Shown here: one piece after another, positions 1-64,000 of the stretch
Layout of the letters: the number at the start of each line of letters is the position of its first letter
Position numbering within the stretch: the first letter of the stretch is position 1
NCBI GenBank assembly: GCA_964019135.1
Contig: OZ025257.1
Location: 24,102,352-24,166,351 of the forward strand
Origin: Arenicola marina
Taxonomy: Eukaryota > Annelida > Polychaeta > Arenicolidae
Length of the DNA stretch: 64,000 nt
Reading direction: 5' to 3'
Position numbers and translations under genes: made by a program
The notes under the pieces: generated by a model
Told to the model about the DNA's origin: nothing
What the model saw: the letters and a program-made list of their open reading frames with translations, nothing else
Databases searched by the model: none

Positions 1-1137
1 GTCTTCAAATAGGCAGTTTACAGTACTCTTATATTTACCACTGCCATGGCAACTAAAGTATCTAACTACATTCCTCCCTCTAAAAGGGTGAAATAATTTT
101 AGTGATTGTCTGAAAAGGTCCAGTGTGTATATATAGATGGAAGGGTATGGCAGATATACCAAAAATAATGGACTGAAGTAAAACCTCAACACTCAACGAA
201 AAACAGAGAGGGAAGCACTGCGACCCCCAATACTGTGTAGGTATTCTTGGACAATCCACCAGGCCGTCAATATTAAGTGTTTCTTATTGATATTATACAA
301 CATCAAACATTTAAGAATATAAGTCTTGAATTACACCGAAACCTAGATTTGTTGCCATCTAAAAAAAGCAAGGAAGGGGCAAATACTTTGCTTTACTCCA
401 TATGGGGAGATGCTGCTACCTCACCTCACCCTCACCCTTACTGTGTATCTCCCACTTTTATTAACGCCCCCCCCCCCCCACTATACATTCACAATTTCCT
501 TTTGTATACCTGACTATCATTCAATCGCTATTTGATTCACATGCCTGTTCTGAAAAGATGGTTGTCTCAAGTTATTTAGGTAGGGCTTCCCCAAATGAGT
601 ACCTCAAGTGATGTCACATGTACAGAATCACTGGAATCCCCCAAGTTTCATTCCAATTGGGATTATGATTATTTACAATGCTTAAACTGTTTTGTTTGGC
701 TTTTATAATCAAGGTACAAACATAATGTTTTAGAATATAGAATAGTTATCAAAATGCTTCAGAAATAGCCAAAGTTACCCCCAATCCTGCACCATGGACT
801 TTAACCTTGAAGTAATCACCCAGAAGGTCTGTTAATAAGCTAAAAGAAGGATCATGTACCTGTTTGGACATCTACTGCTTCTGTGGTCTCCTTTGCATCT
901 AATGGCAACCATTGCTAGGTGACACTGATGATCTTCAGAGTGATCTCATACAAATTCATGGAAAATATTGCTGAATGCCCCCCTATAATGTGCCCAATAA
1001 GCTAGCAGGCACATTATAAATATGTTTTATAATAGAGATGGTACAGGAGATTTCTGCAATATTGTCTATTAATGTGTGTAAATTGAAATTTTGCACATGC
1101 ACCTTTCACTTTCTTTGCATTTCCTTTGTTTCTGCAG
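1..1137. other. Intronic sequence upstream of first visible TBC1D31 exon
   Basis: AT-rich sequence with a short C-run near 467. I see no coding exon; the initiator exon is presumably outside the window. Confidence 0.5.
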
Positions 1138-1293
1138 GTTGGTGTTGGATGTCACGCATAGCCAGGGGAGCCCACTGGCTCTCCAGGCCCGCAACATACG
1201 GTTCCTGCACACAGCATTCAATGTGGGTGGTGAGAGTCTGGTGGCTGGTGATCACCAAGGCAACATATTCCTCTTTGATCTGGCAAAGAACAG
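1138..1293 (+). CDS. TBC1D31: TBC1D31 visible exon 1 (first WD40 blade)
   Basis: The acceptor is tttctgcag and the donor is AACAG|gtgtgt (phase 2). The product runs from LVLDVTHSQG to FLFDLAKNR and contains AGDHQGNIFLFDL, matching the first blade of human TBC1D31. The exon starts inside the protein, so the initiator exon is not here. I found no convincing start exon between positions 1 and 1137. Confidence 0.93.
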
Positions 1294-4200
1294 GTGTGTG
1301 TTTTTGCAAAAAAAAAAGTGCAATCCATTCTCAATTGCAGTGTGTTTACTGCATACTGATACTTGTTTATTTCCACACAAATATAATATTCACCGGATCA
1401 GAAATATATGTTCTGTATTTTCGGATAATTGGATATGCAACATTTATATTTGATTTCTTTGATTTCATGTGTCAGGACCATAGTAATTAATTAAAGTTTA
1501 CCATTTATTATTTATATGTTACCAGTAATTATTTGGCTGATGGAACAAATTATGACAAAAGTGATCTGACTCATCAACATAATTTGCTTGATTGACCAGG
1601 TTCACCCTTGTGCAGAAATCTGGCACACCATGTACAGCTCTGGCCTTCACTCTGCGTCGACGGACAGAGTTTCTTGTGGCGTTGGCGGACTACTCCTTGA
1701 AATGTTTCGATACTGGTAATATATATGTGTACTGATACAATGTGACGTCATAGTAAAAAAAATAATATGCAGTTGTAACATTATATTTACCAGATACCTT
1801 GCTGTACCAATATATATGAAACTTTTTCTAAGATATATATGATGATAAAGATAATTTTATATTGTACTGATCATTATATGACATGTGGTCAAGCAGTGTC
1901 ATTGTATGAACTAGACTGGAGGTCAAGTACACCTAATGCCCCACCCATCCCACCACACCCCTGGATCCGCGCATTGTATCTCAGCTATTATGACGAATTC
2001 TCTGAGGTGTGAAAGAAGGTCATGCTGGGAAAATTGGAGTTGAGTTTGTGTTTGATCATTGCTTGGGAGTTGCATTATTTATTTATTTATTTATTTAATA
2101 AATCTGCCAAAAAATAGCTTAGGTATAACAACGAGGTATGACAACAAGGTACAGGTGCAAGGAAAGAATATCTTGGCTATGCAGAACAATCTCTTCTTTC
2201 ATCCCCTGGCTACCGAACCCCGTGGAGAGGAGGGTGGGCTGAAACACCCAAACCACCCCGATCCCACCCCGCCTAGCTCCCCCGTCCCCTGTGGTATATG
2301 GATGAATGAAGTTGTTTATTATAGTGACACAGTATGCAACTGACACAACAACAATATACAACAGTACTACAGGCATACTCAGTCAATATATGGTCATGTT
2401 TCGAATAGTGCATTGAAAATATAGTTCTCGCTTTCACAAACATTAACTGTAACAGACTTGCTACGAAATTATGTCCGAATATGGCATAACATAAATGTTA
2501 AACGGAAAATAATTTACAAAATCATATACATAATATGCTCAGATTGACATGTCATTTTCATGGCAGTGAAAGAAGACAAGATGTTAGCATGAATTCTGTA
2601 CAGCTACCACAACTATATATATTACATGCATGCAGCAAAACCTATAACGCCTGGGCCCTGGTGGTCTACTGATCAAGTCACTAAACTGTTTTAAATGTGT
2701 TATGTGTTACACACTGTATTAAATTACCCTAAACAATAAATGACACTCATTCTGACTCTGGTGCTTGCAGAGACGAAGGAGGAGGTGGCGTGGATGAAGG
2801 GCCACAGCTCGGCGGTGCACACCATCTCCCTGCACGCCTCTGGCCGGTACGCCGTTTCCTCTTCCACCGACACCGCTCAGCTCTGGGACCTCGACACCTT
2901 CGAGCGCAGGCGCAAGCTCAACATCAAGGAGAACGTCGGCATCGTCAAGGTCAGTACAGCGGGGACGTTACCGTTAATTAAAGCACTATGTTCTGTAATT
3001 CTTGTATTACCAATCTCTTCTCTGTCAAATAATTATATTCTGTCTTGAATTTAAATCCTGAAAGCCTGTGGGTTATCCGGAGAGAAGCAAATTTGTTCAC
3101 CGGAACAGAAGTTAGTGGCCGGCTTTATATCCCTGCGTTCCTATTCGCCGTGCGGTGTTTGGTGTGATGTCGACCGCGGCTCGCTAAGACGTCCGTGCGT
3201 GATAAACTACTCCGCGCAGTTTTATGTTGAAATTGTTGTTTACAGACTCAATGAGGTATAAAACATATATGCATCATAATTTTGAGATGCTTTAGTCTTG
3301 ATTCTAAAATATAAAAAATCTAAGATGCATGTGCATGTAAGTAGTCTGCTTTAGGCCTACAAGTACGCACGCGAAAAGTAATGTTTGGGTTCCCAGTGTG
3401 CGCTGGAACGTTGCGGTAACTGAGATTCCCAAACTCTTGTGTGTGTAATTGTGGTAAAACAAAGTCACCAGGACGGAATTCATAACAATTACGTTACACG
3501 CGTTACACACGCAAATTGCCTTTCCGTATTAATAACATTCACCTCCTGTGTGAATATTTTTCTATTTAGTACCAGATGAACGCGCGACAGATATTCTACC
3601 TGGCGTTAAGTAGATTTGAGTGGCCTAAGTCTGGTTTATAAATACCGTCCCAGCGGCGCCTGTTAGTGTGGTAACACAGTACAAGATGGACACATCTGCT
3701 GTCTCAGCTACCGAATAATATAACAGTATAAAACGGCCAATCTGGGGTTTTGTCTTTTCTTATATTACACCCTCAGTGGGCCCGCATTGAGTGCTCTGGT
3801 CACCTGAGAGCCTAACGGCGCGTGGATCGATGGTTCGAGCCCAGCTGTGGCCATGTCTGTGTGGTCGCAGGATAAAGATCCCATATCCTTCTTCGCAAAG
3901 AGTAGGTGGTTTCCCCGGGGACATGGCTCCACTCTCCCTTCCTTGTCCCATTGACGCGATATGACCAAAAGTGGTTAAAGCGTCCTGAATATACAGCCAT
4001 GCAACCGTTGCACGAGTTTTTCGGGCTGGCAGAATAGAAGTAGTATAACACAGGGGCCAGCCACTGTACTCTTTTGTGACGTCTGGAGACATAACACCAA
4101 GGAAAAATATGTGACTCCTGTACTCCATCTTAGTTACTAAACTGAATAGATACCTGACGGGCGTGTTAGAACGGGTGTTCTTTGTCAATATCTAACGTTA

Positions 4201-7200
4201 ACTGTTAATTAAAAGTAATATATTCTGTGATTTTTTGTATTACTCAAATAATTATATTCTGTCTTGAATTTAAATCCTGAAAGCATGTGGGCTATCCCGA
4301 GTGAAGCAAATTTGTTCACCAGAGCAGAAGTTGGTGGCCGGCTTTATATCCCTGCGCGCCTGTTCGGTATTCTGTGTGATGCCGACCGCGGCTCGCTAGG
4401 ACGTCCGCGCGCGATATAAATAAACGTTATAAATAATGTTGAAATTGTTACAGACTCAAAGAGATATAAAACATATGCATCATAATGTTGAGATACATTT
4501 AGTCTTGATTCTAAAGTGTAAAAAATCTAAAATGGCGCATGTAAGTATATTGCTTTAATGTAATAATTTATTAGACAGGGTTCGCGGGGAGTCACACATT
4601 AGTCTCTAGCAGGGCACGATGCCCTCTGCTTTCTTGTCTCTTTTAATGGTGTGCTCACCTTGCTTTATCAGTCTGATATATTGTCGCACAGTTCCGATTG
4701 GTGTTTGGTGATATAACACGCTGATGGTATGCGTGCGAACTGTGGGGAATGGTTGACCAGGCGTGATGCTGAGACGTCGCTGTTACCGAGATTAATCACG
4801 CAAAAACGATATATCTAATTCATAAGATAATGTTTACTAATTCAAAAAGATACGTCCAGCCAGGTCTGGATGCAGAAGCCAACTGCCACTGACCTTTGCA
4901 AAACCCCTGTGGCCCTGTACAGCCAGGAGACCCAGTAACCAATGGAAGCACACAGATGTCACCTTTGTGACCCCACAATTGAAGGAGCCAATGACATGGG
5001 AACCTCTGCATTTGTTTGTGGCAAATATACAGGGTCAAATTTATGTTAGAGGGACCCTCTCCCGATTTTAATCATAACCATAAAATACCAATGTTATCTC
5101 TGTGTTAATTTACAATGCTGTGGATGGGGGATGGATTCCGTTGGGCTTGAAATTTGACATGCTGAAGTCGCAGTAGATCTTGTACGCAGCAGGGTGAAAT
5201 CACCCAGAGACGCCGTTTTCGAGTTCTTTTGATTACACAATTTAGGGAAGAATATTGAAATGGACTAAGGATCTATAGTATGAGAACCAATACTTGTGGT
5301 TTGTTGGCATGCTCTTTTTGCTTCTGCCATGCTTAGCCAAGCCGACGCCCAAATAGCTTTATTAGCGTGAACCAAGCAAGGCCGCCTATACCATAACAAC
5401 ACGCCGATCATACGCGCTCTTCCTGATTCATAACGGGCTGTTACGATAAAAACGTCCCATGCCATCCTTTACAACGAATCGCCGGTTGCCCCTGAACATG
5501 TGAACCTCCAATTTTATCAACCGAATTGCAATGACCTGTTTGTGTCGGCTGTTCACCCTTTGGCGCTCGGATCATCATAACGCATCCACCAACCAACTAA
5601 CCCACCCCCAATTTACAAACCACCCCGCCTCTAATTTTCCAAGCAAACCCACCCCCAATTTACCAACTACCCCACCCCTAATTTTCCAAGCAAACCCACC
5701 CCAAAATTACCAACCACCCCACCCCTAATTTTCCAAGCAAACCCACCCCCACTTTACTAACCATCCCACCCCTAATTTTCCAAGCAAAGCCACCCCCAAT
5801 TTACCAACCACCCCACCCCTAATTTTCCAAGCAAACCCACCTCCAATTTACCAACCACCCCACCCCTATTTTTTTTAGCAAACCCACCCCCAATTTACTA
5901 ACCACCCCACCCCTAAGTTTCCAAGCAATCCCACCCCCAATTTACTAAACACCCCACCCCTAATTTTCCAAGCAAACCCACCCCCAATTTACTAACCATC
6001 CCACCCCTAATTTTCCAAGCAAACCCACCCCCAATTTACTAAACACCCCACCCCTAAGTTTCCAAGCAAACCCACCCCCAATTTACCACCCACCCACCCC
6101 TAATTTATCAACCATTATACTAACGGACCCATCCCCAGTTTACCAATCACCCCCCCTAATTTACCAACCAACCCTCCTCCAATTTACCAACCCACCCCCA
6201 ATTTATCAACCGACCCACCCCTAATTTACCAGCCAACCCACCCCTAATGTACCAACCAGCTCCAACCCATGCCGAATTTACCGACCAATCCCTCCAATTT
6301 ACCAACCAACCCACCCCCAATTTATGGACCAACCCATCCTCAATTTACCAACCAATCTACCCGTAATTTACCAACCATTCCTCCCCCAATTTACAATCCA
6401 ACCCATCCCGAATTTATCGACCAACCTTTCCAGGATCATCATAACGCACCCGTTTCTCCATAACACGTCCCTTGTATGAAAGCACACATTGGCCTTACGC
6501 TGAAGCTAACATAGCGAGAACAATCCGGACCATATGACAGGCAAGACGTTGACGTCATAATGACCAAATGGCTTGTTCAGCCTTAGGCGCCACCATCGAT
6601 TAAACTCAATCTATCGAAATACTTAAATTACAACCGAATTCGCTGCGAATTCACTGAATTTCATGCAGACGGTCGGATGCTATGCACGGTACTTAATTAA
6701 AGTGTTGGTGCCCCAGTGTTTTTTTAGATCCTGGTTAAACATTTTTATGGAAGATAAACAAATGAGAATGTGATTCAGTAGGAGTTTTTATTGCGCGAAA
6801 TGACTCTGGGGGCATTGCATCTGAAGCTCTATTTGAAATTCCTCAATGATGTCACAATTTGACAGGTGAACTTTGATGCAATGTGTTGTCGAGGGCGTGT
6901 ATAGGATTGTTCTCATGGTTGAGTGCTGTTCGTTTAGTTCAAGCCAATGAGCAGATGGAATCTGAGTCTCCATGTAAAAGCACGTGTGCTTGTATTCCCC
7001 TTTGACGTCACTTTCCTCGCTCCCAGAATTTAAATCGGCATGTGCGAAATTGACTATAAAAAAGTATCCTACAATTTGTGGCGCTATAACTCAGGAATGT
7101 AAGAGAGTAAACACAGAAGAAGAATATGAGCTAAAGTTGTTTTGGCGTGGCACCAACTGTTTAAGCCAGGCGGCCGCGAAAAATCCATTAACGGACATTT

Positions 7201-10200
7201 CACGGCTGTCAATTTGTGGAGGCGGGCGTTCATCATGGTAGACGAGTGCGGCACTGGAAAGGTCATTGGGGCTATTAATAATTCGTGGCCGTCACGTGGT
7301 GCCGACAACAACACAGCTGGATCGATATTGGAGTCCTCCCATGCCGGGCCTCGAGGCATGGCGGGAACTCTCGCCAGACAGGGAACTCTCGCTAGGCGAT
7401 GCGATACCAGCCGTATATACACTCCTCAAAAAAAGAAACCTACCTTCACTATCCTGGCCTTGAATTGTTATAAGGTTTTTACTCATATATAGTGTATTTT
7501 TATTTGTGTTACTTTTGGACCCATTTTGTGTTGTAAGGGTGGGGGGTGGGAGATACGTTTTCCGATCTCCGCGATTGGCATCCAGTAATTCTTACAGCAT
7601 TTTTGGAGGATCGTTATGTGTACAATCCCTGGTTCAACGCGAAGACCCTTTGCTTATTTACCGCGATCCGTTATTGCAGTCTGCGAATTCCTCGATATTT
7701 GCGATACCACAATTTTTCAATCGATATTGCTCTCCCTAATGCTTGGGGATTCGCGATTCAGAGGGGGTATTTCCACCCCCCCCCCCCAACATTGTAAGAT
7801 TCATAACTTTCTTCGGTTACTTGATGGCAGTTTGCTTGACAATTGGTCCACAATTACAATAATATAATATCAGGAGGACAAACAACATCGCGATTTTAGT
7901 CCACGATGTTGAATATAGATTTCTTTTTCTTTGAGGAGCTTATAGCAGTACCTTATTTTACCTACTCTTAAGCGCACCATTGTGTATTTCGGCCATGCAG
8001 GCCATGAAGGTCTGTGTGAAGGTCCTGGGCTGTAGTTCAATGCAGCTCAGTTGTCAGAGCGGCCGGCACTCCAAACTGGCGGTCATGGGTTTGATTCCCA
8101 ATCAACCAATATACTAACGGACCCATCCCCAGTTTACCAATCACCCCCTTAATTTACCAACCAACCCACGCCCAATTTATCAATCAACCCACCTGTAATT
8201 TACCAATCAGCTCCAACCCATCCTGAATTTATCGACCCACCCCCCGAATTTACCAACCAACCCACCCCCAATTTATCAACCAACCCACCTCTAATTTACC
8301 GGCCACCCCGCCCCTAATTTACCAAACAGTTCCAACCCATCCTGAATTGACCGACCAACCCCTCCATTTTACCAAGCAGCTCACCCCCAATTTACGATCC
8401 AACCCACCCCCAATTTATGGGTCCACATTTGTCTCATGATGGCTAGGGATGGATTCATTTTGAGGGTAACAGACCCTCGGCGATGGGAAGATGATGAGCC
8501 CACCTTTGTCCCATCCTTAGCACTGGGAACGAATGAGTGATTGTGTTGCGCCACCATATGTATTTAAATGCGCTAAACCAGGCCAAGAGAACAACGCTGA
8601 ACAGACCCATCACATGTTGTCAGGCATTGTAGGAAGATAAACACCTTTCCGAAGTAGGTGGGAAGCTGAGTGGGCCTCCGCGATGTAGTGGTAAGCGCAC
8701 TAGACTGCAGTCCTGGGTTCGTATCCGGGCCGGGGTATCAAGTCTGTGGCATGTTTCATCCAGTAATCCTTCAGCTTACCGGGATGTCCCTTTACCCAGG
8801 TTAGCCCTTGCGTACACAAAAGCGGCATAAAACACATATTCATGTAGGAAGATGAACATTTTGGGCTGTTACACTCCTTCGATAGAGAACATATCTTTGA
8901 TACATTAATTAACCGCGCATATGCCTTTGATATGTCAATGTCAATGTTCGTTTATTTTCACCAAGTGCATTCATCACGTGCACAACAACAAAAAAATCGC
9001 AGTTACAAAACTGGAGCTCCCCATAACAAGTGTAGCACAACTAGATATATCAAAAAAACTTTAAATAAAACACATGGTGAAGGTGACCCCAACTAAGGCC
9101 ATCCTGGGCCGCTATCGTCAGGGCCACCTGAAAGTTGGGATCTAAATTTATCAGAACATCTAAGTGAAAAAAAGAAAACAGAATGATACAGAGAACAGAA
9201 AACTAAAAAACAAAAACAAAAAAAAAACTAAACAGAAAACATATTTTTAATTTGTACAAACATATACATCTATGAAATTTCTGCCATGGATCTGGTTATA
9301 ATTAGCTCTTACAATAACATAATACTTCGAAAGACCAAAAAAACAAGAAAAAAAAACACATTTCTTAGTGAAGAATGTGATAACAAATGAGGTAAAAATA
9401 ACAGTATACCAGTAAACAATTCCGGCAAATTATGCATGATGACAAACATGACAGTTTACAACATTGCAATCCAATGAATAATTATCTATAATTTTGTCTT
9501 TAATATATTTCGTATAACCTTGCAGACTATGTGTATTAACTTTGGCGAGTGTAGAGCTCGATTCTGAATTTATAATAGTTATGAGGCTATGCCTCAGACA
9601 CTTAGTTGTAAAACCGTGATGCGCCCTTGTAGTATGGACTATTTGCTTACCCCTTGTATCATGGGAATGAACTTGGGAATTGCATATGATTGGTATATGA
9701 CTGAAATAATGCGGTAAATTTTTGTTTGTCAATTTGTGGTAAAATTTGAGTTTTTGCAAATGATGAATGTCATTTAACTTTAAAAGACGGAGTTTCTTAA
9801 ATAGTGGTTCTGTATGTGCATTGAAACCACTTTGAGTTATAATCCTAATAGCTTTCTTCTGTAACTTTTCTAACCGTGTAGTGTGATAACCCCAAGCCAG
9901 AATGCAGTAGTTAAAATGTGGTACTATAAGCGAGTTATATATGGTTAAAAGAGTATGCTGTGGTAGTGTATACTTAAATTTGTTCATGATTGAAATAACT
10001 TTGGACACTTTGTTAGCCACATTGTTTGTGTGACTGTGCCACTTCATATTTGAAGTTTTTTTGACTTTTTAACATTTAATGATAATTTATTTATGTTAAG
10101 CCATTCACTTATATGCCTTAATTCATAATTAAGACGAAAATTTTCAATTTTCGTCTTATGTCGGTGTGTTCGGTTTGTCTGTCTGTGTGTAACGCGGGGC

Positions 10201-13200
10201 ATTATCTTTCGAATGCCTTAAGATATCGACTTCCAAATTCACAGAAAGATGCGGAATGGCAATCGTCAGGCTAAGTTCGTAGATGGGCCATGTAGGTCAA
10301 AGGTCAAGGTCACAGGAATTTTTCGAAATTCGCTTAACCATTGTAAGATAGGACCAAAAAACGGGAAAATTGCTATAACGTTCGCAGTTTCCAATCAATG
10401 GTGCTGCCAATTATTTCACGTATTGGGCCCATTAGTACCTTCTATATCGTCTTTCATTTGTGCAAATCGCCCATATAGTTTTCCCGCTAAAAATTCCCAA
10501 AGTTTAACATGGGACCCTATGGGAGCATTTTGGCGGGAATCAGGCCTTCTTAATTTCTCCATGAAGGGGACATGTCAGACAAACGACACCTTGCGTGAGA
10601 AATGACATTAGTATTTGGGCATAAAATATTATATTGACCAAGGTTGCGCTTCCAAGGTCAAGGTCACATCAAGGTCAAGGTTACGAAACATGTTTTTCCG
10701 TGTATCTTCGTTAATATTTGGTCTAGAGATTCGCGGTTTGTTTCAGAGTATTCTTCAGAGAGATACGCAACAGTAATGTGCTCACATTTATAGTTTTCGA
10801 GTAATTGGATGATTAATTTTGACATTGCCGAAAGCGCAAAAAATTCGCTGTGACTACATAAATGCAGGTAGATGACTCATATGTGGTGGAATATGTACCA
10901 TATTACTGGCATCATGCTTGCCAAATTGCATCCAAATCAAAGCAGTAGTTTGGACGCTAGCAAATAATCACACGTTAACATGGCCAAGCCCACTATAAGG
11001 CCTCGATACGCCAAATTACTGACGTCGTGCCATGCCAAAGTCATGAAATGGGCCTTAACATAGTCGAATTGGTCCCATAACCCAAATTTTCGTCTTCCTT
11101 CTCAAGCTGTGCTTGACCGTCTAGTTTATTTTGTCATTAGAGCTTGTATGTGAGGACTTAGACACAAATGTAGTTAATGTACTCAGCAAAGTTGTATCGT
11201 CAGCATATATAATGAATTTGAACAGATCACTTGCAAAGGCAATGTCATTAATGTATATTATAAAAAGTAAAGGACCAAGAATAGATCCTTGTGGAACCCC
11301 AGTGTTAATTTCAAGCAGTTCTGAACTGGTTTCATCAATGTTTACATATTGTTTACGCTCGTGTAGAAAACTCTCCATCAACTTAAGTGTTATTCCATGC
11401 AAACCATAATAACTCAGTTTATGTAATAGAATTTCATGATTTATGGTGTCAAAAGCTTTAGAAAGGTCCAAATAAATGTTTATAGGAATTTCACCTTTAC
11501 CCATGTTTTCCAGCGTCCGGTCAATTAATTCTAGTGAGGCCAACTCTGTAGAGTGTTTCGGTCTAAAGCCATACTGACTGTTAGTTAATAAATTATTACT
11601 TTGAAAGTGGTCATATATTTGATCAGCTATTATCTTTTCAAAAACTTCTGAAAAAGCTGGTAAAATAGATATGGGCCTATAGTTATCAAAGATGTCTTCT
11701 TTACCATTTTTAAAGACTGGGATTACCTTTGCAATTTTTAGTTTATCAGGAAAGGTACCTGTTAACAATGATTGATTTATTATTAGCGTAAGAGCAGCAC
11801 TTATTTCTGGTTTAATCGCTTTTAGTAGTTTAACAGATGTATCATCCTGCCCGCAGCTTGTTTTGCACTTTAACTGATCTATAACCAATTCAGTTACGTC
11901 TGTGGTAATTATGTCAAACTTAAATGCTGTTTGACAGGGTTTGTTTAAATATTTCTTAAAACAGCCATTTGTTGTATGCTGAATTTTTTTTGCCAGATTG
12001 GGACCAATATATTTGTGAAGAATGTATTAAAGCCATTGGCAATTTCTATCCTATCGGATATTAACTGGCCTCTGAATACAAAGCATTCAGGAAGCTCCTT
12101 TTTATTTTTTGAACGGTTTAGTATATTTTTTAGTGCACCCCACATTTGTTTTATATCATTCTTACACCTTTCAAACTGTTCATAGAAATATGATTTTTTT
12201 GCCATTTGAATATTGCGTTTGAGAATTCCATTGTATGTGTGCAGATTAGTTTTCAGTGTATCATATGCTGTTGTATTTGGGGAGGTTCTTAACATTTTTT
12301 TATATAGTTTATCGCGAAATGCTATTGATTTAATAATCCCATTTGTTATCCATTTTGACCCTTTATGCTTATGTTTACAAAATTTTATCACCTTTGTTGG
12401 CAGGTGCCTCTCTTTAACACATAAAACCTCATGTTCTAAAATATTGTAATTATCATTTGGGTTTGCCAGAGGGTCCTTGTCCAGTTTACCCAATAAGTCA
12501 ACTGATAAAAGATCATTCCTCAAGTTATTTACAGATTCCTGGTCATACTTTTTTATTTTAATAAATTTAGGGACACAGCATTTTCTGTGGTCAATATTTA
12601 GTGACAAAAAATAAGGGAAATGATCAGATATTGCATTCACAATTACACCAGCAGTTGAATCCTGCATATTTGGAGATATTTTGCAAAACATATTTCAATT
12701 AATGAAGCTGATTTTTTTGATAATCTAGTAGGCAATGTAATTTTTGGCACAAAACTATGAGTCAAGATTGTGTCAAAAAATTCACTCACAATTGGCTTCT
12801 CACCTATTTTTAACAAATCAATATTATAATCACCAGCAAAAACAACTTCATGTTTCAATTTTTCAAAATACCTCAAGGTTTGCCGTAACTCCTCAATAAA
12901 TGTTTTGTAGTTTTCAATGACATCCCTTGGTGGTCTGTAAATGTTGCCTACTTGACGATTCTATAATCATAATCCTTATGAAGATAAATGAGGAGTCCCC
13001 CATGCTTACTCACTGATTTACCTTGGGAAATTGTTACATAATCAGGCAATGTGAAACGAGATGTATCATTATTTTCCGATAACCAACTTTCTTGCAGACA
13101 AATAGCACTAAATTGGTGACCATTTCTTTGCAAATTTTGTAACAATATTTGCAATTCATCAAACTTGGCATTTACTGAACCACAATTTAAACTTAGGATG

Positions 13201-13718
13201 GAAAAATTACTGGTCGCCATTTTCATGTAGTCTGCGAAACTGTCCACCTCATAATATGGAGAGTGTCTTATAAGTTCTGGTTCCCCATTATCTTCTTCCT
13301 CCCTTTCATTATTGAGTTTTAAAATCTCACCCAAGCAATGGTGGCTCACGCCCCCATACTCCTTTAATATTTCTTGTTCTACAGGTATATCCATCTTGTG
13401 AAAGTAATTAACTTAAAATATAACATGGAATCACATTCTATCTTAACTTTGTCTTTCAAATTCCTCAGTTCCCAGATCCAACATGGCGTGAAACTAAACT
13501 TAAAATGCCTCAGCATTTGACAAATACAATTTTCACAACAAAACAGTACAATCAACATTGGTATGCAAATCGAAAAGACTTACACGAAACAAAATACAGA
13601 GGTCTCGCAAATCTATAATACAGTACAAAACATAGATGTCAAATAACATCAGATGAGAACAGTTGTGACATAATAATAGTAATTCACTTCTCCCCACCCA
13701 ATATCCCCCCCCCCCACC

Positions 13719-13751
<33 letters not shown>

Positions 13752-16700
13752 ATGGACAGAAAGTGTCAATGGACAAGTATAGCATGCGAAATATAAGTCA
13801 TTGCGGACTTTTACGCTGTAAACTTACCACAATAATTGCTTGTTACCAAACATGCCACACAGGGGGTAACGGGGGGGTAAGGCCCTTACCAGACGAGTAC
13901 TGAGGTGTCACACTAGGGTTACTTCCCCAGACACAGCCAGCCTGCTGAGGGCGGAGTTGGCGGCTTTTTCCAGGAGTTCCCATCGTTTGCCCGCACCCAG
14001 TCTCTGGCCGTGAGCTCTCGTCAGGAAGAGTGCGATGTTCGTTAAGTTACGACGTTGAAGCAGGTACTTCGCCTGTCTGCCGGCCCCGGGGTCACCGTCG
14101 AGAATTGACAGAAACAAATTTTGCGATATTAATGCACTGGTTCTCTATCACGGCCTCTGCAGGGAGATCTATCAGCGAACGCGCGCTCGTCATCACCACC
14201 TGGGGGCGATTGGATGGCAAAGGCTCGTTGCTCCGCACACCTGCCTCCCCCTCCCCGCCACACAGCCACCCTGCGCCCCTCCCCTCCCCTCCCCGCCCCG
14301 CCACCCTACCACCCTGCGCCCCTCCCCTCCCCACTCCGCCACTCTACCACCCTGCACCCCTCCCATCACCGCCACTCTGCCACCGTCCGCCGTCCCAACC
14401 CCGCCCCCTTCTGTCGACGTCCCACTTCTGACGCCATCTTTATTCTGTCGATATCCCACTTCTGGCACCATTTGTATTCTTTCAACTTCTCACTTCTGAC
14501 GCCATCTGTATTCTGTCGACATTCCACTTCTGACACCATTTGTATTTCGTCGACACCGCACTTCTGACGCCATCTTTATTCTGTCGACATCCCACTTCTG
14601 TCGCCATCTGTATTCTTTCAACTTCTCACTTCTGACGCCATCTGTATTCTGTCGACATTCCACTTCTGACACCATTTGTATTTCGTCGACACCGCACTTC
14701 TGACGCCATCTTTATTCCGTCGACATCTCATTTCTGGCACCATCTTTATTCTGTCGACATTCCACTTCTGACACCATTTGTATTCCGTCGACACCGCACT
14801 TCTGACGCCATCTTTATTCCGTCGACATCTCATTTCTGGCACCATCTTTATTCTGTCGACATTCCACTTCTGTCGCCATCTTTATTGCGTCGACATCCCG
14901 CTTCTGACAGCATATTTATTGTGTCGACATCCCTCTTCTGACACCATCTTTATTCTGTCGGCATCCCACTTCTGACACAATCTTTATTCTATCGACATCC
15001 CGCTTCTGACACCATCTTTATTCTGTCGACATCCCACTTCTGATAGGCGATCCCTCTTTTGACACCATCTTTATTCTGTCGGCATCCCACTTCTGACACC
15101 ATCTTTATTCTGTCGACATCCCGCTTCTGACACCATCTTTATTCTGTCGACATCCCACTTCTGACACCATCGTTATTCTGTCGACATCCCACTTCTGACA
15201 CCATCTTTATTCAGTCTCCCAGGGTGCGATGTTGGTCCCGTTTACTAACTAGGCGATACACGTCACCCCTCCCCTCCCCCTCCCCTCACCCACACACCCA
15301 CTTTCCATTTCCACCCCCCCCCCCAACCCCTCCCGCCACCTCCTCAACACCTCAATTTCGCATACACACCGCCTCCCTACCTCATATTTTCACAGGTCAT
15401 GTCTGCCATAATAAGTCTTAAATGGACAAAACGTGTTGCTTTGGTGCTCGTGTTGACTGATGACAATACCAGAAAGAGGACCGGTACAAATCGGTGCACT
15501 AAGCGTCCGCCAGCCCCTGACATGGCAGCACCAGGCCAGTGACCGCGGTGCTCGGCCCGTGACCCCCGAGCACCAGGACGGAACCTTACTGCACTGGCGG
15601 GCGACTCGCTTGCACTTACGGCCCGCTTGAGGACTCTGAGGACTACCCCCAGCCATGCGGACTGCGCCGACCGCCCTGGCTGGGTCGCTGCTGCTTGTCG
15701 CTGCTCGCAGCGCGGCGCTGGCCTCGCTCGCTATGGAAAGCCGCGCATGCCATATTGTGTAAAAAAAACAATCTATTGACGCAAATGAGGAATAATTTGT
15801 TTAAAAATTATTTAACGCTTGCCGAACGAACCGGTCGCTATGTGCAAATAACGACTCGTTAACTCCACTAATAATTCCACTAATAAGAGGATGTACGGCT
15901 TGAAGGGAGATTTTCACTGGCATTCACGGTGGCTTTTAATTTGGTGTCGGTCGGCCATATTTCGATCCTTCGCGGAAGGAACGTCGGCAGCCGCAGATTA
16001 TCAATATGTGGTGAGATATTTATCATCTCAGCGAATACTGACGGTTTTTAGTTTTTTGGCAAGGCGGTAATGGCGCAAACATGTGTCCATATCTGTCGCC
16101 ATGGGAACTCAGAGGCGTGGGGCTGTAACGTGCTTGTCACCCGCCCAGCATTGTCGATCGAGGGTCCAACGTGTCGTCATCCTGCTGGCAACTGCTGCAC
16201 AGTGGGTGAGGAAGGGGACGGGGGCGATGTCGACGTCCATGGGACACCCACTCCACCCCACCCTGCCTTACACTCACCCACGATCCTACCCTCCCCACCC
16301 CACCCCACCCCACCTCACCCACGATCCTACCCTCCCCACCCCACCCCACCCCACCTCACCCACGATCCTACCCACCCCCTCTCTGATGCCTGTTTGTGCC
16401 CGCAGTTCTATTTGTGCCTCAGGGTTCTTGGAATAGCTTGTTCTTATTTTTTGCCGACATTATTTTAAGCCTCTTGGTGGTCCGCGGTCTTTTGGTCTAC
16501 ATCATTTGATTGCCTTCCAACTGCCTCTTAGGGGTAACTTTAAATATCCTATATCATGGGCGTTTGGTGTGAAGCTTTGCGAAGGTTTGCGAAGCTATTT
16601 CATGTACAGGGACGGAGAAGGTTGTGTTTCTTTCGTAGAAATTCGACTTGCGTATTCGCAGGAAAAGACGTTTTGCTGCAAAAAGTTCCACAAAGGCATG

Positions 16701-19700
16701 AAAAGAAAGAGAGGAGGGAGGGGGCGAGAGAGACAGAGATAGAGGGGAATAACATTGAAAAAAAGAAACAGTGAGACACGGAGAGACAACAAAAGAGGCG
16801 AAGAGTCAGGAAGGAGGGGAGAGAGGTGGAGGCAGAGAGGGAGCGAAAAGTGGCAGACGGATAGAGGAAAAAACCCAGAGGCGAAGGTGGAAGGAAGGAA
16901 GGAAGAGATGAGGGAGGGAGGGAAGAGTAGAGCTAGATAGCGATAGATAGATAGCGACGCTAGATGGTGGGGAGGGGGTGGGAGTGTAATGGTTTCGTGT
17001 TCGTCGCATTAGTCAGACTGTCGCTGTGACTTCCTGTTGACGGCTGTGTATTCCCCCCCCCCCCCCCCCCGCAACAATCTGTCATAACCTGGATTGTTCA
17101 TGACGTCACTTTCTCGTCCTCTGGCCATCTGTTTATTACGGCCTGGTTGCGTCCTGATCCCCCCCCCCCCCTTCTCCCAGCTATCTATCGCAGTTTGGCG
17201 ACGTATCGCGTACCCTTATCACCATATTACCAAGGCAATCTGTCTATCTGACTGAACGTGTTTATGTCGTCCTTCTCCCCATCTGACGATCTGTATATCA
17301 TTTGTTTATGTGTTCACGCCCCATCACCTCTGTCGATCTGTCCATCATGGCCGCACATGTCCATGACCTTCCCCAATTCTGACGATCTGTCCATCGTGGC
17401 TTTCTCATGTCGTCCTTTCCCCCCTCTGAAATCTGTCCATCGTGGCTTTTTCATGTCGTCCTTTCCCCCGCTGACGATCTGTCCATCATGGCTTTCTCAT
17501 GTCTTCCTTTCTACCCTCAGACGATCTGTCCATCATGGCTTAACATGTTCATGTCGTCCTTTCTCCCCTCAGACGATCTGGCCAACATGTTCATGTCATC
17601 CTTTCCCCCTCAGACGATCTGTCCATCATGGCTTAACATGTTCATGCCGTCCTTTCCTCCCTCTGACGATCTGTCCATCATGGCTTAACATGTTCATGTC
17701 GTCCTTTCCTCCCTCTGACGTTCTGTCCATCATGGCTTATCATGTTCATGTCGTCCTTTCCTCCCTCTGACGTTCTGTCCATCATGGCTTATCATGTTCA
17801 TGTCGTCCTTTCCTCCCTCTGACGATCTGTCCATCCTGGCTTTCTCATGTCCTTTTCCCCCTGTGACGATCTGTCTATCATGGCTTAACATGTTCATGTC
17901 AACCTCTACCTTCTTGGGGGTTTCTCCGTCGCGTCTAGGGGGTCTCTACACAACGCCTCACGCCACCCCGCGATAGCCACTCACTGCACCCCTCCTCCAT
18001 AAAACCCCCTCGCACTACCCCTCCCCCCCACCCTCACACACACACACCCAACTCACACCACCTAGTATTCACCCTCACTCCGGAAACCCTACACCCCACC
18101 AATTCTCACTCACACTTCCTACACCCACCACCGCCCCCCCCCCCCCCCACCACCTCACACAACCCACGCTTCACCCTCCCGGAATAGTTTGGGTTCACCT
18201 GCAGGGGTCACGTCGCCAGACATACGAGGGTGAGCCGGGGGGGGGGGTGCTTTTGGCGGGCTTCTCTCATACGTATATTGGCCCCGCGATCATGGTCACC
18301 CACGCCCCCCACCCCCCCCCTACCACCACGAACGCCCTCTCAGACCTCTGCGTACTGAGGTGCACTCACCCTGTCCATCAGTCCTCCCTTCCCTGACCTC
18401 GGGGTACTCGCTGTCCGCGCTGTCTGACCTGTCGAACCCAACCTGGGGCCTATTCCACTAACATAGTTTAGCTGGCTACGGAGCTTCGTCGGCTAAAATC
18501 GCCCATCATTTACATGGTAACTTTAGTCGACTAAGCTACGTAGTCGGCTAAACTGCGTTTTTGAAATCCGTCACTGTTCCTCTAGCTTTTATTTGGGGTT
18601 GCCCTGTATCTGCACGACATTACTCGTTCTTCTGTCACTCGATCTTTTTGTGTGTTTGTTGCTCTGGCTTCGTGCTCTTGACCTCTGTGACCTGTCTGCC
18701 CGTTTTGTCCGCTGTAACTTTTGTACGCATGACAAGCCTCCCATGGGTAACAATGCACTGTTGTAGAACAGGAATCTCAAATGTTAAGATAAATAAAATA
18801 CAAACGTTCAATGTGCTTCTTATAAGACGCTAGCCGCAAAGATAGCAGCGAATTTCCCACTCAAAGTATTCATGTCATCATTGTATGGATTCATGTGTTC
18901 GATTTAACTGAAACCGACGGGAAAACGTTTTTGAAACCGGTTTCAACGGTTAATTTTGCCCACCTGAATGCGAACGCATAGTTTCATTTGTTTACAGTTC
19001 AGCATGTATTTTGGCAATGGCCATGTGCAATGGCCATGAAGTTTATTCCAGCATAAATATGCCGTCTCTTTCATGTTCTACCCGCGATTGGACTGTCTCC
19101 AATAAATTAGTATCATACTTTGTCCAGAAGTCTCTATTCATTACATTTATGATTAGCTATGGTGTATGTGGTGATTGAACTGGCAGTTCGCGGAACCGAA
19201 CCCGACAAACCAGCTCTCTCGATAGTTTCAAGGTTTCGAGCAAACCGGTTTCGACCAAACCGGTTTTGGTTCTTCTCCTCTCCTCCGAACAGTCAATCGA
19301 ACGCGCCCTTAATAACCCTCTTACACAAAAGTTAACTCACTACAACTGTATTTCCCTCTAAAGCCCTGTCCAGACGACACGATTTCCCCTATAGGTCACG
19401 CCTATGGGAAATATTGCCGTCTGGATGCGCTGGGACAAACCTATAGGCCGTGTTATTGCTCGTTAGATCTTGCCGGGTGGTCAAACCTATCTCCTAAAAT
19501 CTCAGTCAGTGCAGGTCTCTTTCACGGTATAGATCCGGATCGTGATAATGAAGAAATGACCTGGGATAACCTCACCCTTGTGGACAGTGATGCCGGCGTC
19601 GGTGTCGGTGACTCAAGTCAAGGTACGGGTTGTCTGTTCCGGCGGCGGAGACGGCGGAGGAGGCGGAGGCTGAAGTCTTCCGCCGTTGTTCTTTCATCCT

Positions 19701-22700
19701 TCAGTCAATCTACACCTCCTATGGCTCCTTCTGTCACTCCTCGCACACCGGGTCGTACTGTCGAACCCCATTACGTTCTCAGACACCAACTGTTTTGCTC
19801 CCCTGTAACGAGTCACTTTCTTTATTTTGTCTGCCGTTTATTTTAGACGTGTAAGTACCCCGATGTCTGCTGGCCGAGTTCTACATTAACGTAGCGGCTG
19901 ACGATGTACATGTGTGAGTGACAGATGACGTAAGGCGGGCCGCTGAGCGAACTAACGGCAACGCAAGTGTTTGATTAGTTTTATTCCGCTCCGACTGCTC
20001 GAAAAGCAGACCAGAGTGCAATATGGTTCGGATAGGCATTCTTATTCTCCTTTTTTTTCGATGACTAGCCGCCCCCGACGTCTAGCGTTCGTAGTAATAA
20101 GCGAAAGAAATAACAGTATGACAGTATTTTGTTTTATACGTCTAATAGTAGCAGGCAGAAGGTAGACATTGGGCAGAAATAATATCGATAATCATATTGA
20201 CATAAATTGAGACCGGGAGCTACGGAATAACGGGACATATATGTTAAGGATATTTAAACCCTGTGCAATTATTGTGAATCCAGTACAGAATACTCAAATT
20301 GCGGCTAAAGCACGATATAAACGAATATCAGTCCAGTAAAACTAAGGCCCAAGCTCATACATTGATTGAAAAAAAAGGGGTTGATTGAGTTAAAAAAGGG
20401 GCTGTTTCCCTCCGTTGTTCGTCATTTAACGTATTACTACTACCTTCAGCGGGTAAAATCTGCCTGACGTCCTGGTTGGTCTATAGAATTGACGTGTAGA
20501 CCGCTTAACTATACTGTAAAATTGACTCAAAGATCAAAAAGATCAAATCAATTCGAATAGGCAAGGTTCCCCGGGCAGAGTTCGTTCTCTTGCTACTAAT
20601 GGGAAGTTGTGGACGCGAGACAGTACGGGATTTGTTTGTTTTGATGACGGTTCGGGCGATTAGGCGTTGGGAGAAATATTATTACTGTTGGCACCAAGCC
20701 AGGTAGCCCGCCGCAGGCATGGTCACCATGCGCGATAAGCACCCGAAAGCGATATTATGCCGCGGGATAAGGTGATAAGCACCCAGCGGTTGTGTTGACA
20801 CATGCGATAGATTTTGACATATCTAAGAGCGACGGCTGGATTTTAATAGGTTCAAGGCGGCTGCTGGAGCCAATGGGCTCTTGCATGCCGCGGCATAGTG
20901 GGACAGACAGCGCATAGTGGGACAGACAGCTTCATTTTATTAGTATAGATAGAGAGACAGATAGATATCATCCGTCTGCCGCAGTAGGGGGCCAACCTGG
21001 TGCAATGGTTAGCGCACCAGACCGAAGATCAATAGGTCCTGGTTTCGAATGCGGGCCCCAGCACCTAATCTGTATCATGTTTCATCGATTAATTCTTCAT
21101 CGTCCCACGAGAAGGTTCATTGGCTCAGCTTAGCCCATGTGTGCACAAAAGCGGCCAAAAGCAACATTTCTCATTTCATTATTTGTTGTGCAGAGAACCG
21201 ACAGAAACAGGGATATGGGACGGTCCTGGATGAAGTTTGATTTTGATGACTGGTGTTGCGGCATGTGTGCTCAAAACTCGGTCAAGAAGGGTTTACTGTA
21301 GCACGACTTACCCCGTTCTATGACTGTGGGTGCATTGTTTGGTAACCCGGGTATATCCCCAAGGTAAACCTATACGCACATTACGCATCGGTATGCCGCC
21401 CGACACTTCTTTCACCCGGATTGGGTGCGCGCGCATCCTTTCGGCAGCACGGGGCATTCAGGAGAAAAGGCGGCTGATTGAAAAGTGACTCGGTGACTGT
21501 ATAGGCTGGTTCCGGTGCCCTTCAATGAACCGGACATGACCGGTGTGAACATTTCATTGACCGGGCCTTGTCCTATCGGCAGGCCCGGTAGAGGTTAGGT
21601 ATATCGGGCGGCATACCGGTCCTGGTCCAAAGAAATGCACCCAACCTTTGCGTAACGTGTCTTCATAACGTGGTCACAACGTGGCACGACATCATAGCGG
21701 TACCATAGCGGCGGCCACCCGGCCACGTGGCGGACTCCACAGATGTACGGTGTTTTAGGCCAGCCTTGTGCACATATGAACAAAGCCGGGCCAATGAACC
21801 TCCTGGTATAATGGCACTTTCCAGATGAGATTGCAATAACCGGGACGCGAACCTCGGTGGCGGCCTGCAAACTGCAGATCAATAGGTCCCTGGTTCAAAT
21901 TTCGGTTGGTTGGTTATTCAGGACGCTTTAACCACATTTGGTCATATCGTGTCAATGGGAGAAGGGAGGGATAGTGATAGTAACCCCCTACTCTTTACGA
22001 AGAAAGACATGGGATCTTTATCCTGCGACCACACAGACATGGCCACAGCGGGGCGCGAACCACTGATCCACGTGCCGTTAGGCTCTCAGGTGGCCACTGA
22101 GCTATCGCGCCAGCCCCTCAAATTTCGGTCTGGGCGATCTAATATTGGGCACGTTGCATCCCAATTTGTCATTGTCCCCGGAGGTTCGTTGGCCTAATTT
22201 AACCCTGCCGTACACATAATGGCGTTATAAAAATAATAATCAATGCAACCAATAACCGGGGTCGAGCGAGTGGTATAACGAAAAAGTCGAACAATTTTCG
22301 GAAATGGCATGACGAATAGTCGAAAAGTTTCATCCCGGAAGTGGAACAAAAAAAAGTCGAAAAATTTCATCCCGGAAATCGGACAAAAATTAGTCCAAGA
22401 ATTTCACCCAGGGAAATGTCTGATGATTCCCTTCTCGTGCTACGGTACCTTTCCTCCAATAGACTTGTTCGAGGATACAGTTCAGCTGTATTTTGGGCTA
22501 CAGGAGATCATGAACCAATTATGTTGATGTCGAAGTGGACAAATCGGTTTTTAAATATATGTATGTGTCCCACGTGTCTTCTTCAGGTCTTCTTTCTGCC
22601 ACTGAGCAACACCATCGTGACGTGCTTCAAGGATGACTCCATCTTCGCCTGGGAGTCTGACACCCTGACCTGTAAATACCAGCTCCACGTGCCTGAGGGA

Positions 22701-25700
22701 TCCTCGCCCAACTTCAAGGCCTTCGCCACCACCAGGTAGCAAAATCTATGGAGCCGTTGTCGACTATTGTGATTATGGCTGAATAATAATTCTCCGATTT
22801 TGACTTTTTTGTCCAAATAAATTATTAGTCCAGCGGATAAAAGACCAAATAAGGTCAAATTGTACATGTTGTGGTAAAAGCATGACATTTGGCAGAATTG
22901 TCCTTATAATATAGTTCTATGGTTTCTGGGATGGATGTCCGCCATGTTGGATTTGGTGATGCGAAGTTCGTTTTGGCGTCAGCCAGGGTTGGATTTGTAC
23001 ACCAGAACATCCACAACTGGACTATATGTAGTCAACGCTGGGAGTGGCTTGTGTAATATAATATCGCAGACAAGTGAGGCCTGAATATGATGGCCAATAT
23101 TGGGTTACAATTGTGACCCATTATATCAGCTGTACGTACAATAACCCTTTAAAATTGCGAAGGGATTATGGTTAACTCGACTGATTTTGTTGTTGATTTT
23201 GATCTGGATCTGTTTCAGAGATGGCCAGTTGTTGGTGGCCGGAGGGAGGTCCCGTTACCTCAATGTCTGGTCTCTGGATACCAAGAAGATCCAGAGAATC
23301 ATTGAGCTGCCCAAGAAGGTGATGTGCGTCCGGCAGCTGGAGTTCCTGCCCAACAACTTCGACGCCGGCTCCAGCCAGGTACCGCCACCATTTTGCTTTT
23401 ACGCCATCGTTAAATGATTCTTGTTTTAAAAAATTAATACATTATTAATATTAATATAACCGGCAACATGATGTTAGCCATATGTACAAAAACTGTACAA
23501 AGAATATGATATCGTATTATGTATATATGCTATATTATAATATATACTTGAGCTATTATTACATATATTATATTATATATATTAAATATATAAAGACTAT
23601 ATATATATATATATATATATATTGTACAAATATCCTCCTACAGATCAGTCTAATGTGCATTTCGCTGTCAATGTTTCGCCATATTCTCCCCCCTCCCTCC
23701 CCCCCCCCCCTCCCTCTACCCTCTACCCACACGCCCTACCCGCGCAGGTGCTGGGCGTCCTGAGCCAGGACGGCATCTTGCGCTTCATCGACATCGCCAC
23801 GTGCAAGCAACTGTTCGACGTCGGTAGCCTTGACAACCGCATCAGCAACGTGGCCATCAGCGGCAACGGTCGCTACGTGGCCGCCGTCATGGACAACGGC
23901 AACCTGCACGTGTTCAGCGTCAAGCAGCTGTCGGCCGAGGTGTGCCAGGTATGGATTTAAATCATTGGTGCTAAGGGGAATGTAGTGTTTCTGTAATGTA
24001 TTTCTGATATAGGGGATGATTTCAGACCCATAAACTTATTTTCGCTGGGTAATTTTTGAAGAAATTTTCGGGGTTTTACAAAGTTATGTAAATATGATTT
24101 TTTTTTTACCAAAGAGTAGGGGGTTACTCCCCGAGACATGGCTCCTCTTTACCTTGACCCTTCCCATTGTCGCGATATAACTAACATGGGTCCTACTTAT
24201 AAACCGAACCAGTTTTGCGGTATATACATAATACATGCATGCAGTTTTGCAAATCGTTGACAACAGAGTGCATAGTTTGCGACAATATTCAAATGCAGTC
24301 AGTGGTAGTTGTGTAAACCGATAGGTAAATGTTTCTCTTGAATAAATTTTTTTTTTAAATTTTTGCATACACCTTTTTCGCTGTGTAAACAGATCATTTG
24401 CGGGCGTTGTGAAGTTGAAACCAGCAATTGTTCATGTTATTTTGTGTCGTTACCCATGAAAGAAGTGGCTCTCTGCTATATAAATTACAAGATTGGAAAT
24501 ATATACAGACAATTAATTGATTGTCAGATTGCTTTTACACTTATCACCGTCTTTTTATTTCTGAAGACGACTTGCAAAACATTGACACTTTTTTTTACTT
24601 AATTCCTGCTGGACGCTATATTTTGTTGTTAGCCGCCTCCGCCCCTTGTAAAGATGGCGAAATCAAACAAAATGGCGGACACGACACATGATTCCAAACA
24701 CGTCCCCGGCAGAAACCAAACACGTGGCTTGCTTCGTAGAGGTCGCGGCAAGGACACAACCGGCGATCAGACCACGACACATGTAAGTATTATTTCCGAG
24801 TTCTTAAGTCTCTCAATATAAAATAACGGAATAATGCAGGAAATCGTGACCCAGATAGAGGTCCGATATTGACAGGATGTTGGCATTGATAGAGATCCAA
24901 TACTGACGGGATGTTGACCTAGATAGTGGTCCGATATTGGCAGAATGTTGACCTAGATAGAGGTCCGATATTGACAGAATGTTGGCCTAGATATAGATCC
25001 GATATTGACAGGATGTTGAGCTAGATAGAGGTCCGATATTGACAGGATGTTGACCTAGATAGATGTCGGATATTGGCAGGATGTTGACCTTGATAGAGGC
25101 CCGATATTGACAGGATGTTGACCTAGATAGATATCCCATGTTGACAGGATGTTGACCTAGATATATGTCCGATATTGACAGGATGTTGGCCTAGATAGAG
25201 ATCCGATATTGACAGGATGTTGACATAGATAGAGGTCCGATGTTGACAGGATGTTGACCTAGATAGAGATCCGATATTGACAGGATTTTGAGCTAGATAG
25301 AGGTCCGATATTGACAGGATGTTGACCTTGATAGATGTCGGATATTGGCAGGATGTTGACCTTGATAGAGGTTCGACATTAACAGGATGTTGAGCCGTGG
25401 TTACCCCGTTGTTAGTTATTGCATAAAATATTCGGGTTTTCACATGTGATACACACGAACTCACAAACATCATTTCCGTTTCACACATTTAAAGCGATTC
25501 AGGGAAACTATTGCTGTATTGCTGGGTAACTATAATACAAGGGCTGCGTCTAAAATCGGAATTACCCGTTTCGAAACGCAGGCTTGCTCTTTTCCTGCAG
25601 ATTTTTAGATTGGTTTCGGATCGTGTTGCCAACGGCCGCTAGCTAGAGTACACCAGCATCTGCTTGACAAAGTAAACCAGGTGGTGGTTGTCTATCGATT

Positions 25701-28700
25701 GCTAAAACCACAAGAAATTGGCACCGATGATATCTCAAATTTCCTTTGCCACAATGACAATTGACCAATCAATATTATTGACAATGTTATTAGTCATATT
25801 GATTGTTCTTTCGGTTTAGATTTTGAGATAATTAATGTTGTCATATCACTTTGGTGTTTGTTACATTGCAGACGGAGCTCCCGGACGGGTTAAACTTAGA
25901 TAAACTGATGGCCATCCTCAAAGGCTATGGCGAATACCCCGCTAAGTACAGGTACGAGATTAATGGGCCGTCATCAGCTGTTTCACTTCCGTGCCAAATT
26001 CCGCAGAAAGCACAATGAGCAGTGGCGCCATCTGGTGGAAAAAAAAACACCTATGGGTAACTGTCGAATAGCTCGGCCGGTAGAGGGCAGCACGTACAAA
26101 AGTCTGCCTTCCAGCCATGGGTAAGTATTGAATGGCTCAGCCAGTAGGGGGCAGCATTGCATTAGAGCTATACGATGTACGGAATGTTGGCGAGAAGTGA
26201 AGAGAAGTTATCACCCCTCAAAAACTGTTACTGGCGATAACTCAAGTTTGGGGGGGGGGGGGGTGGGCGCGAGGGGAGGGGAAGGGAGGGGTGGAGGTTG
26301 CAAAGGTAAAAATAATGGTGTGAAGTTGTATAATTAATAAAGAGGCTTTATATCTGCGATCTTGCGCACGGGAACTCAAACACCACAATGGAGTGGGTGC
26401 ATTACCGCAGGTGGTGTGCGTACATATATGTAGTCATCACTTGTCTCAGTCGCATTTGTCTGATTTTAACGTCATCGTACAGATCACAGCTCGATGCTCT
26501 TGTCATCCGGAGCGGAACTTACTGTGTATGCATGGTTCGTGCATTGCATTTGTGTTCTAATACTAAAATGGCAACTCATGATCTTTTCTTACCCATAGCT
26601 GATCGCCTGCGTCATTAACGCGCCAAGTCCCAGGTTTGATACCTTGTTATGCTCATCTCCATGGTTACCTCCTCCGTTCAGAATGTTCATCTGGCGCTCG
26701 TTGCTCCGCCTACCGGAGAATCACGCCGCGTACGGCGCTCTCGTGGACAAAGGGGTCCATCCGTCCTGCGAGAAGCTGCACGAGATGTACCCAATCAAAA
26801 GCCAGAAGCTGCTACGCGTTCTACAGAGGTATACGAGGCGTATATAAGTATACATATATATATGTGGCAGTATAGCAATCCGATAATTTTTAGTGTAAAT
26901 GTAAATTACTGGTTCCATTTTTTTTATCACTATATTACCGCGGCGATGGGGCTTAAGCTTAACTTCTCATGTTGAGATTTTATTACTGCACTTTTAGTGT
27001 AATATAGACCTGTCTTATTCCGCAGATTGTTTTGGTAGGTGTTATCAGTTGACGAGGGACCTTTGGAAGCAGGTTGTCCATACATAAATCAAAATCATAT
27101 TGACAACAATGTCTCTGCTAGGGTTGTTGTTGCATGTATATATGAATCCGTCATATTAAGCCTTCATTACTAATATTCAAGAGATTAAATTATGCTTTAT
27201 TTATCAATCGCGACAACCTACAGAAAGTTCATCCAACAAATCAGCCATGGCATATCTACAGGTTATAAGATCAAGACCACTTGAACAAAGCTGAATAACT
27301 TGATGCGAACGCTGTAGCGCATAACAGCTTTTAAATTATCTGTTTTCCTATGCCTGATTTTTTTTCTGTAGTGAAAAAATATGAATAATATGAAATTGAC
27401 TGACATGCCGTAATGTGAACAAAGACATGCTTTTTTCCAGAGTGATATCCGCCCTGGCACATTGGTCCCCAATATTCGGAGAGACCCAGTATCTCCCCCT
27501 AATGGCCTTCCCACTGGTCAAGCTCTTTCAAAACAACCAGCTCGTCTGCTTCGAAATCCTGGCCTCTATACTCAGTAAGTGAACATCTCATGCGTGCACT
27601 GGTGACCATGGCCATTGTTACTCGGGTCACCATGGTTACCCCAGTCGTCATGGTTCCCTTGTTGCCATAGTAAGGTTACCCCGGTGACCATGGTCAACCC
27701 GATGACCATGATTGTCACGGTGGTCATATTTACCACGCGCAATCCTTCGCGGTGGCGCAATCCTTCGGTCTGTGTTTGGGTTCGAATCCGACTTGTACAG
27801 ATGCCTTTACAATGGAGGGTAAGATGGCGACGTGCTATGATGAATGAATGTAAGTCTGAAAACATGATTATACAATATGTATAATATTTTTTATAACTTT
27901 ATATAACTTTCTCTGATAATAACTATTGAAATGACTTGTTTTTTTTAAGTCTCCCATTACCCCCATCTCCCTCGAGTGACGCACGTGGTGACTGTCTCTG
28001 TCTGACGTTGCAGCCAGTTGGTGTCAGCACTGGTTCGAGTACTTCCCCAATCCGCCGATCAACGTGCTAGGGCTGATTGAGAACGTGTTGGCCCACCACG
28101 ACAAGGAACTGCTCACCCACCTCGTCCACCACAACGTCACCTCACAGGTGAGGGTTTGGCCTGGTTTGTATATTCAGGACGCTTTAACCACTTTACGCCT
28201 GGCCGCTACTGGAGACGAAGATTACTCAATAATCTCCCATCTCTCCCCTCTAGACGTACGCCTGGCCGCTACTAGAGACTGTAGATTACTCAATAATCTC
28301 CCATCTCTCCCCTCTAGACGTACGCCTGGCCCCTGCTGGAGACTATAGATTACTCAATAATCTCCCATATCTCCCCTCTAGACGTACGCCTGGCCCCTGC
28401 TGGAGACTGTAGATTACTCAATAATCTCCCATCTCTCCCCTCTAGACGTACGCCTGGCCGCTACTAAGGACTGTAGATTACTCAATAATCTCCCATCTCT
28501 CCCCTCTAGACGTACGCCTGGCCCCTGCTGGAGACTGTAGATTACTCAATAATCTCCTCTCTCGCCCCTCTAGACGTACGCCTGGCCCCTGCCGGAGACT
28601 GTAGATTACTCAATAATCTCCCCTCTCTCCCCTCTAGACGTACGCCTGGCCCCTGCTGTAGACTGTAGATTACTCAATAATCTCCCCTCTCTCCCCTCTA

Positions 28701-31700
28701 GACGTACGCCTGGCCGCTACTAGAGACTGTAGATTACTCAATAATCTATCCTCTCTCCCCTCTAGACGTACGCCTGGCCCCTGCTTGAGACTGTAGAGTA
28801 CTCAATAATCTATCCTCTCTCCCCTCTAGACGTACGCCTGGCCCCTGCTTGAGACTGTAGAGTACTCAATAATCTCCCCATCTCTCCCCTTTAGACGTAC
28901 GCCTGGACCCTGCTGGAGACTGTAGATTACTCAATAATCTCCCCTCTCTCCCCTCTAGACGTACGGCTGGCCCCTGCTGGAGACTGTAGATTACTCAATA
29001 ATCTCCCCTCTCTCCCCTCTAGACGTACGCCTGGCCCCTGCTGGAGACTGTAGATTACTCAATAATCTATCATCTCTCCCCTCTAGACGTACGCCTGGCC
29101 CCTGCTGGAGACTGTAGATTACTCAATAATCTCCCCATCTCTCCCCTTTAGACGTACGCCTGGCCCCTGCTGGAGACTGTAGATTACTCAATAATCTCCC
29201 CTCTCTCCCCTCTAGACGTACGCCTGGCCCCTGCTGGAGACTATAGATTACTCAATAATCTCCCATATCTCCCCTCTAGACGTACGCCTGGCCCCTGCTG
29301 GAGACTGTAGATTACTCAATAATATCCCATCTCTTCCCTCTAGACGTACGCCTGGCCGCTACTAAGGACTGTAGATTACTCAATAATCTCCCATCTCTCC
29401 CCTCTAGACGTACGCCTGGCCCCTGCTGGAGACTGTAGATTACTCAATAATCTCCTCCCTCTCCCCTCTAGACGTACGCCTGGCCCCTGCCGGAGACTGT
29501 AGATTACTCAATAATCTCCCCTCTCTCCCCTCTAGACGTACGCCTGGCCCCTGCTGGAGACTGTAGATTACTCAATAATCTCCCCTCTCTCCCCTCTAGA
29601 CGTACGCCTGGCCGCTACTAGAGACTGTAGATTACTCAATAATCTCCCCTCTCTCCCCTCTAGACGTACGCCTGGCCCCTGCTGGAGACCCTGTTCTCGG
29701 AAGTGCTGACGCGGGATGAGTGGTTGAAGCTGATGGACAATGTCTTCAGCAACCACCCGTGCTTCCTGCTCATGGTGGTCGTGGCCTACTGCCTGAAGAA
29801 CCGAGGCCCTCTGCTCAAGTGTAGCGAGCTGGACGACTTCAAGGCAAGTATGATCGGTGGCAGGGAACCACTGGTCGATTCAGGAGTAGGTTGGTTGTTT
29901 TTTTAAGTAGGTCGCTTTGACCTCTGTGTGGGGAACTGGACGACTTCAAGGCAAGTACGCTCAGTGGCAGAGACCCACTGGTCGATTCGGGAGTGGGTTT
30001 GTTTGGTTTTTATGTCGGACGCTTTAACTTTTCATATCGCGATTATGGGAAGGGTCAATCAAGGTAAAGAGGAGCCATGTATGCGGGAGGAACCCCTTAC
30101 TCTTAACGATAGGAAGAAAGACCTTATCCCGCACAAATAAAGACACTTGGGGCCTCGAACCTCGCACCGGCCGCTTGGGCTGGTCCAGCAGAGCACAGTC
30201 TACCATAGCCGAACTCGCATGGTCGACTGACATACTGTTTACCGATATTGAGGAAAATAATGATTAGTGTTACTAAACTTTGCCAAATGTTAATATTGAT
30301 ACGTATGACGCATGTAAAATATTCTAAGCCGTATGCAAAGTTTTTTTTTTGTCTCACGCAAATTAGTTTTGGTAACCGTACTGTATGTGAAATTATTTAA
30401 ATTTCAAACTAATGGGTTTACTAGTCACAAATACTGTTAAAAACTGGTTTAACCTGAAATTTTACCAATCGTATGTATCTGCATTGCATTCATATTGGAA
30501 ATAAACGCATTTTATAACAAAAAAATAGCCTAACGCGAGTGGTCACGAGAGTGCCTAAAACACAAGTTCATTTTCCTCTGGCATAGTAATTAATTCTAAA
30601 TAATGTAGTCACTGTATTTTTTGTCTTCAAAAAATAAAGTTATTTTCGCGCAGAGCCAAAGCTGAAAATACGACTTGAAATATGAAATGTGCAATGTATC
30701 GCATGGGAGCCAAAGCGTTATAAGGTTAACAGCTAAAAAATGCAACTTGCAATGTGAAAGTGAATTATATATGAACCTTTATTATATATCTGCCACCGGT
30801 TCTGTCCGGCCCACAGTTTTTCTTTCATCACCGTAACGCGGTGGACGTGGTGCAAGTGGTACAGGAGGCCTACCGCCTGATGGACATCACCCCCGCAGAC
30901 CTCCACCCCCAGCAGACCGTCGAGGAGTTTGAACCCCTCACCAAGGGCCAGTACCCCGTCTTCAACAAGTACCCCAAGTTCATCGTCGACTATCAGGTGA
31001 ATATTCCTCAGGGCTTCAAGAGGCTCAGAGAAAATGTCCACCTGCATTAGGATTTTTCGCGATCTTATTCTCTAAAGAATGTCTTGATGGACACATTATC
31101 TGGCTGTGTGAATGTTAAATCCGTACGAAATAGAAGTGTTATCATATTTACACGAGAAGAACAACGGCAGTGATGCCCGAATTCTGATGACGTAGTACAC
31201 AAGAAAGTCACTTCCCACACGAATTGCACCATTTTGACCAAAAAAAGGGACTTAACGACATACTCTGTTATTTATTGCGTACAATAAGTGTGTTTCTTAG
31301 CTGTGAATTTGAATTTTAAAAGTTGTTCAGTCAAATGATTGTTGTATGAGCACCTTTAAGGTATCAATCTTCTCCATATGCCATGTAAGCCGCCATGAAA
31401 ATCCTTTATTTTAGTATTGAAACAGGCTTGAGTAAAAGGTGAGCTATACTAAGTTAGAGCATGAGGAATTTGGTACAGTCCCGAAAGGCTTCTCTGTCCA
31501 GTTTAGCCATCATATGTAACAAAAACTATCCATTTCACGTCAGGGAGCTCTAAAGTTATATCGAGAATTGCGATGAATCGTCCATATTTGCTAATTGCTA
31601 TGGCGCCTGAACGGAGCTCATTTTGCCATTTCAGGTACAAGAACGGGAACGCATTCGCCAGGAAGAGCTTGAATACCTACGACAACGGTAGGTTACCCTC

Positions 31701-34700
31701 TGTAGCGCGCTGTACTCTGGTAATGGTCAACATTTGGATCCAAATATAGTTGCTTATACCATGCAAATTATTGGCCCAAAATGTCCTTATTCTTGTTCCT
31801 GGTTTAGTCCGTGTGTACACAATTGTGGTCTAAAACACCAATCCATCGAGCCGTACTCCCAATGGGGCTGACTATGAAAACTTATGCCCATCGTTCGCCA
31901 TCTCAAGCATAGAATCAGAATCAGAATCGTTTTACATAACAAAACAAACAGAAAAAGAAAAAAAAACAGACACACAGCTTGACCGAGGAGACATAAAGAC
32001 TGCTGGATAGTCGCAAGCATGTGATCCACCTAAAAAACACGAGCCAGTTACGCTAAAACGACACTCTGATTCTAATATATTGTTCCTGAGTCCATATGAA
32101 ATATCAAATATATTAACACAGTAACAGCAAATGTGGTATATCGAATTACAACATTGGTTACAGTCGCATGACGTATATATATATATGTAGTATCTTTACA
32201 GTTTTTATAAATGAAACAATAATACATGAATGTTGAAGGTATCAAAGTGACGTACCAATGTAGAATCCGACTGTCAAGTGTAGAACGATGATGACGAGAT
32301 ATCACGACGTGAACTAAACCTTATACATCACCTCTTTATCTAAACCAATATAAATAAATATTGGGACTTAGTCTTAAGATATGGGCGTCTGTTTAAAAGG
32401 AAGTCAAAGTCTGTCAGTCTAATCAGTCGTTCCGTACTTATCCTGTCAAAGTCAAATCAATAAGTGTCTGTCTTTCGCGCCGAAACCCCTGTCGTGCTGC
32501 TAATCACGTGACACGACCAACCCCGAACCCACTCGTACATAGTCGGGGGTTTCCGTAGGTTTTACCTTTTGCCGCGTCACTACATATATATTTATAATAT
32601 ATATATATAAGCTCATGCCCTATTACTCTGCTCCATCGCCCATGAAACGTGAAGCATTGACGGCCTTTGCAATGTTACACTTTGCTGTGGGGGGTCTCCC
32701 TGGCTCAGTCGGTAAGCAGGCTCAGCTGCAGATCCGAAGATGGATTCCATCCAGGCACCTGTATCATTGCCCCGGGAGCTTTCTTGTCAAAGTGTATCTT
32801 GTATCAGGTGCACAGGAGCGGCCTAAAATACCAACATTTCATTTGATTTTTGCTTGACCCTGTTCAGCATACCGACATTTCCATGTTACCTGTAGGAGCT
32901 CAGCCATAACAGTTACCCCCCCCCCCCTCCCTTGCTCTGCCTCCCACAGGCAGGTGTCGATGGAGCTACAGCAGGAGACTCAGCGCAAGCAGACTGAGGA
33001 GGAGGCTTGGTACAGGCAGCAACAACTCCTACAGGAGGCCGAGGACAAGAGGCGAAGGCTCATCGTGGACGAGGAACAGAAGCTCGGCGACCAGAGGTCA
33101 AGGTGAGGGCAGGATTTGTGAACAGAGGTCAAGGTCAGATAGGTCAGATAAGTGACCGAATGTCAAGGTGATGAGAAGATTGATTGATTGGTGATCAATG
33201 GAAAAGTAGAAAACGGACGTCAAGGTGACCAACCTCATGGCGAGGGACCAAAGGTAACCAAAGGTCCAAGTGAGCAGAAAATCGGTGACCGAAGTTCAAG
33301 GTGAGCAGAAAATCGGTGACCAAAGTTCAAGGTGAGCAGAAAATCGGTGACCAAAACTCAAGGTAAACAGTGCATGAATCGATGACCTAAGGTCAAGGTA
33401 AGCTGTGAATGACTCGATGCCCAAGGTCAAGGTCAGTAGACGATTTATGATAAAGGGTTCACCTCTCTATGATATCACTTTTCCTTTTAAAATTTTGTAA
33501 CATGTAAAAATTAAATGCCATACCAAAGAAAAGCAAAAAGGTACAATGCTATTACAAATAAGTTAGAACCATATTTGCTTGAAAACAAATTACACGAAAA
33601 AACTATTTCGAGTTCGTAACTCTTTGTGAAACGAACTCCAGAGAACTCCAAAAGTAAGCGTACGATGGCCTGTCTAAGTGCCCTACCGATCGGTGACCTA
33701 ACACCAAAGGCACACGCAGCTCCCAGATAGAGATCAAAGTCTCCAGAAGCTCAGCGACTGGAGCTCAAGGTGAACGGCTTCAGCCTGCCCTCCCCCCATC
33801 CACCGACATACCCCTCCCGCCTCCCCCCATCCGCCTCCCCCCATCCGCCCACGCCCTCCCCTCCCACGCCGCCCCGGGTTCGAACAGCGCCCGGTTACAA
33901 TGGAATCAACCAGCCATCTCCTCGTCCCTCTCACACCACATTGTTCATGTTCCGGGAGATTATTCCCCTTCTCTATAATTATCCCTGAACCTTGACCTTT
34001 GACCTTTGACCTTGTTCCTGGGTGATTATTCCCCCTTTACCTATTATCCATGAACCTTGACCTTTGACCTGCAGGCTGACGGCGATGAATCGCGAGCTGA
34101 AGATGAAGGAGCTCCAGCTGCTGGAGGCGACTCGCCGGAAGTTCCGCTACTTCCAGCAGCAGCAGAAGGAGATGGAGCTGACGCGCCTTGACGACGAGAT
34201 CCGCCGCAAGGTGAGGGGCCGCCCCGATAGCTTAGTGGGTTAGAGCGCTCGCCTTGAGCGCTCGTGCCACCTGGGAGCTTAACGAGACGTGGCTCGGCGG
34301 TTCGAGCCCCGCTGTGGCCATGTCTGTGTGGTCGCAGGATAAAGACGCCATGTCCTACTTTGCAAAGAGTAGGGGGTTAACCCCGGGGACATGGCTCCAC
34401 TCACCCTTCCTTCTCCCATTGACGCGATATGACCAACAGTGGGTATTAGTTAACCCACTGGACCGCAGATGAATAGGTCGTGGATTCGAATCCGCCCCCC
34501 GGGGTCGCCCAGTCTCGGGCATTCTTCATCGTCCCGGCAGGTTCCAGTTTCACTTATTACCACGTTTGTACACAAAATCGGCCTAGAACGCCAATTCGTT
34601 TCATTTCTTGTTTTGAAGGATGACCCAGTGGATCCACGCCATCTTGCTTCCCTGTTGGTAGTACACCAACAAATATATATGTCACATTTAGATAGTAAAC

Positions 34701-37700
34701 ATGTCACATTTAGATAGTAAACTAAAAATGTTTCTTTAAGTCTTTAGATTTTGCCATTTGTCACCCATATTTATCATCCCCATAATTTTATCAAGTCTTC
34801 TCCACATCTTATGAATGTTTTCCCGCAATGCTTATCTGTGTCAGACCATTTGCTTTCTCTCATCATCCACAGGCAAAGTGAGACAGAACGTTCCCATGAG
34901 ACATGTTTTATTATTGTTAAAACAACAGTTTCCGGCAAAATATAGTCACCTACTCAACATGTTAACATGATATAGTTTAAATTTTTCAAAAATAAAGTTA
35001 AAACAATGTAGTTAGCTAACACTTTTTTTCTTTTGCAAAATTAAATTGTTGCTGTAAATGTTAAGTAACTGAGTATTTAACTTTTTTGTCACCTGTCAGG
35101 CTGAGATGCGAGAGGTGGAGACCCAGGCAGCGGTGGAGGAAGCGGACGTAAAGAACATGGAGCTACGGCTACAGAGAAAACTCCTCGAACAGGTCAGGCT
35201 GGCGCGGCGCAAACCCCTAACTCGGGTCCATACTATAGGACAATAGATTGTTATAGGACAATAGATTGTGCATAGAAATTACTCATCTGTAAGTTGTGCA
35301 TAGAAATTACGCATCAATGGAAATATATATACTAATAGATTGTGCATAGAACTTACACATAAATAGATTGTGCATAGAACTTACACATAAATAGATTGTG
35401 CATAGAAATTACGCACCAATAGATTGTGCATAGAAATTACGCACCAGTAGATTGTGCATAGAAAAGTATATGGTGTCAAAGAGTTCCTAACTAAAACACC
35501 AATCAGTCGAGCTGCTCCTGTAGTCTCGTGGTAATTTCCGTAACCCCGTCAACGCTCCCACGCTCGCGCACGTGGAATATATTTGTGTACAAACATTCCC
35601 TGGCCCACTGGGGGCCGGCCCGACAGCTCAGTGGGCCAGAGCGCTCGCACTGCGTGCTCTGGTCACCTGAGAGCCTAACGGCACGTGGATCGATGGTTCG
35701 AGCCCTGCTGTGTCCATGTCTGTGTGGTCGCAGGATAAAGATCCCATGTCTTTCTTCGTAAAGAGTAGGGGTTACCCCCGGAGACATGGCTCCACTCTCC
35801 CTCCCTTCTCCCATGGACGCGATATGACCAAAAGTGGTTAAAGCGTCCTGAATAACCAACCAACCAACCTGGGCCACTGTATGCACCTTCCGTAGCTTAG
35901 ATGATCAGATCAACAGGTCGTGGGTTCGAATCCTGGCCCATGCGTCTAGGACAAAGTTCATCCAACCATATTTCATTATTCCGTGAGGTATCTTTGTCTA
36001 ATTTAGCCTTCATGTGTATCAACCACTAGTATATTGTTTCGCTGGGTCATTGCAATTGTGGACATCTTATTGCTTAGAATGTTAGCCGCTGGGAAGAATG
36101 TGTCCTAGGATATGTGAAATGATGTGTCATCTAATCCTGTGACGATTTCTACCAGTCAGGATCCTGTTTATCGAGTTTGTTGCTCTTCGATGATCAGGAT
36201 TTGTTCCGGAGCCACACGGAGGCCGAGCAGAAGGTGAAGGCGGACTATGACACGCGGCGGAAGCAGAATGAAATGGAGGACCGAGTCACTCACTTCATGA
36301 CCAATGCGGAGCGAGACAAGGAACAGAGCCTCAGAAAGGTGACAGATCTTGTCTTTTTTGTGTGGATCTAAGCAAAGTATCAGGGGCAATGCTTTTTGCG
36401 TGGTCCATATTCTATGTTATATAAAACACACAAAATGGACTATTGTAGTAAATGGGAGGCGTGAGTCATATGTGAGCTATGCTGAAACAATGGCTCTCAC
36501 TAGCATGTATGAATCATTTTTTTTTAAACTGTTTTGTTTCACAATGTAACGGTAACCAACATTGCCGATGTCATACCAAGGGAACCTCCCTATCTCAGTT
36601 GTAAAGCGAGCTGCGCTGCGGACCAACAAATCGCCAGTACGAATTCTGGAACATGCATGTTTCATTCAATCCCGTTTCATTGTTCCCGGGAGGTTTCATA
36701 TGTCAATCTTTTAATATCTATGTCCATCTCCAGGATCAAATGATAAAGTGGGCATATTTTTCCACTTAAGACTGCATCCCAGCCACTAAATCTTAACACC
36801 CCACACCCCCATTCCACCCTCCACCCGCCGCCTAAAATATCATATCAGCCAGCTTATTTTGTTCTCACCTTATCAATTTCTCCTCTATTGATCTCACATA
36901 TGACCTTGATTTTCACAGACGCTGCTGGCCCAATTTAGCCCCTGTGTGCCAAAAAGTGGCCTAAAACACCGATTCATTCATTCATTCACAGACGCTGCAG
37001 CAGCATTTGGCTTCGGCCGATCAGCTGCGGTCGACGGCGACGCTGCGGAACGAGGTGGAGGCTCGCCAGCAGCTGGAGGGACTGGAGCGGGAGGAACAGG
37101 CGCGACGCCTGGCGGAGGTGCGGCAAGGCAGCCGCGCCATGGAGCAACAGGTCCACGGACTGATGCGCACGGTCGAGCGGCAGACGGTGAGTGGGTCGGG
37201 CGGGCAGGCAGTTATGTCTGCTTTATGACTCAATGCTGAGCCTGCCAATTGCTCAGTTAATGACTCATTCCATACCCTGTCTATCACTCAGTTAATGACT
37301 CATTCCAGACCCTGTCTATTACCCAGTAAATAATCCATTCCAGACCCTATATAGAGGAAATATCAGATTTCTGCTTTCAATATATCATTGATGCAATTGA
37401 AACGTACAGTGGTTAACATAGGCTAATTGAGATTGGACGAATATTATCTTACAGAAATGTTACAGGTCGTATGTACAGTATACTAAATATACTTGTAAAT
37501 ATGTTTTTGTAATACGCGTCCTGTATAGTAGATCATTCTTCGGGTTCTTGTAATTGTGTTTGGGCTCCGGAAAAACACCGCTCGGCATAATGTAGTATGC
37601 AGTAGATCCCACCATTCCCTCTTATGGGGCCTTTAGACACTAGACTGCATTGAATAAATATAACCATGTTTTCTTTTCAGCTGAGGGACGTCGACGAACG

Positions 37701-40700
37701 AAACGATGCGCTGGTCGATCAGCGCCGCCTGGTGGAAGACGCGGAGGCGCGGCGGTTGAGATTGCTGGAGGCGGAAGTGGATGATGCGCGGCGCCACGTG
37801 GACACGCTGGACCACACACAGGACCGGATGTTCGGTGCGTCATCACCCGGGGCGACGGGTGGCGGGTCGGGGCGGGGCGGGGTGGGGGGCGGCGGAGGAT
37901 GGCGGGTAGCGGAGTGGGGCGTGGTGGGGGCGGGGCGGGGTGGGGTGTGTCGGAGGATGGCGGGTAGCGGAGTGGAGCGTGGTTGAGGGCGGGGTGGGAT
38001 GGGGGGGGGGGGGGGCAGAGGATAGCGGGGCCGGGACCAGGGGTGGGGGTGGAGAGAGTATTAGTCAACAGGGATTAAGCAATATATCTATATATTGACG
38101 ATAGAATGTGACTTGGGGCTAATTTCACCACATCTGGTAAAATTAATTGAATTTCTTAATCGTGTAAATCTTGTAAGGTTTGCGGCTATATGAGCAGGTT
38201 TCTCCTCCACGAAAGTCTTGCGAGTATCTTATTTTTATCTAATCGCAATAAACAATGAAATATTTCGTTTCGGCATATTATGCAGAATTAGTTTCTGTTT
38301 TGATGAAGAAAAACAAACAATTTTTATTATTACTATGATGCCATCAATTTGATTAATATTGTCTGGAAACAAAATGACACGTAAACCCTACACTACTACT
38401 AATCGCTCATCGGGTTTGTTCCTAAAGTTCGTCGGGTTACGATGTCGTAACTCCTGATTAGTAATTGTGATCCCCTGAATGATGAACATATACGTGTTAT
38501 TACGGTGATCCCGAACTGATCCGGAACATATCTCTGATCCGTGTGATCCAGATCACCTCAATGACATGCAGCAGGACCTGGTGGACATCCGGCGTGGAGC
38601 CAGAGACGATCGTCTGGTCGGCGACCGACACGACAAGTACATCAACGACTCCGAGTCCGAGGTCTCCGTCCAGTGTAAGTCTGTCCTGGGATCAGGGCCA
38701 CGTCCCGGTTCAGTCAGTCCGAGGTCTCCGTCCAGTGTAAATCTGTCCTGGGATCAGAGCCACGTCCCGGTTCAGTCAGTCCGAGGTCTCCGTCCAGTGT
38801 AAGTCTGTCCTGGGATCAGTGCCACGTCCCGGTTCAGTCAGTCCGAGGTCTCCGTCCAGTGTAAGTCTGTCCTGGGATCAGTGCCACGTCCCGGTTCAGT
38901 CAGTGCGAGGTCTCCGTCCAGTGTAAGTCTGTCCTGGGATCAGGGCCACGTCCCGGTTCAGTCAGTCCGAGGTCTCCGTCCAGTGTAAGTCTGTCCTGGG
39001 ATCAGAGCCACGTCCCGGTTCAGTCAGTCTGAGGTCTCCGTCCAGTGTAAGTCTGTCCTGGGATCGGGGCCACATCCCGGTTCAGTCAGTCTGTAGTCTC
39101 CGTCCAGTGTAAGTCTGTCCTGGGATCAGTGCCACGTCCCGGTTCAGTCAGTCTGAGGTCTCCGTCCAGTGTAAGTCTGTCCTGGGATCAGAGCCACGTC
39201 CCGGTTCAGTCAGTCTGAGGTCTCCGTCCAGTGTAAGTCTGTCCTGGGATCGGGGCCACGTCCCGGTTCAGTCAGTCTGAGGTCTCCGTCCAGTGTAAGT
39301 CTGTCCTGGGATCAGAGCCACGTCCCGGTTCAGTCAGTCTGAGGTCTCTGTCCAGTGTAAGTCTGTCCTGGGATCAGAGCCACGTCCTGGTTCAGTCAGT
39401 CTGAGGTCTCCGTCCTGTGTAAGTCTCACCTGGGATCAGAGCCACGTCCCGGTTCAGTCAGTCTGAGGTCTCTGTCCAGTGTAAGTCTGTCCTGGGATCA
39501 GAGCCACGTCCCGGTTCAGTCAGTCTGAGGTCTCCGTCCTGTGTAAGTCTCACCTGGGATCAGAGCCACGTCCCGGTTCAGTCAGTCCGAGGTCTCCGTC
39601 CAGTGTAAGTCTGTCCTGGGATCAGGGCCACGTCCCGGTTCCGTCAGTCCGAGGTCTCCGTGCAGTGTAAGTCTGTCCTGGGATCAGAGCCACGTCCCGG
39701 TTCAGTCAGTTTGAGGTCTCCGTCCAGTGTAAGTCTGTCCTGGGATCAGGGCCACGTCCCGGTTCCGTCAGTCCGAGGTCTCCGTGCAGTGTAAGTCTGT
39801 CCTGGGATCAGAGCCACGTCCCGGTTCCTTCAGTCCGAGGTCTCCGTCCAGTGTAAGTCTGTCCTGGGATCAGGGCCACGTCCCGGTTCAGTCAGTCCGA
39901 GGTCTCCGTCCAGTGTAAGTCTGTCCTGGGATCAGAGCCACGTCCCGGTTCAGTCAGTCCGAGGTCTCCGTCCAGTGTAAGTCTGTCCTGGGATCAGAGC
40001 CACGTCCCGGTTCAGTCAGTCTGAGGTCTCCGTCCAGTGTAAGTCTGTCCTGGGATCAGAGCCACGTCCCGGTTCAGTCAGTCCAAGGTCTCCGTCCTGT
40101 GTAAGTCTGTCCTGGGATCAGAGCCACGTCTCGGTTCAGTCAGTTTGAGGTCTCCGTCCAGTGTAAGTCTGTCCTGGGATCAGAGCCACGTCCCGGTTCA
40201 GTCAGTCCGAGGTCTCCGTCCAGTGTAAGTCTGTCCTGGGATCAGAGCCACGTCCCGGTTCAGTCAGTTTGAGGTCTCCGTCCCGTGTAAGTCTGTCCTG
40301 GGGTCGGGGCCACGTCCCGGTTCAGTCAGTTTGAGGTTTCCGTCCAGTGTAAGTCTGTCCTGGGATCAGAGCCACGTCCCGGTTCAGTCAGTCTGAGGTC
40401 TCTGTCCAGTGTAAGTTTGTCCTGGGATCAGAGCCACGTCCCGGTTCAGTCAGTCTGAGGTCTCCGTCCAGTGTAAGTCTGTCCTGGGATCAGGGCCACG
40501 TCCCGGTTCAGTCAGTCCGAGGTCTCCGTCCAGTGTAAGTCTGTCCTGGGATCAGGGCCACGTCCCGGTTCAGTCAGTCCGAGGTCTCCGTCCAGTGTAA
40601 GTCTGTCCTGGGATCAGAGCCACGTCCCGGTTCAGTCAGTCCGAGGTCTCCGTCCAGTGTAAGTCTGTCCTGGGATCAGAGCCACGTCCCGGTTCAGTCA

Positions 40701-43700
40701 GTCTGAGGTCTCCGTCCTGTGTAAGTCTCACCTGGGATCAGGGCCACGTCCCGGTTCAGTCAGTCCGAGGTCTCCGTCCAGTGTAAGTCTGTCCTGGGAT
40801 CAGAGCCACGTCCCGGTTCAGTCAGTCCGAGGTCTCCGTCCAGTGTAAGTCTCTCCTGGGATCAGGGCCACGTCCCGGTTCAGTCAGTCCGAGGTCTCCG
40901 TCCAGTGTAAGTCTGTCCTGGGATCAGGGCCACGTCCCGGTTCAGTCAGTCCGAGGTATCCGTCCAGTGTAAGTCTGTCCTGGGATCAGGGCCACGTCCC
41001 GGTTCCGTCAGTCCGAGGTCTCCGTGCAGTGTAAGTCTGTCCTGGGATCAAAGCCACGTCCCGGTTCAGTCAGTTTGAGGTCTCCGTCCAGTGTAAGTCT
41101 GTCCTGGGATCAGAGCCACGTCCCGGTTCAGTCAGTCCGAGGTCTCCGTCCAGTGTAAGTCTGTCCTGGGATCAGGGCCACGTCCCGGTTCAGTCAGTCT
41201 GAGGTCTCCGTCCAGTGTAAGTCTGTCCTGGGATCAGAGCCACGTCCCGGTTCAGTCAGTCCGAGGTCTCCGTCCAGTGTAAGTTTGTCCTGGGATCAGA
41301 GCCACGTCCCGGTTCAGTCAGTCTGAGGTCTCCGTCCAGTGTAAGTCTGTCCTGGGATCAGAGCCACGTCCCGGTTCAGTCAGTCCGAGGTCTCCGTCCA
41401 GTGTAAGTCTGTCCTGGGATCAGAGCCACGTCCCGGTTCAGCCAGTCCGAGGTCTCCGTCCAGTGTAAGTCTTTCCTGGGATCAGGGCCACGTCCCGGTT
41501 CAGTCAGCCTGAGGTCTCCGTCCAGTGTAAGTCTCACCTGGGATCAGGGCCACGTCCCGGTTCAGTCAGTCCGAGGTCTCCGTCCAGTGTAAGTCTGTCC
41601 TGGGATCAGAGCCACGTCCCGGTTCAGCCAGTCCGAGGTCTCCGTCCAGTGTAAGTTTGTCCTGGGATCAGAGCCACGTCCCGGTTCCTTCAGTCCGAGG
41701 TCTCCGTCCAGTGTAAGTCTGTCCTGGGATCAGAGCCACGTCCCGGCTCAGTCAGTCTGAGATCTCCGTGCAGTGTAAGTCTGTCCTGGGATCGGGGCCA
41801 CGTCCCGGTTCAGCCAGTCCGAGGTCTCCGTCCAGTGTAAGTCTGTCCTGGGATCAGAGCCACGTCCCGGTTCAGTCAGTCTGAGGTCTCCGTCCAGTGT
41901 AAGTCTGTCCTGGGATCAGGGCCACGTCCCGGTTCAGTCAGTCCGAGGTCTCCGTCCAGTGTAAGTCTGTCCTGGGATCGGGGCCACGTCCCGGTTCAGT
42001 CAGTCTGAGGTCTCCGTCCAGTGTAAGTCTGTCCTGGGATCAGAGCCACGTCCCGGTTCAGTCAGTCTGAGGTCTCCGTCCAGTGTAAGTCTGTCCTGGG
42101 ATCAGGGCCACGTCCCGGTTCAGTCAGTCCGAGGTCTCCGTCCAGTGTAAGTCTGTCCTGGGATCGGGGCCACGTCCCGGTTCAGTCAGTCTGAGGTCTC
42201 CGTCCAGTGTAAGTCTGTCCTGGGATCAGTGCCACGTCCCGGTTCAGTCAGTCTGAGGTCTCCGTCCAGTGTAAGTCTGTCCTGGGATCAGAGCCACGTC
42301 CCTGTTCAGTCAGTCTGAGGTCTCCGTCCAGTGTAAGTCTGTCCTGGGATCGGGGCCACGTCCCGGTTCAGTCAGTCCGAGGTCTCCGTCCAGTGTAAGT
42401 CTGTCCTGGGATCAGGGCCACGTCCCGGTTCAGTCAGTCTGAGGTCTCCGTCCTGTGTAAGTCTGTCCTGGGATCAGAGCCACGTCCCGGTTCAGTCAGT
42501 CCGAGGTCTCCGTCCAGTGTAAGTCTGTCCTGGGATCAGGGCCACGTCCCGGTTTAGTCAGTCTGAGGTCTCCGTCCTGTGTAAGTCTGTCCTGGGATCA
42601 GAGCCACGTCCCGGTTCAGTCAGTCTGAGGTCTCCGTCCAGTGTAAGTCTGTCCTGGGATCAGGGCCACGTCCCGGTTCAGTCAGTCCGAGGTCTCCGTG
42701 CAGTGTAAGTCTGTCCTGGGATCAAAGCCACGTCCCGGTTCAGTCAGTTTGAGGTCTCCGTCCAGTGTAAGTCTGTCCTGGGATCAGAGCCACGTCCCGG
42801 TTCAGTCAGTCCGAGGTCTCCGTCCAGTGTAAGTCTGTCCTGGGATCAGGGCCACGTCCCGGTTCAGTCAGTCTGAGGTCTCCGTCCAGTGTAAGTCTGT
42901 CCTGGGATCAGAGCCACGTCCCGGTTCAGTCAGTCCGAGGTCTCCGTCCAGTGTAAGTTTGTCCTGGGATCAGAGCCACGTCCCGGTTCAGTCAGTCTGA
43001 GGTCTCCGTCCAGTGTAAGTCTGTCCTGGGATCAGAGCCACGTCCCGGTTCAGTCAGTCCGAGGTCTCCGTCCAGTGTAAGTCTGTCCTGGGATCAGAGC
43101 CACGTCCCGGTTCAGCCAGTCCGAGGTCTCCGTCCAGTGTAAGTCTTTCCTGGGATCAGGGCCACGTCCCGGTTCAGTCAGCCTGAGGTCTCCGTCCAGT
43201 GTAAGTCTCACCTGGGATCAGGGCCACGTCCCGGTTCAGTCAGTCCGAGGTCTCCGTCCAGTGTAAGTCTGTCCTGGGATCAGAGCCACGTCCCGGTTCA
43301 GCCAGTCCGAGGTCTCCGTCCAGTGTAAGTTTGTCCTGGGATCAGAGCCACGTCCCGGTTCCTTCAGTCCGAGGTCTCCGTCCAGTGTAAGTCTGTCCTG
43401 GGATCAGAGCCACGTCCCGGCTCAGTCAGTCTGAGATCTCCGTGCAGTGTAAGTCTGTCCTGGGATCGGGGCCACGTCCCGGTTCAGCCAGTCCGAGGTC
43501 TCCGTCCAGTGTAAGTCTGTCCTGGGATCAGAGCCACGTCCCGGTTCAGTCAGTCTGAGGTCTCCGTCCAGTGTAAGTCTGTCCTGGGATCAGGGCCACG
43601 TCCCGGTTCAGTCAGTCCGAGGTCTCCGTCCAGTGTAAGTCTGTCCTGGGATCGGGGCCACGTCCCGGTTCAGTCAGTCTGAGGTCTCCGTCCAGTGTAA

Positions 43701-45068
43701 GTCTGTCCTGGGATCAGAGCCACGTCCCGGTTCAGTCAGTCTGAGGTCTCCGTCCAGTGTAAGTCTGTCCTGGGATCAGGGCCACGTCCCGGTTCAGTCA
43801 GTCCGAGGTCTCCGTCCAGTGTAAGTCTGTCCTGGGATCGGGGCCACGTCCCGGTTCAGTCAGTCTGAGGTCTCCGTCCAGTGTAAGTCTGTCCTGGGAT
43901 CAGTGCCACGTCCCGGTTCAGTCAGTCTGAGGTCTCCGTCCAGTGTAAGTCTGTCCTGGGATCAGAGCCACGTCCCTGTTCAGTCAGTCTGAGGTCTCCG
44001 TCCAGTGTAAGTCTGTCCTGGGATCGGGGCCACGTCCCGGTTCAGTCAGTCCGAGGTCTCCGTCCAGTGTAAGTCTGTCCTGGGATCAGGGCCACGTCCC
44101 GGTTCAGTCAGTCTGAGGTCTCCGTCCTGTGTAAGTCTGTCCTGGGATCAGAGCCACGTCCCGGTTCAGTCAGTCCGAGGTCTCCGTCCAGTGTAAGTCT
44201 GTCCTGGGATCAGGGCCACGTCCCGGTTTAGTCAGTCTGAGGTCTCCGTCCTGTGTAAGTCTGTCCTGGGATCAGAGCCACGTCCCGGTTCAGTCAGTCT
44301 GAGGTCTCCGTCCAGTGTAAGTCTGTCCTGGGATCAGGGCCACGTCCCGGTTCAGTCAGTCCGAGGTCTCCGTCCAGTGTAAGTCTGTCCTGGGATCAGA
44401 GCCACGTCCCGGTTCAGTCAGTTTGAGGTCTCCGTCCTGTGTAAGTCTCTCCTGGGATCAGAGCCACGTCCCGGTTCAGTCAGTCCGAGGTCTCCGTCCA
44501 GTGTAAGTCTGTCTTGGGATCAGGGCCACGTCCCGGTTCCGTCAGTCTGAGGTCTCCGTCCAGTGTAAGTCTGTCCTGGGATCAGGGCTATGGCGATGGC
44601 TGCTCCGTGACCATGGCTACTTCGTGACCATGGCGATGGCTGCTCTGTGACCATGGCGATGGCTGCACTGTGACCATGGCGATGGCTGCTGTGGGACCAT
44701 GGCGATGGCTACTCCGTCACCATGGCGATGGCTGCACTGTGACCATGGCGATGGCTGCACTGTGACCATGGCGATGGCTGCTCTGTGACCATGGCGATGG
44801 CTGCACTGTGACCATGGCGATGGCTGCTCTGGGACCATGGCGATGGCTACTCCGTCACCATGGCGATGGCTATGCTGGGGCGAGGCGCGAGCAGGCCGAG
44901 ACTGATTCTCAACGTGTCCTCTAATCTCTTCCAGTTTCGCTGGATCGAGGCCGACAGGGGTTCGAGGCTCGCGAGCGGGAGCTGATGGCCGACGTCCGCA
45001 AGATGAGGCAGCGACTGGCGCAGGACAGCCGCAACAAACGGCCTCCGCCCGCCTACATGGAGGCGTGA
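1138..45068 (+). CDS. TBC1D31: TBC1D31 (WDR67) orthologue, 22 exons, 5'-partial
   Basis: The gene encodes a WD40-TBC-coiled-coil protein. In vertebrates TBC1D31 is a centriolar-satellite/centrosomal protein linked to ciliogenesis. The 22 exons splice in frame at every junction, giving 1,048 residues and a stop at 45066-45068. The human protein is about 1,066 residues, so only roughly the first 20-25 residues are missing, presumably in an exon left of the window. Order of parts: WD40 blades (1138-23948), a Pro/basic linker (24633-24782), a TBC domain (25872-30996) and a long Glu/Arg/Gln coiled coil (31635-45068). Recognisable blocks are AGDHQGNIFLFDL, DTAQLWDLDTF, FDAGSSQVLGVLSQDGI, LKGYGEYPAKYRMFIWRSLL, QHWFEYFPNPPIN and KGQYPVFNKYPKFIVDYQ. 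The TBC domain lacks a clear IxxDxxR arginine finger, so GAP activity is doubtful (inference). Introns range from about 0.3 to 19.6 kb. Several introns contain arrays copied from the exon edges. Confidence 0.95.
1600..1715 (+). CDS. TBC1D31: TBC1D31 visible exon 2
   Basis: The acceptor is attgaccag and the donor is GATACTG|gtaata (phase 1). It encodes FTLVQKSGTPCTALAF and FLVALADYSLKCFDT, the second WD40 blade. Phase joins correctly on both sides. Confidence 0.93.
2771..2949 (+). CDS. TBC1D31: TBC1D31 visible exon 3
   Basis: The acceptor is gtgcttgcag and the donor is GTCAAG|gtcagt (phase 0). It encodes EVAWMKGHSSAVHTISLHAS and DTAQLWDLDTFERRRKLNI, a textbook WD40 blade with GH and WD dipeptides. 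Confidence 0.94.
2963..3352. repeat. Direct repeat copy 1 (~0.39 kb)
   Basis: Closely matches 4198-4556. Shared blocks include aataattatattctgtctt, ggccggctttatatccctgc and agtcttgattctaaa. It begins about 14 bp after the donor at 2949. Confidence 0.8.
3778..4000 (+). mobile_element. tRNA-derived SINE, family B
   Basis: A tRNA-like head with B-box ggttcgagccc, then a conserved body (gtgtggtcgcaggataaaga, cggggacatggctcc, cgatatgaccaaaa) ending aaagcgtcctgaat. At least eight relatives occur in the window. Confidence 0.75.
4198..4556. repeat. Direct repeat copy 2 (~0.36 kb)
   Basis: Second copy of 2963-3352, roughly 85-90% alike by eye. The 0.85 kb between the copies holds a SINE and no recognisable retroelement genes, so an LTR pair is unlikely. 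Confidence 0.8.
4557..5568. other. Intronic, no gene seen
   Basis: Unique-looking AT-rich sequence. No exon, tandem array or transposon signature was recognised. Confidence 0.5.
5569..6449. repeat. 47-bp C-rich minisatellite
   Basis: The unit approximates acccacccccaatttaccaa + ccaccccacccctaattttc + caagcaa. It is repeated about 18 times with a degenerate right half. The array is bracketed by direct repeats ggatcatcataacgca at its two ends. Confidence 0.9.
6450..8033. other. Intronic, no gene recognised
   Basis: Mixed sequence. 7140-7400 is GC-rich and has open frames on both strands, but no family could be recognised. A C-run lies at about 7780-7790. Confidence 0.4.
8105..8425. repeat. 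Second block of the C-rich minisatellite
   Basis: Begins actaacggacccatccccag, the same sequence as at 6119, and continues with aatttaccaaccaaccca units. It is a duplicated piece of the 5.6-6.4 kb array, preceded by a tRNA-like SINE head at 8040-8100. Confidence 0.8.
8673..8845 (+). mobile_element. tRNA-derived SINE, family A
   Basis: A tRNA-like head (gtagtggtaagcgcactaga, B-box gggttcgtatcc), a conserved middle (catgtttcatccagtaatcc) and tail gcgtacacaaaagcggcata then aaacacatattcat. Confidence 0.75.
9430..10047 (-). pseudogene. LINE ORF2 fragment: RT C-terminal region
   Basis: MKWHSHTNNVANKVSKVISI to LIVPHFNYCILAWGYHTTRL is typical of the region after the thumb in Jockey/CR1 LINEs. Roughly 40 residues that normally precede it are deleted. 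Confidence 0.85.
10129..11124 (+). mobile_element. Non-autonomous Helentron/Helitron2-like element
   Basis: A 996-bp insertion between A and T inside the LINE. Asymmetric inverted repeats: AAGACGAAAATTT is 2 bp from the left end and its complement AAATTTTCGTCTT about 28 bp before the right end. The right end has a perfect hairpin TCAAGC-TGT-GCTTGA shortly before a terminal CTAG followed by host T. There is no target duplication. These are the marks of Helitron-family ends (CTRR, 3' hairpin, A|T target), and the asymmetric repeats point to the Helitron2/Helentron branch. The interior has AAGGTCAAGGTCA-like motifs and no Rep/helicase gene. Confidence 0.78.
11121..11888 (-). pseudogene. LINE ORF2 fragment: reverse transcriptase fingers/palm
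   Basis: Contains YLDLSKAFDTINHEIL, TGVPQGSILGPLLF and IYADDTTLL with the catalytic ADD. The frame is cut after SSNDKI by the inserted element; removing the insert restores NYELRHISEWL in frame. Confidence 0.9.
11945..12940 (-). pseudogene. LINE ORF2 fragment: endonuclease C-part and linker
   Basis: GDYNIDLL and SDHFPYFLSL are the Asp/Asn and SDH motifs of the endonuclease. They lie in two frames because of a shift near 12690. The region between EN and RT follows (WITNGIIKSIAFRDKLYKKM). Confidence 0.82.
12948..13394 (-). pseudogene. LINE ORF2 fragment: endonuclease N-part
   Basis: Starts MDIPVEQEILKEYGG and includes LNCGSVNAKFDELQILLQNL and the ICLQESWLS motif. It breaks at a frameshift after YDYRIVK; the frame resumes as GNIYRPPRDVIENYKTFIEE. 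Confidence 0.85.
13401..13907. other. LINE 5' flank and poly(A) tract
   Basis: The region holds probable LINE 5' sequence and a 29-base A-run at about 13721-13749 next to a C-run. No gene seen. Confidence 0.5.
13908..14160 (-). CDS. Unidentified coding-like segment
   Basis: On the - strand an open stretch reads SALISQNLFLSILDGDPGAG, then RQAKYLLQRRNLTNIALFLT and KRWELLEKAANSALSRLAVS. Amphipathic composition and balanced codons make it look like real protein rather than repeat. I do not recognise the family. A ctccctgcag acceptor lies just upstream but in another frame. It could be an exon of a nested gene or a gene/transposon relic. Confidence 0.25.
14220..14400. repeat. C-rich/pyrimidine repeat
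   Basis: ccaccctgcgcccctcccct-type units in three to five degenerate copies. Low complexity; the open frames here are not genes. Confidence 0.8.
14405..15210. repeat. 34-bp minisatellite
   Basis: The unit approximates tattctgtcgacatcccact + tctgacaccatctt, about 24 copies. Most units hold GTCGAC. Confidence 0.92.
15240..16240. other. Intronic, GC-rich patch, no gene established
   Basis: 15240-15370 is C-rich. 15480-15740 is CpG-rich and holds a 35-codon frame starting at 15655 with a hydrophobic, signal-peptide-like start (SLLLVAARSAALASLA). No splice site or homology supports it. Confidence 0.3.
16240..16382. repeat. C-rich ~38-bp tandem repeat
   Basis: Three copies of cacgatcctaccctccccac + cccaccccacctcac. 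Confidence 0.8.
16690..16990. repeat. Polypurine tract
   Basis: About 300 bp of almost pure GA-rich sequence (gagagagacagagatagagg) on the + strand. No gene. Confidence 0.75.
17258..17905. repeat. 52-bp minisatellite
   Basis: The unit approximates tgacgatctgtccatcatgg + cttaacatgttcatgtcgtc + ctttcctccctc, about 12 copies, exact 52-bp spacing at 17664/17716/17768. The 170-codon frame across it is a product of the repeat. Confidence 0.92.
17906..20980. other. Intronic, repeat-derived pieces, no gene established
   Basis: C-runs occur at 18000-18350. An imperfect fold-back lies at 18465-18555. The 20880-20960 segment contains cgcatagtgggacagacagc then ttcattttattagtatagat, typical of the end of a transposable element. 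An open stretch near 19520-19620 (DPDRDNEEMTWDNLTLVDSD) is unassigned. Confidence 0.4.
18465..18555. repeat. Imperfect inverted repeat (fold-back)
   Basis: Arms agtttagctggctacggagc and its near-complement gctacgtagtcggctaaact flank about 20 bp. Possibly a MITE-type relic starting ggggcctattccactaa. Confidence 0.55.
20988..21180 (+). mobile_element. tRNA-derived SINE, family A
   Basis: tRNA-like head gtgcaatggttagcgcacca, B-box ggtttcgaatgc, then tcatgtttcatcgattaatt and tail tgtgcacaaaagcggccaaa followed by atttcatt. Confidence 0.75.
21745..21903 (-). mobile_element. SINE family A fragment
   Basis: The - strand tail gtgttttaggccagccttgt, ccaatgaacctcctgg and a tRNA-like head are present, joined to the next SINE. 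Confidence 0.5.
21904..22118 (-). mobile_element. tRNA-derived SINE, family B
   Basis: Reverse-orientation copy: ttattcaggacgctttaacc, gaagaaagacatgggatctt, ttatcctgcgaccacacaga and a tRNA-like head ending gccagcccc. Confidence 0.75.
22587..22735 (+). CDS. TBC1D31: TBC1D31 visible exon 4
   Basis: The acceptor is tcttcttcag and the donor is ACCAG|gtagca (phase 2). It encodes VFFLPLSNTIVTCFKDDSIF and the following blade, closely matching the human VFFLPLSNTI..CFKDNSIFAWE segment. It lies 19.6 kb downstream of the previous exon. Confidence 0.94.
23219..23378 (+). CDS. TBC1D31: TBC1D31 visible exon 5
   Basis: The acceptor is tctgtttcag and the donor is AGCCAG|gtaccg (phase 0). It encodes DGQLLVAGGRSRYLNVWSLD through EFLPNNFDAGSSQ, a WD40 blade. 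Confidence 0.94.
23560..23625. repeat. (TA)n microsatellite
   Basis: An AT-only stretch with (AT) of about 12 repeats just upstream of the acceptor at 23747. Confidence 0.9.
23748..23948 (+). CDS. TBC1D31: TBC1D31 visible exon 6 (last WD40 blades)
   Basis: The acceptor is ctacccgcgcag after a long C tract, and the donor is TGCCAG|gtatgg. It encodes VLGVLSQDGILRFIDIATCK to HVFSVKQLSAEVCQ. Both ends are phase 0. Confidence 0.94.
24100..24190 (+). mobile_element. SINE family B fragment
   Basis: Body piece aaagagtagggggttactcc to cgcgatataactaacatggg, without head. Confidence 0.6.
24633..24782 (+). CDS. TBC1D31: TBC1D31 visible exon 7 (linker)
   Basis: The acceptor is ttttgttgttag and the donor is ACACAT|gtaagt (phase 0, 150 nt). 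It begins PPPPLVKM, matching the conserved PPPPLVKV that follows the WD40 part in vertebrates. A poorly conserved basic, Thr-rich linker follows. Confidence 0.88.
24853..25392. repeat. 34-bp minisatellite in intron after exon 24633-24782
   Basis: The unit approximates gatattgacaggatgttgac + ctagatagaggtcc, about 16 copies. Unlike other arrays in this gene it contains no exon-edge sequence. Confidence 0.92.
25872..25951 (+). CDS. TBC1D31: TBC1D31 visible exon 8 (TBC domain start)
   Basis: The acceptor is gttacattgcag and the donor is TACAG|gtacga (phase 2). It encodes TELPDGLNLDKLMAILKGYG and EYPAKYR, the entry of the TBC domain. Confidence 0.93.
26022..26156. promoter_or_regulatory. Cluster of three CTCF-like motifs
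   Basis: Three sites resemble the CTCF core CCASYAGRKGGCR: ccaccagatggcgccac (reverse strand, 26022-26038), ccggtagagggcagcac (26077-26093) and ccagtagggggcagca (26141-26156). The last two sit in a 64-bp-offset tandem pair. Motif match only. Confidence 0.4.
26682..26828 (+). CDS. TBC1D31: TBC1D31 visible exon 9 (TBC)
   Basis: The acceptor is ctcctccgttcag and the donor is CAGAG|gtatac (phase 2). It encodes MFIWRSLLRLPENHAAYGAL and YPIKSQKLLRVLQ. The position where active TBC-GAPs carry IxxDxxR reads MYPIKSQKLLR, with no Asp/Arg finger. Confidence 0.94.
27441..27574 (+). CDS. TBC1D31: TBC1D31 visible exon 10 (TBC)
   Basis: The acceptor is tgcttttttccag and the donor is ATACTCA|gtaagt (phase 1). 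It encodes VISALAHWSPIFGETQYLPL and AFPLVKLFQNNQLVCFEILA. The usual YxQ glutamine-finger context is replaced by ETQYLPL. Confidence 0.94.
27585..27715. repeat. Palindrome-rich ccatggt tract
   Basis: Repeated ggtcaccatggttacc and gttgccatagtaag-like words. They resemble RFX X-boxes (GTNRCC..RGYAAC), but the context is a degenerate repeat. Confidence 0.4.
28014..28147 (+). CDS. TBC1D31: TBC1D31 visible exon 11 (TBC)
   Basis: The acceptor is ctgacgttgcag and the donor is TCACAG|gtgagg (phase 0). It encodes SWCQHWFEYFPNPPINVLGL and ENVLAHHDKELLTHL, nearly identical to human. Confidence 0.95.
28154..28193 (-). mobile_element. SINE family B terminal fragment
   Basis: The sequence gtatattcaggacgctttaa is followed abruptly by the first unit of the 64-bp array, so the SINE is truncated at the array edge. 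Confidence 0.65.
28194..29690 (+). repeat. 64-bp array of a duplicated 3' splice site and exon start
   Basis: The unit is acgtacgcctggcccctgct + ggagactgtagattactcaa + taatctcccctctctcccct + ctag. It is repeated about 22 times after a partial first unit and ends at the true exon start (29664). Each unit carries the real acceptor (tctcccctctag), its polypyrimidine tract and the first 26 nt of the exon (TYAWPLLE). Confidence 0.96.
29664..29843 (+). CDS. TBC1D31: TBC1D31 visible exon 12 (TBC), GC donor
   Basis: The acceptor is tctcccctctag and the exon begins TYAWPLLETLFSEVLTRDEW. It ends GACTTCAAG|gcaagt, a GC-AG intron. Only this donor keeps DDFK joined in frame to FFFHHRN of the next exon (human DDFEFFFHHRN). 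The first 26 nt plus the acceptor are repeated about 23 times upstream, and the last part plus the GC donor are repeated once downstream. Confidence 0.94.
29820..29996 (+). repeat. 107-bp tandem duplication of exon end plus GC donor
   Basis: The segment ctggacgacttcaaggcaag at 29829 and 29936 is a copy pair offset by 107 bp. Each continues with a related ~45-bp intronic segment (cactggtcgattc). Confidence 0.9.
30000..30200 (-). mobile_element. tRNA-derived SINE, family B
   Basis: Reverse copy: tcggacgctttaacttttca, gaggagccatgtatgcggga and a tRNA-like head ending caccggccgcttgggctgg. It starts at the edge of the 107-bp duplication. Confidence 0.65.
30201..30816. other. Intronic, nothing recognised
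   Basis: AT-rich sequence with no array, transposon or exon before the acceptor at 30816. Confidence 0.5.
30817..30996 (+). CDS. TBC1D31: TBC1D31 visible exon 13 (end of TBC)
   Basis: The acceptor is tccggcccacag and the donor is TATCAG|gtgaat (phase 0). It encodes FFFHHRNAVDVVQVVQEAYR to GQYPVFNKYPKFIVDYQ. Confidence 0.95.
31635..31687 (+). CDS. TBC1D31: TBC1D31 visible exon 14 (coiled coil start)
   Basis: A 53-nt exon with acceptor tgccatttcag and donor CAACG|gtaggt (phase 2). It encodes VQERERIRQEELEYLRQ, matching human TQERERIRNDELDYLRE. Confidence 0.93.
31688..32687. other. Intronic, SINE tail fragment and AT-rich sequence
   Basis: 31795-31850 is a family A SINE tail (tttagtccgtgtgtacacaa, gtggtctaaaacaccaat). 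(TA)n runs occur near 32178 and 32592. No gene. Confidence 0.5.
32688..32852 (+). mobile_element. tRNA-derived SINE, family A
   Basis: Head ccctggctcagtcggtaagc, then cacctgtatcattgcccc and tail gagcggcctaaaataccaac followed by atttcattt. It ends 100 bp before an exon. Confidence 0.7.
32950..33102 (+). CDS. TBC1D31: TBC1D31 visible exon 15 (coiled coil)
   Basis: The acceptor is gcctcccacag and the donor is GGTCAAG|gtgagg (phase 2). It encodes QVSMELQQETQRKQTEEEAW to VDEEQKLGDQRS. The GACCAGAGGTCAAG|gtgag edge recurs about ten times in the following intron. Confidence 0.93.
33085..33435 (+). repeat. Array of a duplicated 5' splice site (exon 32950-33102)
   Basis: The exon end cgaccagaggtcaag|gtgag recurs as gtgaccgaagttcaag|gtgag, gtgaccaaagttcaag|gtgag, atgacctaaggtcaag|gtaag and others, about ten times at ~31-36 bp spacing. 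Several copies are excellent donor matches. A further relative lies at 33757-33776. Confidence 0.8.
33775..33880. repeat. C-rich tract
   Basis: cctccccccatccgcctccc units; low complexity. Confidence 0.75.
33946..34070. repeat. Two-copy ~65-bp repeat before an acceptor
   Basis: ttattccccc..ctataattatcc and ttgacctttgacctttgacc occur twice. The second copy runs into the acceptor at 34074. Confidence 0.75.
34075..34210 (+). CDS. TBC1D31: TBC1D31 visible exon 16 (coiled coil)
   Basis: The acceptor is tttgacctgcag and the donor is CGCAAG|gtgagg (phase 0). It encodes LTAMNRELKMKELQLLEATR and QQQKEMELTRLDDEIRRK. A SINE begins only a few bases after the donor. Confidence 0.94.
34211..34442 (+). mobile_element. 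tRNA-derived SINE, family B
   Basis: Near-complete: head gccccgatagcttagtgggt, B-box ggttcgagcccc, body to cgatatgaccaacagtgg. It begins immediately after the donor at 34210. Confidence 0.8.
34443..34605 (+). mobile_element. tRNA-derived SINE, family A
   Basis: Head with B-box ggattcgaatccg, then cgtcccggcaggttccagtt and tail tcggcctagaacgccaattc followed by gtttcattt. Confidence 0.75.
35100..35192 (+). CDS. TBC1D31: TBC1D31 visible exon 17 (coiled coil)
   Basis: The acceptor is gtcacctgtcag and the donor is GAACAG|gtcagg (phase 0, 93 nt). It encodes AEMREVETQAAVEEADVKNM then ELRLQRKLLEQ. Confidence 0.92.
35225..35470. repeat. ~28-bp minisatellite
   Basis: The unit approximates tagattgtgcatagaaatta + cgcaccaa, about eight copies, 30 bp after a donor but not containing exon sequence. 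Confidence 0.85.
35613..35868 (+). mobile_element. tRNA-derived SINE, family B (best copy)
   Basis: Starts ggccggcccgacagctcagt. A-box-like gctcagtgggccagagcgct, B-box ggttcgagccc, body, and end aaagcgtcctgaataaccaa followed by an (ACCA)n tail. Confidence 0.85.
35884..36030 (+). mobile_element. tRNA-derived SINE, family A
   Basis: Head with B-box gggttcgaatcc, then ttcatccaaccatatttcat and tail atttagccttcatgtgtatc. Confidence 0.7.
36198..36338 (+). CDS. TBC1D31: TBC1D31 visible exon 18 (coiled coil)
   Basis: I chose acceptor gctcttcgatgatcag because it gives DLFRSHTEAEQKVKADYDTR, matching the human spacing. An upstream in-frame acceptor (ttctaccag, ending at 36156) would add about 14 residues and cannot be excluded. 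The donor is AGAAAG|gtgaca (phase 0). Confidence 0.88.
36575..36715 (+). mobile_element. tRNA-derived SINE, family A
   Basis: Head ccctatctcagttgtaaagc, B-box-like gtacgaattctgg, then catgcatgtttcattcaatc and a truncated tail. Confidence 0.65.
36912..36991 (+). mobile_element. SINE tail insertion flanked by a duplicated acceptor
   Basis: A family A tail (ggcccaatttagcccctgtg, gtggcctaaaacaccgattc, (ATTC)n) lies between two copies of tcacagacgctgc, the target-site duplication. The duplicated segment contains the splice acceptor and first 8 nt of the exon at 36992. Confidence 0.8.
36992..37186 (+). CDS. TBC1D31: TBC1D31 visible exon 19 (coiled coil)
   Basis: The acceptor is cattcattcacag, supplied by the tail of an inserted SINE fragment; the donor is CAGACG|gtgagt (phase 0). 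It encodes TLQQHLASADQLRSTATLRN to GLMRTVERQT, rich in Glu/Gln/Arg. The likely ancestral acceptor, 73 bp upstream, survives as a duplicate. Confidence 0.9.
37200..37345. repeat. ~39-bp tandem repeat after donor
   Basis: Three copies of ttaatgactcattccagacc + ctgtctatcactcag. Confidence 0.8.
37681..37834 (+). CDS. TBC1D31: TBC1D31 visible exon 20 (coiled coil)
   Basis: The acceptor is gttttcttttcag and the donor is ATGTTCG|gtgcgt (phase 1). It encodes LRDVDERNDALVDQRRLVED to RRHVDTLDHTQDRMF. A G-rich tandem region follows at once. Confidence 0.92.
37850..38060. repeat. G-rich tandem repeat with G-quadruplex potential
   Basis: Many G-runs of three or more (ggtggggggcggcggaggat) on the non-template strand just after a donor, with ~65-bp repeats of aggatggcgggtagcggagt. 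Confidence 0.75.
38552..38674 (+). CDS. TBC1D31: TBC1D31 visible exon 21
   Basis: The acceptor is ccgtgtgatccag and the donor is GTCCAGT|gtaagt (phase 1). It encodes HLNDMQQDLVDIRRGARDDR and ends DSESEVSVQ. Its last ~22 nt and the donor are the seed of the 62-bp array that fills the next 5.9 kb. Confidence 0.92.
38650..44586 (+). repeat. 62-bp array of a duplicated 5' splice site (~96 copies)
   Basis: The unit is ccgaggtctccgtccagtgt + aagtctgtcctgggatcaga + gccacgtcccggttcagtca + gt. The first unit is the end of exon 38552-38674 with its donor GTCCAGT|gtaagt, so nearly every unit carries the same strong donor. The spacing is exactly 62 bp (38781, 38843). It fills almost the whole last intron. 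Confidence 0.97.
41003..44370 (+). repeat. Higher-order duplication: 27 units (1,674 bp) twice
   Basis: Rare variants recur exactly 1,674 bp (27 x 62) apart: atcaaagcc at 41047 and 42721, agtctttcc at 41468 and 43142, cctgttcag at 42301 and 43975, ggtttagtc at 42551 and 44225. The copies span about 41003-42690 and 42677-44370. Confidence 0.92.
44587..44870 (+). repeat. 23-bp minisatellite
   Basis: The unit approximates gctgcactgtgaccatggcg + atg, about 12 copies, between the 62-bp array and the final acceptor. Confidence 0.93.
44935..45068 (+). CDS. TBC1D31: TBC1D31 visible exon 22 (terminal coding exon)
   Basis: The acceptor is taatctcttccag. With the T left over from the preceding exon it reads FSLDRGRQGFEARERELMAD, then VRKMRQRLAQ and the terminal RPPPAYMEA before TGA. 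Human has an equivalent VRNLRQRL near its C-terminus. The last ~30 nt, including the stop, are repeated downstream. Confidence 0.92.
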
Positions 45069-45412
45069 GGCCTCCGCCCGCCTACAGCGTGGAGACATGA
45101 TACATCCGCCCGCCTACAGCGTAGAGACGTGAGACCTCCGCCCGCCTACAGCGTGGAGACGTGAGGCCTCCGCCCGCCTACATGGAGGCATGAGACCTCC
45201 GCCCGCCTACATGGAGGCATGGGGCCTCCGTCCGCCTACGTGGAGGCATGAGACCTCCGCCCGCCTACAGCGTAGAGACGAGAGGCCTCCGCCCGCCTTG
45301 AGCGTGAGGCCTCCACCCGCCTACATGGAGGCATGAGACCTCCGCCCGCCTACAGCGTAGAGACGAGAGGCCTCCGCCCGCCTACAGCGTGAGGCCTCCG
45401 CCCGCCTACAGC
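45036..45412 (+). repeat. 29-33-bp array of the terminal codons and stop
   Basis: The coding end ggcctccgcccgcctacatg + gaggcgtga is repeated about 12 more times after the stop, alternating ctacatggaggcatgag and ctacagcgtggagacgtgag versions. Confidence 0.93.
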
Positions 45413-46215
45413 AAAATAACACTGCAAATGCTGCGTGGTTTTAACTGGATACTGCACTCAATGTTGAGACGTTCGTTACCTGGTTTGAGAGATGTGTATG
45501 GGAGTTTGTGTAACTTGCTCTTGAAGGAAGGTGTTGAGAAACTACATATTTTGCGAGAAAGAGTCTCTATTTGTTTACGTTGTAGGGGAAAAGTCTGCCC
45601 AGTCTGTTGCAAACCTAGCTATCTTTCTGTTGTGAATCCATGAACATTGAGTATTTCCGTCCAATGTTATCCTGAATTAATATTCATCCATTCTTGTAAT
45701 GTTATAGCTTTAATGTGGCCAAAATCTGAAGAGAAGAGTTCATTTCTCTTCAAATGACATTCAGTTTAGGGTTCAAGATTTATGAAAAATGGATCTTGAA
45801 ACGTATGATGGTGCGCTTGTACAGACGGTCACTTGAAATATATGACATTTAGTCCATGTATTATAGCACGTATAACCCACTAACAAGAAAAAAATATTAA
45901 TTCAGAATGTAATAGATTTTCTAGACCTCATTTAAAGTTAAAATAACCGGGTTGCTTGGTTCAGACCTGGAATGGTAGGGTGTGATATTTACGCTAACGG
46001 GAGATCTGTTCTCGTACAGAGTAACCAGATAGTAGTTTTGATGGTATACAGGTCCGTTTTGTATATTACCATATGTCTGAATGAACAATGAGAGTCCTTC
46101 TTTGATCATGCGAATAATAGCAGTGCCTGAACACGTGAATTTCGTAAGACGACTGTACATAGGCCTATTTATTGATGTACATTTATTTTGTAATAAAAGT
46201 CTACAACACTGCGCC
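45069..46215 (+). other. TBC1D31: TBC1D31 3' UTR
   Basis: About 1.15 kb from the stop codon to an AATAAA at 46192-46197. The cleavage site is inferred at about 46.21 kb. The first 340 bp are copies of the terminal coding sequence; the rest is AT-rich, with no other gene seen on this strand. Confidence 0.65.
46192..46197 (+). terminator. Poly(A) signal of TBC1D31
   Basis: A canonical AATAAA 1.1 kb after the stop, followed at 46231-46245 by a GT/T-rich stretch (ccttttgtgtttattt) of the type found downstream of cleavage sites. Confidence 0.6.
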
Positions 46216-46239
46216 GGACAAACGTGACCACCTTTTGTG

Positions 46240-46245
46240 TTTATT
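46240..46245 (-). terminator. Possible poly(A) signal of the RNF212-like gene
   Basis: AATAAA on the - strand (TTTATT on +), 90 bp after the proposed stop at 46335. If used, the two transcripts end within a few tens of bases of each other or overlap. Confidence 0.4.
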
Positions 46246-46334
46246 TATATGTAATCATTTTTTCCATTTTGTTTGCGAAAATGATTTTTTTTAGTAGAAA
46301 CAAATGTCATACGTATTATTACTAAGTTGAAAAA

Positions 46335-46519
46335 CTAATAAGATATATTAACACGAATAACTGTCGCCGCTGTCAAACTATTTTTATAATTGTAATTCAA
46401 TGAACGTTGCGCTAAAATGCCCCTCCACCCCCCAGTCGTTACGATGTCTCCTCTCTCTGGTAAACTCCTTGCCCTGGTCCTTAGAGCAGCTGACCGGTCT
46501 TTCCAGGCCAATAGTTTGT
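46335..46519 (-). CDS. Tentative RNF212-like terminal exon
   Basis: The acceptor is gactcattgcag. It reads KLLAWKDRSAALRTRARSLP then ERGDIVTTGGWRG and stops at 46335-46337. Phase fits the previous candidate. The last ~20 residues are AT-rich and look non-coding, so the true stop or splice may differ. Confidence 0.3.
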
Positions 46520-49500
46520 CTGCAATGAGTCCCAAGTTTTGTTTTTTTCACAATTTGTCAACTATGGGCCCAGATAGCATCAGTACCACGTGGTTTCTAC
46601 GGAATTCGGCCCCGAAATGAAGATGTTAATCATGCCACCTAGTTTCTACGGAATTCGGCACCGAAATGGAAATCTTAATCCTGCCCCGTTAACGTTTCGA
46701 GCTTTGGGATAAATATTTAAATACAGAAATTGTAAGTGACTTGATTTATAACATGTAGCCGTTATGACCATAACATTTTACATCTAGGACTTACTTGTTG
46801 GCTGGTTCGCGGGTATCCTTCTGGTTGGGACAACTGGCTGGCTGTAAAATAACAAGCAAATTGACTTGAACACCTTTGATACCATGCTCGCATTTATTTA
46901 CGGGTATCGAGTAAATTGAATGATTTATCATGCATAACCCCGCGTGAGAGATGCCATACCCAATCTCTAAACGTTTTTATACGCTTTAAAGGGACACATG
47001 CCTCAGTAGCCATGTATTTCTATATTGACTACTCACGAAATAACCGCAGTGTGCTCCACACTTTACAGAGTAGACAGACAAAGCATTTGGAGTAGCCAGC
47101 ACATTGTCGTTTTTTTTACCTTTTAGCATATTTAATATGAAAGAAGTAGACGGCGCAAGTTATACGAGTAGCCGGCGTTATCGCCGGCCGCAGGGGCTTG
47201 TGGAGTACTCTGTTTTTAACCGGCATAGTAACCGGGAGACATTCGTTTTTGTATGTCATCGCAGTTGCAGAGCTTCACTGAAATGTACGATGTCCCAAAT
47301 TGCTTTTAAATATTTTGACGACTTACTCGGACGATGACTTAATTATATTTCATGCATTTTTTTAGCGGCAATTAGATGTTTCACGCAACAGTTATACCGC
47401 CGTTGTCTAAATAAAAACAACAACGGTATTGGATTATATAACCTAACATGTCTATTATATATAGCATCGCCGCCTCACAGCCTTGCAGCCGTGCCGTCGT
47501 TACCCACAACAAATCAAATCAAAATTCTTCGCATCTACGCGACCGCACTCTCCAGGCTTAGGGTTAGGGTTAGGGGCACAGCATTGCACATTCCCCACAA
47601 TATTCGATTCGGAATAAATGAAATAGCCTCACGGGCTTTAATAACATCACTGCCTTGCAGTGCCGTAAAACCCACATCTACGCGACCGCACGATCTTGGT
47701 GGCGGCATTGCACATTCCCCACGCTATTCAATTGGGAAGGTCTTGACATGGGCGGTATTCATTCATCCTGGGTGAGCGGTGTTTACCGTGGGCCGGCGAC
47801 TTCTCCCTGTGCTGGGTGGCGGAGGCGGTCAGGTAGTGGGGTGTGGCAGGCCTGTTGGGCGTCATGGGCATACAGGTGGGCGGAAGGCAGTGGGACCTGT
47901 CACCGGAAGAACAAATGTACGTGGTGTATGCACTGATAGGGAGGCACGGCCACAAGGGATAAGAGGTAGAGGTTGATCAAAAGATCAAGCAGGAAGCAGG
48001 AGGCGTAAGTAATCCCACATCCCACATTGAGAGATGTCAAGCTGGCTTCATCGCATGACTGCGTAGTCTACAGACAATTAATTATACATACGATATTTTC
48101 ATCTTTGTAAAAGAAAAGTTATGTAATCTGGATGTAATATTGACAAGGTCATTAATTGCATACATGCCCTGGAGATATACTATTTATCTCCGTATCCAAA
48201 ATTAAGATAACACCAAAATATTTCCCAGAACTCTGCGTTAGTCAAAAGTGGCGTATAATCGCGAAGTCTTGTCTGTTACGAGGTAAGAGCTCCCTCTGTT
48301 GGGAGAATGAGCGACTACGTGCACGTGACTGGCGCGTGACCAGGGCTGACCTGCCGGAAGGACTGACGTTCATCGGTGACCCCCGCATGGTGGCGCTGTC
48401 ATAGCGGCCCGGGGTGACGGCGTCATGGCGACCAGGGGTGACCGCAAGTCTGACACAACCCAGGCAATATAGGTTATGCATTGATACATTGTGATACACT
48501 ATGAGCGGCGAAAACGAAAAATCACAGAAAATTAAATGTCATGGAAATTGAAATAGCTTATAATTTATAGTGAAACATCAACTAAGGTTGATCATTGAGA
48601 CATCATTAAAAATCAGTGTAACAATGAAAAATCAATGAAACATAATTAAAAATCAGTGAAACATCATTAAAAATCAGTGAAATATCATTAAAATCAGTGA
48701 AACATCATTAAAAATCAGTGAAACATCATTAAAAATCAGTGTAACCATTAAACATCAATGAAATTTAATTAAAAATCAGTGAGACATCGTTACAATCTGT
48801 TCTTGCTTTCTACTTATTACAGAACACTACATCTATCCATAATTAATGTATGTACACATATTAAGATTGCTGAATGACTTCGGACCACACAATCTGTTCT
48901 GGAAGTTTTCCGTCACGTCATGTGTCCTGTGTACTGATGGGGCGCACTACTAGACATACGGCACTCGGAGAAAATGCTGAGACAAAAAAATTCCGACATT
49001 CCTGTCAACAAGCACTGAAACTCACTTAGTCGGAGAAGGCGTCGGAACCATTCCTGACAAACAAATAAAATGTGCGTTCATGATTAATGGAATGCGGATT
49101 ATAGCTGATGATGCGTTTGCTAAAAAAAATAATGTGCAAGGTTTGTTTTTTGTAACCGTATGAATAATTAAAGTTGCATGTCGAGCTCTTTCCCGTCAAA
49201 ACTAAAAAGGTCAAAATACAAATAATAATCAGTCCTTGAATCATTGAAGATTTCTTTTGTCTATACTCCACCCATGCCAAACTGCCAAACAGTGTCTCTT
49301 AGCCTTGCCCGTGATATCAATTTACCACAAATTTTCATTTTAGTGGTAAACGTCATCAGTTTGTGTGCTTCGCGATGCTTTGGTATAAGTAGCAGTGCCG
49401 TGACAGAGTTCTGTGGCGTCCCTGGCTAGACACGTTTGCCACACCACAGCCGAAACGGCGATGTTTATCAGGTTTCTGAGTTTATAAAATGAAATAATCG

Positions 49501-52500
49501 AGTTTTCTGCGCATTTTGATATAAATTTCGCCTAGGCTTAGTTTTGGCGGGAAAGAACTCAATACGCAACTTTAAAACATAAATAACACAATCAGATACG
49601 GTATGTACTAAAGTCTATACTAAGATCACTTGGCAAATACGCATGCACCTCGGCCATTAATGCTTTCATGTATTCCTTCTTTTACACAGGTTGCCTGCCA
49701 TATATAATGTGATATAATCATGATTTGCAGCTTTAAAATGGTCATTTTTGTTTATACATACGCACCTAGTTCCGTCTAATTCTCGTTCCTTGAAAACGAC
49801 CAATACCGAAACTCGTGTTGTAACATCCATTTCACAAATAATCACAAATGTCCCCTCCCGACCACGCGCAAAAAAACCCCATATCCATAAGCATGTATAT
49901 GTATATATATCAATAACAAATAGTCACAAATCAACTCCCACGCCGACATACCGAGCCTGCCGTGACTTGGCGGAGTGCGCACGCTCAGTCGGGCTGGACC
50001 AATGGGAGCGTTCCCTGGCGACATCACCGACTGCAGGGAAAGATAAAGTACACTCTACCATGACATAATCATACGTCATCACCAGCACCAGCAGCTTCCA
50101 AAGGGGATGTCGCATGTGGCATCGGGTCTGGAAGGGTGCCTTCCAGGGTCACGTGGTAAGCACGGTGCCCCCCAGGGTCACGTGGTAAGCACAGTGCCTC
50201 CCAGGGTCACGTGGTAAGCACGGTGCCTCCCAGGGTCACGTGGTAAGCACGGTGCCTCCCAGGGTCACGTGGTATATATATCAGCGGGTTGCGCCGCACC
50301 AGATCAACAGGTACAAACCCTAGCTGGCACCAGGGATGCGTACCGTAGCGCGATCAACTTAAAACGATGGCTTTAGATGGTGATACGGTACGACGTCAAC
50401 TTGGCGGATTAGTCAAGGGCGCAAACTGTTGGAAACGTGTGTGGCGTGCGAGAGACGTCCCGCGTCCTAATACTAAACTCTAGACGGTGATTCTTCTGAA
50501 TGCAATAATTATCATTTTTTTCTCAACATTTTACGCTATTTAGATTATGCTAATCTTTCCAAATGATGGCTTAATTATTTAGTGGATACGTCCGCAACAA
50601 ATGGCCTGCTGCACTGTGGAAAGGGAAATAAGTCGCTGTGACCAATGGCGTTCACTAGCGTGTACAGTTATGGCGAGCGTTCGCCGCGGAACGGTTTGGT
50701 ATTAGAGGGTTGTTTGGACTGAATATTGCATTATATATTTTCTAGGCATAATTTAAAAAATATGGACATTCCGACTAAAAAATAGGAAGAGTTAAGTGAA
50801 AAAAATATTTCAAACTAACACGGGGTAAAAGTTCAAAACGTGGCTTCTACTGAATGAAAGGAATTTAAAACACTGATGTCACCTCGGATGTATTCATGTG
50901 GTAAGCTAACGGGTAAGGTTTAAATAGATGATAGTATGGTTGTTATTTTGTCATTATCACATCAACTCATGTCACATCAGTCGGTCAATAGGACTTGTGC
51001 TAATGTTTATTGTTGACTTTTATACACCGACGTTAAATAAAACTGTATCTTATGTTATCTTAAAGGAAAGGAAAAAAAGGATGGTACTTACATGCGAATA
51101 TTGGCCATCTTTACCATACGTCCTGTCATAAAAGGAACACAGGCTCAGTTTTATTTTTAAAATGCGTACAATTTAATAAGGACTTTCTTGGGATCCGGTT
51201 TTAGTCCGGCCGTCCTGGGCGCAAACAACTATAGCGAAGTATATGCCATGAAACGGTAAGGAATGATATGGGCGGAGCGATCTATCAACAGACAATTTCG
51301 CAAATTAATCAATCGCTGGCAGGTATAGACATATATTGATACATTGATTGCCAGTAATAAATTACTGGCAATCAAGAGATGTCATAAATAACAAATCAGT
51401 GGCAAGTACAGATATATGTTAATTTATAAATGGATGGCATTAATTACAGAGATGTGTCTTGTACCTACATGGACCTCACCATCGACGCCATGTTGGATTG
51501 AGATGCTATGGGAGACTTAGATGAACCTGTCGCCAAAGAACAAGTACATCAAGAGGAGAAATTCTGTGGAAATATTCACCATGCAACATCGCATATTGAC
51601 AAACATAATGTAATCTATGTAGGCCGTATTTCATTGTTACTGAAGCATTTAACTTTTCTGAAGCATTTAACTTCACAAATATGATCACTCCACAAACGCG
51701 ATTTAATTGTCTTTGAATGCAATCGGCATAACTTAGGAAGAACCCATTCATAAAGTCGAAATTACAACATTTTATCTTTTAGATTTGCTTCTTCCTTTAG
51801 TTCAATTGACAAGCAATGGAAATGCATTTTATATTTGAATACATTGGTTCAACAAGCAAATGTTGAACCACTACCAGTCGATTATGATCACGTGACATGT
51901 TTGACCTTGATGTGGCGTCCACTGCCCGGGATGTCTGGGTAAAAGGGAAACGAAAATAACAGACAAGGTGACAAAGTAAGCTCAAAAGGATTCGGGGAGC
52001 AATCCTCTAATGAAAGTAGAATCCTCTGAGCGCAATAACTGATCGATTGTACCAAGATGACCATTCCATCGAGTAAGACTGTCTGGCTCGTAACCTTATC
52101 CTTTACATCACTAATATAACTACTATTCTTCATCTGAATGAACAACGATGATAAATACTGTCACGCCAGCGATATCACCGTGCGGCTATCTTAAAGTCAC
52201 TTCTGTTCTTAAAGTCACTTCTTTCTGGACAATGTAATATAAATTAAGGTATTTATGATCAAAACTGCATTAGTCTTCCTTGCACTAAACAACTTTATAA
52301 ATGACTCGATGAAGTTAGTTCAGCTGGATTAACGTGAGATGCACAACTTATAGACAAATCCTGCGGCATGACGACCATAAAATGCTTGTAACAAAAACAT
52401 CATACAGAGATTTTTGAAATAAGTTAACAATAACAAATAACAGATGATAAAAGGTGAATACAATATTAGATGATATTAGAGGTATATGTTCTCACCTACT

Positions 52501-55500
52501 CACGCCGCCGCCCTATAATGAAATAACGACACTAAAAGCACGGTAGATGTAGGACAAACCGAGCAACGAAACCACCGAGGAATTTGGAGTGGGATTTGGT
52601 TGGTTGTATATTCAGGACGCTTTAACTACTGTTGGTCATATCGCGTCAATGGGAAAAGGAAGGCAGAGTGGAGCCATGTCCCCGGGGGTAACCCCCTACT
52701 CTTTACGAAGAAAGACATGGGATCTTTATCCTGCGACCACACAGACATGGCCACAGTAGGGCTCGAACCACCGACCCACGTGCCACGTTAGACTCTCAGG
52801 TGACCAGAGCACTCCATGCGAGCGCTCTAACCCACTGAGCTGTCGCGCCGGCCCCGGAGTGGAATTCGGTGAAACATGCCCTGGATACAGGTGCCAGGGC
52901 GCGAACAAACAACCTGCAGGTCAACCCGCTTATCAACTGAGCAAGAAAAGGTCCCATTAAAGGATCAGAGAGATACAACAGCCGTAGACGCATAATTCGA
53001 AGCCCGTGTATTATTATAACGTGCTATATATAAAGTAAACTATAAAGAAATGCGTGCACAATAAACACGGACATCGCGGTAGGGTTAATCTGCATTTATC
53101 TTGCGAAAATAGAACTGAGAAAAATCGAATGTCAAATAACGATGGAATAATCAACTCATCTTATTCATTAGCGAGTTATTTTATCTTCGCGGGGGACAGG
53201 GGTGTGGGGGACGGGATGGGGGCTGATAGGTCTGTTGACACCATTTTATAGCCAAGGTTAAAAGAGTAGGATGTACTGTGCAACGCGCAACGCTGAACTA
53301 AACCAAATTCGTCAAGAAATAGAAACATACCCTGGTGGCAATGATCACGGTGATAACACGGGTTAGACCAAACAGAACCACATGCTAGATTTCCTACTTA
53401 TATTGCAAGATGACGGAAGTACATTTATACTCGTTCACTTCCGACCCCCCGACCCTTCCACCCCATACACGCCCTGTCTCCTTCATTTCCACCCCCCCCC
53501 CCACCGTCTCCTCCCCCCCCACCCTCACCCCGCCCCCTCCACCTCCACCCACCCCGTCCCCTCCACCCCCACCAACGCCCTTCTCTATACGCACCTTGCT
53601 TTGCAGTAGCTTGGTAAGGTAGGAGTTCTCTTGCTTCAGTACCATGACCTCTCTGTGGGGGCGGCGTGGTGGAAGGCAGAGGGAAGACAGGTCATGGATA
53701 TCGACAGTAATATTATACCATTGTTACTGCTAGCAGCGACCGCGAGGTGACCACATCGTTATTCAATCGCCCGTCCTGGTTCTTTAGATTTTGAATTGGA
53801 ATCATTTATTTGACCAAGTCAATGAAATACACAGAATTCAACATTCGAACGTGGTCGGGGATCTCCTATTAAGACCCTTGCGCTATAATAAACGCGACAC
53901 TGAAGATATTTGCAATTTCTTACAGCGAACAAAAAATAATATTTTAGTTTGACGGAGACTTACCATGATACCTTAGCCTCCCAAATTATCGAAAAAAGAA
54001 AATACTGGCTCCTCCGACTATGCTACAGCCATGACCTGGACAACAGTAATGTGAAATCATTTGGTTCTTCAGATAATAATAAATGTATGCAACTGACCTT
54101 TCTATGTCTTTCACCTGTTCCATGGCTCTCTGTGCTCTAGACATCAGTTGTGACTGCTTAGTGAGCTGGAGACGAAAACAAGAGACGATCGATATCGAGG
54201 CAAATTAAATCGCCGTGGGTCAGGTGAGGTGAGTCAGGTGTTAATTAAGTCACAAAATAAAAGTTTCTTTTTTGGTCAAGGTATCTTTTTTTCATTAAAA
54301 TAACGTTTATTTGTTGCAGCTGTTGGTTTTTCATATGTTTGATGGTGACACGCGACGGACGACATGGGCGTAATTTTATTGCGTGGTTTTATTCTTCTCT
54401 GTAGGAGACATCTAGATGAGGGCAGATTAGACAATATCTCCGGGGAAAATATATAACCATTTCTGTCCATGTAATTTAAGCAACATTTATTGGACTTATG
54501 GTTATGCTCTTGTTAGCGCTAACTGCAGTATGGCTGGTTATATCTGTCTTCCCGTTAGCAGGCAGCACACGATGGTTGTATTGCATGATACCCGAGTAAG
54601 CCACATTTTGAATTATTTATTGCACACAATAAATACCTATGCAATAAGAACTCACAAACATCATTTTCAATGAAAAGGATTTTAATATTTCTCAGGAGGA
54701 GGGGGGGGGGGGGGTGCTATACATATGAGCAGCTGTGATCCATCGTGAAACCGCCATACCGTCTATAAACAATAAACACTGACTGCGGCCATGGAATGTG
54801 CACTATGATTGACATCAGAGTGTATTTTATAGCAAAAGATGGCGCCATACACTGAAGTCGCCATGAAGCCACGTGCGCTCTCACTGCCACGTGACACATT
54901 ATGGTAACAGAGAGCTTTCAGTGAATGTCTCCCGTCGAGATTCGAGAGGCTTCAGTTGATAGCTGTACTGAGGAGAGGAACAAAGCGGGAGGAAAAACTA
55001 AACATCTATTAATACCACCCCGGGAAGAGCCGCGAGGGAGATCCGGGGTGGGAGGTACCGCGAGGGAGATCCGGGGTGGGAGGTACCGCGAGGAGAGGTC
55101 TGTTCTTGTTATCCGAAATGGCACAAGCGTCCATTATGCTTTTATATTATGTCTTTTTTTTCCCCGTTACTTTTGTTTTGTTTTGCCGATATGCGGCAGT
55201 CCTAAGACCATAAATTTCACTTGTAAGCCCAGTAGGGCTGGGTGAGGAGTTATATTTTGTGTTTACCCGGTTGTTCATGTTATCAGTTGTATTCCTCATA
55301 AGTGACTAAAATAAACAAATTACTTACTTACTTATGCTTTTCACTTATTCGTTGCTTGGTAAACTTACCATGGGCAGGGGCGGATCTAGTGGGGGGGGGA
55401 GGGGTCAAGAGGGTCCGGACCCCCCCCCCTTTTTGAGGAAGAACGCTATCTGAGGTGGCGTGGACCCCCCTCCCCGGTCGTCAAGCAATTTTGTTCAGAG

Positions 55501-58500
55501 ACCCCCCCGGTTGCAAGTGTGCCCCCCCCCGCCCCCCCCCCCTCCTTTTTCAAATTCTAGGATCCGCCACTGTACTGCTAGGGTGAATCAAAGCGGCAGG
55601 GTGGCCAAGCACAAGTAAATATGATACAGAATAAAAATGGGTTGATATAAGATATATTACATCGTTGCGACGTCGGCTGCTGCCATATTGTCTTCGTACT
55701 GCTGTGTTAAGACAATAGTCCGCGGTGCTGATACGATTCTGTGGGGAGTCAGCGTGGGGATTAGGGTGAAAGGGTGCGCACGGGGTGAGAGTCAGGGTGA
55801 TGACGGTGAGAGCGGCGAGGGCGGAAGGGAGTTGGAAAGACGATAGATGCGGTGCAAGGCATCAGGCCATGGGTGGTGGGGGTGGGAGGAGAAAGACGGA
55901 TGTTCGAGAGACCGCATCTTGATGGAAAGTGCGTGTTGAGCTGACAAACTCCACCCCCAACCAAGGTAGCTGGGCCAGCTTGGCTATTGATTAGCCTAGT
56001 GGTAGGTGGAGGCGGGGGCCTGGGGGTGGCAAGGATTCCTACAGGGAATACGGGGGGGCTGGGGGTGGGTGGGGGTGGAAAGGGATTCCTACAGGGAATA
56101 CGGGGAGCCTGGCAGTGGCGGTACGGGTTGGGTTGCATGTAAGAGATCTGCCATGCAAAATTGAAATCTCGAGCCGGGGGTCGGGGTAACGAGGAAGGGG
56201 GTGCATATGGTGGGGGGTACCGAGCAGAAAATAACAGAGAAATCACTTCAGCTTTGCCAGTTCGACATGGACCCCCCATATGGGTCGACGACGGTGGCCA
56301 GCATTCAAGGCGTTGTATAACAGCGGGCCGCTGCCGGTAAGTCGTGGAGGGTGCAGCATTTCATCATCTCTTCTCGTGATGCCATGAGGGAGGAGAGGGG
56401 GGTTGTTTTCTTTCTACCAGGAAACGCGTTGGGGGCATTTCGTGACAAACCAACCCTCATCGTACGTCATTATCGCGGGGGGCCAACAACGTTAAGCCCC
56501 GGGTACTGCCGCAACGCAGCTTCAAAGGCTTCTTGGTCGATGGCCTGCCTCCCCGGCGCCCGGTCCCGTGGCCCCCGGGGCATTATGTGACGGGAGCAGG
56601 GCAATCAGGAGGCCCAGGGCCATGGTGTGAGGCCGAATGAGGGAGGACCATATCACAGAGGTGTGATTGAGACAGAGACAGAGACAGAGAGACAGGGATA
56701 GAGGGTGCTCCTCATGCAATCTTCAAGAACCATTGACGGACGGACCGACCGACTGACTGAATGACACCTGGCGAGGGTGTCACCCTCCAGTTGCGTGCGT
56801 GCAGTCGTTACCACAGGACATGAATATCAGGTAAGAAAGGATGGATGGAGGTCCATTTAACTTCGTCACAAAGGAATTTGATATCCGTGCATGTGCCGAA
56901 TGCATGTGGGATCAATCTGTTGTAACCATCGAGTCGCGCCCTAAGTAATTTATTAATTTACAGTATTTTAATTGCGTAATATATTTTAATCCACCCCTGG
57001 TGCATTAAGTGTGCGATATTTTACTCCGACAGCAATGGGACAAAATAATTGACCGATACTGATCATACCCCCCATTTTTTTTAACGCTGCATGGGGCTGG
57101 TTTATAATGCAAATTACACTGTAACTTAGGCGTGGACACCTTTCGCCCCCCCCCCTCCTCCCGCGCCCATACCTACACACACGCCTCCCTGCCTCGCCCT
57201 CCCAGTCATCAGTTGGACTTCTCCGAAAATGCCCCCCCGCCTCCCCACCACCACCTTTTACTACCAAAAAGGGATCAAACCTTCGAAAATTTCCATTGCA
57301 AGACTAATTAAACTTATGCGAAATGAAGGGAAGGAAAGTTGGAGCGGGCGGAAACATCGCGCGCCGTGCTATATACCGCCAGGACAGGTAACGCCATCTA
57401 TCCTGAGCAACGTGAGGCACGCCACCCTTGGACAATGAAGTGAATTGCGTTTTGTATTTTAGGCCACTTTTGTGCACACAAGGGTTTAACTGGGCCTGGA
57501 TATCGACGTCATTCTGCAATCAGCCTGTACGTGCAGCGCAGGGATACATAATTAACTCCGGAAGCTTGTATTGACAGGCTGGCATGATGCAAAGGTCCGT
57601 TGCAGACCAATTTATAGCATGGCGTTGTAACAAAAAAGCTCATATGAAAAAAAGACAGCTCTTCCGCAGACATTAAGTCGTCATTCCTAAGACTCGGCAT
57701 TCTGAATACAATCAGTCTTCATCTCGGAGAGAGTTAACATAATGTGAACATACTATTAACATTATTTGACGAGTGCCGGATTAATTGCATGGCTTAAATA
57801 ACGGATAAATAAATAACGTTCATCAAATAACAATTTGAAATTTTAAAATCATAAAACGTATATGTTAAAAATCGTGGGCTTAAGCCGGCCATCTTAGATT
57901 TCAAAGCGGTTTAAAGTTTACTTTATATCACTAACCATGATATTAACCATGCCGGACGGGTAACTTTACCTTTCTATGGGGAGCTGTGAAATCAGCATTT
58001 TCACTACCGAGCAATTCAATTTGAATAAACGCGTTTGAAGCAAATGTCAATGGTTTCAACAGTAAATGGGAACTGTCTGATCCCGTTATCATCAAACTCC
58101 AGGGTAGTATGAAGTTAGGAGGTTCATTCTTCCCCCATTTGCCCCCCCCCCTCCCCTCCCTCCTTCCTTCCCTCTCCCACTGGCGCACGCCTCCCTGGGA
58201 CCCTCCGGCAACTGTGAAACTCAATCGCGTCATAGAAAATGCCAGACAGGGTTGTTTTTCCTCCTGCAGACGGGGGCTGAAATAAGATTTGCAACGCCAT
58301 TAAAGGTGTCAAATAAGATTGCAGACGTCATTAGCTGAGCAGATGGGGCCCAGAGCGACTTAATGCTACCATTGCATTGTGCCTGGTGTGGCCAATTGAA
58401 GTGGTCCACTATGGGTCTGTTTGTAAAAGGAATATTTTAATATTGTTTATTACAGCCACGTGTTATCTGCATAATGATATACTTCATTTGAATAGCGCTA

Positions 58501-61500
58501 TAATAATAACTCTCCACGAGTGACGTGGAAGCGTAACAAAGTGACTTCCTCGAGGAATTTTTTTGAAAGTACAACAAACAGATTTCGCGTTATCTGGAAG
58601 CATAACAATAATAAAGAAGAAGAGAATAATAAAGCGATCTCATAGAGGAAGTTTCTGCGAAAATAAGTGATCTCAAAGAAGAATATTCCGGAAGAATAAG
58701 AATGACCTCAACGAAAAGGTCGCTGGGAGAATAACAAATTGATCTAAACGAGCAGTTTTTTGGAAGAATAACTGTGATCTCAACGAGGAATTTTCTGGGA
58801 GAACAACAAAGTGATCACAACGAAGAATTCTCTGGGAGAATAATAAAGTGATCTCAACGAAGAATTCTCTGGGAGAATAATAAAGTGATCTCAACGAGGA
58901 ATTCTCTGGGAGAATAACAAAGTGATCACAACTAAGAGTTCTCTGGAAGAAGAACAAAGTTATGTCAGCGAGGAGTGTTCTGGAAGCATAACAAAGTGAT
59001 CTCAACCAGGATTACTCTAGAAGGATAACAAAGTGATCCCAATGAAAGACTCAAAACAAAAACGGTCTTGAGAACGAAGGTCTCTGGAGAGATATCCCAG
59101 TGACTTCCATGAGGAAGTACATTGAAAGTACAACAAAGGGATTCGAGTTCTCTGGAAGCATAACGGAAGAGATCTAGACAAGGAATTTTCTGGACGCGCA
59201 ACAGAGTCATCTGAATGAATGGGCTCTCTGGAAGCATAAAAGGGTGACCTCGACGAAAGGCTCGAGAAACATTTAATTATCTCCACGATAATTTACCTGG
59301 AAGCATAATGAACTGACATCGATGAGGAGCATGATCTCATGATCTCATGATGATGAGGGCATAATACGGTGATATTCAACGAGGAACTTCACTGAAAGCA
59401 TATATAACTACGGGACACAAACGAGAAAGTTCTCCGGAACCACTATATAAGTGATCTCAACGTGAACGTTCTCCGGAAACAGTGCAAAGCGATCTCGTCG
59501 AGGAATTTCAGTGATATCGACGGGCAGCTATATACGGTTGAGAACAACAACACGTTGGTGTCCGGATCAACGAACGTAATTCAAGTGTTGCAACGAGAAG
59601 ATAGTCTCTCAATGTCTTTGTGAGTGCCGTATAGCCGCGGCACTATATACTGTTGCTTGGACCAGTGAAGACCAGTGCGTCCTCTAACTGTGGGCACCGT
59701 GTCTTCCACCTGTGACCGTGTCTGCTGTGTCTGTGACGCCCCCGGCAGAGAACAATGAGGACAAATTACAACACGATCACTGTGGGAGGTAGTGCTGCCA
59801 AGGATCCCCGGACAACAGGTAAGTGATATCGCAGGAACATATCATCTCCTGTTTTTTTGTCACACTTATATACACAATGATTGGCATATGTATGAACATC
59901 TCATGGCCGCAATGAAGCTAAATACTAGATAGCAATAGCATTATTGTCGTCTGTCCCATGCGCATAATATGATACACGCCAACATGTGTACTCATGCCCT
60001 GTTGTCGAAATATCATATGGCAATAGTAACATGTATTCTGCTGTCACCGTCTAATCTAAAAGCATCTTCTTCCACCTCAATTGACATTCCACGACGTTAG
60101 ATTGGCGATGTAACCGTAGTGACAGAGCTAGGATTCTTATATTTTTGCCCCCCCCCCCCCGCCCCGCCTCCTACTCCACTCACACAATTGGTCATTCACC
60201 CTTCTGGAAGTGCCCCCCCCCCCCCACACAAAAAAAACGCAACGCAATCACTCTACTCGTGACTCCGAATAAGCCAATCAGAAAACAGATAAGCCCCAAA
60301 AACATCCACTCAACCGTTGCAGGATGTGCCACGTAAAAAGTTGACGATTCGTTTTACGATATTTCCGGGACAAGATACCGTCCGCTGAAAACACCAGCCA
60401 ATTATATCACGCTCCCTTTGCAGGCGGGCAGCTCGTTCTTTGACATTGTGTCGCTTCAACATGTCTCGCGTCTAGGTAGGGGGTTCGGTTGATGTCAGGT
60501 GGGCTCTGCCTCTGCCTGGCCAGCTTAAGCGGCCGGTGCGTGGTTCGAATCCCACCTGTGTAAATGTCTATTTGTGTGCAGGATAAAGATCCATGCGTCT
60601 TGTCTTCGCAAAGAGTAAGGGGTGACTCCAGGGGAGACATGGCTCTCTCCTCCTTAATTGAATCTTCCCATTGTTGCGAAATGGCCGACCCCGGTTGGAC
60701 CGTCCTATACTCAGATCAATCAATAAGGCTGGTGCGCGAGACAAATAGCTGAAACACAGCCCGGAAGCCTTCCTTTAAAGGAAACCACGCGCTTCCGGTG
60801 ACTCCATGTGACTGATAGGATTAGTCGAAAAGAAAGGACCAAATGCGTTCCTCCTTTATCGAAAATCAAATCTAGTATTGACATCATGTCAATTGGTTGG
60901 CCATGTTATGCATACCACTTCTATTAGCCTATACCGCTCGGACCATGGGAATGGCATTGGGTATAGGATGTGGAAATGTACGACAGTTCTGGGGTCTTCG
61001 GTAGCGGTTGGTATAACCGATATATCTTTCATATGTGGAGATCAACCGCTTTCAGAGGAGGAACCGGGAGAGGACGTGGTGGTGCAGAGGAGGGCTGGAG
61101 GGGGGGGGGGGGCAAGGGGTACCCCCCAAATGCAAATATTGCGAGTATCCTTTTGCACCCGGCTTCCTCGGAACGCTTTTGGAAAGAGGAGGTGCATTTA
61201 TGCTCAGTACATGTTTACTGCGCTCTTGAACACGTCTTATATGCTTGACTTCAAAGGAAAGTGGGTTTTCGGTGATAAACCCACAATGAAAGATAACTCT
61301 GCATTGACCTTGCAGATATGGCTTTATATGCCGGGTATATGAAAGAAAGATGTAGCCGTCATCCCCCATCTTGGACGATAATATGATGACGATTTATCAT
61401 AACAATGTAGCACAAATGCATGTGCTTAGGCCTGATACATTAAAGTATATTTGATTGTTTCAATTTGTCAGTAGTTATCTCTGCCATCTTCTCCGTGTTA

Positions 61501-63913
61501 GTCTTAAGCATTGTAGTAACCAAACATTTCATTCATTTTGTTCACGGCACTGGTAGCGACTGACAATGTCGTTAAAACTCCAATTAAGTAAACATATTTT
61601 ATTTTTACTCGGGGGAAAAAGATCTGAGGACAGTCATAACGGCTGCATATAGGTCACGTCAATATTAATGTCGAACTGTTTGGGCTGCATAGCATGATGC
61701 GCAAGGGACATATGTGGCGGCGGCAGATCCAAGCGTCGCAAGTCATCAGCCACGTACAGGGGCGGAACTTGCGGCCGGGGGGTGGGGGGGGGGGGCGCTC
61801 TGAAAAATATTACGACCGGGGAATCCACCAATTTTGTTACGACCTGGGGGAGCAAAGAAAATTTATCAGTGGCGGGGGGTGGGAGGGGGGGGGGAGTTCA
61901 CGCCTCAAATGGCCTAAAGTTTGCATTGAATACGGCATTCTTCCTCAAAATAAGGGTGCGGACACCCACCCCCCCATTTTTTTAAAGAAAGAATGCAGTT
62001 TTTTAATGCAAGATTTAGGCCTTGCACGTACATTGGGAACTTTAGCTGGTCCAGTCTGTCATCGGCCCGGGTGGTCGAGAATGGTGTTTCCGTCGGCTAT
62101 GGTTAGTTTGTTCCGATGCGAATAGAGATCGAGAGCGAGAAACTCTTTGGACTTCGAGCGCCGTTTGGCGATCGCATTATGTCGTTAAATGTAGTGATTT
62201 TATTGCGCATCCGGTTTAACCCTGACAACCGCCACGATCATTACTGTGGGGTTATGATTACCCTGTGGTATGATTACTGTACGATGGGCAACTAGCAATC
62301 GCAGAGGATCCGAACGCGATGTATAGATCTACTTTACTATGGAACCAAGTCCAGTCTGATCTGCGGTGCGTGGCGGTGTGAATTAAATACCCAATGAGCG
62401 TTATCCCGTTCGTGGCGACATTTCTCCCTTTCCCGTCGGATGTTATGTTAATTTAAAATCGCGGGCATTTGCTTCATGTGGTATGGACGTCATTGATAAA
62501 TATAAGGAACAAGATGGCGACAAGCTGCTATATATATATACACAGATTAGCTAGCTCCAGGATCAAACCATGACACATGAAATTTATTTTGGCCGTACAA
62601 GGGTTTAACTTGGCCAAACCTACCGGGACGATAAATGATGAGGGGATGGATGCCACAGAATAAGTGTACAGGCCCTTATTCTAACACGGAATCTACTGTT
62701 TTGCGGTCTGTAGCGCTACACCGATATACATGTACAACGACTAAACTATGGAGGCCCCCCTGTTCATTATGATATATTTGCCCACTGAAGCCTGCCCAGC
62801 TACGACGTAACGTTGTGCTGACATTACTCGACGGTTATTCCTTCGTTACTGCTATCCTAAACTTTTAAAAACGTTCTACGAACGTTAAGTAATTTAAAGG
62901 TTGACATGTAACCTTGACTATTATACATAACTATTATACAAATCTGGTTGGTGGAGGGGGGGTGGGGGGGGGGGGTCCGCGGATGCCCCTTGGTGCCTGA
63001 GAGAGCGGACATTTGTGACGAAAAAGTTACTTCAATTGAACGGATATATTGTGATAAAAGAAGATGAACTTATCAATGAAATAGGTGGGAAGTCATTACC
63101 ACGGACCATCCACCCCAAACCCAGCAACATATTAAGTACCCCCTTTTTGGCTCGGGGGTGTAATCTTTCGAATAGGTTACAGGAAGATTGAACACATTTC
63201 GGGCTGTAAGAAAACGTTACAGGAACGTTCATTAAAAGTTATTACAACGTTAGCCATACAACGTTATCTGTTGACGTCTGTACGACGCCAAGAAAACTAT
63301 CCCAGAACACGTTCTCGGAACCTTGTCCTAGCTCTATGCCTAACGTTCCACGAACGTTATATTGTTAGCTAGCTGAGTGAATATGCTAACTTACCCTTTC
63401 TTTGTTATATGAAGTTAACCTCTGTCTGTGGTTTTTCTGAAAATCCATCACCTGCACAACGAAAATGTATGGCCATGAGAAGGGGAGCAATAGTATGATT
63501 TAAAATGAATAAATAAAACAAAAACCTATATTGTTAAAATAATCTGATGGACATGTATTTATGGAATTATCTTAAATGGGCAGATATTAGCTGATTGATC
63601 ATTAATTACCTGAATAACTTGTTGAGTTTGTTTCAGTTGCTTTTTCAAAATTTCCATCGGATCTGTGAAGAATATCTCTACATCAGGCTTCATCTGAAAG
63701 AACAAAAATATCACTGATGGATGACAAAAAGAAGACAATAAACATTATGTGTTCATATACCATCCATGCTGCCATACCAGTATATGTTTACTTCACTTGA
63801 CTCCATATTAATGTACAGGGTAAATCTAGATACCAGACAGTAATTTACCTTTCCAGAGAGTGCAAGAGTTGTCACCTTGGAATTGGAACACATTTTGCAT
63901 TTCTCACTTGTTC
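46335..63913 (-). CDS. RNF212/RNF212B-like meiotic RING protein, 5'-partial
   Basis: Read on the - strand, five well-supported exons give SEKCKMCSNSK, LALSGKMKPDVEIFFTDP, VMDFQKNHRQRLTSYNKER and a coiled coil ending EVMVLKQENSYLTKLLQSK. Human RNF212B shows the same order: KCAVCGTACKHLALSDNLKP, FFKSP, SFQKK and a coiled coil with LRKENGELKKFL. RNF212/Zip3 proteins are SUMO/ubiquitin-type E3 factors that stabilise recombination intermediates on meiotic chromosomes and help designate crossovers (established knowledge). The C-x2-C seen is the last zinc pair of the RING; the first half lies right of the window. Four Ser/Pro-rich exons at 50.0-46.3 kb are proposed for the tail; their joins are not all certain. 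Whether it is RNF212 or RNF212B is unresolved. Confidence 0.75.
46570..46690. repeat. Two-copy 55-bp repeat
   Basis: agtttctacggaattcggca (copy 1 gtggtttctacggaattcgg) is followed by ccgaaatg..aatc; two adjacent copies. Confidence 0.8.
47490..47740. repeat. Two-copy repeat with short telomere-like run
   Basis: atctacgcgaccgcac and gcattgcacattccccac each occur twice about 170 bp apart. ttagggttagggttagggg at 47559-47577 is three telomeric hexamers. Confidence 0.8.
47787..47896 (-). CDS. Tentative RNF212-like tail exon
   Basis: The acceptor is tcttccggtgacag and the donor is CCCACG|gtaaac. It reads SHCLPPTCMPMTPNRPATPH then YLTASATQHREKSPAH, and phase fits both neighbouring candidates. There is no domain; support is composition and phase only. 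Confidence 0.42.
48351..48449 (-). CDS. Tentative RNF212-like tail exon (TPGR repeats)
   Basis: The acceptor is ggttgtgtcag and the donor is GGCAG|gtcagc. In the frame needing two bases from upstream it reads LAVTPGRHDAVTPGRYDSAT then MRGSPMNVSPSG. It is more GC-rich than its surroundings and resembles an RNF212B-type tail. Its phase joins the following candidate exon. Confidence 0.45.
48590..48790. repeat. ~20-bp AT-rich minisatellite
   Basis: aaaaatcagtgaaacatcat + ta units, about ten copies. Confidence 0.88.
48800..49940. other. Intronic (RNF212-like gene), nothing recognised
   Basis: AT-rich, no exon, array or transposon identified. Confidence 0.45.
49952..50030 (-). CDS. Tentative RNF212-like tail exon (Ser/Pro-rich)
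   Basis: The acceptor is ctttccctgcag and the exon starts in phase 0, as exon e requires. It reads SVMSPGNAPIGPARLSVRTP then PSHGRLG before donor CTCG|gtatgt. The composition resembles the SITPRPVGITSPSQSVTPRP tail of RNF212B. With this donor the phase (1) does not match the next candidate exon, so an exon may be missing or another donor used. Confidence 0.5.
50150..50282. promoter_or_regulatory. Five E-boxes at 29-bp spacing, followed by a TATA run
   Basis: CACGTG at 50150, 50179, 50208, 50237 and 50266 inside a 29-bp repeat (tcacgtggtaagcacggtgc + ctcccaggg). The last is followed directly by ggtatatatatcagcggg. Bindable by bHLH factors in principle; function unknown. Confidence 0.4.
50290..52585. 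other. Intronic (RNF212-like gene), nothing recognised
   Basis: AT-rich. 51300-51420 has short inverted words (aattactggcaatcaa). No convincing exon was found on either strand. Confidence 0.4.
52588..52855 (-). mobile_element. tRNA-derived SINE, family B
   Basis: Reverse copy with all landmarks: tatattcaggacgctttaac, cgaagaaagacatgggatct, cctgcgaccacacagacatg, head ending gagctgtcgcgccggcccc. Confidence 0.82.
52858..52950 (-). mobile_element. SINE family A head fragment
   Basis: Reverse tRNA-like head (ctgcaggtcaacccgcttat, gagcaagaaaaggtccc) with caggtgccagggcgcgaac. Confidence 0.5.
53440..53582. repeat. C-rich tract beside an RNF212-like exon
   Basis: Cytosine-rich (cctccacccccaccaacgcc) on +; on the gene's strand it is a G-rich stretch right after the donor of exon e. 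Confidence 0.75.
53595..53652 (-). CDS. RNF212-like exon e (coiled coil end)
   Basis: 58 nt with acceptor cgcccccacag and donor AGCAAG|gtgcgt. It completes the Arg codon of exon d, then encodes EVMVLKQENSYLTKLLQSK, equivalent to ELSVLRKENGELKKFLAI of RNF212B. Confidence 0.82.
54098..54165 (-). CDS. RNF212-like exon d (coiled coil)
   Basis: 68 nt with acceptor cgtctccag and donor GAAAG|gtcagt (phase 2). It encodes LTKQSQLMSRAQRAMEQVKD then IE. A 9.2 kb intron separates it from exon c. Confidence 0.82.
54166..55350. other. Intronic (RNF212-like gene), short repeat only
   Basis: Contains a G-run near 54702 and a two-and-a-half-copy 31-bp repeat (gagggagatccggggtggga, ggtaccgc) at 55033-55095. 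No gene seen. Confidence 0.45.
55375..55575. mobile_element. MITE-like element with terminal inverted repeats
   Basis: The ends caggggcggatctag and ctaggatccgccactg are imperfect inverted repeats around a C/G-run-rich core. This end type is common in invertebrate non-autonomous DNA transposons. No clear target duplication. Confidence 0.55.
55600..58600. other. Intronic (RNF212-like gene), no gene established
   Basis: Contains G- and C-rich stretches (55980-56100, 57140-57240, 58140-58180), a two-copy aaggattcctacagggaata repeat at 56030-56105, and a SINE tail fragment near 57450. The long open frames are compositional. Confidence 0.4.
58620..59520. repeat. 37-bp minisatellite
   Basis: The unit approximates gaagaattctctgggagaat + aataaagtgatctcaac, about 24 copies, degenerating outward. 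Spacing is 37 bp at 58825/58862/58899. Confidence 0.92.
59641..59818 (+). CDS. Candidate first exon of an unknown + strand gene
   Basis: A TATA-like element (cactatatactg, 59641-59652) lies about 110 bp before an ATG in good context (aacaATGagg, 59755). The exon then reads MRTNYNTITVGGSAAKDPRT up to donor ACAACAG|gtaagt (59818, phase 1). No partner exon was found in the window and no family is recognised. It would be nested in the 9.2 kb intron of the RNF212-like gene on the opposite strand. Confidence 0.3.
59830..60510. other. Intronic/intergenic, nothing recognised
   Basis: C-runs at 60145 and 60212; no exon or element seen. Confidence 0.45.
60515..60690 (+). mobile_element. Divergent SINE, family B
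   Basis: B-box ggttcgaatccc, then gtgtgcaggataaagatcca and cttcgcaaagagtaaggggt, agacatggctc; the end is degenerate. Confidence 0.65.
60700..63394. other. Intronic (RNF212-like gene), no gene established
   Basis: G-runs at 61100, 61780, 61880 and 62960. A caggggcgga MITE-like end lies near 61757. A SINE tail relic lies near 62600. The 154-codon frame at 60878-61342 shows no recognisable protein and crosses a G-run. Confidence 0.4.
63395..63451 (-). CDS. RNF212-like exon c
   Basis: 57 nt with acceptor gttgtgcag and donor GAAAGG|gtaagt. It encodes VMDFQKNHRQRLTSYNKER, the FQxxHRxRL motif shared with RNF212 (FQEKHRKRL). Confidence 0.85.
63610..63693 (-). CDS. RNF212-like exon b
   Basis: 84 nt, phase 0 at both ends, with acceptor gaacttt-type ctttcag and donor ATTCAG|gtaatt. 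It encodes MKPDVEIFFTDPMEILKKQL then KQTQQVIQ, matching the LKPQEKMFFKSPVE segment of RNF212B. Confidence 0.85.
63849..63913 (-). CDS. RNF212-like exon a (second half of RING)
   Basis: 65 nt with acceptor ttctgttag and donor GGAAAG|gtaaat. Two bases complete a codon from upstream, then TSEKCKMCSNSK and VTTLALSGK. The CKMC pair fits the distal zinc ligands of a C3HC4-type RING, as in RNF212B (EKCAVCGTAC). Confidence 0.85.
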
Positions 63914-64000
63914 CTAACAGAAGAAAACCAAGTGTTATATGAATAAAACATTAGTAAATCTTCTGAAGTTTGTTACATGAAAAGTATAAGTCATTAAAAA

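Follow-up and report, generated by a model that had tools for sequence, protein, structure and literature searches.

Tandem repeats that span exon-intron boundaries have been described in amphioxus under the name of mirages, where they were reported from Adh3, the globin genes BflGb6 and BflGb9, TnC and PGBD5 (PMC3087553, PMC3902484). As set out in the cited sections of these papers, mirages occur at both the 5' and the 3' ends of introns, are built of 10-160 bp units, many copies of which contain splice signals, and leave regular splicing undisturbed (PMC3087553, PMC3902484). The authors of the globin study regarded mirages as possibly general in cephalochordates and their origin as unclear, and proposed them as a source of new introns (PMC3087553); they also described the draft assembly of one mirage as aberrant (PMC3087553, legend to Additional file 4). 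Tandem duplication is an accepted route to introns in the sections of two other papers that we cite here (PMC3443670, PMC4974935).

The TBC1D31 gene and its five edge arrays

The window, by which we mean the whole stretch of 64,000 nucleotides analysed here, contains a plus-strand gene that is identified as TBC1D31 and that carries tandem arrays at five of its coding edges:

1138..45068, plus strand, TBC1D31 gene, 22 exons visible and the 5' end beyond the window, with an open frame, named homologues and domains
28194..29689, plus strand, acceptor array, 64-bp unit combining the last 38 nt of the intron with the first 26 nt of the exon, and the real acceptor at 29664
29829..30042, plus strand, GC-donor duplication, 107-bp unit in two copies, real donor after 29843
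33087..33460, plus strand, degenerate donor array, ~10 units with lengths of 31-57 bp and the real donor after 33102
38654..44585, plus strand, large donor array, 62-bp unit made of 21 nt of exon end and 41 nt of intron start, real donor after 38674
45040..45410, plus strand, stop-codon array, the final ~27 nt of coding sequence present in 13 units of 24-32 bp, real stop at 45066-45068

Reading by eye gave nineteen of the exons (22587 to 45068), which together form a single open frame of 898 amino acids, and another three (1138-1293, 1600-1715 and 2771-2949) were located by means of relatives. Over the 22 visible exons the frame is open for 1,048 codons, with AG at all 22 acceptors, GT at 20 of the 21 donors and GC at the remaining one. 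The predicted protein has WD40 and RabGAP-TBC domains (Pfam). Among the matches listed, the closest full-length ones are 58% identical, several of them named TBC1D31, and partial matches reach 61-65% identity across 72-78% of the query. The WD40 propeller, the RabGAP-TBC domain and the name of the best matches all agree on the identity of the predicted product. The window also contains a LINE reverse transcriptase (120 listed relatives, 50-64% identical) and a neighbouring gene on the minus strand, of which exons 63913-63849, 63693-63610 and 63451-63395 were joined and two further exons, near 54165 and 53651, were spotted only. The joined three-exon piece contained no Pfam domain, a codon-score exon search downstream of TBC1D31 gave noisy output, and a scan of the window against Rfam yielded zero matches.

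An earlier note on this DNA had reported five tandem arrays at the coding edges of the gene. The arrays were borne out by Tandem Repeats Finder (TRF), which returned 70 rows for the window, together with unit-by-unit splitting: there are 24 edge copies at the acceptor, ~10 and ~96 at the two donors, two at the GC donor and 13 at the stop end. The 24 exon-start copies of the acceptor array comprise a truncated one at the left end, 22 whole ones and the real exon at 29664. The intron part of the unit contains TACTCAATAAT, which we take to be branch-point-like, followed by a pyrimidine tract and TAG, and both this word and the TAG are intact in 22 of the 22 whole units. The large donor array extends over 5.9 kb and consists of 95 full units plus a partial one (95.7 copies). 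All 95 full units have the GT and 94 have GTAAGT, and the totals for the array are 85 perfect copies of CAGTGTAAGT and 95 of GTAAGT. In the stop-codon array the first copy is the real coding end and the other twelve are located in the 3' UTR (12.6 copies according to TRF).

The two copies at the GC donor (29829-29935 and 29936-30042) are identical at 82 of 107 positions. The degenerate donor array is the weakest of the five. It consists of 10 TCAAGGT-type units from 33098, the real one included, and only the segment 33253-33433, which is outside the exon, is called by TRF; for the 40-base word at the 33102 junction, the score is 33 in the intron of that junction but does not exceed 23 in unrelated DNA of the window.

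Comparison with known boundary repeats

The units of four of the five TBC1D31 arrays span an exon-intron boundary as in the amphioxus mirages, while the fifth spans the stop codon. Also as in amphioxus, both intron ends are used (one acceptor and three donors) and splice-signal motifs are present in many copies. Mirages show length instability between haplotypes or cells, with which the block duplications seen in the one assembly of TBC1D31 are compatible. The present case differs from the amphioxus mirages in being found in another phylum with five arrays in a single gene, in having up to ~96 units compared to 3-6 in the globin case, and in that one of the arrays sits at the stop codon, away from splice sites.

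Minisatellite units at exon-intron boundaries are likewise described in the cited part of a study of repeats in human segmental duplications, but those differ among recent paralogues and they alter exons or create introns, whereas TBC1D31 is single in the window and its frame is unchanged (PMC2812944). A further system shares with TBC1D31 the tandem duplication across an intron-exon boundary, as far as the cited section describes it (PMC4974935), but in TBC1D31 no new intron flanked by a pair of copies is seen. In the titles and sections of the open-licence literature covered here we recognised no lophotrochozoan boundary array and no stop-codon array. The TBC1D31 arrays are an extreme case of a known type of structure, in another phylum.

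The phylogenetic placement was examined with a tree of 25 TBC1D31 proteins, consisting of the query and 24 of the 120 listed relatives, with named groups preferred. The query was placed among the lophotrochozoans (100/98), where it adjoins the annelid Lamellibrachia and one unnamed sequence (93/95), and a tree of 44 rows recovered identical neighbours (96/94). The branch leading to the query is long, and the annelid Owenia is placed outside its group. By these trees, a lophotrochozoan affiliation of the predicted protein is well supported and an annelid affiliation is probable. An amphioxus origin was rejected: the protein is 56% identical to Branchiostoma, and a union with three Branchiostoma proteins was rejected with a p-AU of 0.00021. 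Judging from the placement of the predicted protein, mirage-type arrays are present beyond the cephalochordates, to which their range had so far been limited.

Reading frame and direction of copying

The reading frame is kept by one of 23 acceptors, one of the two GC donors, one of 10 donors in the degenerate array and one of 96 in the large array, and every time this is the real copy. With any of the 22 acceptor decoys, translation would meet a stop no more than 57 codons from the exon start. In the large array, only the first of the 96 donors leads to the normal protein end; among the remaining 95, the frame closes at codon index 1046 in 93 cases and at 1041 in one case, and in the last case the spliced coding sequence contains no stop. 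Early stops also follow from the second GC donor and from the nine decoy donors of the degenerate array. Since the false sites are equal to the real site at the splice motif in both large arrays, motif strength cannot guide the choice there, and the spliceosome must choose by position.

To examine the direction of copying, we inspected conservation in an alignment with 16 of the 120 relatives listed. In the acceptor unit the exon half codes for TYAWPLLET, with YxWP conserved throughout the 16 relatives, the exon half of the GC-donor unit encodes LDDFK with DF kept in 16 of 16, and the degenerate donor array begins at a QR that is also kept in 16 of 16. For these three arrays the alignment supports the order that the exon was there first and was then copied outward, and their conserved exon halves make it unlikely that the exon was made from the array. 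The exon half of the 62-bp donor unit (SESEVSVQ) is poorly conserved, with the SLDR that follows it kept in many of the 16 relatives, and the stop end RPPPAYMEA is conserved only in part. For this reason the case for copying from exon to array at these two is one of position; conservation does not decide it for the 62-bp donor array and does so only in part for the stop end. Copying from exon to array is in this manner supported for most of the arrays.

Proposed origin of the arrays

On the basis of the anatomy of the arrays, the near identity of the decoy motifs to the real ones in the two large arrays and a frame that is retained only via the real copy, we consider the TBC1D31 arrays to be probably mirage-type minisatellites that were born across coding edges and that are tolerated via the choice of exon-proximal sites. 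A segment of ~29-107 bp straddling a coding edge would have been duplicated in tandem, after which slippage or unequal exchange would have extended the array away from the exon and, at a later stage, whole blocks of units would have been duplicated. Coding constraint would persist on the copy that is continuous with the exon body, and the remaining copies would be non-coding decoys. We infer that the spliceosome chooses by position, in that exon definition would pair the nearest sites across the exon, which is the real copy at each splice-site array. The arrays would then be near neutral and could reach kilobases in size. The enrichment of arrays at edges relative to chance (P 0.002-0.08, see below) hints at more than neutral placement, and we have counted it against this explanation.

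Position of the arrays relative to chance

To quantify the tendency of coding edges to be repeated in their surroundings, we performed an echo scan in which a 40-base word centred on each of the 44 coding edges (22 acceptors, 21 donors and the stop) was aligned to the non-coding DNA next to it, over at most 1.5 kb, and to as many as 200 random places in the window. Five of the 44 edges repeat the edge itself above anything in unrelated window DNA. The acceptors A34075 and A36992 also exceed unrelated DNA, but via intron-side sequence only, namely a 65-bp x1.9 repeat ending short of the AG and an ATTC run, respectively. No stand-out repeat was detected by the scan at the remaining 37 edges, for which the lowest p was that of A36198 (score 21, p 0.021). 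Among 3,000 random intron words, 29% met their own repeat nearby at a score of at least 33, as compared to five of 44 edges via the edge itself; random words do so this often because the introns are full of arrays, edge-born ones included. The raw positions point against an edge preference, and where the arrays were born is the fairer question.

For the birth test, 25 arrays in the gene were hand-curated from the TRF rows with a period of at least 13, merging overlapping rows and leaving out AT-rich and single-base runs; the degenerate donor array was begun at 33098 by eye. Every array was reduced to a single unit, and these units were distributed randomly over sequence that is not purely coding. 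In the whole gene 5 of 25 arrays straddle an edge versus 1.26 expected (P 0.0067; for at least four, P 0.033), and in the 3' half, without the 19.6-kb intron, the corresponding numbers are 5 of 14 versus 1.73 (P 0.019, or 0.079 for four or more). When only arrays of at least five copies in the 3' half were considered, 4 of 6 straddle an edge versus 0.72 expected (P 0.0023, or 0.0245 for three or more). The results suggest an enrichment of edge-straddling arrays, with P values of 0.002-0.08 across these choices in one gene, which falls short of proof because the gene had attracted attention before it was tested. The proposal in the earlier note that junctions are preferred birthplaces is accordingly suggested only: the excess over 1.26 speaks for it, while the post hoc choice of the gene, the hand-curated list and the opposite signal from the raw positions speak against it.

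It is possible, if somewhat doubtful, that coding edges are true hot spots for tandem duplication, for example through R-loops, nucleosome edges or sequence-driven slip, a reading that is compatible with the birth of tolerated minisatellites across coding edges. The excess in the whole gene and among the longer arrays of the 3' half is what such hot spots have in their favour, along with the repeated reports from amphioxus genes in the sections cited (PMC3087553, PMC3902484). Yet 39 of the 44 edges are without an edge array, the single gene was chosen post hoc with P values of up to 0.079 (3' half, four or more arrays), and no TRF array was noticed at the five exons of the minus-strand neighbouring gene, judged by position only.

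Sequence variation in the repeat units

The mismatch rate in the donor motif is 0.0018 over the 95 units of the large array, as compared to 0.031-0.041 elsewhere in the 62-bp unit. This near invariance might be taken to indicate that the arrays are used, with duplicated sites that set the speed of splicing, act as a sponge for U1 or U2 or yield regulated isoforms and are kept by selection. We find this improbable: 33 of the 62 unit columns never vary, so that the invariance of the donor motif is not special and its maintenance by selection is unsupported; each decoy choice tested breaks the frame; and the stop-codon array has no splice site. The earlier note had left it open if duplicated splice sites are tolerated or used. 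Tolerance fits with the many intact false sites and the open, conserved frame, whereas use is unsupported, every choice other than the real site breaking the protein.

There are 40 distinct units among the 95 of the donor array and 18 among the 22 of the acceptor array. The donor array shows duplicated blocks with a period of 27 units, and the acceptor array contains two blocks of 7 units with an identity of 441/448. Such unit variation and block duplication represent ordinary minisatellite turnover and speak against a simple assembly error. We therefore regard it as highly improbable that the assembler has multiplied one or a few copies; the arrays are known from a single assembly, block duplications could mask an error in copy number, and the draft assembly of one amphioxus mirage was aberrant according to the cited legend (PMC3087553), but the units differ in many combinations, unlike repeated errors, and the five arrays are separate and have different units. 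A tie between the arrays and the origin of new introns by tandem duplication is hardly credible either, despite the proposal of mirages as a source of introns (PMC3087553) and the acceptance of this route in the sections cited (PMC3443670, PMC4974935), as the array edge is not repeated at the opposite end of either large-array intron (within their own introns, the acceptor word at 44935 reaches a score of 17 and the donor word at 28147 one of 12, which is the chance level for both) and every array multiplies an already existing junction.

Implications

With tolerated, mirage-type minisatellites as the preferred explanation, TBC1D31 is a gene with dozens of false splice sites and an otherwise intact coding sequence. 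Its 22 intact acceptor decoys, together with 95 donor decoys matching the real site at the motif, make the gene a natural experiment on splice-site choice, which local motif strength cannot explain and nearness to the exon can. The presence of such arrays outside the cephalochordates allows the way in which they are born, and the role they play in intron evolution, to be tested across animals. As a speculation that we consider rather unlikely to hold, coding-edge minisatellites may be general in animals with exon definition, where the edges would be hot spots and the duplicates would be invisible to the spliceosome, so that up to ~100 intact sites could remain silent, at stop codons too. If so, the presence or absence of arrays across lineages would report on exon versus intron definition.

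Two repeats in the TBC1D31 gene, both found with Tandem Repeats Finder, lay outside exon edges.

33948-34075: 65-bp repeat of a pyrimidine-rich region, x1.9 (also by edge-word alignment)
44590-44871: 23-bp unit, x12.5

The former ended at 34070, shortly 5' of the acceptor AG of exon 34075, and did not include the exon; the latter, a second array in its intron, followed immediately after the 62-bp donor array and had no edge in common with any exon.

A repeated SINE, labelled tRNA-like by eye, was present at 9 places in the window, counting the query copy by similarity to which the others were identified.

35601-35880 (+): query copy
3774-4006, 21904-22096, 24111-24184, 28162-28194: other places
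29999-30117, 34215-34445, 52596-52855, 60541-60645: other places (continued)

Seven places were within the gene, three of them starting 5-49 bases past a donor (28147, the second copy of the duplicated GC donor, and 34210). The end of one SINE piece coincided exactly with the start of the acceptor array. The 19.6-kb intron (2950-22586) contained a reverse-transcriptase ORF (11124-12026, minus strand; RVT_1 match) with 50-64% identity to relatives among the matches listed.

The neighbouring minus-strand coiled-coil gene (exons at 63913-63395, also near 54165 and 53651) presumably resembles RNF212; a Pfam search with the joined piece (63913-63395) gave no matches, and no Tandem Repeats Finder array lay at these exons.

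In several acceptor-array units (28194-29664), three third-codon positions jointly differed from the real exon start (CCC CTG CTG versus CCG CTA CTA), all synonymously. These units may be relics of an earlier version of the exon edge.
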